A stretch of 64,000 nt of DNA. Source: Heliocybe sulcata. Lineage: Eukaryota > Basidiomycota > Agaricomycetes > Gloeophyllales > Gloeophyllaceae. The DNA lies in contig ML213537.1 of the NCBI GenBank assembly GCA_004369045.1, forward strand, positions 27,036 to 91,035, read 5' to 3'. Positions 1 to 64,000 of this stretch are shown here, in pieces. A program made the translations under genes and the position numbers. Below the pieces are notes generated by a model, which searched no databases, was not told the DNA's origin, and saw only the letters and a list, made by a program, of their open reading frames with translations. Positions within the stretch are counted from its first letter, which is position 1, and the number at the start of each line of letters is the position of its first letter.

Positions 1-849
1 TCACGTCACGGTGGCTGAAAGCGAAGGTGGCTGAAGGGGAGCCCTTACAGGCCAGAGCATGGTAGGTCACACAGGGTCACGCACTTATTGTGTAACGAGC
101 TTGCTACTGAGATGCTGTGTCGTCAGTGAAACGTCACGCGAGAAATCTACCCTGAGATTACTGCCTACGGCAGACTGATTTCTCGCGTGCTCGGTCAGTA
201 GACAGAAAACAAGAAATTGGTCAGTGGAAGATATTCACTGCTGGCTCCGATTTCTCGTGGGGTGGGGGGGGAGCTTCGGTCCTGCAAGACCCAGCGGGTC
301 ACGTGACAGGTTTAGGGCAGGCCTGGTCGCACTCAAGAGCCACAACGGCGAGTCCGAGCGAAAGTGTGGCGCGACCAGACAGCAGGACCGAAGACCGAGT
401 GCTGGGATAGTTCCGCCTGATGCCGCAGTCTCGAAAACTAAACCTCCAGCACTGCCAAGACAAAGGGACGTGGTGGGTGGGCAAAGAAAATCATAGGCCG
501 ACGAGGACGACGAGAAGGCTATGCGTAAACCGGGACGCGACGCATCCTACCCAGAAAATCATCACTGACTAAGCATCATGCGTGGCAAGCACTCCCACGC
601 CTCATTGTTCACAAGCTCACTTGTGAGGCGTGTACAAACACACGAGCGTTTTCTCCTCCTGCCACCTGAGCTCAGTCTGAGCCTGTCTTTCCTCCGGCTC
701 TGTGGACCCAAGGAACCGCCAACAATCTGGCTTGTAGCTAGAGGCCCGGTTATCTTTATCTTGAGGTTATACTCCTATTTCCGACAGCTTTGGCAATAGC
801 TATATATACGCTGTTCTGGTCAGAACTACTTCGGCGCAGAGCTGCATAA
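1..849. other. gene-poor left edge
   Basis: No convincing gene was found. The open frames are short, overlap each other on both strands and match no family I know. The stretch carries a nested hairpin (listed separately) and a CACGTG core near 300. A gene lying mainly outside the left edge could end here, but nothing in the sequence shows one. Confidence 0.5.
135..189. repeat. nested perfect hairpin
   Basis: The 13-mer CACGCGAGAAATC at 135-147 is repeated exactly in inverted form as GATTTCTCGCGTG at 177-189. A second inverted repeat lies inside the loop (CTGCC, TAC, GGCAG at 161-173). A diverged third copy of the arm (GATTTCTCGTG) lies just downstream near 248. It could be the end of a small foldback or MITE element, or a structured part of an untranslated region. 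No target-site duplication was established. Confidence 0.55.
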
Positions 850-2075
850 AGATGGGCCTCGGCTGCTATATCTCTGCGCTGAAGCCTTCGGTATTATTGG
901 ATCTTGGCAGATTGATGGATAGGACGTGACTCCGGCAACCAATATCGTATGACATGGGATGCCTTGAGGTTCTTCAGTGATTCAGTGGATGCAACCCATG
1001 CCGAGACTGGACTTGTGGAAGTGGGCCACTGCTGTGCATGGCATGATACGAGTCCTGAGTTTGAAATTTTCTGAAGTAAATTTGGCACATGTCACTCAAA
1101 TATGAGTAGGAAAAAATATTTAATTGCATATCTCGCATGCAGTTACTACAATATCTACATATAGTGACAAGGATGCTATCTACAAGAAGAACCAAAGTAC
1201 AACAACCCATACCTAGATACTAAGGGAAAGAGATAAGTTAATAAGCAAGGACAGACACATGTGGGTGTACAGGCCTGTTTATGCAAGCTTAACAACCAGA
1301 TCCAAAATAAAAATTGCTATTCCACATATTCCACCACATATTATCTAGATGATCTTCAAGGATACACTGTCCCCAGTTTGTGCACAGTTATTTCTGCTTT
1401 TGTACTAAACCTACATGTGAAGTGGAACTCACCAAAGTATATTGTTGCTCCTTCTATATCAGGGCTATGAGATGGTGCCAGCCACAATGAGCAGCAATAC
1501 TCACTTTAAAGGTTCACTACTTTATTTGTAGTGATATATGTTCTTATCTAAGCAGCAATACCTGCTTACCTGAGTGTTCCTGGCTATCCCGAATTTTTGT
1601 GCATTTTTAATCAATTGTTTCAGTTTATTTATTCTGGAAGGGAGTATCCCACATAGTTCATGTTCTTATGTAGGCAGAGACCTAAATACAGGTGAGTACT
1701 CTTGAATCTTCTGATTTTTGGGCCATTTCCCACTCAATTGAGACTGCTAGAAGACATGCAGCACAACTTCCATGCTTACATAAGCATGATTCTCAGGTGG
1801 CTGAGTATTGGCTGATTATCATGATTTTTTGTTGAATCGGAAGTTAAGGCTATAGCTAGAACACGGGAGGCTACTCTACTAGTCAGGTAATGTACAATTC
1901 ACCGAGCATATCAAAGCTTACCTCAGTCGAGCATCTGCATAACAACTGAGGAAAAGAAGAGAAGTGGGGAAATGTACATGTATGTCTACAACGCGTTGTC
2001 ACGTGCGTGAATGTAAGTTCATCACATTATTATTCCTCAACATTTTTCCGTGTATTTTAGTTATTTATTGAGTGG

Positions 2076-2480
2076 AGTTCAACAACCCAGAGCTCTTATA
2101 CAGGGCTCCATGCATTTCCAGGTGCTAATAACAGCTGATATAGTACTGCCCCTGTCTCCGGGAATATTTTTTGATTTATTATGATTTACCCCATCCTTTT
2201 GGGCAATTGTTGGGGCATTTTGTTACTCAAGTGATTTTGCTGGATGCCATACAGGGCTGCTTCTATGCACACATAAGCATGAATCCCAGGATATTGAGTA
2301 CTGGCTGCTTATTCTGATTTTTTTGGTGTATTTTTAGGTATTTAAACTCAGTTCAACAACAAAGAGGCCTTATACAGGATGCCATACATTCCCAAGTGCT
2401 AATAATAGATCATATAGCACTGCCTCTGTTGCCAGGAATATTTGCTGATTTATTGTGATTTTCCCCATATTTTATCGCTG
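2076..2480. repeat. degenerate tandem repeat, period about 274 bp
   Basis: A block starting AGTTCAACAAC at 2076 recurs at 2350. The blocks share, in the same order, CTTATACAGG, CCAGGTGCTAATAA or CCAAGTGCTAATAA, ATATAGCACTGCC or ATATAGTACTGCC, GGAATATTT and TGATTTATT. Spacing is preserved, so the two copies look like a diverged direct duplication. A partial relative of the adjacent part lies near 1763-1850. No coding capacity was seen. Confidence 0.6.
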
Positions 2481-2606
2481 TCTTTGAAGGTAGCATAAGC
2501 TTACATTATGTAGATTATGTTAGAGCAGGGCTATGACACACTTGCATGTTCGATAGTTGAGCTGCATGTGCGTCATAGTTGCCTTAATCAGAATCTCTTA
2601 TAGCCT

Positions 2607-2985
2607 GACTACAACTTTTTGTAGTCAACAGTAAGTAGCGCTCCTTTAGCAAGCCGGCAGCCAATCAGAAGCCAGGAATCCCAACCGGCGCGGAAACCTC
2701 GTAGTTGAAGCTCCGACAGTATTCTCTCACGGTAAGAAATGAGTAAGTAAATGATTTGTAGTCCCTCTGCCAATAACATGCACACAGCACACTCGGAATT
2801 GACTCATAAATCAGGCAAATATTTGGGAAGGTGTAATATATGAACCAGGTAATATATTTGGAATTTCAGCCTCTGCCAAGGACAGGAGCAGGAGCACTGT
2901 GCAGATTACTGAAATGTGGCACTACAAATCAAAAACTGTAGTCTCGACTACAACCGGAGTTTCAATAAAGTGTTATCGAGACTAC
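2607..2985. repeat. possible foldback/MITE-like element
   Basis: Both ends carry hairpins built on the word GTAGTC/GACTAC. On the left GACTACAA is followed after a short T tract by TTGTAGTC (2607-2626). On the right GTAGTCTCGA (2938-2947) is matched exactly in inverted form by TCGAGACTAC (2976-2985). The block between is non-coding. I could not define a target-site duplication, so a mobile origin is inference. Confidence 0.35.
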
Positions 2986-3473
2986 ACTTTTAATTCCCAC
3001 AGTTTCTCGGCATTATCGTGGGAGGATCTGCATTGTTCGGCATCGACCCGGTAAAGACTCTTCCTTCGTAAACTCAGGACTCGTAACTTGCGGACAAAGT
3101 GCGCAGGACGTGGGTGGCTCAGTGCATCCTCCAGGATGGACGCGTAGCGTTGGGCGAATACTGATCTTCTCCTCTACGGCGACTTTCATGGTACCTACGA
3201 GCGTTGCGACACAGACTCGAATATTCTTCCTCAGGTCGATCCGTCAACTAGCTTGATGCCGTCTATCACTTCCGTGTTTGGCATCTCCGCGTCTCTCCCG
3301 GATGGCTATGTTCAACTGAGCATCATCAGAGCCTATGCATCCTTTCTAGTGCCGACCTGGCATCACTGGTAGCTCTCCAAATCCCCTCTACGGCGAGGCT
3401 AGCTTGAACACCGCCCACCCGATTTCTTTGTGAACCACAAGAGGGCTGTCCGCGGCTCTGGAAGACATCTGTG

Positions 3474-5398
3474 ATGGCACTAAACCCCTTCGTGTTCCTT
3501 ACTTTCCTGAATGTCGTGACCTGCGCTTCGGCATCGCACATGCCGCAACGCTTGACTCTACAGTTACTGAGACAGCCGCGGTCCCAGGAATGGGACTCAC
3601 GGTCCCTTCGGAGCGTAGAGCACCTGAAACTGAAGTATGGTGGAAGTCGAGATATCAAAGGACGAGCCAGCGGGATCAACCTGTTTGTATTCTATCTTTT
3701 CTTGTCCGACCTCGTTCACCGACGTCGCGTGCGCAGGCTGGGTAACTCCCAGTTAGATTCAGAGTGCGTACTCATTCTTGCACCGTATGATCATACCTGA
3801 CGGTACTACCATTCTTTAGCTACTATGGGTCTATTGCCGTGGGGACTCCTCCTGTTTCCTATAATGTCATTTTAGACACTGGCTCGTCGGATCTGTGGCT
3901 GCTCTCGTCCTCTTGTACTCAAGGTTGCGCGGACTCTAATGGAAATCTACTTCCCTCCCTCGACACCTCGTCCTCGGCATCCTTCAAGAACATCAGCTCA
4001 GCATTTCAAGTTCCGTACGGAACAGGCATGGCCTACGGTAGCCTAGGCCAAGATACCGTCCAGATGGCTGGATTCCAAGTTGCTGAGCAGAACTTCGGTA
4101 TGTTATCTCTCGTATGCTGCTCATGTCTTGCCAAATTGATCCCCTCTATTCCTCGACGGTCAGGCGTCGTCACTTCACAGGAAGGCGTCCTGCCTTCCTC
4201 GCTCTCCGGTCTGATGGGTCTGGCATGGGAGGGCTTGTCCACCTCTCAAAGCACGCCGTTGTGGCAGAATTTGGCGTCGAGTAGAGCATGGACAGACCCA
4301 GTTATGACGTTTCAACTGACTCGGTAACCGACCATTCGGTATGACCTCGGTAGTGACTGACTTCGTTCCCGGTTCAGCTTCGGAAACGCCACAGGTAATG
4401 TGAAGCCGCTCGAGCCTGGTGGTCAATTCACCATGGGTAGGCTCCTGAAATTCATTTAGTAAAGCCAGACTTACATTCGCGACCTCAGGATTCATAAACA
4501 AGTCTATGTACACGGGACAAATAGACCACCAGAATATGCAGACAAGCCCAGCCCCTCTATACTGGACTTTATCTGTTACTAGTACGTCATGCCTCCTTTG
4601 CCAGCTTCTGATGCTCATCGCATCGCATTGGCTAGATCTGACCGTGCAAGGAGAATCGATTAGTTTAGCTACTACCGAACAGACTGCAGCCATCGATACT
4701 GGCACAACGCTCGTCGCCGGACCTGCTGATGCTGTGTCGCAGATATACGCTAATATCCCTGGCTCCCAGCCTTGCACCTATAGTCAATGCACTCAGGGCC
4801 AGTATACCTACCGTACGCGCGCCTTCATTATTCTGCTTATTGAGGACCTTTACATGACTCAGTGATACAGCATGCTCGACAGCGGTGCAGGTTACCATTT
4901 CCTTCGGTGGCCCGGCCTGGGCGATTTCACCTGCCGATTTCCTGTTCGAGCCCATCCAGGATACTAGTGGCCAGTGTATAGCCAACATAGGCGCTATCAT
5001 TGTGTCTCCATTGAGCCTGGGCTCGAACCCGCCAGCATGGATTATTGGTGATACATTCCTAGTAGGCTATTTGTGTTTAGATTTCTCCGGAATAATCGCA
5101 CTGACTTCCATCCCATTGGACGTAGAAAAACGTCTACTCAGTATTTCGGTACGATCCACCATCCGTGGGCTTTGCAGCACTGTCCACGGCCGCTCTGGCC
5201 ATGAACGGTATTGATGCATCACCACCCAGTGCGACGATGGGTATACCACTGGCTATCGTGACCGCTACTAGTAGCTCCTCGGATATGTCCCAGAGAAATG
5301 GATCTTCCAATGATAATCTGCGGCACAAGAAATCGCTACTCGTGCTCTTGCTCTCGGCTTTTCTGAGTTGGTTCGTACTTTTTGAATACAGACCCTAG
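3474..5398 (+). CDS. pepsin-like aspartic protease AP1 (family A1)
   Basis: Predicted secreted or cell-surface aspartic endopeptidase of about 479 residues. Eight exons: 3474-3682, 3820-4097, 4164-4323, 4378-4436, 4489-4581, 4636-4812, 4871-5061, 5126-5398 (1440 nt, in frame). The first exon encodes a hydrophobic signal peptide and a propeptide ending GRASGINL. Exon 2 has the first catalytic motif (ILDTGSSDLW) and exon 6 the second (AAIDTGTT). The flap region has a tyrosine in VPYGTGMAYG. The end is Ser-rich followed by a hydrophobic stretch (LLVLLLSAFLSWFVLF), as in GPI-anchored or yapsin-like fungal enzymes. A preceding GTG is not the start; ATG at 3474 opens the signal peptide. Intron positions match AP2 at 33.1 kb, so the two are duplicates. 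Both catalytic aspartates are present and no break was seen. Substrate is unknown. Confidence 0.85.
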
Positions 5399-6212
5399 GA
5401 CTTCCCCTTTGCTCCTCTCGCACTTAGGATACAATAGGCTTTTATGCCCCATCAACGTTCGGACACGTGTACAGCTCCTCGGACATATAGGAATTTGTCT
5501 CGCTACTGTATACATACGTCTCATCCGTTATCTCATCCTTTATGTTCCTAATGACTTCTCCTTGCGACTGAGCCGCAGAAACAGATAGAAGTCTACCTAT
5601 TGCGCGGTCTACCAGTAGCCTCGTATCGAGTATCCCTGAAGCAACCGAGTCGAAGGCAAAACGATTTGCTCTCTTTCACCCTTAGTTGATGAATAACTTC
5701 TCCATGCGCGGCACGTATGCTGTGAGTTTGCCATTATTCGATAAAACCCACCTTCGGGTAACCTCATCCAGTGCGATTGCAGGCTCAAGCATATCCCCAG
5801 ACGTAGATACTTCGGACACCTATGGGATAGCTTTGAGAAATTAATCGTAGAATTGGCGCTCGTTATTCATCAGGTACATACTCTCCGAAATATTCCAGTC
5901 TTCCCACCGGCATTCCAAGCGTACAAGAAAGGGCTTCACCGGTCGGAGCAAGAGAATCTCGGATGAATAAGTCCCGACGCGCAAATTGCGCAGGGGCGGA
6001 TACCCTGGCATAGTCGTCGACTCCTGGGCGGGGACAGGTAATCCTGGGCGCGGGTGGTTCATCTCTCGACCGGGAGGCCCAACGGGACGGACCGCAGGGC
6101 CAGGCAATGATGCGGAACCACTTGGCTGCGATATCCGGAAGAGACATACCCACATCCATAACCGCCATTCTATCCCAGAATGACAATCTATACTGCACCA
6201 TCCGGCTGAGCG
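5399..6212. other. AP1 / F-box intergenic stretch
   Basis: No recognised gene. On the minus strand several overlapping frames stay open (about 5841-6294), but they share no family with anything I know and overlap the end of the next F-box gene in another frame, so I do not call a gene. The left boundary of the palindromic amplification should lie in or near this stretch. Confidence 0.4.
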
Positions 6213-7550
6213 TCAGATTCGGTATGGATGGCGCCGGAGGTTCCAGCGCTGTTTGACAATCTCTCCCCCATCTGCAATTCTCCATTCTGCCCATTTTCCT
6301 CGTACATCCAATACATTGACTGACGCTTTTTCGAGCTCTCCTCGCCTCGAATTAAAAATATCCGTCACGGTATACTCAAAGGTATCGTCGGGCATCTCAG
6401 GAACGACGACCATGAGAGAAAGCTCCTTCATAGCTGGGACAAGTGGCATGGCTCCTGATAGGATAAGGTGGCTCAGGACGTCCTGGATGCCGCCTCCGGA
6501 GCTGTGCATAGCCTCGCAAGAGATGGCGAGGTGCATGACGGCGGGCAAAGCCGCAAGCAGTGTTCTAAACTCCGAGGGGTCATTCAAAATACCGTATTCC
6601 CTGAGATGTAACCGTTCCAGCTGGCATCCGGAGCGATCCAGCATCGTAAGTAAGCAGCGGATGAGAGACGCTGAGCGATAACTGGCTAAAAGGTCCAATG
6701 AGCGCAAACGGGGGGCATGAATGCAAGATAGGAAAGCGTCATGTGCCCCACGATAAAGGACTACGGTCAGCTCCTCCAGGTGCGGGAGCGATATGGCACA
6801 TCTTCCGGCGTGGAACCGAGACTCCGCGGCATCTAAATCTTGCATTGTGAACTTCAGCGATGCCAGAGATTGGCATCGCTGCAGGATTGTGGCGCAGACA
6901 AAGTCAAAGAACATGTGGTCTAAGGTGAGGTGAGTGACCTTTTCCCATTCGACTGACATGCTGTCTGAGACGTCAGGGACTCGCAAGGAGATGGAATGTA
7001 GTTGCGGAGCCAAAACGTGCTTGAATGAGATGTTTCCGGGGCCCGAGAGGGCGGTTCCCTCAAAAGAGAGCCGTCGGAGGAGAGGTAGCTCGACGGGCAC
7101 TCTGAAGATCTCCTGCCACGGCCCTTCGCATATCGTGAGCGAAAGCGCCTCGCAGCGGGACATGCAGACCCTCCACGTCTCAAAGCACTCTGCGGGAATA
7201 GACTTGCAGCGGTAGTCGGTTTTGATAGTGACAGAAATAGGGCACTCCTGAGCGCGAGTTATGCACAGGCGTAGGTGTTCCGTCAGGACAGGTATCTGCC
7301 GGGACAAGTAGGGCTTATGAAATTGGACTGCACTTCTGTCACAGACGAGCGCAACTGTGGACCATAGGATTGGAGAAGCTAGGGCGCAGTGCCTCCATCG
7401 AGAGCAAACTTGGACGAGAACGAATGGTAAGAAGCTGGGCTTCAGCTGGTAGATGCCGATATCACGCAGACAGATGAGGAAGATGTCGGATAGCAGCTCG
7501 GTCGGTAATTGATGAATGGGAGGAAAAGCGTCTCCTGGCATGATGCTCAT
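6213..7550 (-). CDS. F-box protein F1-1
   Basis: Single-exon F-box protein of about 445 residues if translation starts at the ATG at 7550 (MSIMPGDAF). The frame is open further upstream to an ATG at 7694, so the start is uncertain. The F-box is at the N-terminus: IHQLPTELLSDIFLICL, then VLVQVCSRWRHCA and LWSTV. The rest has regularly spaced Leu-rich segments (LRRLSFEG, LHSISLRVPD, LRSLDLLA, LERLHLREYG) like the leucine-rich substrate-binding half of agaricomycete F-box proteins. By family, it should bind Skp1 in an SCF ubiquitin ligase; the target is unknown. It shares a divergent promoter with F2-1. It is clearly more diverged from F1-2, F1-3 and F1-4 than those are from each other, and its C-terminus (RHPYRI) differs from their RLRLED-type end. 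Confidence 0.8.
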   Translation of the reverse strand: MSIMPGDAFPPIHQLPTELLSDIFLICLRDIGIYQLKPSFLPFVLVQVCSRWRHCALASPILWSTVALVCDRSAVQFHKPYLSRQIPVLTEHLRLCITRAQECPISVTIKTDYRCKSIPAECFETWRVCMSRCEALSLTICEGPWQEIFRVPVELPLLRRLSFEGTALSGPGNISFKHVLAPQLHSISLRVPDVSDSMSVEWEKVTHLTLDHMFFDFVCATILQRCQSLASLKFTMQDLDAAESRFHAGRCAISLPHLEELTVVLYRGAHDAFLSCIHAPRLRSLDLLASYRSASLIRCLLTMLDRSGCQLERLHLREYGILNDPSEFRTLLAALPAVMHLAISCEAMHSSGGGIQDVLSHLILSGAMPLVPAMKELSLMVVVPEMPDDTFEYTVTDIFNSRRGELEKASVNVLDVRGKWAEWRIADGGEIVKQRWNLRRHPYRI

Positions 7551-8080
7551 ATATTTTGGCGGTGGTCGTACGCTGTCGAGATTGATACTCTGGACCATGA
7601 GTATGCATGAGCCTATCGTGGAGGATGGTCCGACGACAAGGTAAGTAAGTGAGCCGTAGAATACATCGTGTACGCACGTACAAGTATCGATCAAACCCTG
7701 CGGACTACGAAAGATGCTACAGGTGTTGCTATTTCCGCAGCAGCTTTATGAAGCCGCAGCTGATTTGAGCTGGTCGAGTGAGCCCAGTGAGGCAGCGACT
7801 GCTTTCCCCAGATTTTGTCAAGGTCGGGGAACGCTGTACGCCATGTAGCTTTCGCAATACGAGAACGCGCAAGACGCAGGACTGTTCAAGGACTGTTACT
7901 TACTCCGAAGTGTTATCGATGTCGTCTGAATCTACCTCGGGTTCGCCCGAGAGCCTCTCCGTCCGAGCTTTCCTCGTCTCTGTATTGCGCTCGAGTTTGC
8001 TACGCAGAGCGTAGTCTGCGACAACTATTGCAAGGACCTTGTTTACTGCCAGAAGGACGCGGTGGCAGAAGTAGCCAGGA
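7551..8080. promoter_or_regulatory. divergent F1/F2 promoter, unit U1
   Basis: The region between the divergent starts of F1-1 and F2-1 should drive both genes. It contains the word TACGCACGTACAAGTAT (7671-7687), which recurs at corresponding positions in the other three units. A conserved tract including TGTATTGCGCTCGAGTTTGC near 7980 also recurs in U2. Its preservation while coding copies decay suggests a regulatory site, but it may only reflect recent duplication. Confidence 0.4.
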
Positions 8081-9718
8081 ATGTCCGACTTGTTGGCGGA
8101 GGGCGCGTTGCATCAGGATGACCATGGCCATAAACGTTCGTACCTTCACGCTGTGGATTCTGATCAACGGCCTTATACGAGGATTCGCATTGCATATGTA
8201 GACCAGATGAACTCAGAGTTTGACATGGACTCGGAGAGGGAGGAAGCAAATACAAGAAGTCCGATGGAGGTGACTCGCCACCCCGTCCTACATCAGAGTG
8301 AACTATCTGATCGAGCGTGAGCCTAGGAATATCGAGTGGCATACCCTGTGGCAGCGATCAACCAACTTCCGGTAGAGATCCTCTCAGCGATTATGGTTAT
8401 AGTCGTCGATGAATCCTTCGGTGCATACCACGGCCCCATGATTATTCCCGTACGCGTGTTTACCCCCTTGGTTCTGTCGCAAGTTTGTCGTCTTTGGCGT
8501 CAGTGTGCCCATGCAACACCACAACTGTGGTGCTCTGTGCTCATCCACGATCTGCCAGACCTCCGCAAGAAAGGTGAACTAGTCTGTCCGAACCTGCGGG
8601 TACAGACTGCGTTTCTAGAGACATGTGTCGCCCGTGCCCGGGCTTTGCCCTTGGAACTCATCTTGGGCATCCACAAGTTCTCGGACGACGTCGATGCATC
8701 TCTGGATGTATGGCGCTCCTCTATGGGTCGCTGCCGATCATTAGATATCACTTGCCCAGAGACCATCTGGGATGAGCTCTTCTCCTCGCCCATTGAGCTC
8801 CCGTTGCTCGAAAAGCTCGAATTGTCCATATTTCAAGACATAACCCAGACCCCACTCTCGCTGAATAGTTTGGCGATGCCGAAGCTCAAGCATCTGGAAA
8901 TCGCTCTTGAGGGAATCAGTGACACCCCTGATGGAATCGACTGGTCCCGGCTCTCCACGCTATCCATACACTCTGCCACATTTAATCGCCGCCTCGGCTC
9001 TGTCCTGGATCAATGTCCTGCGTTACGCCAGCTGGAGCTTGAGCTGGAAGTCATTGACATCGATCAGATGTGCAACATAACACTGCCATTTCTGGAGGAC
9101 TTCTATTGTTACATCCACGATTACGACAGGAACGGCGTTGCTAAACTCGTCTTTCCAAGCTTTGTGCTCCCTCGACTTCAGAAATTAACTGTCTATGCAC
9201 CGGACACGTACCCGCTTACTAAATCCTTGGCGCTCATGCTCCGCAGATCGGATTGCATGCTGGAGACGCTCGATATACACAATCGGTGCGCCATAGACAA
9301 TGGAGACCATTTCTACGAGTTGCTCATGAGCTGTCCCGCTCTGTCCTCGCTCACGGTCACGAGTGCGTATGGCACCGACGACACGTTCGCATCCATCGAC
9401 GAGTCCCTCTTCTGCCTCATCCGATCGGTCGACGGCTATCCTGCACCGAAACTCGATTGTCTGCTGCTCGGCCTTGAGGTTGATGAGACATACGTATGCT
9501 TCCCTTCCGACAGCGCGGTATCCGAGATTCTGAATGCCCGGCGGCTTCATGACCTCACCACGCCGCTCCGCGACGCGGACGTTGTTATCCACGGCGTCGA
9601 CGGTGTCAGTCGGATGGGATGGTTTGTCCGAGACGGAGGGGAGATACTTCGGAAAGGCGCAGATGATGACACACTGCAGGAAGACATCGACCGGGTTTGG
9701 CGGGGTCTGGCGCCGTAA
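8081..9718 (+). CDS. F-box protein F2-1
   Basis: Three exons: 8081-8135, 8202-8269, 8327-9718 (504 residues). The long last exon opens with no ATG: its first possible in-frame start is GTG, in all four copies. Two short upstream exons supply the start (MSDLLAEG) and join in phase, giving an acidic N-terminal tail before the F-box. The F-box is INQLPVEILSAIM, then LVLSQVCRLWRQCAHATPQL. Leu-rich repeats follow (LEKLELSI, LKHLEIAL, LRQLELELEV, LQKLTVYAP, LDCLLLGLEV). The C-terminus ends in a conserved module, MGWFVRDGGEILRKGA. Probable SCF substrate receptor, target unknown. The downstream HOP2 copy starts only 173 bp after its stop on the same strand. No break was seen. Confidence 0.85.
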
Positions 9719-9891
9719 TGAGTTCTGACGATAACCTGAGCTGTACTTCTGGAAGTGTAATTTTGCGATGCATAAGATAAATACACTTTCATGCGTTCAG
9801 ATTCGAAGTTCACACGCCGGTACACCATCGACAACTACCTCGAACGCGCTTTGAGCTTTACCATTAATCGCAATAGCACCAGTTCACATTA

Positions 9892-10951
9892 ATGTCTTCC
9901 AAAGCCAAGAGCGATGTAAAGGTACTTAAAGGGCAAGAAGGTGACCCTCTGGACAGCTAAACTAGCTATTACAACTCACCAAATCTGACGCAAACTGCAG
10001 CGGAGGATCGAGTGCTCGCATACATCAAGAAAGTAAGTATCCTACCTGAGATATATCTACGTCAGGACCTCACCACACCAGATGAACCGTCCTTTTGGAG
10101 CAGTAGACGTCGCCGCCAATCTGAAAGGCGCCGTGCCAAAGACCGCGACTCAGAAGATCCTTCTCGCGCTCGCGGAGAAGAAAGAGGTGGTTCAGAAAGC
10201 ATACGGTTGAGTCGCGCATCATCACTCCACCTTCCTGATGGTCATGAACGTAGTCGTTCTGTAGGAAAGACGACGTTCTTTGTAGCGAACCAGGCGAATT
10301 TGGACGAGCTGCCGGCGGAGAGGCTCGCTGCTTTGGAGGTGGAGATCAAGGCTATGGACGAGGAGAACGCTGTCTTGGCAGCAGAAGTGAAAGCTGCTTC
10401 GTCTGGTCAGTTCTGCGTCCATCTCCTAGACGTCTCCCACCCATGAGCGCATCGATATAGAGCTCGCCAAGCTGAAGAGCACCCCGACGAACGACGAGCT
10501 CGCCACTCAGATCCAAGACGTCGCGCAAGCGGTACGTCCATCCCCATCTATCTCTCCTCTCCTCATCCTATCACGTACGACTCCGATTCCGCGACTGTAT
10601 GCGTACAGGTCGACAAAACACACAACCACCTCGCTCCTCTCCGCTCCGGCGCCCCGCTCATCTCTGCCGCCGAGACCGCGCAGCTCGACGCCGACTGGGA
10701 AAACTGGCGCGGCGAGTGGCTGCGCCGCAGAAACGTTTTCAAAACGTAGGCGGCAGCCCTGCCATTGGTATCGCCAGGATACTGATGGTGCTTATAGCTT
10801 CTGGGACATGGCCACAGACGCGCTGCCTCGCCAAGACGCGAATTCTCTCGCCGAAGACCTCGGTATCGAGTACGACACTGCCGAGCATGCTCTGCTGGAA
10901 CGCAACGCTCTGTGCACATCCCTGGGTGCTAAAGGCAAGCCCAAGAAGTAA
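9892..10951 (+). CDS. HOP2: HOP2/PSMC3IP-like meiotic recombination protein, copy 1
   Basis: Homologue of Hop2 (TBPIP), which with Mnd1 helps Dmc1/Rad51 strand invasion in meiosis; nuclear. Seven exons: 9892-9940, 10001-10032, 10082-10205, 10265-10405, 10461-10531, 10609-10745, 10798-10951; 235 residues, close to the human protein (217). The N-terminal winged helix contains EDRVLAYIKK, NRPFGAVDVAANLKG and ILLALAEKKEVVQKAYGK, then TTFFVANQANLDELPAE as in human YFADQDQF. Next come a coiled coil (ERLAALEVEIKAMDEENAVL) and the segment ELAKLKSTPTNDEL. The end, WENWRGEWLRRRNVFKTFWD with LGIEYDTAEH, corresponds to human KYCKEWRKRKRM and VGIETDED. All splice sites look usable. It is one of two intact-looking copies; the other is at 27.5-28.6 kb with identical exon lengths. 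Confidence 0.85.
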
Positions 10952-11349
10952 TCGATGCCCACTAACCCGTATCTCTTCTGTGCTGTACTCGACCTGCTCT
11001 ATGTAGTATTGACGTTCGGCCCGCCTCCTGTATCTCTCCACCATGTCATTCGGCGGGCCTGACGTGTGTAATCTTCACTGTGCTCTCATAATATACGCAT
11101 CATGGCGCCATTCAGCTATCATTGTCATGGGCGCGGAGAGCAACGCATGAAAACCAACATGGACTGCACGGGAGTCATGAGTGCGGTTCGACGTTCAAGC
11201 TGTACGTTTTGAGGGTATCGAGAGGCTTAGGATAGCATTACTCAACGCTCCTGTCTCTCCCGCCATCTAAGATTCATATTCTGCTATGCAAGAGTACTAG
11301 TCCCGTATGCCATAGTCCATGTAGGCTCCTACGAACCGTTGTAGCACCA
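10952..11349. other. HOP2-1 3' flank
   Basis: No gene. The block contains the word CATGTCATTCGGCGGGCCT (11043-11061), which recurs inverted downstream of HOP2-4 (about 27400) and of the truncated HOP2-3 (about 22395). It therefore marks the conserved 3' flank of the HOP2 unit. Confidence 0.6.
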
Positions 11350-11640
11350 TCCCAATGTCTCCATCAAGAAAGTAAATATCTGAGTCACGGCATTCACGGC
11401 AGCAGGCCGACCAGTACGTGGCCGCAATTCCGACAGGAGCCGTACCAAAGACCGTGACTCCTTGCACTCGCGGAGGAGGTGGTTTAAAAGCATACAGTAG
11501 AGCCACGAGCCACAAACTTATCTTCTTGATCGTCGCCCTGCTGCAGAAAGACCACGTTCTTCACAGCCCGGACCTGCTCGCTGCCGAATGAAGGCTCTCG
11601 ATGAAGAAAACGCGGTAGAACGGAGGCCTGACTCACGCTC
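11350..11640 (+). pseudogene. old HOP2 fragment A
   Basis: Diverged remnant of a second HOP2 copy in the U1 linker. Recognisable pieces in order: the exon 2 end ATCAAGAAAGTAA (11365); the winged-helix exon, with GGAGCCGTACCAAAGACCGT near 11438 matching GGCGCCGTGCCAAAGACCGC; the AAAGCATAC exon end; the intron plus GAAAGACCACGTTCTT matching the GKTTFF exon start; and an AAGGCTCTCGATGAAGAAAACGC block matching the coiled coil. It is too damaged to code. Inverted relatives lie at about 27.0 and 22.1 kb, so this fossil was part of the unit before the palindrome formed. Confidence 0.65.
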
Positions 11641-12357
11641 CCAGTCTTCCCTACAGATCCACCACTGCGTTTGATGGTGCAGACACAAGTCATACATGAA
11701 GACCGCACAGCGAGAACAGGGAGCAAAACCCCGGTGGTGTCGAATCGAGCGGGGCTGCGATACAGCAACCACACCATCCTGCACCGCCGACCTGGAAGAC
11801 ACAGGCGCCCGCGCCCGCGCACGGCCACGGCCTGTGGACGCCTCGTCCGATGCAGGCAGAAGAAGAAAGAGCGGCGCTGGCCGGTCGGGTGGAGCGGGTC
11901 TGACATCAGGAAAATGCAGGAAAGTGGCAGCGGTCAAGCCTCCGTCGACGCTGGCAGTAAGGGTGCGCATGAATCGTATTCAGCAAAACGCCGCGCTTAC
12001 ACACCACAAGGAGGGCCGCACGCATCGTCTGACCTGCAAAGAATAAGAGGCTGCGTATGACAATAGGGATGCCAACTAGCTTGGGCAGTGGGCGTATCTT
12101 ATATGTAGGAAATGGGAATGGGATGAGTCTCGCATTACAAGAAAAGAGAAGAGGACGAGCCGGGATGATCGGGTGCTGTGAATGCTTTGAGGCGAGAAGG
12201 ACCGCCACAACCTCGCTCTCGGGCCTGGACTGCAGGCGTAAATTCATTTTCTCCCAATAGTTCCACAAAGCACTTATCCTATTGCCGTCTTGCCACCTCT
12301 GCAATAACCGTCCCTCCGTCCCGGGACGTCGACCTATACCATGCTTCATCATCACGC
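11641..12357. repeat. linker block L1
   Basis: A GC-rich block repeated inverted at 26.25-26.85 kb and, more diverged, in the centre at 20.7-21.1 kb. Shared words include CCCGATCATCCC, CATATAAGATACGCCCACTGCC (inverse here) and GAAGACCGCACAGCGAGAAC. Frames stay open on both strands over 110-190 codons and are partly conserved between copies, but the openness in several frames at once fits GC-rich DNA better than a gene. I recognise no domain. Confidence 0.6.
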
Positions 12358-13665
12358 TCAGTCTTCGAGTCGGAGCCGCGTGACGATCTCTCCCTCGTCT
12401 GTAAGTCTCCACTCCGTGCTCATTCCTCGTACATCCACTACATAGATGACCGCCGCATCGAGTTCTTCACACCTGGAGTTGAGAATCTCTCGCACGGTGC
12501 CATCCAAGGCGTCGCGGTGCCCTTTAGGAAGCACGACGTGGAGAGAAAGCTCCTTCATAGCGGGGGCAAGAGGCATGGTACCGGAAAGAACAAGGTGGCT
12601 CAGAACGCCTTTGAAGCCGTCTACAGCCCGGGGCGAGACCCATCCGGAAATGCTGAGATGCAGGATGGTGGGCAACACCGAGAGCAAAGCTTTGAACTGT
12701 GCGGCATCATGTAGCACGCCGCCTCTATTAAGCTCCAGCCGTTCCAATTGACATCCAGAACGATCCAGCATGGGAAGTAGGCAGGAGATGATAGGCATTG
12801 ACACTTAGTCGGCTGAAAGGTCCAAAGAGCGCAAACGCGGTGTATGGATGCAAGATAAGAAAGCAGAGTAACCCCCATCACAGAAGGATCCGGTTAGTTC
12901 CTCCAGGTGCGGGAGTGATATCATCCATCTCTCGGAGTGGAACTGAGCCTCCTCGGCGTCATGATCTTTCATTCTGAACTTCAGCGATCGCAGAAACTGG
13001 AATCCTTGCAGGAACACAGCGCAGGAGAAGTCGAAGAGCATATACTTTACTAGGGTAAGGTGAGTGACTTTTCCCCGATCGATTCGCATCCTGTCTGAGA
13101 TGCTAGGAACTGCTAACGAGAGAGATTGTAGTTGCGGGGCCATGATGTGCTCGAATAAGATGTACTTCCGGTCCAAGGTGAAGTCCACCTCAAGCGATAG
13201 CCGTCGGAGGAGAGGTAGTTCGACGGGCACCCTGCAAATCTGCTGCAATGTCCACTCGCATCCCGAGAAAGAGAGCGCCTCGCAGCGGGGCATGCAGACC
13301 CTCCATTTCTCGAAGCAATCTTCGGGGATAGATTTGCGCGGATAGTTGGTTGCGAACGTGATTGAAACACGGACATCCAGCGCACGAGCCACGCACCGGC
13401 ACAGGTGTTCAGTGAGATTGGGTATCTGCTGGGACAAGAAAGGTTTTCGCAGGTCGCTTGGACTTCTGCAACAGACAAGCACAACTGTAGACCATAACTT
13501 GGGATACGCAAGAGCACAGTGCCTCCACCGGGAGCAGACTTGGACCAGAATGAAGGGTAAAAATGTCGGGCCTAGCTCGTAAACACCGATACTATGCAGG
13601 CAGATGAGGAAGATGTCGGACAACAGTTCAGTTGGGAGTTCATGTATCATATTTGGTGAGCCCAT
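12358..13665 (-). pseudogene. F-box gene F1-2, interrupted by one stop
   Basis: Collinear with the intact F1-4 over its whole length and nearly identical to it. It starts MGSPNMIHELPTELL with the F-box TELLSDIFLICL and VLVQVCSRWRHCA. One in-frame TAA at 12805-12807 replaces the cysteine codon found in F1-4 (LSAD-stop-VSMPIISC against LADCESRPIISY). Downstream the frame continues open to the normal end (RLRLED). Either a 286-residue truncated protein is made or the gene is a young pseudogene. It shares a divergent promoter with the intact F2-2. Confidence 0.75.
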
Positions 13666-14071
13666 TGTGGTCGATGTTCCTAGAACAAGGTCAACAAATG
13701 AGCCATAGTATGCGCCTCGTACGCACGTACAAGTATTGCTTGAATATTCTTATGCCAGACGCGCTTCGGAACCCGCAGCTCATAGAGCGAGACAGTGACG
13801 AGTAGTGATATGTTCCAGATGCTGTCTGGTTGGACGGACGTAGCTGCAAGAGCATGCACAAGTCGTAGGGGTAGGGTATATTACTGACTATCGAATCCAG
13901 CACTCCCGGGTTCGTCCGACATGCTCTCCGTCTTCTCTCCGTCCACTGAGCTTCCTTCGTCTCTGTATTGCGCTCGAGTTTGCTACGCAAAGCGTCACCG
14001 TGACAGATACTACAAGCACCTATCCCAGGTCCGACGAGCTTGTTTACTGCTAGAAGGACGCGATGGCACAG
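13666..14071. promoter_or_regulatory. divergent F1/F2 promoter, unit U2
   Basis: The region between F1-2 and F2-2 carries the conserved word TACGCACGTACAAGTAT at 13720-13736. Just before the F1-2 start lies an AACATCGACCACAATGG context like that in U3 and U4. The upstream stretch CCAGATGCTGTCTGGTTGGA near 13815 also recurs in U3 and U4. Confidence 0.4.
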
Positions 14072-15687
14072 ATGCCGGACTCGTTGGCACAGGGCGAGGA
14101 TGACCTTGGGCATATCGGTTAGTACGGTCACGCCTGTGAATCCTACTCGATGCCCTTATGATATGATACGCATTTTACGTAGACCAATTACAGCTAAAGT
14201 CTGGTATGGAGATGGAGGGTGCAGATACTGGAAGTCCGGCGGAGGTGATTCACCGCTACGGGATCCTGCATAAGCGTGGACTATCTGATCGAGCGTGAGC
14301 CTAGGAACACCTAGTGGCATACCGTGTGGCAGCGATCAACCAACTTCCGGTAGAGATTCTCTCAGCCATCATGGTCGAATTCGTCAATAATCCATACAGG
14401 GTGATCACCCTTACCCCCCGGTTTACCCACCAATTGGTTCTGTCGCAAGTCTGTCGTCTTTGGCGTCAGTGTGCCCATGCAACACCACGCCTGTGGAGCT
14501 CCGTGGTCATCTGGCAAGATGGCCGGCGGCCCGACCTCAGAAATAAAGATGAACCAAACCTGCGGACACAGACCGCGTTTCTAGACACCTGTGTCACTCG
14601 TGCTCGACCTTTGCCCTTGGACCTCACCTTACACATCTACGAGCCCTCAGATGACGTCGATGCATCTCTTGATATATGGCGCTCCTCTATGAGTCGCTGC
14701 CAATCATTACATGTCTATTGCCCAGAGATCGTCTGGGATGAGCTCGTCTCCACGACCATTGAGCTGCCGTTGCTCGACAAACTCGAATTGTGCATATTTG
14801 AACGCGAAACCCAGACCCCACTCTCGCTGAATAGTTTGGCGATGCCGAAGCTCAAGCACCTGGAAATCGATCTTGAAGGAGTCGGTGACACCCCTGATGG
14901 AGTCGACTGGTCCCAGCTCTCCACGCTAGCCATACGATTCGCGAATGTTAATCGCCGCCTCAACTCTGTCCTGCATCAATGCCCCGCTTTACGGCGGCTG
15001 GTGCTTGGGCTCGAAGTCATTGGCATCGATCACATGTGCAACATAACACTGCCATTTCTGGAGGACTTCTATTGTTCCATCTACGATGAAGAAGAGGACG
15101 GCCTTGCTCAACACGTCTTTCCAAGTTTTGTACTCCCCCGACTTCAGAAACTAACTGTCTATGCGTCGGACACACACCCGCATACCAAACCATTGGTGCG
15201 CATGCTCCGCAGATCGGGTTGCATGCTGGAGATGCTCGATATTCACAATCGGGGTGTCATAGACAATGGAGACCATTTCTACGAGCTGCTCATGAGCTGT
15301 CCCGCTCTGTCATCGCTCACGATCACGGGCGTCTATGATGGCACCTACGGCGCGTCCACGTCCATAGATGATTCCCTTCTGCGCCTCATCCGAATGGTCG
15401 ACGGCTATCCTGTCCCGAAACTCGAATGCCTCCTGCTCGGCCTTAAAGTTGGCCAGACAGACGGACGCTTCCCTTCCAACAGCGTGGTATCCGAGATCCT
15501 GAATGCGCGGCGGCTTCAGGACCCCACCACGCAGCTCCGCGAGGCGGACGTTGTCATCCACGGCATGGACAGTGTTCGTCGGATGGGATGGTTCGTCCGA
15601 GACGGAGGGGAGATATCTCGGAAAGGCGCGAGAGATGACACGCTGCAGGAAGATATCATGCGGGTTTGGCGGGGTGCGGACCTGTAA
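14072..15687 (+). CDS. F-box protein F2-2
   Basis: Three exons: 14072-14117, 14183-14244, 14305-15687 (496 residues). The small first two exons give MPDSLAQGEDDLGHIDQ and an acidic linker; the third begins EHLVAYRVAAINQ and runs to the stop at 15685. The F-box is LPVEILSAIM with LVLSQVCRLWRQCAHATPRL, followed by Leu-rich repeats and the C-terminal MGWFVRDGGEISRKGA module. It is intact and close to F2-1 and F2-3. A partial extra copy of its own C-terminus follows at 15738. Predicted SCF receptor with unknown target. Confidence 0.85.
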
Positions 15688-15737
15688 GGAGTTCTGACGA
15701 CCTAATCTCGGCATTCTGCATCTACGCGCCCATCTTG

Positions 15738-15976
15738 ACGAAGCAGCCAGCATCCCTTCCGATAGTGCTATTTGTGAGATCTTGAACGTCCGGCGGCTTG
15801 CGAATCCGCCCATGTGCGTGCAGCTCAGCAATGCCAACATTGTCATTCGCAGGGGCTATAGTATGACTTTGATGAGATGGATAGTCCAAGATGGAGGGGA
15901 GATAATTCGGGAAAGCGAAGGAGATGCCACGCTATGGCCAGATACTGCACGGGTTTCGGAGAACACGGAGTCATAA
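15738..15976 (+). pseudogene. F2 C-terminal remnant
   Basis: Just after the F2-2 stop, a second, diverged copy of the F2 C-terminal region appears: IPSDSAICEILNVRRL matches FPSNSVVSEILNARRL, and MRWIVQDGGEIIRESEG matches MGWFVRDGGEISRKGAR. It ends with its own stop at 15974-15976. No F-box or repeat region precedes it. It is the tail of an older tandem F2 paralogue, present only in U2. Confidence 0.7.
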
Positions 15977-16188
15977 TGAGTTCCATTAATGATACTAGCA
16001 GCTGGGGTACGCGGCGTATGTGCTAAGGATTTTCATTTGTATTGCTGGGTAAGCTAGACCTCTGAGAGGTCTAAGATAAATATTCCTTTCTTTGCGCGTT
16101 CAGATCCGAAGTTCATACGCTCACCGACAACTACCTCGAACGCGCTTCAAGCTTCAAGCTTTACCAATCGCAATAGCCCCAGTTCACA

Positions 16189-17035
16189 ATGTCTTCCAAA
16201 GCCAAGAGCAATGTAAAGGTACTTAAGGGCAAGAAGCTGACCCTCTGGATAGCTAAACTAGCTGTTACAACTCACCAAATCTAACGCAAACTGCAGCGGA
16301 GGATCGAGTGCTCGCATGCATCAAGAAAGTAAGCATCCTACCTGGTATATATCTACGTCAGGACCTCACCGCCCGTTCGGAGCAGTAGACGTCGCCGCAA
16401 ACCTGAAAGGCGCCGTGCCAAAGACCGCGACTCGGAAGATCCTCCTCGCGCTCGCGGAGAAGAACGAGGTGGTTCCGAAAGCATACGGTTGAGTCGGGCA
16501 TCATCACCCCACCTTTCTGATGGTCATGAACATAGTCGTTCTGTAGGAAAGACAACGTTCTTTGTAGCGAACCAGGCGAACCTGGACGAGCTGTCGGCAA
16601 AGAAACTCGCTGCTTTAGACACCGAAACCAAGGCTATCGACGAAACGAACGCAGCCTTGACAGCAAAACTCAAAACCACATCTACCGGTCGGTCTCTCGT
16701 CCCACTCACACGCGCATCGCCAAGCTAAAAGGCACCCCCACGAACGACGAGCTCAGTACTCAAATCCAAACCGTCGCGCCATCCCCTCCCCTCACCCAGT
16801 CCGTCAGATCGACAAAACACACACCCACCTCGCGCCTCTCCGCTCCGGCACCACCTGGCGCGTCGAATGGGTCCGCCGCAGAACCGTCTTCAAAACGTAC
16901 GCGCCCCCGCACTCCCAATCGCACTTCCTTCCAGCTTCTGAGACACAGCCGCCGACGCGCTCCCCCGCCAAGACGACACCGCCGAGCACGCCCTCACCGC
17001 TCCACGCACATCCCTCAAACTCAAAAGGTAATCCA
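16189..17035 (+). pseudogene. HOP2 copy 2, decayed
   Basis: Starts like copy 1 (MSSKAKSNVKVL) but shows several lesions. The first donor is lost (GCTGACC instead of GGTGACC) after a one-base loss. About 16 bases around the exon 3 acceptor and its MNR codons are missing. The segment after the coiled coil is shortened, and the C-terminal exons keep only pieces (DKTHTHLAPLRSG, RRRTVFKT, EHALTA). Codons elsewhere remain near-identical to copy 1, so decay is fairly recent. It ends convergent with the axis gene. Confidence 0.75.
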
Positions 17036-17240
17036 TTTCCATTCCCACTAACCACTAACCACTTCCTCTTCTCTGTACAATTACCCCCACGTCACTCCAG
17101 CGTGCCACACTCTGTACACCATGTAACTCATATGCATACCCCGCTCAATATACACACCCATATGTGCAATCCAAACCAGTTATCACAAGTCACATCGAGA
17201 CTCCCTCCGCAATAACCCCCTCATCTCCCCACCAACCCCC

Positions 17241-19804
17241 TCACGTCCCACCCGCACCCCCGCACCACCCCACCAACCCCCTCATCTCCTCCACACACTC
17301 CCCCAACCTCCCCTCCACCTCCCGCGCGCTCTCCAAAAGCGGCCCAATATCCGCCGGCCGCACCGCCACGCCCTCCAACGGCGGCGCGCTCCGCACGCTC
17401 GCGCTCTTCCCCCCGCCCCACCTCGCCTTCTCCTTCTCCTTCTTGTGCTGGGTGTGGGCGCGGCCTTTAACAGTCCCCATCCCATCCATCTCATCCCAAT
17501 CCTCCTCCTCCCCCTCCTCCTCCCCCTCCCCCTCCCTTACCCTCCCAATCCTAAACAGACTCGCCAAACTCGGTCGTCTAGGCGCAAGCTTCCACCCCCC
17601 CGCCTCCGCGCTCGTCTTCGCGCGCCTCCTCCCCCCCCTCCCCTCCTTCACCATCCTCAACACGTCTCTCACACCGCTCATCCCCGCCCGCCTCTTCCCC
17701 CCTTCCTCGTGGTGGTGGTGCTCAGGGAGCGTGACGGTACTCCCCCCCACACCCCACCTCCACTCCCTATCCACTCCCTCCCCCTCGCCCTCGCCGGTAG
17801 TGTGCAACATCTCCCTCAGCAACCCCATCTGCCGCGCGCTCAAATCGTGCCGCCCCTCGCTCGCGCGCCACCCCGACGCCAGCGTCACCCGCCTCTCCCT
17901 CTCCCTCTCCCTCTCCGGGGCACTGTGGCTCACCTGCATCGCCGGCGCACTGCCCCCTCCCCCTCCCGCCCCCGCCCCCGCCCCGCCCAGCTCGACAAGC
18001 AGCTCCGCGCACTCCCACACGACCCTATACCTCCTCTCCACCGCCTCGTACTCCCTCCCCACCCCCACCCCGGCGGCCTGCACGTCCCTTACGAGCGCCG
18101 CGTACGTAACTTGTAGCTGCTTCAGCTCTGCAAGGTCCACATGTGAGCACCAAGAAACGACAAACACAGAGAAAGGGAAAGGGAAAAGGGAGGAACCAAG
18201 AACCACAGAAACAGAACCGAAGACACCAAACCACAGAAGAACCTCAAACCCAAGAAACATCAACACTCACTATCCACACTCCCCGCAAACTCCCTAACAA
18301 GCTCCAAATCCCTCCTCAGCGCGCCCTGCGCCTCGCTAATCCTTGCCGGGATCATCAGCTCCCCCTTCAAATCGCCCAGCGAGTTCCGCCGGGCGCCCAT
18401 CCCACTCGCCACGGGCACGGGGAGCTGCGCGGCGCGCCCGAGGCTCGCGCTCTGTTTCGCTGGGGCGGGCAGTGCGGTTTCCGAGCGCGCTTTGGAGCTT
18501 AAGCTTGGTGGTGATGGCCGTGGGTTGGAGCTTGGTGGTGATGGCCGTGGTTTGGAGCTGGGTGGTGATGGCCGTGGCTTTGAGCTCGGTGTTTCCGACC
18601 TTGGCTTTAAACTCGCCGTCGACCCCAACCCCGTCCCAACGCCCGACTGCGTCTTCCGATGCCTCGGCCTCAGCGCCACGGGCGCACCAAGCGAGATCCT
18701 GCGCATCCGTCTCACAAAGCCATGTTCCACATCCCCCTCCCCACTCGCACTCTCCCTCACACTCGCACTCACACTCGCACTCACGCTCACACTGACACTC
18801 GTATCCGTCCCCGTCGACACGCTCCGCCCGCGCGGGCCCTCTCTCCCAGCCTCCTCATCCCCCTCGCTCACCTCGCCCTCCGCCACGCCGCCCCGAAAAA
18901 ACCAGCGCGCGCGGCCCGGGCTGTGTGGGTCCGTCACCGTCCGCGTCGACATCCCAGGAGGAGGAGGCGCGCGCTCACGTTCTCGGTCCATGCCCTCCTC
19001 GCCTGCACTCCTCTTCCGCCGCCCCCAGCGTTTGCCGACGCTCCCTATGCGCGAGAGCACGCCGCGGCTGTGCGGGGACGACACCGCGAGCTCCGGCTGG
19101 GCAGGGGCGGGCAGGTCAGGGGTGCTGGGCACGGGCACGGGGTAGGTCGGCTCTTCGGGGTCGATGTCGACGAGCTCGATGAGGTTGTTGTCTAGAGGCC
19201 GCGGCCGGCTCTTCTTGCGCAGTCGGCGGCGCTCGCGCTGGGCGGTGGTGGTGGCGCCGGAGAAGGCGCGGGGGACGGGGTGGTGAGGCGCGGAGGAGCC
19301 GGAGAGCGTGGGGCGGAGGGCGTGGGTGGAGCCGTAGGCGAAGGACTCGCGCGAGGGGGGGACGGAGAAGAGGGAGGCGGTGGGGGAGCGCGGGAAGGCG
19401 TCGGGAGGAGGCGTTGGGAGGGGAGGACGTGCGCGGGCGGTGATGGTGCGGTCTTCGGCGGAGGAGGGGGAGGAGGAGCGCCGGCCGCGCGGGGGGAGGT
19501 CGTAGTCGTAGTCGGCGTCCCAGTTCTCTGGGGGCCAGGGGGCGGGCGAGGGGCGGGGAGGGCGGCGGCGGCGGGGGGTGGTGTCGGATGTGGAGGGAAA
19601 GTCGGCGTCCCAGTTCTCGGTTGGGGTTGGGGGGATGGGGATGCGGGCGGGCGAGGAGGGCCCGGGTTGGAGGGGGGAGTCGGGGGGGAAGTCAAAGTCT
19701 TCGTCCCAGTTCTCCGAGGATGCTTGGACGGGTTTGGTTAACAGTAGAGACATCTGAGAGGGAGACGTACCTGGTCTGAGTGGGCTCTGTGTTGTGGAGG
19801 TCAT
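17241..19804 (-). CDS. ENWD-repeat protein on the palindrome axis, possibly Byr4/Bfa1-like
   Basis: Two exons: 18271-19804 and 17241-18127 (minus), 806 residues, in frame across a GTGAGT/TTGCAG intron. The N-terminus has three acidic repeats: ENWDEDFDF, ENWDADF and ENWDADYDYD. Then come a Pro/Ser-rich region, a basic stretch (RERRRLRKKSRPRP), a Ser-Val repeat, several KPRPSPPSS repeats and a C-terminal half with helical segments (LKQLQVTYAALVRDVQ, RYRVVWECAELLVELGG). This layout resembles basidiomycete proteins I recall being annotated as Byr4, the scaffold of the septation-network GAP, but that link is from memory and tentative. It is the only single-copy gene inside the palindrome and lies across its axis. 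It is GC-richer than its neighbours and dominated by C/G third positions. Confidence 0.6.
18502..18590. repeat. 27-bp coding tandem repeat
   Basis: Three to four copies of a 27-bp unit (core GGTGGTGATGGCCGTGG followed by TTGGAGCT-like bases) encode the repeated KPRPSPPSS segment of the minus-strand axis gene. Next to it, a 6-bp CACTCG/CACTCA run at about 18755-18800 encodes its Ser-Val/Ser-Ala run. Copy number is likely to vary between strains. Confidence 0.75.
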
Positions 19805-20449
19805 GTAGGAGAAGTGCGGTTGTGGAGGTCAAGTACAAGTTGAAGAGGCCACGTGGTTGTAATTTACGGCCCTGGCTCCGAAGCGTTGGTCTTCTCTTCG
19901 ACTGTCGTAACGCTGCATTGTGTGGCTGAGACAACGTTCGTTGATTTGCACGGTGATTGCGCAGCCTCAACTTTAAACGACACCATCTTTAGACTCTGTC
20001 TGTTCGGCTATCTCTGTAAACATGGCCAGGGACATCTCGCCTGATGGAGCACGTTCAAGTCACTTTTACAGGACCTCTGCAGGGACAACGCTCTTCGTGA
20101 TGAACCCACCACAAGAGTTACGGCAACTTGTCCTGCTTCTCCACCAAAGTCCCCGACAAGTCTCGCTGGCCTTATTGTCGGAAGACTAGACTCGACACGT
20201 ACTATTCTCCTTCGATGCATCTACCGGGACGTACTCGCCAGACGAAAATCGCATCGCCTGCTCCGTCCAGGACGACACTCCAGAACCCCGCCTACCTTCT
20301 CCGACTCACGCAAGTACTGTAGGGTGGTAAAGACGCAGCAGAGGTTCCGTGGGCTGTATCAGGGACTTGGATCAGCGACGTAAGCGTGCACACCCTCTTC
20401 ACCAGTGTAACTGCTGGCCATTCTAATTTATCGTAGCCCGCCTGCTCTT
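19805..20449. other. axis gene upstream region
   Basis: No gene seen. This is the presumed promoter and 5' region of the axis gene. It has no obvious counterpart on the left side of the axis, so the palindrome centre is asymmetric: about 200 bp separates HOP2-2 from the axis gene on the left, but 645 bp separates the axis gene from the first repeated block on the right. Confidence 0.4.
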
Positions 20450-21700
20450 TCCTTCTCGGCCTCAGCCTCGACTCCCAGCCTAGCTATGCGAATCTCGGAA
20501 AAGCGTGCTTTTCATCCGACGCGCAGTGAAGGCCTTCTCATACTACTTGCTTGCACGGTCGACGCTCCTCCGAAAAACGGCCCGTCCTACTGTCTAGTCT
20601 GCGCGGTAACACTTGCATCGTCCATGCGGTCCATCTCGACACTCGGCTCAAGCTTCACGTGCCCTCCGTCCCTCTACTTCTCTCCCATGTCGTGTTGGCC
20701 GAGACTACCTGCTTATTTGCCAATGCCAGTTTCATCCCATCCCATCTCCCACATACAAGATACGTCCCCTGCCCAAACTAGTTCGCACCCGTATTGCCAA
20801 ACGCAGCCCGCTATTTCGTGTAGGCCAGACGACGCGCGCGTTCCTGCGTGTGCCTTCGAAGCGCGGCGTCCTGCCGCACACAATTTGTGCGCGCCGTGAC
20901 TGTAACTCGCTCGACCGCTACCACATTCCTGCATTTTCCCAGTGTCTCTTCTCGCTTCTTCTGCGACCCACGCCCTCCAGGCGCCTGGAGTCGTAAAGCG
21001 CGTGTCTATCAACTCGCTGGGCGATGTGCTCCTCGTCCGTATCGCCGCCCCGCTCGATTCTACACCTGCCCATACTCGCTGTGAACCGACGGACTACGAG
21101 GCTCCTCCCTTCTGCCGCGTTTTCTTGATCCGGTCTCGCTCCGGCGACAAGGCGATACTCGGGAACCGCTCTGAAGGCCTACCTTCCCCGCTCACGCACC
21201 GAGCGTCGGAGCCCTCGCGACGGGAGTCCTGTGGGCGGTATCAGCGAGGTAAGTGTGTCGCCAGTCTTGACCAACATTGGAACGGCTGGTCATCTTCATC
21301 CGTCGTAGCCCTTGCTCTCGGAAATGGGCCGCTCGTTTGTCCGACGCGCACTCTTACCTATCTGCTTGAACCATCCCGAGCAACACGTTCCTACGTATCT
21401 CCAGTCTTGGCGTCCATGTCGTCTTTCTCGACACTCGGCTCAAGCTTCACGTTTCCTAGCTTCCGTGCCCCCTCGCTCGGCTTTTTTTCGTGTCGTCGGC
21501 CGAGATTACCTGGGAAGGCCTTGATCGCGCGATACCCGTCCTTCTCCTCCGCGGCTGCACAATCCGAACTTCGACGCTACGGTGATGTCGAGGAGCTCCC
21601 AGTCCATCCCCTCTTCATGTCTGCCGCTTTCAGAATACACCTATCCCGGTCCACGAGGCTGTGACGGTCCTTTCCCGTGGAACCACTCGCCGCGCCAGAC
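20450..21700. repeat. central linker copy, internally duplicated
   Basis: 20720-20960 is a diverged copy of the linker at 26345-26560 (CATCCCATCTCCCACATA, GAAGCGCGGCGT, TTCCTGCATTTTCCC). Within the block a segment is itself duplicated: TCTCGACACTCGGCTCAAGC with flanking matches occurs near 20633 and again near 21427. No gene is recognised; frames are open on both strands because of the base composition. Confidence 0.55.
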
Positions 21701-22009
21701 ACGGTTTCTTCTCCTCTCTTAGCGGACTCGTCGCCATCTCCGACATACGATACCCCATCGCTTGATCTATCCCGCAAGAAGCCGTGCACCTCAGACGGGA
21801 CGCGGTTTTCCTGACCGACCAGCGCTGCGCTTTCTCCTTCTGTGACCCACGCCCGTGAGGCGTGTACGACAGTGCAATCCTCGTGCGCATCTCGCACACC
21901 GCCGCGTGGTGCATCTGATTTTCTGCCAGCTCTCCGTTCTCGCTGGGAGGTCTGCACCAGCCGCGGCAGATCTGTGCGACGGTCTTGATCCTGTCTCTAA
22001 CGCAGCTCG

Positions 22010-22235
22010 GGTCGGGAGACCGTGGTCTTTCTGCAGCAGCAAAAACGTTCAGAACGATCAGGAAGATGGAATTACCAATCGCATTGCTATCGTATGCTTT
22101 CTGCTCCACCTCTTCCTTCACCGCGCTCTGTCCATGGTACGCCTCCTTCAGATCTGCGGTGCCGTCTACTAGACCATCTGCGGTACATACGATGCTTGCT
22201 TTCTTGATGTAGACATTCTGGGGTGGTGCTGTTAT
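22010..22235 (-). pseudogene. old HOP2 fragment C
   Basis: Read on the minus strand it contains TACATCAAGAAAGCAAGCAT (exon 2 end and intron), a winged-helix-like block ending GCAGAAAGCATACG, and an intron with TTCCATCTTCCTGATCGTT that matches the HOP2 third intron. Large parts are replaced. It is the central counterpart of fragments A and B and is not coding. Confidence 0.55.
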
Positions 22236-22479
22236 GGTTGGCAGGGGACTCTCGACTGCCGCGTACGGGATTTGAACGCACGAAGCGCTAGATGGTTGAG
22301 CAATACTATCTTATATGCCTCTCAGTACGAGTAGAAACTCTTAAAACTCGTGCAGTCGACGTTGGCTTTCCTGTGTTGTCACATACACGGCAGGCCCGCC
22401 GAATGACATGGAGGAGAGACACAGGAGACGGGCCGGATGTCAGTATTATAAAGTTGAAAACGATCAGGAAGATGGAACT

Positions 22480-22795
22480 ATGACTCGCGGCTCTGCCGTA
22501 TGCTTTCTGAACGACTTCTTTCTTCTTCGCGAGCGCGAGGAGGATCTTCGGAGGCGCGGTCTTTGGCACGGCGCCTTTCAGGTTTGCGGCAATGTCTACA
22601 GTTCCGAAAGGGCGGTTCATCTCTTCCTGTGAGGTGATAACGTAGATGTATATACGGCCAGGCAGGATATTTACTTTCTTGATGTATGCGAGCACTCGAT
22701 CCTCCGCTGCAGTTTGCGTGAACATTTGGTGAGTTTTAGCTATTCTTCTTGTCCTTTGAGCACCTTGATATGCCGCTCTTTGTTTTGGAAGACAT
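22480..22795 (-). pseudogene. HOP2 copy 3, truncated
   Basis: Keeps the ATG exon (frame altered by one extra base: MSSKTKSG then off frame), the EDRVLAYIKK exon and the winged-helix exon (NRPFGTVDIAANLKGAVPK, then ILLALAKKKEVVQKAYG). Immediately after the third intron begins, the sequence jumps at about 22455 to the HOP2 3' flank (GGCCCGCCGAATGACATGG). The coiled coil and C-terminal exons are therefore deleted, about 0.8 kb relative to copy 1. Only the DNA-binding half remains. Confidence 0.75.
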
Positions 22796-22985
22796 TGTGG
22801 ACTGGTGATGTTGCGACTGGGAAAGCGCAGTCGAGGTAGTGGTCGATGGTGTACCGGCGTGTGAACTTCGAATCTGAACACACGAAGGGGACCAAGAAAT
22901 TTTTCTTATGCATAGCAAAATTACAGCTTCCACAAGTGCAGCTCAAAGTCCTTAGGGCATATATAGAGCTTATCAGGAGAACTCC

Positions 22986-24607
22986 TTACGCCTCCAAACC
23001 CCGCCACAGCCGGTGGATATCTTCCTGCAGTGTGTCATCCTCTGCGCCTTTCCGAAGTATCTCCCCTCCGTCTCGGACAAACCATCCCATCCGACTGACA
23101 CTGTCGACGCCGTGGATGACAACGTCCGCCTCGCGGAGCGGCGTGGTGAGGTCATGAAGCCGCCGGGCATTCAGGATCTCGGATACCGCCCTGTCGGAAG
23201 GGAAGCATCCGTCTGTCTCGCCAACTTCAAGGCCGAGCAGTAGATATTCGAGTTTCGGTGCAGGAAAGCCGTCGACCGATCGGATGAGGCGGAGGAGGGA
23301 CTCGTCGATGGATGTGGACGGGCCGCACGTGCCCTTGACCGTGAGCGAGGACAGAGCGGGACAGCTCATGAGCAACTCGTAGAAACGGTCTCCATCGTCT
23401 ATGGCGCCAAAATTGTGTATATCGAGCGTCTCCAGCATACAACCCGATCTGCGGAGCATGCGCGTCAAGGGTTCGGTAAGCGGGTGCGTGTCCGGTGCAA
23501 AGACAGTTAATTTCTGAAGTCGAGGGAGTACAAAGCTTGGAAAGACGTGTTCAGCAAGGCCGTCCTCTTCTTGATCATAGATGTCACAACGGAAGTCTTC
23601 CAGATATGGCAGTGTTATGTTGTACATCTGATCGATGTCAATGAATTCAAGCCCAAGCCCCAGCTGGTGTAGCGCGGGGCATTGTTCCAGGACAGAGCAG
23701 AGGTGACGATTAAATGTCGCGGATGCCATGACTAGCGTGGAGAGCCGGTGCCAATCTACTCCATCTGGGGTGTCATTGTTTGGCCCAAGATTGATTTCCA
23801 GGTGCTTGAGCTTCGGCATCGCCAAACTATTCAGCGAGAGTGGGGTCTGGGTTATGTCTGGAAATATGGACAATCCGAGCTTTTCGAGGAATGGGAGCTC
23901 AATGGGCGAGTGGACGAGCTGATCCCAGATGGTATGTGGGCAATTGATATCTAATGATTGGCAGCGACTCATAGAGGAGCGCCATATCTCCAGAGATGCA
24001 TCGACGTCGTCTGAGGACTCGTGGATGTGGAAGGTGAGGTTCAAGGGCAGAGCTCGAGCTCGGGTGACATAGATGTTTAGAAACGCGGTCTGTACCCGCA
24101 GGTTCGGATAGACTGGTACATCGTCGGGCGGATTGGGACCTTGCCGGATGAGCCGGATGAGCACGGAGCACCACAGCCGTGCTGTTGCATGGGCACACTG
24201 ACGCCAAAGGCGACATACTTGCGACAGAACCAAGGGGATAAACACGCGTACGGGAGTAATCGCGGGGCCCTTGCATGTTCCAAGGGATTCGTCGCGTGCA
24301 GCGGCTACAACCATAATCGCTGAGAGGATCTCTACCGGAAGTTGGTTGATCGCTGCCACAGGGTATGCCACTAGATGTTCCTAGGCTCACGCTCGATCAG
24401 ATAGTTCACTCTTATGCAGGACGGCGCGGTGAGTCACCTCTGCCCGACTTCCTGTAGTCGCGTCCGCTATCTCCGCCCCGGACTTTCTCTGCAATTGATC
24501 TACGTAAAACGCAAATCATCGTGTAGGGACAAATAGGATTCACAAGCGTGACTGTACTAACCGATATGCCCAAGGTCGACCTCGCTCTGTGCTAACGAGT
24601 CCGACAT
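22986..24607 (-). CDS. F-box protein F2-3
   Basis: Three exons on the minus strand: 24562-24607, 24438-24499, 22986-24380 (500 residues). Start MSDSLAQSEVDLGHID, second exon ending TTGSRAE, third starting EHLVAYPVAAINQ. The F-box is LPVEILSAIM with LVLSQVCRLWRQCAHATARL, then Leu-rich repeats and MGWFVRDGGEILRKGA at the end. No break was seen, in contrast to its tandem sister F2-4. Exon 1 and 2 lengths (46 and 62 nt) equal those of F2-2 and F2-4. Predicted SCF substrate receptor. Confidence 0.85.
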
Positions 24608-25026
24608 TTCCGGCTACTTGTGCCACCGCGCTCGTTGGGCCCTGGATAAATACTCGTGATATCTGTCGCAGATGACGCTTTGCGTAGAAAACTCGAGCAC
24701 AGAGACGAAGAGAGCTTGGGCGGAGAGAAGACGGAGAGGGTGTCGGACGAACCCGGGGTAGTGCTGGATTCTAATCGATAATCACTCGATACTGGCAAGA
24801 GTCAGTAATACCCTCTTGTACACGTTCTTGCAGCTACGTCCGTCCAACCAGACAGCATCTGGAACATATCACTACTCGTCACTGTCTCGATCTATGAGCT
24901 GCGGGTTCCGAAGCGCGTCTGGCATAAGAATATTCAAACAATACTTGTACGTGCGTACGAGGCGTATACTATGGCTCATTTGCTGACCTTGTTCTAGGAA
25001 CATCTACCACAACCGGCTCACCAAAT
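24608..25026. promoter_or_regulatory. divergent F1/F2 promoter, unit U3
   Basis: Carries the conserved word ATACTTGTACGTGCGTA at 24941-24957 and is nearly identical to the U4 region. The F1 side is likely idle, because F1-3 is broken. Confidence 0.4.
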
Positions 25027-26131
25027 ATGATACATATGTGAACTCCCAACTGAACTGCTGTCCGACATCTTCCTCATCTGCCTGCATAGTATCGGTGTTT
25101 ACGAGCTAGGCCTGACATTTTTACCCTTCATTCTGGTCCAAGTCTGCACTCGGTGGAGGCTCTGTGCTCTTGCATATCCCAAGCTATGGTCTACAGTTGC
25201 GCTTGCCTGTTGCAGAAGGCCAAGCGACCTGCGAAAGCTTTCTGGTCCCAGCAGATACCCAATCTCACCGAACACTTGTCCCGGTGCGTGGCTCGTGCGC
25301 AGCATGTTCCTGTATCAATCACTTTCGCAACCAACTATCCGCCCAAATCCATCCCCGAAGATTGCTTCGAGAAATGGAGGGTCTGCATGTCCCGCTGCGA
25401 GGTGCTCTCTTTCTCGGGATGCGAGTGGACATTGCAGCAGATTTGCAGGGTGCCCGTCGAGCTACCTCTCCTCCCACGGTTGTCGCTTGAGGTCGACTTC
25501 ACCTTGGACCGAAAGTAAATCCTATTCGAGCACATCATCGCCCCGGAACTACAATCTCTCTCATTAGGAGTTCCTAGCATCTCAGACAGGATGCGAATCG
25601 AATGGGGTAATGTCACTCACCTCACCTTACTAAAGTGCATGCTCCTTGACTTCTCCTGCGCCGCGTTCTTGCACGGATGCCAATTTCTGCGATCCCTATC
25701 ATCTCCTGCCTACTTCCCATGCTGGATCGCTCTGGATGTCAATTGGAACGGCTGGAGCTTAAGAAAGGCGGCGTGCTACATGATGCCGCACAATTCAAAG
25801 CTTTGCTCTCGGTGTTGCCTGCCATCCTGCATCTCAGCATTTCCGGATGGGTCTCGCCCTGGGCTGTAGACGGCTTCAAAGGCGTTCTGAGCCACTCATT
25901 TTCTCCGGCACTACGACTCTTGCCCCCGCTATGAAGGAGCTTTCTCTCCACGTCGTGCTTCCTAAAGGGCACCGCGACGCCTTGGATGGCACCGTGCGAG
26001 AGATTCTCAACTTCAGGTGTGGGGAACTCGATGCGGGGATCATCTATGTAGTGGATGTACGAGGAATGAGCACGGAGTGGAGACTTACAGACGAGGGAGA
26101 GATCGTCACGCGGCTCCGACTCGAAGACTGA
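25027..26131 (+). pseudogene. F-box gene F1-3, heavily broken
   Basis: Homologous to F1-4 throughout. Stops follow soon after the ATG at 25027 because the F-box start is frame-damaged. Another stop replaces the cysteine codon after LEVDFTLDRK. About 190 bp are deleted near 25695, joining FLRSL directly to the PIISCLLP region, and a further one-base loss lies near 25890. Intact-looking stretches remain (KSIPEDCFEKWRVCMSRCE; PKGHRDALDGTVREILN; end RLRLED). It cannot make the full protein. Confidence 0.8.
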
Positions 26132-26244
26132 GCTCGATGATGAAGCATGGTATAGGTCGACGTCCCGGGACAGAGTGACGGTTATTGCAGAGGTGGCAAG
26201 GCGGCAATCGGATAAGTGCTTTTATCGAACTATTGAGAGGAAAT

Positions 26245-26850
26245 GACTCTATGCCTGCCCGAGAGCGAGGTTGCGGCGGTCGTTCTCGCCTGAAAGCATT
26301 CACAGCACCCGATCATCCCGGCTCGTCCTCTTCTCTTCTCCGGTAGTGCCAGACTCATCCCATTCCCATCTCCCACATATAAGATACGCCCACTGCCCAA
26401 GCTAGTTGGGATCCCTATTGTCATACGGAGCCATGCGGGCGGTCCTCCTTGTGGTTTGGAAGCGCGGCGTTTTGCTGCATACGATTCGTGCGCACCCTTA
26501 CTGCCAGCGTCGACGGAGGCTTGGCCGCTGCCACTTTCCTGCATTTCCCTGGTGTCAGAACAGCTCCACCCGACCAACCAGCGCCGCTCTTTCTTCTTCG
26601 GCCTATGTCGGGCGAGGCGTCCACTGGCCGTGGCCGTGCGCGGGCGCTTGTGTCTTCCAGGTCGGCGGTGCAGGATGGTGTGGTTGCCGTATCGCAGCCC
26701 CGCTCGATTCGACACCACCGGGGTTTTGCTCCCTGTTCTCGCTGTGCGGTCTTCATGTATGACTTGTGTCTGCACCATCAAACGCACTGGTGGATCTGTA
26801 GGGAAGACTGAGAGCGCGAGCCAGGCCTCCCTTCTGCCGCGTTTTCTTCA
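26245..26850. repeat. linker block L4
   Basis: Inverted counterpart of 11641-12357, sharing CCCGATCATCCCGGCTCGTC, ACATATAAGATACGCCCACT and GAAGACTGAGAGCGCGAG. As on the left, both strands are open over long stretches and no domain is recognised. A transcribed but non-coding role cannot be excluded. Confidence 0.6.
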
Positions 26851-27110
26851 TTGAGAGCTTTCACTCGGCAGCGAGCAGCTCGTCCGGGTCGTGATGAACA
26901 TGGTCTTCCTGCAGTAGGGCAAACCTTACGACGGTCAAGAAGATAAGCTCGTGGCTCGTGGCTTTACTGTAGGCTTTCTGAACCACCTCCTCCGCAAGTG
27001 CAGGGAGTCACGGTCTTTGGTACGGCTCCTGTCGGAATTGCGGCGACGTACTGGTCGGCCTAGAATGCCGTGACTCAGATGTTTACTTTCTTGATGGAGA
27101 CATTGGGACG
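26851..27110 (-). pseudogene. old HOP2 fragment B
   Basis: Inverted counterpart of fragment A. On the minus strand it shows CATCAAGAAAGTAAACATCT, GGAGCCGTACCAAAGACCGT and a CTGCAGGAAGACCATGTTCA block matching the TTFF exon start. It is too decayed to code. Fragments A and B are much closer to each other than to the full HOP2 genes. Confidence 0.65.
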
Positions 27111-27507
27111 GTGCTACAACGGTTCGTAGGAAGCCTACATAGACTGTGGCATACGGGACTAGTACTCTTGCATAGCAGAATATGAATCTTAGATGGCGGG
27201 AGAGACAGGAGCGTTGAGTAATGTTATCCTATGCCTCTCGATACCCTCAAAACGTACAGCTTGAACGTCGAACCGCACTCATGACTCCCGTGCAACCCAT
27301 GCTGGTTTTCATGCGTTGCTCTCCGCGCCCATGACAATGATAGCTGACTGGCACCATGATGCGTATATTATGACAGCACAGTGAAGATTACACTCGTGAG
27401 GCCCGCCGAATGACATGGTGGAGAGATACAGGAGACGGGCTGAACGTCGATACTACATAGAGCAGGTCGAGTACAGCACAGAAGAGATACGGGTTAGTGG
27501 GCATCCA
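27111..27507. other. HOP2-4 3' flank
   Basis: No gene; inverted counterpart of 10952-11349, including AGGCCCGCCGAATGACATGG near 27400. Confidence 0.6.
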
Positions 27508-28563
27508 TTACTTCTTGAGCTTGCCTTTAGCACCTAGGGATGTGCACAGACCGTTGCGTTCCAGCAGAGCATGCTCGGCAGTGTCGTACTCGATTCCGAG
27601 GTCTTCGGCGAGGGAATCCGCGTCTTGGCGAGGCAGCGCGTCTGTGGCCATGTCCCAGAAGCTACAAGCACCGTCAGCATCCGGGCGATACGAATGGCAG
27701 GGCTGCCGCCTACGTTTTGAAAACGTTTCTGCGGCGCAGCCACTCGCCGCGCCAGTTTTCCCAGTCGGCGTCGAGCTGCGCGGTCTCGGCCGCGGAGACG
27801 AGCGGGGCGCCGGAGCGGAGAGGAGCAAGGTGGTTGTGTGTTTTGTCGACCTGTACGCATATAGTCGCGAGATCGCGGTCGCAGGTGGTCAGGACAGAGA
27901 GATAGGCATGGACGTACCGCTTGCGCGACTCCTTCGATCTGACTGGTGAGCTCGTCGTTCGTCGGGGTGCTTTTCAGCTTGGCGAGCTCTATATCGACGC
28001 ACTCATGGGTGGGAGACGTCTAGGAGATGGACGCAGAACTGACCAGACCAAGCGGCTTTCACTTCTGCTGCCAAGACAGCGTTCCCCTCGTCCATAGCCT
28101 TGATCTCCACCTCCAAAGCAGCAAGCCTCTCCGCCGGCAGCTCGTCCAAATTCGCCTGGTTCGCTACAAAGAACGTCGTCTTCCCTACAGAACCACGGCG
28201 TTCATGACCATCAGGAAGGTGGAGTTATGACGCCCAACTCAACCGTATGCTTTCTGAACCACCTCTTTCTTCTCCGCGAGCGCGAGGAGGATCTTCTGAG
28301 TCGCGGTCTTTGGCACGGCGCCTTTCAGATTGGCCGCTACGTCTACCGCTCCAAACGGGCGGTTCATCTGGTGTGGTGAGCCTGAGGTCCTAACGTAGAT
28401 ATATCCCAGGTAGGATACTCACTTTCTTGATGTATGCGAGCACTCTATCCTCCGCTGGAGTTTGCGTCAGTTTTGGTGAGTTGTAATAGCTGGTTTAGCT
28501 ATCCAAAGGGTCACCTTCTTGCCCTTTAAGTACCTTTACATCGCTCTTGGCTTTGGAAGACAT
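27508..28563 (-). CDS. HOP2: HOP2/PSMC3IP-like meiotic recombination protein, copy 4
   Basis: Seven exons on the minus strand: 28515-28563, 28423-28454, 28244-28367, 28044-28184, 27918-27988, 27714-27850, 27508-27661. Every exon has the same length as in copy 1, giving 235 residues. The winged helix (NRPFGAVDVAANLKG) is identical over this part. Substitutions against copy 1 cluster in and after the coiled coil: MDEGNAV for MDEENAV, KAAWS for KAASS, LTSQIEGV for LATQIQDV, and KGKLKK for KGKPKK at the end. Both copies look functional. By family, the protein is nuclear, binds Mnd1 and promotes meiotic strand exchange. Confidence 0.85.
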
Positions 28564-28773
28564 TGTGGACTGGTGCTATTGCGATTGGTAAAGCTCACAG
28601 CGCGGTCGAGGTAATGGTCAATGAGAGTACCCGCGTGTGAACTTCAAATCCGAACGCAACTTGAAGGAGAAGGAACATCGAGCAACAAATATTTATCTTA
28701 TGCATCGCAAAATTACAGCTTCCACAAGTACGGCTCAAATTACTTAGAGCATAGAGCTTATCGTCAGAACTCC

Positions 28774-30423
28774 TTACGCCTCCAAACCCCGCCACACCCA
28801 GTCGATATCATCCTGCAGTGTGTCATCATCTGCGCCTTTCCGAAGTATCTCCCCTCCGTCTCGAACGAACCATCCCATCCGACTGACACTGTCGACGCCG
28901 TGGATGACAATGTCCGCCTCGCGGAGCGGCGTGGTGAGGTCATGAAGCCGCCGGGCATTCAGGATCTCGGATATCGCGCTGTCGGAAGGGAAGCATCCGT
29001 CTGTCTTGCCAACTTCAAGGCCGAGCAGTACATATTCGAGTTTCGGTGCAGGATAGCCGTCGACCGATCGGATGAGGCAGAGGAGGGACTCGTCGATGGA
29101 TGTGGACGGGCCGAAGGTGCCGTACGTGCCGTACGTGCCCGTGACTGTGAGCGAGGACAGAGCGGGACAGCTCATGAGCAACTCGTAGAAATGATCTCCA
29201 TCGTCTATGGCGCCAAAATTGTGTATATCGAGCGTCTCCAGCATACAACCCGATCTGCGGAGCATGCGCGTCAAGGGTTCGGTAAGCGGGTGCGTGTCCG
29301 GTGCAAAGACAGTTAATTTCTGAAGTCGAGGGAGCACAAAGCTTGGAAAAACGAGTTTGGCAAGGCTGTCCTCGTCGTGATCGTAGATGGAACAATGGAA
29401 GTCCTCCAGACATGGCAGTCTTATGTTGCACATCTGATCGATGTCAACGACCTCAAGCCCAAGCTCCAGCTGGCGTAGCGCGGGGCATTGATCCAGGACA
29501 GAGCAGAGGCGATGATTAAATGTAGCAGTGTATGGCTAGCGTGGAGAGCTGGGACCAGTCGACGCCATCAGGGGTGTCATTGACTCCCCAAAGAGCGATT
29601 TCCAGCTGCTTGAGCTTCGGCATCGCCAAACTATTCAATAGGAGTACTGGGGTTTGGATTTGGCGTTGCCATATGGCGAATCCGAGCTTTTCGAGCAACG
29701 GGAGCTCAATGGGCGAGTAGAAGAGCTGATCCCAGATGGTATCTGGGCAATTGACATATAACGATTGGCAGCGACTCATAGAGGAGCGCCATATATCCAG
29801 AGATGCATCGACGTCGTCTGAGGACTGGTGGATTTGGAACGTGAGGTTCATGGGCAAAGCTCGAGCACGGGTGACATAGGTGTTTAGAAACGCGGTCTGT
29901 AGGAGCAGGTTCGGATAGACTCGTACATCTTTCTTGCTGAGGTCGGGCGGATCGGGACCTTGCCGGATGAGCACGGAGCACCACAGCCGTGCTGTTGCAT
30001 GGGCACACTGACGCCAAAGGCGACAGATTTGTGACAGAACCAAGGGGGTAAACACACGTACGGGAGTAGTTATGAGGCCGTGGCATGCACCGAAGCATTC
30101 GTCGCAGGCATCGACAGCTACAACCATAATCGCTGAGAGGATCTCTACCGGAAGTTGGTTGATCACTGCTACAGGGTATGCCACTCGATGTTCCTAGGCT
30201 CACGCTCGATCAGATATTTCACTCTGATGCAGGACGGCGCGGTTAGTCACCTCTGCCCGACTTCCTGTAGTCGCGTCCTCCATCTCCGTGCCAGACTTTC
30301 TCTGCAATTGATCTACGTAAAGAGCAAATTATCGTGTAAGGACATCGAATAGGATTCACAAGCGTGACTGTACTAACCAATATGCCCAAGGTCGACCTCG
30401 CCCTGTGCTAACGAGTCCGACAT
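28774..30423 (-). pseudogene. F-box gene F2-4, one frameshift
   Basis: Same three-exon layout as its sister F2-3: 30378-30423, 30251-30312, 28774-30193. The N-terminal half (MSDSLAQGEVDLGHID, F-box LPVEILSAIM) and the C-terminal half (from MCNIRLPCLED to the end) are each open, but they lie in different frames. A two-base deletion near 29523, inside the region matching IHSATFNRRL of F2-1, separates them. The break looks recent because both halves are otherwise well conserved. Confidence 0.75.
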
Positions 30424-30869
30424 TTCCGGCTACTTGTGCCACCGCGTCTTTCTGGCAGGAAATAAGCTCGTTGGGCCCTGGATAAATACTCGTGATATCT
30501 GTCGCAAATGACGCTTTGCGTAGAAAACTCGAGCACAGAGACGAAGAGAGCTTGGCTGAGCTTGGCCGGAGAGAAGACGGAGGGTGTCGGACGAACCCGG
30601 GGAGTGCTGGATTCTAATCGATAATCACTCGATACTCTCAAGAGTCAGTAATACCCTCTTGTACACGTTCTTGCAGCTACGTCCGTCCAACCAGACAGCA
30701 TCTGGAACATATCACTAATCGTCACGGTCTCGCTCTATGAGCTGCGGGTTCAGAAGCGCGTCTGGCATAAGAATAATCAAGCAATACTTGTACGTGCGTA
30801 CGAGGCGCATACTATGGCTCATTTGCTGACCTTGTTCTAGGAACATCGTCCACAACGGGCTCTATAACC
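30424..30869. promoter_or_regulatory. divergent F1/F2 promoter, unit U4
   Basis: Carries the conserved word ATACTTGTACGTGCGTA at 30784-30800 and is nearly identical to 24608-25026. Here the F1 side faces an intact gene. Confidence 0.4.
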
Positions 30870-32174
30870 ATGATACACAAACTCCCAGCTGAGCTGCTGT
30901 CCGACATCTTCCTCATCTGCCTGCATAGTATCGGCATTTACAAGCTGGGCCCGACATTTCTACCCTTCATTCTGGTCCAGGTCTGCTCTCGGTGGAGGCA
31001 CTGTGCTCTTGCGTGTCCCAGGCTATGGTCTACAGTCGCGCTTGTCTGTCACAGACTCGGAAGGCCAAGCGACCTGCGAAAGCCTCTCTTGACACCATCC
31101 CGGCAGATACCCAATCTCACCGAACACCTATCCCGGTGCGTGGCTCGTGCGCAGCATGTTCCTGTTTCAATCACGTTCGCAACCAACTATCCGCACAAAT
31201 CTATCCCGGAAGATTGCTTCGAGAAATGGAGGGTCTGCATGCCCCGCTGCGAGGCGCTCTCTTTCTCAGGATGCGATTGGATGTTGCAGCAGATTTGCAG
31301 GGTTCCCGTCGAATTACTTCTCCTCCGACGGCTATCGCTTGAGATGGACTTCACCTTGGAGAGAAAGTGCATCTTATTCGAGCACCTCATGGCCCCACAG
31401 CTCCAATCTCTCTCGCTAGGAGTTCCTAGCATTTCGGACAGGACGCGAATCGCACGGGGAAAGGTCACTCACCTCGCCTTACTAAAGTATATGATCTTCG
31501 ACTTCTCCTGCGCCGCGTTTCTGCAAGGATTCCAATCTCTGCGATCACTGAAGTTTAGAATGGAACACCATGATGCCGAGGAGGCTCAGTTATACCCCGA
31601 GAAATGGATGATATCACTCCCGCACCTGGAGGAGCTGAGTGCATCCTTCTGTGACGGGGGTTACTATGCTTTCTTATCTTGCATCCATACCCCACGTTTG
31701 CGCTCTTTGAACGTTTTAGCCGACTGCGAGTCAAGGCCTATCATTTCCTACTTACTTCCCATGCTGGATCGCACTGGGTGTCAATTGGAACGGTTGGAGC
31801 TTGATAGAGGCGGCGTGCTACATGATGCCACAGAGTTGAAAGCTTTGCTCTCGGCGTTGCCCGCCATCCTGCATCTCCGCATTGTCGGATGGGTCCCATT
31901 CTGGGCTGTAGACGGCTTCAAAGATGTTCTGAGCCAACTTATTCTCTCCGGCACCACGCCTCTTGCCCCCGCTATGAAGGAGCTTTCTCTGCAGGCAGGG
32001 GTTCTTCCTAAACGGCACGGCAAAGTCTTGGATGGCACCGCGCGAGAGATTCTCAACTCCAGGCGTGGAGAACTCGATGCGGGGTCCATCTATGTTGTGG
32101 AACAACGAGAAAGGAGCACGGAGTGGAGACTTACAGAGGGAGAGATCGTCACGCTGCACCGATGCGAAGATTGA
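30870..32174 (+). CDS. F-box protein F1-4
   Basis: Single exon, 434 residues, and the best preserved F1 copy. It begins directly with the F-box: MIHKLPAELLSDIFLICL, then FILVQVCSRWRHCALACPRL. Leu-rich segments follow (LRRLSLEMDF, LQSLSLGVPS, LRSLKFRM, LRSLNVLADC, LERLELDRGG, LHLRIVGWVP, MKELSLQAGV). The C-terminus has REILNSRRGELDAGS and ends HRCED. Upstream, an in-frame stop in TTGTTCTAGG makes the ATG at 30870 the first usable start. Predicted SCF substrate receptor with unknown target. It pairs divergently with F2-4, which is broken. Confidence 0.85.
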   Translation: MIHKLPAELLSDIFLICLHSIGIYKLGPTFLPFILVQVCSRWRHCALACPRLWSTVALVCHRLGRPSDLRKPLLTPSRQIPNLTEHLSRCVARAQHVPVSITFATNYPHKSIPEDCFEKWRVCMPRCEALSFSGCDWMLQQICRVPVELLLLRRLSLEMDFTLERKCILFEHLMAPQLQSLSLGVPSISDRTRIARGKVTHLALLKYMIFDFSCAAFLQGFQSLRSLKFRMEHHDAEEAQLYPEKWMISLPHLEELSASFCDGGYYAFLSCIHTPRLRSLNVLADCESRPIISYLLPMLDRTGCQLERLELDRGGVLHDATELKALLSALPAILHLRIVGWVPFWAVDGFKDVLSQLILSGTTPLAPAMKELSLQAGVLPKRHGKVLDGTAREILNSRRGELDAGSIYVVEQRERSTEWRLTEGEIVTLHRCED

Positions 32175-33056
32175 GCTCGATGATGAAGCATGGTATAGGT
32201 CGACATCCTGGGGTAGAGTGATGGTTATTGCAGAGGTGGCAAGGCGGCAATAGGATAAGTGCTTTGTAGAACAATCGAGAGAAAATGAATTTACGAATCT
32301 GCTAGGCTCTTATATGTGGTTTGTGAGGTCCGATGTAGTTAGTGTAGTTCAACGTCCACCACTTGCCGCTGCATGTACTTGGTCCGTTCAGGCGAGGTAT
32401 AGCTTTAGACTCTCCTTAAGGCCTTGCGTAAGAGGGAGACCCGACGAACTGGTGTGCGTAACGTGCGCGAAGGTGAGTACGTTCTCTGCTGACAGATCTC
32501 AGACGTATCTTTGTGAATTTCATGCACATACTGGGTATAGCTTACAGGGTCTGCTCGCCTAGGAAAGCATGGACATGCAGCTTTCGTCGGGCCGGCCTCA
32601 TGATTCCGTTTCCTGCTGTTTTGGTGAACACAGGTCGTCCATTTCCGACCTTGCCATCGTACTCGGATGATGTTCTCGTTAATCTGCTCCGAGATGGCCG
32701 AGTATAATGATGACGACAACCCAAGTTCGCAACCTGCTTCATGCTCCCAGATCACCGGTGTTCTCACTGGGAGAGGCTCTGAGACAGGCGCGGATGAGTT
32801 TATAAATGACTGTGCTCAATACACGCAGTATCCCGAGCTCACCGACGCCGTTCATCCCGTTGCTGATGATTAACAACTGTTTTCAGGGAATGGCAATGCT
32901 GCGATGAAACATACGCACAGCCCACAGTCCGAATACCTGCCCGCGCGTTCTTCAAGACGCTTAAATGGTGCTCTAACGGAGTCGTGTAACTCTTCGTATC
33001 AAGACAATCCTTTGTGCTACGAGGACATCTTCATCCTCAGTACAACATACGACACG
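32175..33056. other. right boundary of the palindrome and AP2 upstream
   Basis: 32175-32295 is the F1 3' flank shared with U2 and U3. Beyond it the sequence is unique. No gene is recognised; the short frames on both strands have no known domains. Confidence 0.5.
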
Positions 33057-34936
33057 ATGAGATTGACTTACCTTCTGCTCGTTCATGTGTGCCTTGTAGC
33101 TTGCGAGCGAACTCCTCGGCAAATTCTGGGGCCAACGGTGCCTCTTCTACGTCGTCCACAGCACTTAGAAGCACGAAGCAGAGCACGCCGGAGCCTGGAG
33201 TACGTAGAGGCAAAATACAGTGCAAAAGCTAGTATTGAGAGACGGGCGAGCGGGGTTAATCTGTGAGTGTCGATCAAATTCAGTGCCTATGATCTGCTCT
33301 GAGCGGGTTTCGAATGGCAGTCTAGGAAATGAAGGGATTGACGCGGAGTAAGGCTTCAGACGCATTCCAAATCTCTCACATCCGGATAATAAGGCTTCAC
33401 TCCAGTTATTATGGGTCAATCGCAATTGGTACTCCCCCGGTGTCTTACTATGTTACACTGGATACCGGCTCGTCTGACCTTTGGCTGGCTTCATCCTTGT
33501 GTGGCTCGGACTGCATCGACACAAATGGCGGCATAATACCTACATTCAATCCGTCCAACTCTTCTTCCTTTAAAAACGTTAGCATGCCTTTCAGCATTGA
33601 ATATGGACAAGGGATGGCATCTGGTAGTGTCGGCCAAGATACTGTCCAGATGGCCGGATTTCAAGTAGTGAATCAGACATTTGGTAAGCGACTCCTTTCT
33701 TGACTAAGGACTATTGGCTCACTGCTGATGCGATGCTACCGTCGGCAGGAGTGGTCGATTCTCAGCAGCAACTACTTTCTGCCCCGATATCCGGCTTGAT
33801 GGGCTTAGCATGGGAGGCTCTTGCCAACACGCAAAGCACGCCCTTCTGGCAGACTCTCGCCTCCAGTGGGGCATGGTCGGACCCGGTTATGACCTTTCAA
33901 TTGACTCGGCAAGTGACTTCATGTTTTGTATTAGTCCTGGATTGCATTACTTATCTCGTTTCCGCAGCTTCAGCAATGGGTCGCGCCAGCAAGAGCTTGA
34001 GCCAGGAGGGCAATTTACTATGGGTAAATCGTGATACGCTAGAATGTGATGAAGCCACTAAAACCCGTTCAGGCTTCATAAATCAGTCTTTGTATAGCGG
34101 CGAGATAGATTACCAGGATATTCGCACCAACCCTGCTCCACAGCACTGGACTTTATCCATCAGTAGTACGTATTGTTTTGTGGTCAACAATGTGGCTCCT
34201 GATCTTGCGGCAGACTTCACTGTGCAAGGCAAATCCATAACCCTGGGCTTTCAAGAGCAAGCGGCTGCCATTGATACTGGCACGACGGGCATTGCTGGAC
34301 CTGCTGATGCCGTAGCGGAAATATATGCTAGTATACCTGGCTCAGCGCCGGCTGCCACTGGCCAGTTTGGTGACGGACATTATACTTATCGTATGCAATA
34401 TTGTTGGATGATATGAGAGTCTAAACTCACTCACGCACCCAGCCTGTTCAACAATGGTGGAGATCACCCTCTCTTTCGGCGGTCCATCGTGGGCGATTTC
34501 ACCCGTTGACTTTCAGGAGGATGTAGTGAGCGGACAATGTCTCGGCGCATTGTTTGTGACCCCGTCGAAGCTTGGCTCGGCCACGCCAGCCTGGATCATC
34601 GGAGATACCTTCTTGGTAAGCTCGCGGTTCCTCCAGGCGAAGTCCGCCCGGGTGGTACTGATAGCCTACATTATTCGAATGCAGAAAAATGTTTACTCGG
34701 TATTCCGATATAGCCCTCCCTCGGTGGGCTTTGCTACTCTATCGCCTTTGGCTTTGGGCATGAATGGAGTCGACGGTCCTCCGCCGAGCCCCACAGTCGG
34801 AAGCGCGGCATCTGCAGTGACTGCCACAACCATTCCATCGGGTTTGCCATACAGTAACGGATCCAGGAAGAGGCTCGGTTCTGGAATGTTGATTCATACG
34901 GCATTGATCTGGGTAGTAGTGGCCCTCTTAGGCTGA
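33057..34936 (+). CDS. pepsin-like aspartic protease AP2 (family A1)
   Basis: Paralogue of AP1, 464 residues in eight exons: 33057-33262, 33406-33683, 33749-33908, 33968-34023, 34073-34165, 34214-34390, 34443-34615, 34685-34936 (1395 nt, in frame). Signal peptide MRLTYLLLVHVCLVACE, then a propeptide ending ERRASGVNL. Catalytic motifs are TLDTGSSDLW and AAIDTGTTG; the flap is IEYGQGMASG. The C-terminus is Ser/Thr-rich with a hydrophobic end (MLIHTALIWVVVALLG), suggesting a GPI or membrane anchor. The third intron begins with GC (GCAAGTG) where AP1 has GTAACC. Five internal exons have the same length in AP1 and AP2 or differ by whole codons. Secreted or wall-bound protease; substrate unknown. 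Confidence 0.85.
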
Positions 34937-35364
34937 TCTGTCGTGAATATGGGGGCTTGATATTTCAAGTAGTATGAAGTTATAGATGCATCCAGTGCAC
35001 GGGTGCTGATGTAGCATACATCGTAGAGGAGCAGCTTACCATTAGGCGGAAGCGACGTCCTGTGCCACAATAAGTAGGCGTGTCGCGCAACACGTGCTTC
35101 GTCCCGTGACCCTCTCATATCTCAATCGTGTGCATGCAGGGCTACTACAGGCTCAGTTTGCCTTCGCTCTTTTCCTTTTCTCTCCCCCAGCTTGGCTATC
35201 AGCAACTGTTCTTTAAGAGGTGCTACTGCTCAGTACTGTTCCCTCGGAGGACGTTTGTGAATTGAGTGCATGAGACGTAACAGTCGCGGCAGGTCTGTTA
35301 TCTCTTCATGCACGGTTATTGACGATATACTGAAACGGAATCAGGTCCAAATTCCCGTACAGCG
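34937..35364. other. AP2 / Rrn5-like intergenic region
   Basis: No gene seen. It holds the AP2 3' end and, with pyrimidine-rich tracts near 35170-35200, the likely promoter of the following gene. Confidence 0.5.
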
Positions 35365-37807
35365 ATGAGCCATGATGCCGCGGAGGATGAGATTGGAGTT
35401 AACGAGAAGTACATGGCTCAGTGTCGCTCGCACCTGAAGCATATACATGATCATCTGTCTGGTATTGACGGCCAGCCACTGCTGCCTTCCTACTTCGCGC
35501 CCTCTAGCTACTGGACGTCGGCCGAGAAGGAGAAGTTCTTTCACGCACTATGCATCCACTCGCGCCTGCGGCCGGACTTGATCTCTACCGAGGTAGGAAG
35601 CAAGACCCTTTCTGACGTCTGTATCTACCTGGAGCTACTGGAGAGCGCCTCGTCATCCTGCAAAGAGCCTAGAGCAAAGCGGACAACACTTCCTCTTGCA
35701 TCCCAAGTCTCGGACGGATGGATTGTTTTTGAGGAAGAGCAAGCGGCTGTCATCGCGTATCATGAAGAAGCATGGGAGGCTGACGATCTCTCAAATCGAA
35801 GGGAGGCCGTGTGCAAGGAGATGCGCAGAGACATGAGGGCGGGAAAGGGAGAGGGTAGGACGGAAGACAATGTTCGCGACAGGGAAGGCGAAAAGCATCG
35901 GCGTGAGCTGTATGATCGATGGCAGGCAGAGAAGGAGAGAGAATGGGAAAGGCATGACATCCTCCGCTCTCTTGACTACCCCAGGCTGAAAGTCCTCGAA
36001 GCTATGCTGCGCGAAGACGAGGAGAACATGCCTTCAGGCGAGGGTGCTGCCGACCTTGAAGGAGTTTTTCTGCATCGTGATGGCTCTGCGCCTGAACCAC
36101 GAGCTCAGATCGCCACGAGCGTTGAGATGATTGACCCCGTGCTTCTGGCGCAGTCTCAGCCGCAGGCTTCCCAAGTTCCCGCGTATCAGGCGGCCCCTCT
36201 GTTAGCTGATGCTAGGCCCTTTGACGCACATCTATCACTCGATGTGTCTGAAGCTCCCGGACCCCTGCCTACTGCACTCTTCCCTAGTGCGCCTTTAGGC
36301 CTTCCCTTTTCTCCGCAGTCAGACTCTCCAGACCTCTGTCTCGACTCAGGTGATCCGCCGTTTGTACAAGCACCTGAACATCGGCAGCGCGCCCGGGTCT
36401 CACGTACTCTCCAACCTTCTCAGACCGGCCAGACTCAAACTCTTGACGAAGAGATAGACCTCACCCTCTCCCCGCAGTCGCGCCGCCGACACCAAAAACG
36501 GCTTTACATGCGTCGCAAGCGGGCTATGACCACGGGAGCTACCGTTATAGAGCATACCAGGAAGCTGAAGCCTGGACCGAAGCGGAAGAAGGGTGGACAG
36601 GTGGCCAAACACGCTCAAGGGAACCTTCATGAGACGGAGGTCCAAGAGACTGCTAATCTGCTGGAGCAGGTCGTTGATCCGTTGGGTGAGAATGAGGCAT
36701 TATCTGCTCAGGATGCTGTAGGCGAGCACAAGCGCTCTGGTCACAAGGGCGGCGAGACGCTCTCGTATAGATTCAGGGAGGAGCTAACGGATCTTGGTGT
36801 CGATGCCCGGTATCTCCGAGAGAATCAGCTTGGTCTTTTCCATCTGTCGGGTTTAGGGAAACTCATGCGGTACGCCCTACCGACATTCGTGGTATACTTG
36901 GTTCTAATACGGCATAGGTTATACGGTTCCGTGGAGACTGAATCCGAAGGCGCGGAGGCTCTATCTGCTAGTACGGTACAGTTCTTGCACGCACATCTGC
37001 TGCACTTTGTTAGGGAAGGTGTCCAACAGGCTATCGTCTCGCGCGAGCAGGAGCTGCGGTTGAAGATGCATACCAAAGTGTGGAGAGTTGCGGACGATCA
37101 GGTAGGTGCCACTACCCGTCGTAATAGAACGAAATGTTGAAACGTGCTTTTTGCTGTAGGTAGTTCTTAGTAACGTCGCGCACGCGCTCGAGCTCATGGG
37201 CGTCCGGCACGTTGATAAGGAGCCCGTCTTCCAGAAGCTGCTCGACCGCTGTGATACGGCGATCGACGGAAAGGCAAAAGCCATGGACAGGTGGAAGAAG
37301 AAACGAAACGACCATGCTGGGGCTTCCAAGCAAAAGCAAGCGGATGCTGAGGCAGATCATGCGCAAGAGGATGAGGACCACTCGGGCTTGGCGGACGAGG
37401 GTATGGCCAGTACTGTCGCGAGAGAGATGGGAGTCAGCCCTGTGTTACTGCCGTCCTCCTTGCATCGGGAGGTATATGCGCCCACCGTGCGTCTCCCTTA
37501 TGGTGCGTCGCAGACTCGCCTCAGCCGACATCCCAAGGATGCGGGCTCCGACGATGACTGCCTGATGCCTAGCGAGACGGACGAGGAGGCTCTCCAGGCC
37601 GAGCTGCAGGAAGAGGAGGAAGTGGACAAAATGGATCGGGCGGCGGAGGAGGAGTATGAGAAGGGCTTGTGGGGCCAGATGGACGTCGACTCGGATGGAG
37701 GTGACAGTGAGCGTGCGGATGAGGGGTACGGCGCGTCCTTGCGGTATAGAGAACCGGATCCGAATTCCAGGATCAAGAGTCAGGTGTATGTCGTTGATAG
37801 TGATTAG
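35365..37807 (+). CDS. Rrn5-like RNA polymerase I factor (SANT domain)
   Basis: Two exons, 35365-37101 and 37160-37807, 794 residues. Near residues 45-95 lies a SANT/Myb-like segment: SSYWTSAEKEKFFHALCIHS, then LRPDLISTEVGSKT and LSDVCIYLELLE. This matches the Rrn5 subunit of the upstream activating factor (UAF) for rDNA transcription as found in fungi. A charged helical stretch follows (EEQAAVIAYHEEAWEADD onward, to about residue 220), then a Pro/Ser-rich region, a basic patch (RRRHQKRLYMRRKRA, KPGPKRKKGG), a second folded region (about 475-600) and an acidic tail (QEEEEVDKMDRAAEEEYEKG). It is much longer than yeast Rrn5 (363). By family, nuclear/nucleolar DNA-bound transcription factor. Assignment rests on the SANT segment and layout only. 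Confidence 0.6.
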
Positions 37808-38432
37808 GGGGCTGATGCCAGGTGGTGGATGAGTATGGTGCGTCTCATCGTCAAAAGTATCATAGCACATTCGTAAATCTGTCCAATGTATACGTGACTA
37901 ATTGTATCATATTGCAGACTGCTATTTGTTGTTCAAGCTTGAAGAGTAGGCATACGCGTAGCGGTCACAACACCTGGCGGGAGGGAGGCGTAACAGGACA
38001 TCTTCAACCAGGACAGCACCACTGGCGCCAGAAATACATGAGTCCTCTCATGCCTGCAATTTCCGGCTCGATGGAGTATTCGACGTACTATTGCTATACT
38101 CAGGAAGGGCAACTGCTCGACGCGTCAAAACCTCATCCGGGTCCCTGTGATAGCTGATGACGGACGCTCTAACGGTACGACTTATTTCCTTCCCGCTTGA
38201 TACCCATCCATTATTCGGCAGGCTGAATGTTTTGTTATACAGATGTATTATCCTACAGCTCAAAACTCCCGATGCATGCTCGGTATTCCACTGATACTTC
38301 CAGCGGAACTCGCAGTGGGTACGACGGTGGCGGCGCATTCTGGACGGTCATCGAATGGAATCACAAATTGGAACCGAGTGCGGCTGTATAAAGGACTCGT
38401 TTCTTTGCGATGCCTGTGCAGCAGCAGGAAAT
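37808..38432. other. intergenic
   Basis: No gene recognised; it is taken as the 3' end of the Rrn5-like gene and the upstream region of the small secreted protein gene. A short-frame reading that joins the first exon of the next gene to an upstream ATG at 38355 would hide its signal peptide and is less likely. Confidence 0.5.
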
Positions 38433-38860
38433 ATGCACACCAAGCTCCTCTCTCTCGCGACCATCCTCATTATCTCTGTCATTTCTCGAGCGCAAACTAA
38501 TACCACCTGTGCTCAATGCCCTGAAAGTCTGAACTACCAGGGCACGACTTTGAACCTGGCCAACGAGTTTGTAGACCCTGAAGAAACGCCAACCCAATTC
38601 TGCGGGTGAGGTCAATATTTGCTCTCATGGCAGAACCAGTACTGACTCTTCTATCAACAGCTATGTAGCGACCCATAATGCGGGTGTGCAAGCGTTCTGC
38701 ATATACAATGCAAGTATTCGCGTCTCTGTTGTATCATGTGCTGATGCTAGTCTCTTGGCAGAATACCAATGGCAATATCGTTGACGGAGACTCGATCTGC
38801 CCCAAGGAGGTTCCTACGGGAGGCTGTTGGAGCGCATTAGTTGGGCATGGGAGCATCTGA
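38433..38860 (+). CDS. small secreted cysteine-containing protein SSP1
   Basis: About 106 residues in three exons. ATG at 38433 opens a clear signal peptide (MHTKLLSLATILIISVISRA), then QTNTTCAQCPESLNYQGTT and FVDPEETPTQFCG. After an intron (GTGAGG to CAACAG) comes YVATHNAGVQAFCIYN. A second intron with a GC donor (GCAAGT, 38709) is followed by NTNGNIVDGDSICPKEV and GGCWSALVGHGSI with a stop at 38858. There are six cysteines in the mature part. No known domain; it looks like the small secreted proteins common in agaricomycetes. A decayed paralogue lies at 43.7 kb, and the parallel exon pattern supports the model. Function unknown. Confidence 0.6.
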
Positions 38861-39763
38861 GCAATGTAGTCTTGATGTCATCATGGGGGTTGCTCCTTCT
38901 GCGACGCAGAATAACACCTGGTTGGCAACGCGTGGAGGTCCTTGGGTGCTCGAGCGGCCACAATGTCTTACGTCTGTTGTTATATTTGCATTGCCGGGCG
39001 CCTGACTCCGATTTCTCCTCTTACCCAGCGCATAGAGCACCCGTCAACAAACTATTCTCGCCTTCGGTCGCGCCCATGCGAGGGTACGGGAAAGGATCGT
39101 TATTCTCCGTCATGCCCGGCTTCACATACATGCATTGATCGCAGTTAAGTAGCGAGACCTCCGATGGAATGATGCATCGCCGTGCTGCCAAACAGACTTC
39201 TCGGAAGGGGATGGGCGCGGGTAACATCGTCCTGGAAGCATCTGTTCTCCACCCACCTGTTCGCATCAAGTGTGTTATCAGTCACCCAAGCTTCAAGGGC
39301 GGACTCACAACCAGCAGATATCAAGATCAACATGGGGCGCTTCCCAGCCGATGCTCAGGTGGGATATATATAGGCACCGATCTCTGTTAAGCCATGGGAT
39401 GCATCATTCATGCTGAGTGTTATAGCTTGGAGTCCAACGGCTTCGACTCTTCTCGCTCGACCAGCCATCATCTTCTTGCTAGATCCTATGATGACGGGAC
39501 ACTTACGTGAGGTGAGTCCTGCCTACGCAGACGGGAATGGCGGACTCGGACCAAAGTCAGACTTACGTTACTTCCGTGATGTAGCAGACTGCTCTCCCGA
39601 ATAGCAGGACCTCCCTGAGTGTCTGCAAAAGCTCAATGCTGTGTGTCGATATCATGATCAGGTCGACACCACAGCGCCCTATTACGTGTATCACCCAGTG
39701 TTAGGTATATGGGTGTGGTGTGGGTTCGGAGACGGTCCATCTTATTCGTAGCTGCCTGCTAGC
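38861..39763. other. intergenic, no gene recognised
   Basis: About 0.9 kb with only short frames on both strands and no motif I can place. It may contain the 3' end of SSP1 and the promoter of the DUF6534 gene. Confidence 0.4.
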
Positions 39764-41462
39764 ATGCCAGATATCTCGGGCTTGGCGGGGAGCATCTTCG
39801 TCTGTCTGCTGCTCGCTGCGAGGTAAGTGTCGGAAGACTCGTCTGTTGGAGACTGTGTTCTGATGCACTCTGGCAGTCTCAATGGTGTTGCGTTGACCCA
39901 GGCGGTTTGCTACTATCGTGAGTTCTGGGATGACCGCTGGGGTATGAAGCTGGTGGTAAGTGTCTGCTGCTAGGCAGGAAAAGGCTCGCTCCCGACTGAC
40001 CGATGCCTCATCTCCGCGCTAGGTGGCTGTCATATGGTCTGTATGATCGACATTTCTATTTGCTGTCTCCTGATGGTGATTTGTAGTGCACTACAGTCCA
40101 CACAAACCTGCCTTGGCATATCTTGGTCCTACCAGTGCCTGATCTTGAACGCGGGACACATGAACGAGTTGGATAGGATTAACGCGTAAGAGGATTTATG
40201 TCATGATTGTGGCGTGTTTGACGACCGCGTGCATCATTGCAGTGTTATATGTGTAAGCGACGGACGTATATACGATAGAGATCGACTGACAGAGGTCCAA
40301 ATAGGCTCGCATTATGCTGGCAGTACGTGGAAATGCTGTCCTGGTTTCTTCCTGCCGAATTCACTGATTTGCTCTTGGTTAGACCATATCCGGTGCCATT
40401 GTCCACAGGTAAGTCGATGTGACTATGTCCCCCGCTGCACGTATTCACAGACATTGGCTGGAAAGCTGCTACGCGCGCATGCTCTGGTATGGTAGGTGGA
40501 CATCACAACGCACAACGTACACAGCAGGCCGCTGATTAAACATATAGGAGACCTCATGCGGAAGGTTCTAGCCTTATTGACTGGTATACTCGGCGTCTCT
40601 TCCTGCGGTACGCTTGATCAAGATATGTCTGTCAGAATCCATCTCAAATTGATGATGCAGTGCTCGGGTTGGCCGCCATATCCTACGGGTAGGCCGTAGT
40701 CTGTCTCCTGATTGAACCTTTCTTCATACCCAGCTGCTTCTCCAAGCTATAAAATGCATCAATGGACCCTCCTTCGTAACTCAGAGACTGTGTCGGTACG
40801 TCGTCCCTCTTTCCCCGACCAGTTTACTTCAATAACATGCGGTTTAAGACACTAGCCTGCCTAGCATTTGCTCTCGCCATTGCTGCAGATATCCTGTTGC
40901 CCGGACTGATGGCCGATACCCTGCGCGGTAGGCGGAAGGAGAGGAACGGGTGAGCCTTGTCGTGGTTGCTAAAGGTTGGCCGTGGTTAATGGCAGGTAGT
41001 GTTGCACCGAACATGGTTGGTGCCAGCCATATTTGGACAGTTTATTTGTCCGGGACAGGGATGTTCAACTGGTTCGTCTTCACACCGAGTGATGCGCACT
41101 TTGCCGCTGATATCAACTTTGTAGTATTTTTGCAATTCTCTCTCTTGTAGTGGTGCGCGGCTTCTTGACATCGTGCCGCATCCCAAGCTAACTAGTGCGT
41201 TCGTAGTTCTGGTCAAGACGGACGGACCTTCTCTTCTTGGGGTTTGTGGAAATACGGAGCAGACGTATGTAAAGTCCTTCTCGAAGATGATCCACGTCTT
41301 AATGATATTGGTCTAGTGTATGCAAACAGCTTTCTGTCGAGCCTGAATAGCAGACAGCATCTCCGTACTGAGACAATGCAAGCACAGTGGACGACGTGGG
41401 ACTTTGGTCCGAAGAGCTCGGTAATCATTTATCCGACTTACGGGGGTTATTTTACGAGCTGA
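39764..41462 (+). CDS. DUF6534-type multi-pass membrane protein
   Basis: A gene with many short exons. The first is MPDISGLAGSIFVCLLLAA; after GTAAGT/GCAG come LNGVALTQAVCYYREFWDD and RWGMKLV, then VAVIW and a TVHTNL segment. This order (small hydrophobic start, Y-rich loop, xxKLxVAxIWxxDTVH) is that of the basidiomycete DUF6534 family. Later pieces fit the second half: RFKTLACLAFALAIAADILL (helix near 40860) and LVYANSFLSSLNSRQHLR near 41310, matching the family signature LYxNSLLATLNAR. The final frame ends at 41460-41462 after GGYFTS. Exons between 40100 and 40800 could not all be placed, so the gene may be intact or partly decayed. Probable plasma-membrane protein of seven helices; role unknown. 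Confidence 0.55.
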
Positions 41463-41811
41463 TATTACATAGATTATTATGCCTCCTCATGATATGGGCG
41501 GACACGCTATCTATGAGGTATGGGAAAGTGCGTTTATCCTGTATGATCCATACTGACTCTCCTCATGCTTGATTTTTCGCAGGCAGATGGAGCAGATGTC
41601 TGTTGAAAGCACCCATGACTTTTGGCTGATGACCAGCCGGTTGTATTTGTATCCCGACGCATGGCAAAGTGGACGCTCAAGGACAGTCGAGCTCTGTGTG
41701 TGAATTATGCCATGTACAGAGTTGCATAGCATTATATCTATTCCCAACGCCGGAGGTGGCTGGTGCCACAATACAGCCGAAGCGCCCGGATTAACTAGCT
41801 TCAATATATTG

Positions 41812-43336
41812 ATGAGCATGTTCCGGACCATCAATGCGTCTACCCGTCTCTCGTGTCCTCTGCGACCTGCGCCTTGGAATGCCTTTGCGAAGCGCTCCTT
41901 CTCGACCACATCATATGTCTTTGCGCAGAGAGCAGTAAAGTACGAAACGAACGGCGAACCCTCCTCCGTCATCTCAACAATCACCTACCCAGACCTGCCT
42001 GCACCGTCTCCAGACAGCGTAAATATCAAGTTTCTTCTCTCCCCCATAAATCCTGCCGATGTGAACGTTATTCAAGGCGTATACCCTGCCAACAAGACCG
42101 CGCAGCAGCTGCTACCTGAGGCTCAGATATTTGTCGCGGGCAATGAGGGCGTAGCTGTTGTGCAGCAGGCGGGGAGCGACGCTGGGCTGGCGGAAGGAGA
42201 CTGGGTAATCATGGCAAAGCAGCAGGCCGGAACTTGGGCGAGTGCGAGTTGTGTGACGGCGCGAGATGTGATCAAGGTGCCGAAGGAAATTGGCGAGGTC
42301 CATGCTGCTACCATTACTGTGAGTGACAGACGAGTTATGGAGGATAATTGGAGGAGCTTAGTATCTCCTTACGCGATAGGTGAACCCGCCTACAGCATAC
42401 AATATGCTTCGCGATTTTGTAGACTTGAAAGAAGGTGACTGGGTCCTGCAAAATGGCGCTAACAGTGCTGTGAGCTACATCACGATCCTGCTGATCTTCC
42501 GTCGTATTTACCGCCATTCTCCTTGCTAGGTAGGCGAAGCTGTGATCCAGATTGCTGCCCACCGCAAGCTCAGAACTATCAACTTTGTACGAAACCGGTG
42601 CGTATACCTCATGCCCTGTGGCTAGCCTCTTACACCCTTCCAGACACAATATTGATGACGTGAAACAGCACCTGCAATCCCTCGGTGCGACCCATGTCTT
42701 CACGTACGATGACCTCTCTTCCAAGGAAAGACTCAAGCATATCAAGTCGCTTACGAAAGGGAAGGTATTTGCGTAACTGTAGCCGTAACTTCCTCGGTAC
42801 ATTCCTGACCCCTTATTCTTTAGGATCCACGATTATTCCTGAACTGCGTATCCGGGAAAGACACTACGACCATGCTGCGGCTACTCGGATCCGACGCTAC
42901 AGTAGTCTCATACGGCGCGATGTCGAAACAGCCGCTGTCGATACCAACATCCTATTTTATCTTCAAGGATCTGAAGTGTACGGGCTTCTGGCAGGTGTGT
43001 ACCGCCATGGGTTGCTTCGGAAATGCGCGCTTACCAGTGTGGGCTGTACAGAGCCGCTGGTACAACACCCATACGAGGGAAGAGCGAGTAACCGTCATGA
43101 ACGAAATAGTCAAAGTTATCCGGGAAGGGAAGGTACGCGGCTCACGCGCTGCCTGCTTTCCCTTATAACTCAAGCACCTCGATTATGAGTAGTTACGTGA
43201 ACCGGAACACGAGATTGTGACGATACCGGGCAGTGCGAGCGAAGAGGAGGCGACTACGATGGTGAGGGAGGTAATGAAGCGCGTTGAGGCTGGTGCAGGG
43301 AGGAAGGTGCTGTTGAGGGTTGAGGAAGTGCCTTAA
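41812..43336 (+). CDS. ETR1: mitochondrial trans-2-enoyl-ACP/CoA reductase (ETR1/MECR)
   Basis: NADPH-dependent enoyl reductase of mitochondrial fatty acid synthesis, which supplies lipoic acid precursors. Start [13 protein letters not shown] at 41812 opens an Arg/Ser-rich mitochondrial targeting sequence ([20 protein letters not shown]). The catalytic segment [16 protein letters not shown] matches the family motif INPSDxNxIxGxYP with its tyrosine. The cofactor-binding half reads [20 protein letters not shown], then [10 protein letters not shown], then [16 protein letters not shown]. The end is [20 protein letters not shown] and [10 protein letters not shown]. Exon 1 ends at 42318, exon 2 is 42380-42469 and exon 3 starts at 42530, with further short exons. 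The frame is continuous across them and no break was seen. Housekeeping gene, probably unrelated to the cluster on its right. Confidence 0.85.
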
Positions 43337-43695
43337 GCATCAACGGTTGTGCGGGCGGTGGTTTGACTATGCGAGTAATCAAGCTGAAATGGTGCGTCTG
43401 GCCATTGTGCTCCTTAGAGTCTTTTTGGTGATGAGTTCCTTAAGCAATTGCTGATGCTCATGCAATGAATCTGCTTGGCCTTCGGTAAAGTTCTTTCTGA
43501 GACCATGCCCGAAGCCATCCTTGTGAATAAGACCTTCCGTGTACTGAGCTTTTATAGAAAGATATATGCCCACGCCTGGATGTACCCTGTCTCGCACAAT
43601 ATACGCTTTGATGGCATAACCGACTCCCTTGCTACTCGACGCTCGTACGGCAGTCTGGAAGTTGTCACTCGCATTACGACTTCTAATGCCTGACC

Positions 43696-44070
43696 ATGTA
43701 CACCAAGCTCGTCGCCGCCGCCAGTCTCCCGCTGGTGTCTGTTCTCTCTCGAGCGTAAAGCACGCCCAAACACATCAGTCTGCGTGTCAATGCCATTGTC
43801 TTCAAGCCGCAGGAGAGTCTAAGCCCAGCTGGCGCCACGAGGACCTGCGTGTGCCGAGGGTATTTGGCCCAGGGGCGTCACGCTGGCTCACATTAATCTG
43901 ATTTCAGGTACAAAAGCATCGGCGCTCCGACAACTGTACAGTTCAGCTGCATCTATAACTCAAGTTAATGGGCTTTTGTCGTGGTCGGAGCGGAGTGCTC
44001 AGTACTGCAGTTTTTGACAGAATCCTGACGGCGCTTTGGTGGGTGGGGACAGGTTGAGAGAGATGTACTG
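43696..44070 (+). pseudogene. decayed paralogue SSP2 of the small secreted protein
   Basis: The signal peptide is preserved (MYTKLVAAASLPLVSVLSRA, compare MHTKLLSLATILIISVISRA in SSP1), but a TAA follows directly at 43756. Further on, pieces in SSP1 order remain: a GTCAATGCCATT block matching the CAQCPES codons, TTTCAG then a TVQFSCIYNS frame near 43935 matching VQAFCIYN, and ACAG then NPDGALVGGD near 44015 matching NTNGNIVDGD. It is a diverged, probably dead copy, about 5 kb from SSP1. Confidence 0.6.
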
Positions 44071-44427
44071 CCTGTAGCAGGTGTCTACTGGGCCTTGTGC
44101 GCGAACAGGACTGGACTGTCGCGTGGTGTGTTCAATGCTACTGGATGGTCGAATGTCCGAGTGTACTGTGCATGAGCTGCTCTGTGCGTTACTCCATCCT
44201 GGATAACTATATAATCGCTTTGCGGTCTCTTCTGACAGAGACCGGTTATGGCTCTGATTGCCGTCGGCACGAGGTCTTCGGGATCATGGCAAGCGAGAGA
44301 TCTGCCTTTCTGCCTGCAAGTTCTTTGTTTGAACTCTGGGTATACAGCCTAGTGGGCGTTCATCCACGAGTGCAAGCCACCGAGTGTCATGGGGATTTAT
44401 CTGCAGCCGTAACCGCGCCTTCGGCGG

Positions 44428-46931
44428 TCAAGTCAATACCTGCACTTCCTTCTCCTCTACGGAGGCGTCCAGCTCCTCGTCTTTCTCCCCGACAGCCTCA
44501 TTTCCTTCCAGGCCCATTTGCGATGTATCATATCCGTTCGCTTCTAGGTATTCCCGGAACTGGAAAAAAATGTGAGTTTCCTGACAGGAGATTTGGAGGG
44601 GAGGCGTACGAGACAGTCTTCCTCCGCCATCCCGTCGTGGGTCAAGGGCTTGATCCAGAGAAAGGTTATCGCAGCGCTCAGTACCGCGAGACCTGGGTTA
44701 TCGTTTCGTTGCGTGCTTAGGACACGGTAGTTTGTAGTGAAGCTTTGCTTACCGCTTCCGATCCAGAATGGACCGGTGTCGGAAAGGGTCCCGGAGCCGA
44801 AATCTGGGCAGTGTCAGGTCGAGCAATATCCACTAAATTAGGAAGCAGGTGACATTACCCTTGATTACGGCCGGGAAGGCTGGTGACAGATGATCAAAGG
44901 TTGAATATTATGAATAAATTTGGTTGCAGATGAAAGACACACCCCATGTCCCTGCGAACGCTCCCACTTTCCCAACAGCTGCGGCGATGCCGTAGAATTG
45001 ACCACGGATAGCTGTTGGACTCGTCTTGGACGCTAGGATCCCAGTGCAGTTTCCCGGTCCTGACCCAGATGTCATATTATAAGTCTGGCTTGCACCAAGC
45101 GAGTGCAGCTTCTTCGTACCGACTTCGCCGAAGCTCAGGAAAATTCCATACACGACCTGATGGCACTCAGCTACAGAAAGATACGTTGTGGATAACGTGA
45201 AACTATACCGCGAAGGCCGCGATGTGATGGGTGAGCCTAGATGACGGCGCAGATTCCTCAGCATGGCATATCGCGGAATGGTGTGAGACGTACTGGGCGT
45301 ATAAACCGCTCATGATGAATCCTATCACCGCTTGGCACAGCAAACCGAGAATCTGGCAATACTTAGGCCCTATGTAATCCACGATGAATGCGCCTCCAAT
45401 GGTCCCTTCATGAAACTTGTGAGTACGCAGTTGAGACAGGTTCATGAGCTAGACAACGTACCGGGGATATAGAAGAGACTACATAATATGGTAAGCGCAA
45501 TGAGGCTTCAAAGTCCTCTCTGAACTCGTACTTTATGACCACGTTCCATCCGAAAACGATGCTCAAGGCAGTTGATCCTCCGGTCACTCTGTGGCTCTGG
45601 TCAGCGCTCATAGGAGAAAGCCAAGTGGAGACGCACGTATTGACCACGGTAGACGAATAGATGCCAAACTACACCGTTCAGTTATCAGAGAAATCACTGG
45701 GTGACGTGCGCACCACTCACAGGGTACCTGCATTACACAGATGTCAAGACAATCCATTTATCGTCTTAAGTAATGAAGGACGCACACAATAAAATCATAT
45801 ATAAACCATGTAGCGCAGATAGGTGCTAGGTTCTTCCAGTACCTCTTGATCACAAGCGCATATGGTATCTTGCACCTCTTCATGGAGTCCTTCTTGTACC
45901 TGGTGGGCTCCTCCATGCGCAAGCGCCATACAAGGACTGCCAAGGCTGGAACGACTCCTAAGCCGAGCGATACCCGCCAAACCGCGCGTAAGTGATCAGC
46001 GCCGAATCTATTCGACGACATTGCGAAACCGTCATACATTCATGAGTGCCAAAGGACGTACATCCAATAAAGAACCAGAGGGACAAATGCTCCAACAACA
46101 AAGCCCCAGTCAATCATGGTATCTGACAAATGGGGAGAACGGTGTAAGAGACATAATGCCAGTTATGTGGCTGGCAAACTCACTTGTAGCCAATACAAAC
46201 CATCTGTTTTGCGCATTACGTCGGATACCAGGCTGCTCCGACTGTTCTGCTGCAGCGACGGCTCCACAAGGGTACTCAGCACCGACTCCAATACCGAGGA
46301 TAAATCTGCAAGCGCTCAACATGGACAACATTCCTGCGAGACTGTGGTGGGCACCGCTGGAAGCTGCTGACAGGGCAGAGAAAACGGCGATGATGCAGGT
46401 AGCAGTCATCTAGTTTTCAATCAGACTGGCAGTTGAGACGATAAACGCGCAATTACCATGCCGAACTTTCGACCGATTCTGTCCGAAAGGTAGCCGAATA
46501 CTATCATGCCTACGACAGTCCCAGCGAAGGCCACACTAGAAATCGTAGTGCTGTAATTGTGTTGCGATACTGCAGCATCGCCGTATGTTCTGGTGATGAC
46601 TGCGCATTCCGCTTAACCAGCAGTGTGATGCATTCGCATGATAAACCTACGGGTATTGACTGAAAGGGAATGACAATGTGAGCATATTACGCCACGGACG
46701 ATGGAACGACAGACCGCTTCCTATGACATTGTTTGCATATCCTACGCCGCAGCTCTGGTTGGACTATTCAGTTCACTTGAACTTACCCCAGAGCTTACCG
46801 TCGGAAAACGCTGCAGTGCCGCACCTGCCATGCGAGCCAGTCAATTACAGACTTTGCAAGAGGAATGTTCGTACTTACGCGAATATCAGCGACACTTGAG
46901 AGAGACCGGGGTTCCGCACAGTATTCGGCAT
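44428..46931 (-). CDS. GIT1-type MFS transporter T1
   Basis: Major facilitator transporter resembling fungal glycerophosphoinositol/glycerophosphodiester permeases (Git1). Minus strand, about a dozen short exons. It starts at 46931 with [18 protein letters not shown], then [20 protein letters not shown], and [20 protein letters not shown] with [13 protein letters not shown] (the conserved loop). Next come [109 protein letters not shown] and [14 protein letters not shown]. The C-terminus is [20 protein letters not shown] followed by an acidic tail ending VQVLT with a stop at 44428. All pieces follow the order seen in T2 (52.5 kb). No break was noticed. Plasma membrane; substrate may be a phosphodiester or a pathway product. 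Confidence 0.8.
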
Positions 46932-47389
46932 ATTTTGCCAGGCCAGAAGTGCGACTACGGGAGCGAGGATAAGGAGAAACCTCCCTGCTATCGCGCACTG
47001 AGCAAACGAGATCTTTCATAGTGTTCCATACGATCAGCTCAACGAATACCTCAGGCACTCGCGATCGGAGTGTCTCAGGCTGTCGGGCAAGGTTCAGTCG
47101 ATGTACTGAATTGGAACATGAGTTTCCAGAGGCTATGACAGGGAGTGAATAACGTCGGAAGAGGAGGTCTAATCGCGACTGACCAACGTGCACCACCGCC
47201 ATTCGCCCGTCTACGCATATTTCTGAGAGGCCGTGGCTGAAAGAAGTGAAGGTGATCGCCGGACAATATGATGTAAGTCAAATTTAGAGGAACCAATGGG
47301 TATTGGAACTCATCCAAATAGAATGGCGAGCGTTTACGCGCTTGATATGCTTACATTGGTGCGCATGGACAATGTATTATGTAGTCAGA
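46932..47389. other. intergenic between T1 start and OMT end
   Basis: No gene seen. This is the upstream region of T1 and the 3' flank of the O-methyltransferase, both on the minus strand. Confidence 0.5.
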
Positions 47390-49288
47390 TCAGAGGGGAA
47401 CAGAGATGAATTGGACGAGATGAGCTGACGACCTTTCCCCAGGATATATCCTAGTCAATTTCCAGCCAGACCGCTTCAAGAGCCTCTCCATGTGACCCAA
47501 GGTACGCTCTTGGCTGTTGAAATGCACCCACATCTGGTCAAGAAAACTAAGTGGACGAGGACAACCAAGGCAACGAGACCTTACACTCAGATCGGTAAAG
47601 TACGGGCTTGCGTCCGCAGGTCCGAAGTTCGGAAGTAACGGTAGTGGTGCCGAGGAAGGTCGTTCGCCAGGTATCAACTGCCTGTTATCTTCTTGACGAC
47701 ACGCGTAGGGGATGAGACTGTCGATGACGACCAGCGTACACTGGTGGTCGTCATCAACGGCTTCCCGGAGGCGACGAAGAATACGCTCTGTATATTCGTC
47801 CGCCCAGTCGTGAACGATTTGCTTCAAGATGAATGCAGAGGGATTCTTGACCGGCTGAGGGTCGAAGAAGTCCTGCGCTATCAAAGCCATTGTGAATTCT
47901 GGTTGAGGACTTAAGCCTGCGGATAACGGCTTACATGCGAAGGTGACACGGGTCTCCCGGACGGCCTCGGGGTATTTCCCTTCCCAGTACTGCATGGCGT
48001 TGAGTGGTGGCTTTGCTATGACCGGTTCCTCACATACCTTAGCAGCTTCTTCAACTACCTTGGGCCTATCTTGAACTACGAACTTCATAGACGGAAACGC
48101 TTTCGCGAGTGCGACGGATGATACTCCGAGGCCCGCGCCGACATCTACAACCGTCCCATCCTGGGGCAGCGTGTTCCAGCCGAAGCCTGTTCCGCCGCGT
48201 CAAAACAGAAACGGTAGTGAGAATCCACAGACACTACTCACCTTTCAGGATGGCGTCCGTAGGCTGCATACTATTAACCCCGTCCATAGCCACCCCAAAC
48301 CGCTTGAAACGATATTCGTTACCTGGACTTTCAAACCACTCCCAGACATTGCTGCTTTCGGACGCGCCGAATGCTCTTAACATTGGAGTCTTGCTAGGTT
48401 CGCTAGAGAATCCGCTGTCGGGATCAGTAAGGTGCTCCAGGAGGAAACCGGCTCCTTTGTAATCTTCATCCGTGCTAGAGACAGGCTGAGCAAGCACCCC
48501 TGAAGGAATATGCCTTGTAACAGACCAGTGGCCAACCAGAGCTGCTATACCATTTGTCATGTCATACTTCGTGAGGGGGCTGCATCACGCTTCAATGACA
48601 ACGTCCATAGCAAAGGTACTTTGGAGAACGCGTACGTGGATAGGAGATCATCGACTGATTTCCCTTTGTCGATGACGGATGAAAGACGGTTATTGGCGAA
48701 AACGTCTGGCGATACTTCTCGGAAGATATGATGAGTCGCCAGATAGCGGAGAATACGACCTGATTCTGGTCAGTACGAACACAGGGAGCACGAGTGATCG
48801 GCTATACCCAAGAGTGGAGGATTTAAGTTCAGTCTTTGTCCGATAGCGTTGACATGCATCCCCTGTAGTCCCCGTGAGAACTACGAATTGCTGGGCTGTA
48901 GCAGACTTACAGCGGAGCCAGCATCACGGAGAACCTCGACCACATTTGTCTCGCAGGCTACTCGAAGCGTAGCAGAAAGATAATACTAGATATATCAAAG
49001 AAGCCATGAATGAGATGCTTGGAGTGATGAAGAGGGACGAACCGAGCACGTAGCATTGAAGACGCTGGTCTGCGGTTGGCGCACGGTAGCGATTAACTGG
49101 AACGCAGCCGCAGCGATAGTGATACAGGCTTCTTGCACTCGAGGATCGTTTCGCAGAGCTTCCGCGCTATCCAAAGTATAGGACTGGTCCAATGACGGAA
49201 ACACTTTTCCTTGGTCCGAATAGATGGTATCAATTGATTTAACGCCTGATGAGATGATGTCCGCCAACAACAGCAGATTCGCAGCCAT
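47390..49288 (-). CDS. SAM-dependent O-methyltransferase (COMT type)
   Basis: Class I plant-COMT-like methyltransferase acting on phenolic hydroxyls; cytosolic. Minus strand with several introns. Start at 49288: MAANLLLLADIISSGVKSID, with the helical dimerisation part DPRVQEACITIAAAAFQLIA. Next exons give VACETNVVEVLRDAGSA, GMHVNAIGQRLNLNPPLLG and RILRYLATHHIFREVSPDVF (winged-helix part typical of COMTs). Then come a long exon from MTNGIAALVGHWSVT and the SAM-binding segment TVVDVGAGLGVSSVALAKAF followed by KFVVQDRPKVVEEAAK. The catalytic histidine lies in FILKQIVHDWADEYTERIL. The end is SGWKLTRIYPGERSSAHL, QFISVPL, with the stop at 47390. An intron probably removes the bases coding VCEEPVIAKPPL. 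Intact as far as seen. Its position beside prenyltransferase, P450 and monooxygenase genes fits tailoring of an aromatic product. Confidence 0.8.
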
Positions 49289-50228
49289 GACCGAGTTCAA
49301 CGTTGCTGCGGGTTCGAGGCAGCGGATGGCATGAATGGGGCAGAAGCTAGTGGGGGGTGCCCGTGAGCGCCAGCCTACCTTACATAGAACACGAAGATGG
49401 AGAGACGGCAATCAGGAACAAAATCGAGCAATATCACCTCAGTGTGCAGTTTGCCACAGGGCACGCATGACAGTTGGACCCGCCGTCGTCGACAGGCGAC
49501 CACAGAACTGAGGCTAGTTACTAAGGACTATGTCGTATTCGTTGCAAACCAGCAAGAAGACGGTGGCGTTCTACCGCCGATATATTTAGCCCCTGGTTAT
49601 CCGGTGTCAGCATTCTCGGAGAATGAATTCCCAGCTACCGAACAAAAGATAGAAAACTGCAAGATTTCCGTGCGTAGAGCTCGCGAACCAAGGTTGCACG
49701 GACTCTGGCAATCGCACCACTTTAGATTCGGGCTCAAGCCTAAGAACATGGCGAGCAGGTTAAGGAGGGTTATTTTCGGGGATGCCGTGTCCGAAGATAT
49801 GCACGGAAAATCCGGGATTTTCGGATTTTTTGTGGGGAGCTCGAAGACGCCAGTAGGAAGGAAAGCTTGAACGCAGATATCTTGCAGGAAAGGAAAGCTG
49901 AGCGCTGAGCTATGTTAATCATGATCATGAAGCTGCGAGTCGAATGCCTGCGGCGAATTGTATTATTGACTCATATTTGTGGCTCCAAGCAGGTAGGAAC
50001 TTCGTCTTCAAGTTCAAGTAATTACAAGCGCATGGTGTTTGTCGCCAGACGGTCCTCCTCACCTCTTTCCGCTATGTTATATCAGGAACTGAGCAGCTTT
50101 CCCGGAGTGAAAGACATCCATTGCTATTGTACACCCATGAAATTCAGCGAGCTAAGAGACGAGACCGACGTTTCACTTTCTCGTGCATATCTAGCAATTT
50201 CAGCGCCCCTTCCAGCAGATGCAGTCGA
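49289..50228. other. intergenic, no gene recognised
   Basis: A plus-strand frame of about 157 codons (49397-49870) is open, but it has no recognised motif, no intron context and overlaps the presumed OMT promoter. I do not call it a gene. Confidence 0.4.
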
Positions 50229-50576
50229 CTATGCTTTGCTACCCTTAGCACCGCCAGTCTTTCCTCCAGCGCCGGCACCCGCAGCGCCACCTGCGTTCGT
50301 ATTGCGAGCAGCAGCGGACTGAACACGAGAGGGGAAACTCCCCTTGCCGGCGTCGTTGCCTGCCTTGGCCTGGTGAAGTCGTCAGTGCCGGCTTAATTCT
50401 GGTCCGCGGTAGACTTACTTGAGTGGACTGGATGCGAGAAGCAGCAGAGGAGGTCATCTTGTTACCACTGGGGGGAGAGCCGGCAGCGCCACCAGCAGCT
50501 ATGGGTACGGAGTGAATTCCTGCTTACAGCGTAACATAACAGACAACGGCTCACCTTGACGTCCCTTTCCGGCCAT
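50229..50576 (-). CDS. small SMP-domain (LEA-like) protein
   Basis: About 79 residues in three exons on the minus strand: MAGKGRQ (50555-50576); after GTGAGC/CATAG, a Gly/Ala/Ser-rich piece with NKMTSSAASRIQSTQ; after GTAAGT/CCAG, AKAGNDAGKGSFPSRVQSAA, ARNTNAGGAAG and a stop at 50229. The pair SAASRIQSTQAKAGND / GSFPSRVQSAAARN matches the seed maturation protein (SMP) repeat found in short fungal proteins linked to desiccation and stress. Such proteins are disordered in solution. There is no sign that it belongs to the metabolite pathway; its place between OMT and T2 may be chance. Confidence 0.65.
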
Positions 50577-52475
50577 GTCGATTGTTGGTTGAGAGGAGGT
50601 TTGGTTGAGTAGATGAGGTTGTGAGTTGTGGTTGGGATGTCTTTCTCGGCTACTGCGACTTACTCTTTATACACCTCGAATGCAGCGTTGATCACTACAT
50701 CCGAGGACAAGGTACGGATCGTGAACTCTGCACTGCAGAGGTATTATTGTGATTGGCTATACGGTATCACAAGACTTCGATTTCGTTCAAGCATCCTTCA
50801 ATAATGCACTCGAAGGTCTTCATCGATGTTCATCTCCGCAGCCACTGTGCAAGTAATCCACGCAGGAGGCGCTTCATCAAATCTCTTCTCCGGAGAACTA
50901 TGAATGTGTAGTTCGGGATGGGAATACGACGATTGATCATCCCGCTGCGAGATTGCCCGAAAGGCGCGGCGTGTGAGTGGTATTCTTTCATATTGTCTAT
51001 CGGATAGGCCCGGTATGGATCCTACCCCTAAGCTAATGCATTAGGAAGATTTCAGTACCGTCCATGACGAGGATGTTCTTGCGAAGTAGTCTTCCATCTT
51101 GGCTGGGTCTTTTTCTCTTGATCGGCCAAGATGATTACCTTTGGCGAACTACCTTCCAACCTAGCCATTGGATATGACTCTTGGGCAACCTCACCATCAC
51201 CATCTTGGTCTACCTTATCTGTAATATGATGCTCAGTTCGTTCTTGTCCTCGAATCCTGACCATTGGCAGCTCGAATCAACTTACCAAGTCGGCTCTCGC
51301 TATGCCAGGAACGTAGGCCAAATGTCGGTTTTCATTGCCTTCATATTGTTCTCTGATCCTTCATGTTCTGTTTACTGGTAGGCGTCTTCGCTATAATCTC
51401 GGAACAGCAGCTGCAGTGCCGCCGATCGCCACCAGAAAGGTGTGATCCAGATTTGCTTTCATCGTCGTCGGCGCTCCTCCCAACATGGACTCCTTCGCCT
51501 TGAATTCAATGGCGCTCCACCTTGGCACCCATATCTGTATGCGCAGATAGTCTGTCGCTGTAGACCCCGCTACAGCCAGCACGTCATTAGTCATTCTGGT
51601 CAAACACCAGTCTTTGCGTTTGGCGTATCGCGGGCAAATGCCACCCTGGTGCTCATATTATGTCGTTCGTGCGTTGCTTAGTGTTGGCATGGCCGCCATG
51701 CGTGTACTTGAGATGGCGTACGGTTGCCCAGACTTTGTAGTCCAAGGCGAACATTGTCATCCCGCCCTCTCTTTTCTCTCTGGGTGTATCTGGCCTGTAC
51801 CTCGCTTGAGCTCAGTCAACATGCAGCCATCGTTCTTTCGGCAATCCTATGTACTCTCGATGCGCTCTATTCGGCTTGCTCTCCCTTATCGCATCGTATT
51901 CCTGGGTCGTACTATGTTCTATCAAGGTCGTGTGCGCGTTTCAGGGATGATAATCAGTCTCGACTGGAATTAGGATGCACGTTCGTTACCTTTGTATGGG
52001 ACTATACATAGGAAAGGTACGTGTCCCCCAGGATGTCTCGCCTGCTTCAGTATTCTATACTGATGAATCTCCACGCAGCCGAGGATATGAACTTCTATGT
52101 ATCCACGACTGTCCGCCTCACTTATGTCCGCCTGGAATAGTGAAGTACCTCCTGCGTCCTTTTGTCTGCTCTGATGCGTGTTCCTTCGTGAACGGTCATC
52201 GTAGCGACTGATATATCGGCTGTCTTGCCGCAGGTACTGTTGGTCTTGCACTTGTGTGGACGGGAGTGCGTATCAACTGCTCGGCTACGACTGTATCGAA
52301 CTTTCTCCGTCTGTCAGTTTGGGTTTGCACTCTAGTTATAACCTAGGGAAGCGGGATGCCCGCTTGCTTCCCTGTTCCTTACCTTCGAAGCGACAGCTGG
52401 TTTATATAGACGAAGCTTCGGGATGGATTGGATTCTGCGAGCTTTCTGCTCAGCTTAACCAGATCGTAGCGCAGA
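50577..52475. other. 1.9-kb intergenic stretch upstream of T2
   Basis: No complete gene recognised. 50577-51180 is the SMP gene promoter and unplaced sequence. 51484-52010 holds hydrophobic frames (see the next entry). The rest shows nothing I can identify. Confidence 0.4.
51484..52010 (+). pseudogene. hydrophobic fragment, possibly the first membrane domain of an ABC transporter
   Basis: An ATG at 51484 (MDSFALNSMALHLGTHI) is followed, after a possible intron, by SYYVVRALLSVGMAAMRVLE in one frame and LFSLWVYLACTSLELSQHAA, IVLSAILCTLDALY in another. The spacing of helices and the words LELS and LDAL recall the N-terminal TMD0 of MRP-type ABC transporters, but no nucleotide-binding domain follows and the frames do not join cleanly. 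It is either a relic or chance hydrophobic frames. Confidence 0.2.
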
Positions 52476-54967
52476 ATGGCGAGCACTTCCAGGCGGATGC
52501 AGATGTCTCAGTTGTCTCTTATATTCGCGTCAGTTACTCTAGCTGTGGTCTATCTGTGTCTTGTGCTTACGATTCCATCTTCCCCATTTCAGATCTGGAA
52601 CCGCTCTCTTCTCTGATGGTACGCAGAAGGCGGGCTGTTGTGCCGCCAAAGCCTAACCAGCCCTTGGCTGTAGGATATGCCAATGGTATCATCGGTAGCG
52701 GTGAGATAGCTTTCAAGCGTTGCACGAATCATCAGCTTACAGTCTGTTCAACAGTTAACACCAGTAATGAGAAACCTCAGTTTTCCTTGTAATGCCTCTG
52801 ACCGCCCGGACCGCAGTCCTGACTCGCATCTACGGAAAGGCGGCCGTTTCGCAAAACAATTACAGCACTATCCTATCCAGTCTCGCATTCGTCGGCACGA
52901 TTATCGGTATGCTCAGCTTCGGCTACTTGGCGGACAAGGTCGGACGCAAATTCGGCATGGTGCGTCACTGCGTTCAGATTCAGTTTCCCGACCTGAGCGC
53001 TATCCCAGATGTTTGCAACAGGAATAGTGGCAATTTTTTCCGGTCTTTCGGCTGCATCCCATGGTGCAAATGGAAGCCTGAATGGTATGCTCGCTATGCT
53101 TAGTGCATGTCGGTTGCTTCTCGGCATAGGCATCGGCGCCGAATACTCTTGCGGTGCGGTCGCTGCGGCCGAGCAATCCGAGGAAGGTACTATACGAAAG
53201 TCTGTTCAGCATCGATGGTTCGTCCTGGCTACTAGTGAGTTTATGCACCTTTCGTAGGCATGCAAACCAAAACTCATCTCGTACCAGACACCATGTTGAC
53301 CTTCGGCATGGTTGTTGCTTCCTTCACCCCATTGGTACTATACTGGATGTCAGTTCATCTACAGTCATGTTTCGCATACTAATGGTCAGGAATGTCCTAG
53401 TTTTGGTGAATACCATCTTCGGGCTGTGTGGCGTCTATCGTTGGGATTGGGAGTCGTCCCCGCGCTCGTCGTCTTCATATGGAGGTTACGGATGAGGGAA
53501 CCGCTGAGCTACCAAGCACACTCCATGAAACGGACAACTATCCCGTATCGTCTCGTGATCAAACGGTACTGGCGGCGTCTGCTCCCGCTATGTATGATCT
53601 GGTTCATTTATGACTTCATCCTGTAAGTCGATTTGGATATTGCACCGTGGAAGGCAACATTGATAGCATGTTGCACAGGTATCCGGTAAGTATGGACCCT
53701 CCAAACTAAGTGTTTGCTTGACGCTGTCGCCACAGTTTGAGATCTTCTCGTCCACATTTATCAACGTGTGCGTGCGCCGGCTATGTCGATGCGTCCTTAA
53801 CCTACACGAAATGATATCTACCATAGTGTCACTGGCGGCGCACAGAGCCTATCCGTCATATTTGGATGGAACGTCGTGATCAAGTGCGTACAATAATAAC
53901 GAGTCACAAGAGCAGCACTAACATGCGCTTCGCTAGCCTCTTTTATATGCCAGGTCAGCTTGCAGAGAGCTCCCGAGTATATCGAACTACAACATGTCTT
54001 AGGAACCATCGGAGGAGCATTTCTCATGGACACTGTCGGTCCGAAATATTGTCAAGCGATCGGCTGTGCCTTGCAAGCGGTGCTCTGTTTTATCATCAGT
54101 GGACTGTATAAGCAGTGAGTCTTATCTTCTTACGCACATTTTGTTCGTGTGATATACTGATTCTCCACAAGACTTACGCAGGACGTCGCGGCATTCGCTG
54201 TTAGTTCTATAATCCAATTGTCTTTGCCAGCGCCATCTAAGTTCTACGTAGGTGCTGTATGGCCTATTTTTAAGCTTCTGCGAATTCGGTGCGTCATCCG
54301 AGTCCCAAGTTGTATGTATCTGCGAGCAACAGCCTAACATCAGTGAAGGAGCAGGAAACTGCATCTTCATATTATCTTCCAAGAGTTCGCCGACTGCCAT
54401 CCGGGGCCAATTCTATGGCATAGCGGCAGCTGCTGGGAAAGTCGGTGCTCTAGCCGGCACACTTGGTACGTCGGAACCAATTCGCTGTCATATCCCTCTG
54501 ACTATCGCCACTGCAAGCGTTCCCCGCTATCTCGAAAGGTCAGAGAACATGACGTGTCGACAGTTGATCATGGGCTTACTTTTTCGTAGACTTTGGTGAT
54601 ACCATCCTCTCAAACACTGTACCCTTCTGGATCGCAGGCGGTGCGGCAGCGTATCTAAGCCTCATCCGTAAATTTGGAATTGACGTGGGTCCCTGTTTGT
54701 GGTAGGCCTCGCTGTTATCAGCGTGTTAATAACAGTGTTTATGGTGACGCCGCTGTCTCCAGACTCCGTAGCTGAGGAGGATCGCCTGGTGCGCAGCCGT
54801 GTTCACATCGTTTCCTGCTAACTTATTTTCTCATGTCATTTATGGTTCAGTTCCGGGAATTTCTCGAGTCTCACGGGTACGACACATCTGTGATGGGCAC
54901 TGCGGATGACACAGTCGACGGATCTTTGTGTTCCGTCAGCAAGCTTGATGACGAGAAGATTGAGTAG
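52476..54967 (+). CDS. GIT1-type MFS transporter T2
   Basis: Paralogue of T1 with the same exon order. Proposed start ATG 52476 ([18 protein letters not shown]); then SGTALFSDG, a 27-nt exon [12 protein letters not shown], and [18 protein letters not shown] with [13 protein letters not shown]. Next are [139 protein letters not shown] and [20 protein letters not shown], ending KLDDEKIE with the stop at 54967. Twelve membrane helices are expected. No clear break was seen, though some splice sites around 53330-53410 and 54600-54800 are unsure. It lies 213 bp upstream of the prenyltransferase on the same strand. Substrate unknown. Confidence 0.75.
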
Positions 54968-55179
54968 CATCTGATTTCTCAGTGTTTCCGCCGCTACGCG
55001 TTTGAGGTAGTCTATTCCGTTGCATCAGATCGTCCTGGTACAGGATACTTATCACGCCCATCTTTCAGGATGGCTATAGGTAGCACTAGGTTTCCAGGAT
55101 AAACCGTTATAGTATAACAACCTCTTGAAATGAACATTGTACCTGACACCATCTCCGTCCGAGTTATTTGGTTTATACT

Positions 55180-56493
55180 ATGGTCAAGACCGCCAATGGC
55201 TCACCACAACCACTCCACCGCTCGAAGTGGAGGCTTTATTATGAGCTTACCCGGCTACACAAGTTCCCTGCTGGCAGTATTCTTGTATTCTGGCCTTGTG
55301 GTGCGTTTTCTAGTCATCGCGTTGCTATGAGCCACTAATGGGTGCGTGAAGCATGGGGTCTAACAATGGCCGCGTATCGCAGCGCTATGCCGCCGGTAGA
55401 GTTGACTGTCAAGCTCATCGGATATCTCGTTGGAAGTACGCTGTTGCATAACGCAGCATGCATCATAAATGATATTTGCGACATCGACTTTGATCGCCGA
55501 GTCGGTGTGTGTTAGCGTCCGGACAAACGTCCGATTCAACTCATCTATTTACCGTCTGGCACAGAGCGAACAAAAAGCAGGCCACTTGCGTCCGGCGCGC
55601 TGTCGGTGTATGAAGCCGCCGCCCTTCTGGTAGGACATCTGGTCATATGCCTATGGATGCTCTCATGGACGAAGGGCGCAGCGTGAGTGTCATCATCTGT
55701 CAAGCCTCACTGCCGCAGTGCAGATAACATCCGACAGTCCGCTATGGGGGATCATAGGCGTATTTCCTTTGCACGGCTTGTATCCACTTATGAAGCGATG
55801 GACTAACTGGCCACAGGCATGGCTTGGTGAGCCCGTCGATTGCTTCGACGGAATGTACGTGACAAAGTTCCGATAGGTCTGGCCATGAACTGGGGATTCA
55901 CGGTGGCGTGGACCTCTGAACTCGGGAGACTACCTTTATATATCTTCCTACCCTTCGTCGTAGGCTGTGTGTCGTGAGTATCACCGAATGTATCTTCTGA
56001 GACAGAGGGCCTCACCCGCAGAGCAGATGGACGATCTTGTATGACACGATTTACGCTTGCCAGGTATGCTGTTACTCATGATATCCGATGCGTCCGTCCC
56101 TTACCTAGTGATGTTTCAGGACAAAAAGGACGACAGTACAGCCGGAGTGAAATCTACCGCCCTATTGTTCGGGTCCGGTATTCGACCAATTTTGTCGTGT
56201 TTCGCCGCCATCTTCATAAGTTGCCTGCTGTGCCTCGGTATCTTGAATGAGCAGCGGCTTCCATTCTTCGCCGTCTCCGTCATAGGCGCTGCGGCACATC
56301 TTCTGTGGCAGCTCACGACTACCAACTTTGATATCCCGTCGGATTGTTGGAGCACATTTACAGTGAGCTAAACGACTTCATGTTCTCACACGACCAGTGG
56401 CGTTGACATATTGAATAGGCTAATAATGACACTGGTTTGATAGTATGGGCTGGAATCCTGGTGGACTATCTCCTGAGCCGAGACACTAGATAG
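55180..56493 (+). CDS. UbiA-family aromatic prenyltransferase (COQ2-like)
   Basis: Membrane enzyme joining a polyprenyl diphosphate to an aromatic acid. About eight exons. Start ATG 55180 (MVKTANGSPQPLHRSKW), then RLYYELTRLHKFPAGSILVF; exon 1 ends at 55300 and exon 2 starts at 55352 (AWGLTMAAYRSAMPP). First Asp-rich motif: INDICDIDFDRRV (NDxxDxxxD). Next ERTKSRPLASGALS, LWGIIGVFPLHGLYPLMKRW and LAMNWGFTVAW. Second Asp-rich motif: WTILYDTIYACQDKKDD, then STAGVKSTALLFG. The end is NNDTGLIVWAGILVDYLLSR, DTR, stop 56493. Both Mg-binding motifs are complete. Very close to mitochondrial 4-hydroxybenzoate polyprenyltransferase, but with only about 20 residues before the conserved start and no clear targeting sequence. 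With its P450 and monooxygenase neighbours, this suggests a secondary-metabolism paralogue rather than COQ2 itself. Confidence 0.85.
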
Positions 56494-57028
56494 ATTTGAA
56501 CGGGCCGGGTTAGTGCCAGAACCGTCGCCTGAGAAGACGATCACCTTGACGTAGTCTTTGACTAGTTTCTGTCCATATGGTCTCCGGCTCAGCTGGGTAA
56601 TCCTGCGAAGTTTTGAGGGGTACTTAGTAACACCCAACCTTTGCGCTCCGTGACATAGGCCCATACGCTAACTTGCAGAGCCAGTCCCCCGTGCACGAAG
56701 TTCTATTGCCGAACTGATACAAAGCTGAGATTTGGAAAGCGGTATTTGCCGAGGAGTGCACCGGCCGGGAAACGCGGGCACCGGATCGCTTCCGACAATA
56801 CCCTGTGGTTTCATTAGACTCAGCCATGGGACACGTTCCCGTTCCTGCTTAGAACGATATTTCTGAATAATATCATCATTATACCGAGTACACTGCCTCG
56901 CGGAAGCATGGGTATCCACCGGAATGAGAGGCCACCAATAAGTGCACTACGTCCATCGGTCAGACACTGGCAGCAGTTTCAACCAGTACTGTGACATCTG
57001 CATCACCTATCGTCGAGAGCTGTTCAGC
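56494..57028. other. prenyltransferase / P450-1 intergenic region
   Basis: No gene seen; the minus-strand short frames have no known motif. An in-frame upstream ATG at 56942 would lengthen P450-1, but it places charged residues before the membrane anchor, so it is not preferred. Confidence 0.5.
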
Positions 57029-59190
57029 ATGTTCTACCCTGCTATAATATTTTCTTTGCTGGGTATGGTGATATTCTTAGCCCTTCGACCGCGCTCAAGG
57101 TTGCCCCCTGGCCCTCCCGGTCTACCCTTGGTCGGCAACGCGCTGGATGTTCCGCCCTCGCACCAGTGGACGAAATACTTACAATGGTCAACCGAATACG
57201 GTACGTCATTCGACGTTCTTCAGCTGCACGAAGTCAATCAGTGACTGCGCAGGGGATGTGATGCATCTGAGCGCCTTGGGACGACATCTGATCATTCTAA
57301 GCTCGCTGGACGCCGCTCGGGACTTACTGGAGAAACGGAGCAACGTCTACTCGGATCGACCGAGGTTTACCATGATATCAGATCTGTACGTGTTCTCCTC
57401 GTATGAACGAGTGTGCGCTAACATGCTCTTCGGCTACAAACTAGTATGGGCTGGGATTGGGCGATCCAATTCATGTCTTACGGGGCGCGCTTCAAACAGT
57501 ACAGATCAAGTGTCATGGCGCAGCTAAGAAAACAAGTGTTGCATCGCTATCACCCTATCCAATTACGAGAGGCTCGGCAGCTTGTGCTTCAGCTTCATCG
57601 ATCACCAGAGAACTTTCTTCAGCTCATCAAGCAGTGAGTGTGATACTCAGCTGCCACTCTGCTGCCCCGTAACATACTTCAGTGCTTCTGGAGCCACAAT
57701 GATGTCCATCTTGTACGGATTCAAGGAAGGCCAAAGACGGGATGGATACGTGCATTTAGCAGAAGAAGCAACCGAATCCCTGGTCATAGCCGGCAACGTC
57801 GGAAAATATCTGGTCGATTTCATTCCTATTCGTTAGTTAACTGTCTCCTCATCTAGGATACAGCTGCCTGATCACCGTTCATAGTGAAATACGTGCCAGA
57901 ATGGGTACCTGGATCCGGGTTCCAGAGACAAGCCCGGGAATGGCGGAAATTATGTCTTTCTTTGATCAATTCACCTTTCCAAGATGTCAAAAATTCCCTT
58001 GTATGTTCTTGGCTGTCTTCCATGCACTCGCGATCTCACACACTTCAAGACTATGGGAACGGCGAGCCCGTCTATAGTTGGATATATGTTAGAGGACCAG
58101 ACCATGGAGACAGAGCATCTTATCAAGGCCACCGCAGGTGTACTGTATCTCGGTAAGCGGCTGCTATGTCTTGCAAGGAATATGATGATAAAGGTGTCCT
58201 ACAGGTGGAGCAGACACCGTGAGTCGATTCGTCACCTCCTCTAACCGCTCGTCTGATTCGCGACTCCTGTTGTCAGACGCTATCAGCATTCTATTCATTC
58301 ATGCTCGCGTATGGATCTTTTTCTGTACTGGCATATTTTCGTACCGCTGATTCCCAGATAGCATGATCCTCTTTCCCGATGTCATGCGAAAAGCGCAAGA
58401 GGAGATCGATTCTGTCACAAAGGGTGAACGGCTCCCTGATTTCGCCGACAAATCAGCTCTCCCGTACTGTAACTGCCTCGTTCTCGAAGTGTTTCGATGG
58501 GTCCCTGCTGTTCCCTTAGGTATGCCGAGGCTGTCCCTATTTTCATCAATCAATAACACAACTCTCATAGGTGTTCCGCACCAGTCGAACGGGATTGATC
58601 AGTACCGGGGATACGTGATACCAAAAAATGCCATTGTGATGGTCAACGTTTGGTGAGGTTTCACCGAGTCTCACGAGTCCCCGCTTCTCATCTGTATGGG
58701 CCATTGATTGCAGGTCCATCTTACGCGATGAGCGGATATATCCAGACCCCTCGCGATTCAGTCCGGATCGTTTCATGCCGGGCTCAAGTGAAGAAAAGCA
58801 GCTTGATCCTAGAGAGGTAGCGTTCGGCTTCGGAAGACGGCGAGTACTATCTTCAGTTCAGGTACCATATGCTGACTCGGTGTCTTTAGCACATGTCCTG
58901 GCGTTCATTTCGCAGAAGATCACCTGTGGATAATTTTCGTCACTATTCTGGCGGCATTCGATATCCGGCGATCGAAAACTGGTGCAGGAGCAGAGAACCC
59001 GTTGCCGTCTCGGGATTTCAAAGTAACTTCAGGCATGGTCAGGTACGTCCATCAGATGTTATCAATGCTCTGCCTAATTCACTATGAATAACGCCACCAC
59101 ATCTGTGCCAGTCTGCCAGAGCCGTTCCCATGCGACTTAGTTCCTAGGTCACTCAACCTAATCAAGTCCCTAGGACAGGACGACTATTGA
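57029..59190 (+). CDS. cytochrome P450, copy 1
   Basis: ER-anchored monooxygenase. Start MFYPAIIFSLLGMVIFLALR (membrane anchor), then the Pro-rich hinge RLPPGPPGLPLVGNALDVPP. Many short exons: DVMHLSALGRHLIILSS with RSNVYSDRPRFTM, FMSYGARFKQYRSSVMAQLR, GATMMSILYGFKEGQ, PEWVPGSGFQRQAREWRKL, and the I-helix GVLYLGGADT joined across an intron. Next are KAQEEIDSVTKGERLPDF, the ExxR motif EVFR in NCLVLEVFRWVPAVPLG, and PDPSRFSPDRFMPG. The heme motif AFGFGRRTCPGVHFAED is split by an intron with a GC donor near 58839. The end is FPCDLVPRSLNLIKSLGQDD with stop 59190. All core motifs are present. Sequence type is that of agaricomycete P450s annotated as O-methylsterigmatocystin-oxidoreductase-like; the substrate cannot be read from sequence. 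Confidence 0.8.
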
Positions 59191-59523
59191 TAGCTATCTC
59201 GACAAGGACGCCGCTGTCACGAGAAGCGCGTATATGCTTTAATATATACATGGAGTACGCTATTCATATGTCAGGCATGTGTTCGTGATAGGGATCTCAT
59301 TGTGACATGTCGCCATTCATGGCTCATGATGTTTCAGGTAACAACATCCCCGAACCCGAAGGACACACTGGCCGCCGGAAGCAAATTATCTCACTACCGT
59401 TCACCGACGGCTGACAACACTCAGGAACGCTCTAGCCACTAGCCCACCGCCACATCGCATACCAAGCATGCTTTCCGGCGTGCACTACCATCTGTTTGCT
59501 CTAGATGAGGCCAAGCATATATC
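59191..59523. other. P450-1 / P450-2 intergenic region
   Basis: No gene seen in these 333 bp; presumed promoter of P450-2. Confidence 0.5.
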
Positions 59524-61627
59524 ATGCGCACGGTGAACCGTAGAGACACAACTCATATGACCGACCCGTGGTCACTCGCAATGCCTCTTCAGCTAATAGC
59601 ATTTTCACTGCGGACTGTCACAGCTGGCTTGATACTGATATCATTCCTTCGGTTCATCAAGAGAAGCTGGTATCAGTCAGCCACTCGTCTTCCGGGTCCG
59701 GCGCCACATCCAGTCGTTGGTCATTTGTTTCAGGTCCCGAAGAGACAGACTTGGAAATATTTCGAGTCTCTCAGCCAGCGCTACGGTCAGTGTTGAGTGA
59801 TGTACGCTGTTTCATGCAGGCTGATAGGGTTCAAGGTCCTGTGATTGGCCTTGACCTCGCGGGAGACAACTTGGTCATCCTCAACCATCCTGATGATGCA
59901 GAGGAGCTGGTGAGTTTGAACACGAACTTGTAATGCTATGGTTGCGCTTATACTACTCCTAGCTCAATAGACGATCGCATAACTATTCGTCACGCAAACC
60001 GCTCGTATACGCTGGAAAGTATCAATCCCACGGGAAGCGGCTCGTCTTGTTACCCTATGGCCCGGAACTGAAGCGGCATCGTGCTGCGTTCCATCAAATG
60101 CTGCAGCCCAAAGGTGGGTGCTTATTGTTCTCGACCCCGGGCTAAGAGCCTGAATACGAACGCTTTTGCGCTCCAGTGGTGGGATCGTACGAGTCCATGC
60201 AAGAAGAAGAGTCCGCGAAGTTCCTCTACGATATGCTGGTCAATCCAAGCGATGCCGACCAACACAGCAAGCGGTATGCAGCGGCCACTGTCTTTAGATT
60301 GAGCTATGGGAAGCGCTTGAGCGATGATAATGAAGATTTGCGCCAAGTGTTGACGATCCTCGACGGTTTTATACGGGACTGTTATCCCGGGTCCCATTTA
60401 GTGGATATCTTCCCATTGCTGGATTCTTTACCCGACTTCCTTGCGCCCTGGAGATTATCAGCTCGGAGGAAGCACGAATATGAAATCCAGGTGAGTGTAT
60501 TGACTGACACATGGTCCTTTCATATTCGTCTGATACCGCGCAGCTCTATGCCAGGTTGATAGAGGAAGCAAAAACCAGGTTATCGTCCGGTGATGACTCC
60601 GACTGCTTTGCCTCGAGGTTGTTACAAGCGAACGAGAGCAGCATGCTGGATGATGAATCCTTGGCCTATGGTAGGCCTAGCATTGCCACTGATACACTTT
60701 CTTCGTGAAATTGAAGCATTTCATTGCAGTGGTTGGGTCCGCTTTTGAGGCGGGCACGGACACCACGGCAGGGACCCTCATGTGGTTCCTGATGGCAGTG
60801 ATTTTATACCCGGAAGCGCTGCGAAAGGCTCAAGCTGAGATAGATAGTCTTTCGGACGTTAGTCCTTCGCACCCGCCCGATTTTGGCCACATGAGCTCCC
60901 TTCCCTACTGCATAGCCCTTACGAAGGAGCTGTTCCGGTATGTCTATATTAGCACAGATGCTATTCATGTCTCATCGTCGTATAGATGGATGCCGGCAGC
61001 TCCTGGCGGCTTTCCTCATCTTTCCGATGTCGATGATATGTACAAAGGCTATCTCATCAAAGCGAAGTCCATGGTAATACCGAACATATGGGCCATGCAA
61101 CACAACGGAGATCTGTTTACCGACCCTTTGTCATTCAACCCTGACCGCTTTATGCGAGACATTGATGGACGTGATGATCTGACGCAAGGTCACTACGGAT
61201 TTGGCTTCGGTCGCAGGTGGGCAGTTGCATTTACACTCCAGAAACGTCACCCGCTGAGCAACATATCTCTTTTTTAGGATCTGCCCGGGGCGTTATTTAG
61301 GTGTGATATTAGTTGACTATATGCTGACGGAACTGACGAGGCTGCTGCAGGAGCGCGCACAGTATGGATAGGCATAGTGCGCTTAATGTGGGCTTTCAAC
61401 ATTAGTCCGGGGAAGGACGCAGGTGGGAGGCCTATCCTCCCTGACCCTGACCACTGCACTTCCGGTATCACATCGTAAGTTTCTTCTACTCAAATTGCGT
61501 ATGTAGCCGACTAACAATCTATAGAAAACCCCTTCCGTTCGTATACATACTGACACCTCGCTCGGGTGAACACGAGAAGACGGTTCATAATATGTGTAAG
61601 TCGAGCCAGTCTCGTCTGTGTAGATAG
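59524..61627 (+). CDS. cytochrome P450, copy 2
   Basis: Second ER-anchored P450, same strand as copy 1. The frame opens at 59524, with an alternative ATG at 59557 (MTDPWSLAMPLQLIAFSL). Anchor VTAGLILISFLRFI, hinge TRLPGPAPHPVVGHLFQVP. Next are GLDLAGDNLVILNHPDDAEE, RRSHNYSSRKPLVYAGKY, LLPYGPELKRHRAAFHQML, I-helix SAFEAGTDTTAGTLMWFLM, KAQAEIDSLSDV, ExxR motif KELFR, WMPAAPGGFPHLSDVDDMYK, NIWAMQHNGDLFTDP and NPDRFM. The heme motif is FGFGRRICPGRYLG (split by an intron at 61217). C-terminal WAFNISPGKDAGGRPILPDP, then KPLPFVYILTPRSGEHEK. The last exon is uncertain: reading on gives a stop at 61627. It is only distantly like copy 1, so it is not a recent duplicate. Confidence 0.78.
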
Positions 61628-62153
61628 GGAGGAGCTACTATTTTTCCTACATGAATACCTCAATTGTTGTGAGTCGGGCTCATCTAGACGTCTCACGGTG
61701 ATTGATGATTCCTTGCGTCTAAGTCCTAGCGCGGTCGTTTCACGAGTCCCCTGGCGCTGCCAGCGCTTTCGATGACAGAATGATATTGATCGTGATGGTA
61801 CGTTCCTGGTGAAATTTTGTTCCCAGGACGTCGGCGCATGTGTAAGGTCCTCGGCGGCTCTTCTCCGCGTTAACCGTAGGAACTCTACCGCCACCATCCA
61901 ACCTCCGGTGTAAGGCCGGGCGCAAAAGACACAAGTCATCTGCATCCCTCCTGTCATCAACATCATCAATCTGTCTCACGCGTTAGTCACGAAAGAATGA
62001 TGATGGTCGTACCTCCCAGGCTGTGAACGTCGACCAGGGAGCACTAGTCACTAGTCACTGTCTCGCGACATTTTTCCCGATCCGAAATCAAGGATCAGAC
62101 ATCACCACCGATTTCGTGTAGAACTAGGCAAGACGTTTCTTTCTATCCACACT
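61628..62153. other. P450-2 / monooxygenase intergenic region
   Basis: No gene recognised. Minus-strand open frames (about 61511-61979) have no known motif. Presumed P450-2 3' end and promoter of the monooxygenase. Confidence 0.5.
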
Positions 62154-63961
62154 AATGTCTCCCGACCGCAAAGCCAGACTTCCTCTACAGTTCATAATTA
62201 TCGGCGGGAGCATTGCCGGGCTGTCTTGTGCTTGTGCCTTGCTATTGGCTGGCCACAAGGTCCGCATCGTTGAGCGAAGTACCGCCAAGTATCAGGTACG
62301 CAGAGCCCTGTAAAGTGTTCTCACTTGCCGGCATTGACGCTACAGTATACACGAAGCTGACCGGGAGCATCCGTATACCACCGAATCTACTCAGAATACT
62401 GGATGGCTGGGGCATTGGCGACAAGTTGTCCTTCCAGGCTCCGAGGAATATACTCCATCAGCACAGGATTGGTGAGTTTCAGCGAAGACTTCCCGGCATG
62501 ATCTGTTACACTCTTACGTGTCCCTAAGCACACACAGGAGAGCAAGTGGGTGAAGTAGTACTTCCCCAAAGGATAATTCAAGATCTCGGTGCTGACGCCG
62601 TATTTGGCTCGGTGAGTCCTTCGGTAGGTATCAAGTCTGAAGAGGTCTGACGAGTGAATCCACTAGTATGGCGAGCTCTACGACCTTCTGTTCGATCTTG
62701 CTGTTGAGCGAGGTGTAGAAATATCGTGGGGCTCTGAAGTCCATAGTCTTGAAGTTCATAGCAACACGGCCATCTTGACGAGCGGCTCAAGAGTCACTGG
62801 CGATATCATCATAGCTGCAGACGGCTCGGGTAGCATTATCCGACGTCAAGTTATCGACAACTATGACCGCGGAAGATACAGGAAGTCTGTTCTCTGGTGA
62901 GGACTAAGCTGTTTGCGGCCAGGACATTACTAATGATGCTGCAGTTTCAACATACCGTATCATATGCTCAAAGCAGAGCAAGATCTATCTGAGTTCGTTG
63001 CGATTGCGCGTGTGAGTAGGGGAAGCAATAAAACCTACGAGATCCTCATACCGGTAACAGTGGGTTATGTGGATGGGTGACGGATGTACTCTGCTTGCGA
63101 ACCCGAACGTGAGCTTCGCTATCTCACATGGGCGCGTGCAGTATTCACAGAGACGTACAGAGAACCGGATACGGTATCACAGGAATGTGGGACAGTGCAC
63201 TCGATATATGCGACCGGCATTGGACAGAACTACACCGGTTTGACGACCTAGACTTTCCTCTGCACAAATTCGAGCCGATGTAAGTCTGCTGTCTACTTGT
63301 CGTCTAATTTGCGCTCACTGTAGCTAGAGTCCAGAGACTACTGAGCTTCGCGCCCCTGCTGGACGTCCGATGCACGACTATGGTGGTGCACGAAGCATTC
63401 GAGAACATCGTTCACGAAGACCAGCGGATATTGCTGGTGGGAGATGCTGCAAATTACCTCACAGTGAGCTTCCATTCTTGCGACCGTGCCAGGGTCTAAC
63501 CGACCCAGTATCACGGGACGCAGAACGTCGCTATGGCCGTCGAAGACGCTGCCACTCTCGGCAGCCTCTTCAACCGTCTTCAGAAGAAGAGTCAGATATC
63601 AATGATGATGAATGCCTATGAAGATATCCGCCTCAAGCGGGCTGCCCAAATATACCGAGCGGAAACCGGAGTCTTAGAATTCGTGAACATGCCCAATGGG
63701 CCCGCGCAGGAGGCTCGCGACGAGGCCATGCGGGCGGCGCTGAAGAGACAATTCAGCGACTGGGACGACGACGACGAAGATTTGGATGAGTATTTGAGAC
63801 AGACATGGGAAGAGTGGATACATATTTTCGATTACGACGCGCAGGAGACGGTCGAGAATTGGTGGATTGAGTGGGGTGACCTGATGCACACGGCGAGTGA
63901 TGATTCTGATTCTTCGGGCGATCCAATTGAAATAGCGGTTTCTTCTGTGTCGAAGTCGTAG
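62154..63961 (+). CDS. FAD-dependent monooxygenase
   Basis: Class A flavin monooxygenase (PF01494 type), with many short exons. Start MSPDRKARLPLQF, then the dinucleotide-binding motif IIIGGSIAGLSCACALLLAG and HKVRIVERS. Next YTKLTGSIRIPPNLLRILDG, EQVGEVVLPQRIIQDLGADA and GELYDLLFDLAVERGVEISW. The second FAD motif is DIIIAADGSGSIIRR, then FNIPYHMLKAEQDLSEF. The third is QRILLVGDAANYLT, followed after an intron by HGTQNVAMAVEDAATLGSLF. The protein ends in an unusual acidic and Trp-rich tail (SDWDDDDEDLDEYLRQTWEE onward) and stops at 63961. The three cofactor motifs are present. Such enzymes hydroxylate phenols or oxidatively decarboxylate hydroxybenzoates; in a prenyltransferase cluster either would give a prenylated hydroquinone-type core. 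Substrate is inferred only. Confidence 0.8.
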
Positions 63962-64000
63962 CAGCTTTATACCTAAAATTATACAGCGTGTGGGATACGA

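Follow-up and report, generated by a model that had tools for sequence, protein, structure and literature searches.

The stretch of DNA analysed here, which is 64,000 nucleotides long and is referred to below as the window, contains a real array that is best read as an old, interrupted inverted segmental duplication and is not a near-identical palindrome. The array consists of four copies, A to D, of a unit of about 5-6 kb that comprises an F-box-like gene (F1), an F-box/LRR-like gene (F2), a HOP2 gene and a spacer. Units A and B lie on the plus strand, units C and D are inverted, and an Etd1-like gene stands between the arms (Table 1). The array probably arose by tandem duplication of the unit, followed by inverted duplication of the resulting two-unit block and then by copying between tandem neighbours.

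Table 1. Features of the array and its flanks (positions in the window).
Feature	Position	Strand	Remarks
Left flanking aspartyl protease gene	3791..5211	+	outside palindrome; extent from open frames
F1-A, F-box-like	6216..7598	-	open, 461 codons from ATG 7598; F-box-like 17.1 bits, cut-off 24.3
F2-A, F-box/LRR-like	8225..9715	+	open; short proposed exon 1 (ATG 8225), exon 2 from 8327; start and intron inferred
HOP2-A	9892..10951	+	complete 7-exon model, 235 aa; stop codon within range
Spacer of unit A, as far as A/B joint	10952..12236	+	
F1-B	12361..13650	-	frame split by one in-frame stop at 12805-12807
F2-B, F-box/LRR-like	14206..15684	+	open frame; short proposed exon 1 from ATG 14206
HOP2-B	16189..17034	+	degraded, several deletions; ends approximate
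Central gene, Etd1-like	17244..19828	-	PF20162 in frame 18263-19828 only; extent and introns provisional
Scattered spacer remnants, inner side of unit C	20722..22300	-	
HOP2-C	22450..22795	-	truncated, 5' exons only (winged-helix part); inner end approximate
F2-C	22989..24380	-	exon-2 frame open; proposed exon 1 without in-frame ATG
F1-C	25027..26250	+	4-bp insertion right after start codon; 190-bp internal deletion near 25695
Spacer of unit D, as far as C/D joint	26251..27507	-	
HOP2-D	27508..28563	-	complete 7-exon model, 235 aa; stop codon within range
F2-D	28777..30283	-	frameshift from 2-bp deletion near 29533
F1-D	30870..32171	+	open, 434 codons
Outer edge of unit D	32288..32296	.	same unit position as A/B and C/D joints
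Right flanking aspartyl protease gene	33326..34933	+	same strand as left one, unmirrored; extent from open frames

The original prediction, that two gene units on the left are matched by two inverted units on the right of a single gene, is borne out by self-BLAST, which returns an anti-diagonal of three inverted blocks together with direct repeats within each arm. The inverted blocks pair A with D (7963-12798 with 30555-25692, 87.5% over 4,950 aligned columns), B with C (12983-15695 with 25697-22978, 83.6%) and F1-A with F1-D (6254-7499 with 32151-30891, 69.8%), while the direct repeats relate 7955-9731 to 13935-15700 in the left arm (79.9%) and 22460-25697 to 28207-31549 in the right arm (86.1%). 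All five blocks are far beyond chance, with E-values given as 0 or 3.6e-147. The mirror axis, which had been placed near 19.2 kb, was measured at 19,202-19,259 (19.20-19.26 kb) for A/D and at 19,340-19,502 (19.34-19.50 kb) for B/C. Homology between units also covers introns, the DNA between F1 and F2 and the linkers at A/B and C/D, so that the earlier reading as a structural duplication holds: the array has the collinear inverted block, non-coding DNA included, that characterizes an inverted segmental duplication. It does not have the near-identical arms that characterize a large palindrome kept alike by conversion between its arms, since the identities given above, and the 93% identity of the A and D spacers, all fall short of this. 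Pairwise alignment of the arms upholds inverted collinearity but not uniform identity: in the F1 windows (alignment columns 0-1749) A is 60-76% identical to B, C and D, whereas those three share 84-97% identity among themselves.

Inverted repeats are often misassembled, and the pattern could in principle have been produced by a fold-back read, by mis-joined haplotypes of a dikaryon or by collapsed copies. Such an origin is very improbable, and a fold-back or haplotype artefact was rejected, on the evidence of the assembly sequence, because the main blocks are 12-32% apart, the copies carry separate lesions and the flanks are unlike: the outer flanks at 5.23-6.26 kb and 32.29-33.3 kb have no match elsewhere in the window and do not mirror each other, and the flanking protease genes stand in direct, not mirrored, order. 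The contig that carries all four mutually diverged units is 177 kb long. Contig C35 shows no telomere repeat over its initial 10 kb, the one end that was searched.

The central gene matches PF20162 with 32.4 bits against a cut-off of 27.5. A genome-wide search with PF20162 gave no match, though it also missed the frame in the window that scores above the cut-off; since a known positive had been missed, the protein of the central gene was used as the query instead, and this search found a weaker relative on contig C1 in three pieces of 51-55% identity. The gene is therefore single within the array, as had been proposed, but not without a relative in the genome.

Non-coding linkers had been described as alike; the spacer is well kept at the two within-arm joints but elsewhere survives only as fragments on the inner side of C. 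Used as a query, the spacer matched itself, the C/D joint (90%) and two of these fragments (74% and 88%). It was rejected as a dispersed repeat, all four matches lying in the array, although the search passes over simple repeats and words of very high frequency, so that rarity is unproven. Both arms carry the same joint between spacer and F1, and on its outer side unit D loses homology at exactly this point, as would be expected if the tandem joint predated the inverted duplication; D may be the unit that retains the ancestral outer edge. Inverted repeats sought at three joints amounted to one 10-nt pair, at the A/B joint alone, which explains nothing.

Different segments of the array support different trees. 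Four-point bootstrap analysis of F1 gives AD|BC in 499 of 500 replicates, while the promoter gives AB|CD in 497 and the two halves of F2 give AB|CD in 473 and 463 (each of 500). Informative sites divide in the same way (27 AD|BC, 7 AB|CD and 11 AC|BD in F1; 11, 44 and 8, respectively, from the promoter to the end of F2), and the AD|BC and AB|CD classes differ between the two segments with a Fisher p of 4e-8. In HOP2 exons 1-4 the replicates are spread over AB|CD (348/500), AD|BC (135/500) and AC|BD (17/500), and A-B divergence is 0.078 against 0.089 for A-D. The history suggested by these trees is drawn from the four array units of one genome.

According to the preferred order of events, an F1-F2-HOP2-spacer locus would first have been duplicated in tandem, at a dS of about 0.21-0.27 (F1 B-D 0.209 and C-D 0.214; F2 A-B 0.251, B-C 0.223 and B-D 0.265). 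The two-unit block would then have been duplicated in inverted orientation, leaving the Etd1-like gene between the arms, at a dS of about 0.11-0.16 (F1 B-C 0.141; F2 A-D 0.158 and A-C 0.139; HOP2 A-D 0.114). The copies would subsequently have drifted, with partial overwriting between tandem neighbours of the same arm, and superfluous genes would have decayed; F1 and HOP2 stay open in the outer units, F2 in A and B. Because the dS intervals of the tandem and inverted levels overlap, ages support this order less than do the shared joint and the topologies. It is unlikely that the palindrome came first, by inverted duplication of a single unit, with the second units added later through tandem duplication or arm exchange: the promoter and F2 trees do join C with D, as tandem duplication in the right arm would produce, but F1 joins B with C (499/500), and the same spacer-F1 joint in both arms would require a later arm-to-arm transfer.

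Two observations require additions to the tandem-first scheme. F1-A, with a dS of 0.71-0.76 to the other F1 copies, does not fit a plain A-B-B'-A' arrangement, so that an extra event is needed: either it is a resident F-box gene of greater age, with the inverted copy ending next to it, or it came in later as a replacement. The closeness of A and B in HOP2 exons 1-4, together with the AB|CD excess there, calls for either a further exchange, between A and B, or unequal rates.

Gene conversion between the arms, which had been anticipated, was rejected as the main signal, because the arms are not homogenized (77 differences in 1,124 aligned bases and 73 gap columns between the A and D spacers). 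In the segment trees the best-supported exchange-like signal lies within the right arm, between its tandem neighbours C and D, with an F2 dS of 0.109, although in alignment columns 1750-3749 C and D fail to be the closest pair in two of eight windows. In F1, B and C are another pair between which exchange might be proposed. A run-length conversion test found long agreeing runs both between arms (A-D, B-C) and within arms (C-D, A-B), but its shuffles ignore the greater divergence of F1-A and of parts of HOP2-C, so these counts were used in neither direction and the argument that exchange caused the mosaic is carried by the segment trees. RIP was also considered and rejected, the units bearing no clear signature of it: ts/tv is 1.18-1.42, TpA/ApT is 0.65-0.69 in the units and 0.75 at 36-64 kb, and (CpA+TpG)/(ApC+GpT) is 1.14-1.22 and 1.19, respectively. 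Copy-specific C>T/G>A changes and their reverse number 132/128 in A, 63/53 in B, 44/32 in C and 46/28 in D; C and D show a mild excess of the former.

In the proposed F-box/F-box/HOP2 unit the HOP2 component is solid, whereas the Pfam scores behind the F-box name fall short of the curated cut-off. Among the seven F1 and F2 frames scanned (F2-D and F1-C being left out), five match F-box-like PF12937 with 14.9-23.4 bits, all under 24.3, and F1-D and the 3' piece of F1-B have no match. Further relatives of the F-box-like genes lie on contigs C35 and C13. Open F1 frames are found in A and D, broken ones in B and C; F2 has an open frame in A and B, no recognizable start in C and a frameshift in D.

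A HOP2 had been assigned to every unit; it is complete in A and D, but in C it is cut after the 5' exons and in B it has many deletions. The naming itself stands, since the winged-helix domain PF07106 scores 58.8 bits in HOP2-A against a cut-off of 22.8, all four PF07106 matches in the assembly exceed the cut-off and lie inside the array, and HOP2-A matches the solved HOP2 structure 2mh2_A (E 2.2e-6, residues 17-83) and 4y66_B, named putative tbpip family protein (E 6e-4, residues 23-209). MND1, the partner of HOP2, is represented by one PF03962 match over the cut-off, on contig C5. HOP2-A and HOP2-D differ at 10 residues over 235 aa, with 17.5 synonymous and 10.5 non-synonymous differences (dN/dS 0.17) and 35 differences in 341 aligned intron bases, and they are apparently intact copies that have diverged under constraint and are presumably in use. 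HOP2 is a recombination gene that is usually expected to be single-copy, and these two copies are the least ordinary point of the array. Among the literature matches listed, nothing recognizably concerned this locus or HOP2 duplication in mushrooms.

Two constrained HOP2 copies might suggest that the array was selected for dosage or variety, extra HOP2 or fast-changing F-box proteins being useful or selfish. The F2 frame also stays open in A and B, and in C over exon 2, despite a dN/dS of 0.57-0.93 across six pairs, and in 60-codon windows pN is nominally above pS in 9 of the 40 cells formed by pair and window, including three of five pairs at codons 121-180, each involving A. Such selection is nevertheless distinctly unlikely, as two of the four F1 and two of the four HOP2 copies are broken, 31 of the 40 cells have no pN excess, and dN over the whole of F2 does not exceed dS in any of the six pairs, although the intervals overlap for A-C. 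It is barely conceivable that the array is a genetic-conflict locus, in which fast-changing F-box-like genes and additional copies of HOP2 would have been co-amplified in mirrored order because of a role in meiosis (for example as a driver or as its suppressor) and the two surviving HOP2 copies would have diverged in role. The array looks like birth-and-death evolution in which spare copies decay and, apart from the two HOP2 copies, it is ordinary genome evolution. Its value is that it shows legibly how a mirrored locus of several copies may come about and then decay, exchange apparently having acted between tandem neighbours and not across the palindrome, and the two apparently intact HOP2 copies would matter for counting meiosis genes or deleting HOP2 in this fungus.

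Fungi carry local birth-and-death clusters of F-box/LRR genes, which the array resembles in its clustered, fast-diverging F-box-like genes and broken copies, and from which it differs in that the block also carries the conserved meiosis gene HOP2. Mammalian sex-chromosome palindromes, whose arms are near-identical, likewise have large inverted gene-bearing arms. As outlined in PMC6790999, the structure of those palindromes is maintained by conversion between arms, whereas the arms of the array differ by 7-32% and its best-supported exchange signal links tandem neighbours within a single arm. Inverted segmental duplications and inverted copy-number variants, produced for example by template switching in the accounts of PMC4689423 and PMC10766183, share with the array the inverted copies of a chromosomal block; the arms of the array differ from the duplications outlined there in being two-unit tandem arrays of old copies.

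A self-comparison of the window, which spans C35:27036-91035 (C35, contig ML213537.1, has 177,002 bases in a genome of 31.6 Mb in 51 contigs), finds one gene unit present four times. In each unit an F-box-like gene (F1) points outward, an F-box/LRR-like gene (F2) and the meiosis gene HOP2 point towards the centre, and a spacer comes last; the same comparison finds the spacer reduced in unit C and detects none in unit B. Two of the four units are inverted, and the mirrored array described by the original prediction is correct in outline. The kinds of gene present (F-box/LRR-like genes, a spliced HOP2, an Etd1-like protein) are consistent with a fungal genome. The mirror axis lies at 19,202-19,259 for A and D and at 19,340-19,502 for B and C.

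Units of the mirrored array, with positions within the window
Unit	Position	Orientation	Basis
A	about 6.2-12.24 kb	plus	self-comparison
B	12.24-17.05 kb	plus	self-comparison
C	20.6-26.25 kb	inverted	self-comparison
D	26.25-32.3 kb	inverted	self-comparison

Between B and C sits an Etd1-like gene (its PF20162 score is 32.4 bits, the cut-off being 27.5), and a weaker relative of its protein is found at C1:2720496-2721047, on another contig. The central region differs from the remaining window in its G+C content (60-66% at 16-21 kb) and in its strong GC skew (about -0.4 at 16-19 kb). Sequence comparison found no match for the outer flanks of the array anywhere else in the window. An aspartyl protease gene lies on either side (3.8-5.2 kb and 33.3-34.9 kb), and because these two genes share one orientation, the mirrored order stops at the units; they have 65% DNA identity over 970 aligned columns and a protein identity of 50-54%, and may have stood in tandem before the array separated them. 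Further to the right, three of the seven frames scanned gave a match (alcohol dehydrogenase-like, 41.7-42.4 kb; O-methyltransferase, 47.4-48.2 kb; cytochrome P450, 60.7-61.3 kb), and the A+T-rich left end holds short direct repeats of ~120-150 bases that are 74-79% alike (1714-2468).

We conclude that the array is an interrupted inverted segmental duplication derived from an older tandem pair, with birth-and-death of copies and local exchange inside the arms. The A/B and C/D joints have a spacer|F1 breakpoint in common, and the outward homology of D stops at the identical point, which is the trace expected if a tandem duplication came first and the resulting pair was then copied in inverted orientation. 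The F1-F2-HOP2-spacer unit would first have been duplicated in tandem, the pair would then have been duplicated in inverted orientation, with D keeping the ancestral edge, and local exchange within the arms and birth-and-death would have followed. Synonymous distances agree with this order, with overlapping dS intervals: dS is about 0.21-0.27 for the pairs assigned to the tandem step (F1 B-D and C-D; F2 B against A, C and D) and about 0.11-0.16 for those assigned to the inverted step (F1 B-C, F2 A-D, F2 A-C and HOP2 A-D). The F2 C-D pair (dS 0.109) looks to have been overwritten later. F1-A, whose dS to the other F1 copies is 0.71-0.76, calls for an explanation of its own: close A/D similarity begins only at about 7.96 kb, within the F1-F2 intergenic part, so the inverted copy may end beside F1-A, which would then be an older gene already resident there. 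The junctions are too old to show what caused the original break or template switch.

Judged from the aligned copies, no single history fits every segment. When the four-way alignment is scored in 250-column windows, B, C and D are 84-97% alike mutually in the F1 part (columns 0-1749) and A is 60-76% like each of them; C-D is the closest pair in six of the eight windows covering the F1-F2 intergenic part and F2 (columns 1750-3749), A being closest to B and C in window 2750 and to D in window 3000; and from column 4750 on (HOP2 exon 4 onward and the spacer) the similarity of A to D is 88-97%. The four-point bootstrap pairs the copies as AD|BC in F1 (499/500) and as AB|CD in the promoter (497/500) and in both halves of F2 (473/500 and 463/500), and is ambiguous for HOP2 exons 1-4 (AB|CD 348, AD|BC 135, AC|BD 17 of 500). 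Informative sites for AD|BC, AB|CD and AC|BD number 27, 7 and 11 in F1; the stretch running from the promoter through F2 has 11, 44 and 8 (Fisher p 4e-8 for the first two classes only).

A test for arms kept similar through arm-to-arm conversion was negative: identity is 87.5% for A/D, 83.6% for B/C and 69.8% for F1 A/D. There is no clear signature of RIP; among copy-specific substitutions, the excess of C>T/G>A over the reverse is mild in C (44 vs 32) and D (46 vs 28), and A and B show hardly any.

The F-box name of F1 and F2 is based on Pfam scores under threshold, and the LRR name on one score barely above its cut-off (F2-B, 27.3 vs 27.0). Frames are open in F1-A, F1-D, F2-A and F2-B; F1-B has a single in-frame stop, F1-C a 4-bp insertion after the start and a 190-bp internal deletion, and F2-D a 2-bp deletion, while exon 2 of F2-C is open and its proposed exon 1 has no ATG. 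Single lesions in the array genes could be sequencing errors. The F2 protein sequence is fast-changing (dN/dS 0.57-0.93 in all six pairs); with 60-codon windows, 9 of the 40 cells have pN above pS, among them three of five pairs at codons 121-180, each involving A. Including the array's own copies, F2 has 39 matches, on C35, C13, C5, C31 and other contigs. Two further F-box/LRR-like relatives on C35 lie outside the window (15652-16977, 42% protein identity, one stop in the matched frame; 3378-4490, 38%), and that contig end is therefore an F-box neighbourhood.

All four PF07106 matches found by a genome search, whose counts are lower bounds for large families and in which N stretches are not searchable, fall within the array, and the single MND1 match lies outside it. 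HOP2-A and HOP2-D each have 7 exons, GT-AG introns and 235 residues, of which 10 differ; the two copies show 17.5 synonymous and 10.5 non-synonymous differences (dN/dS 0.17, Fisher p 8e-6), and their introns 35 differences per 341 aligned bases. HOP2-C retains 5' exons only, and HOP2-B carries deletions; the distance of the latter from A is 0.078 at the 5' end and 0.295 at the 3' end, and it looks as if the 5' end had been partly overwritten by A and the 3' end had decayed. The papers listed by literature searches were general studies of palindromes, of inverted copy-number variants and of meiosis-gene inventories, and none among those listed reported this arrangement. The least ordinary feature of the array is that two constrained HOP2 copies have been kept.
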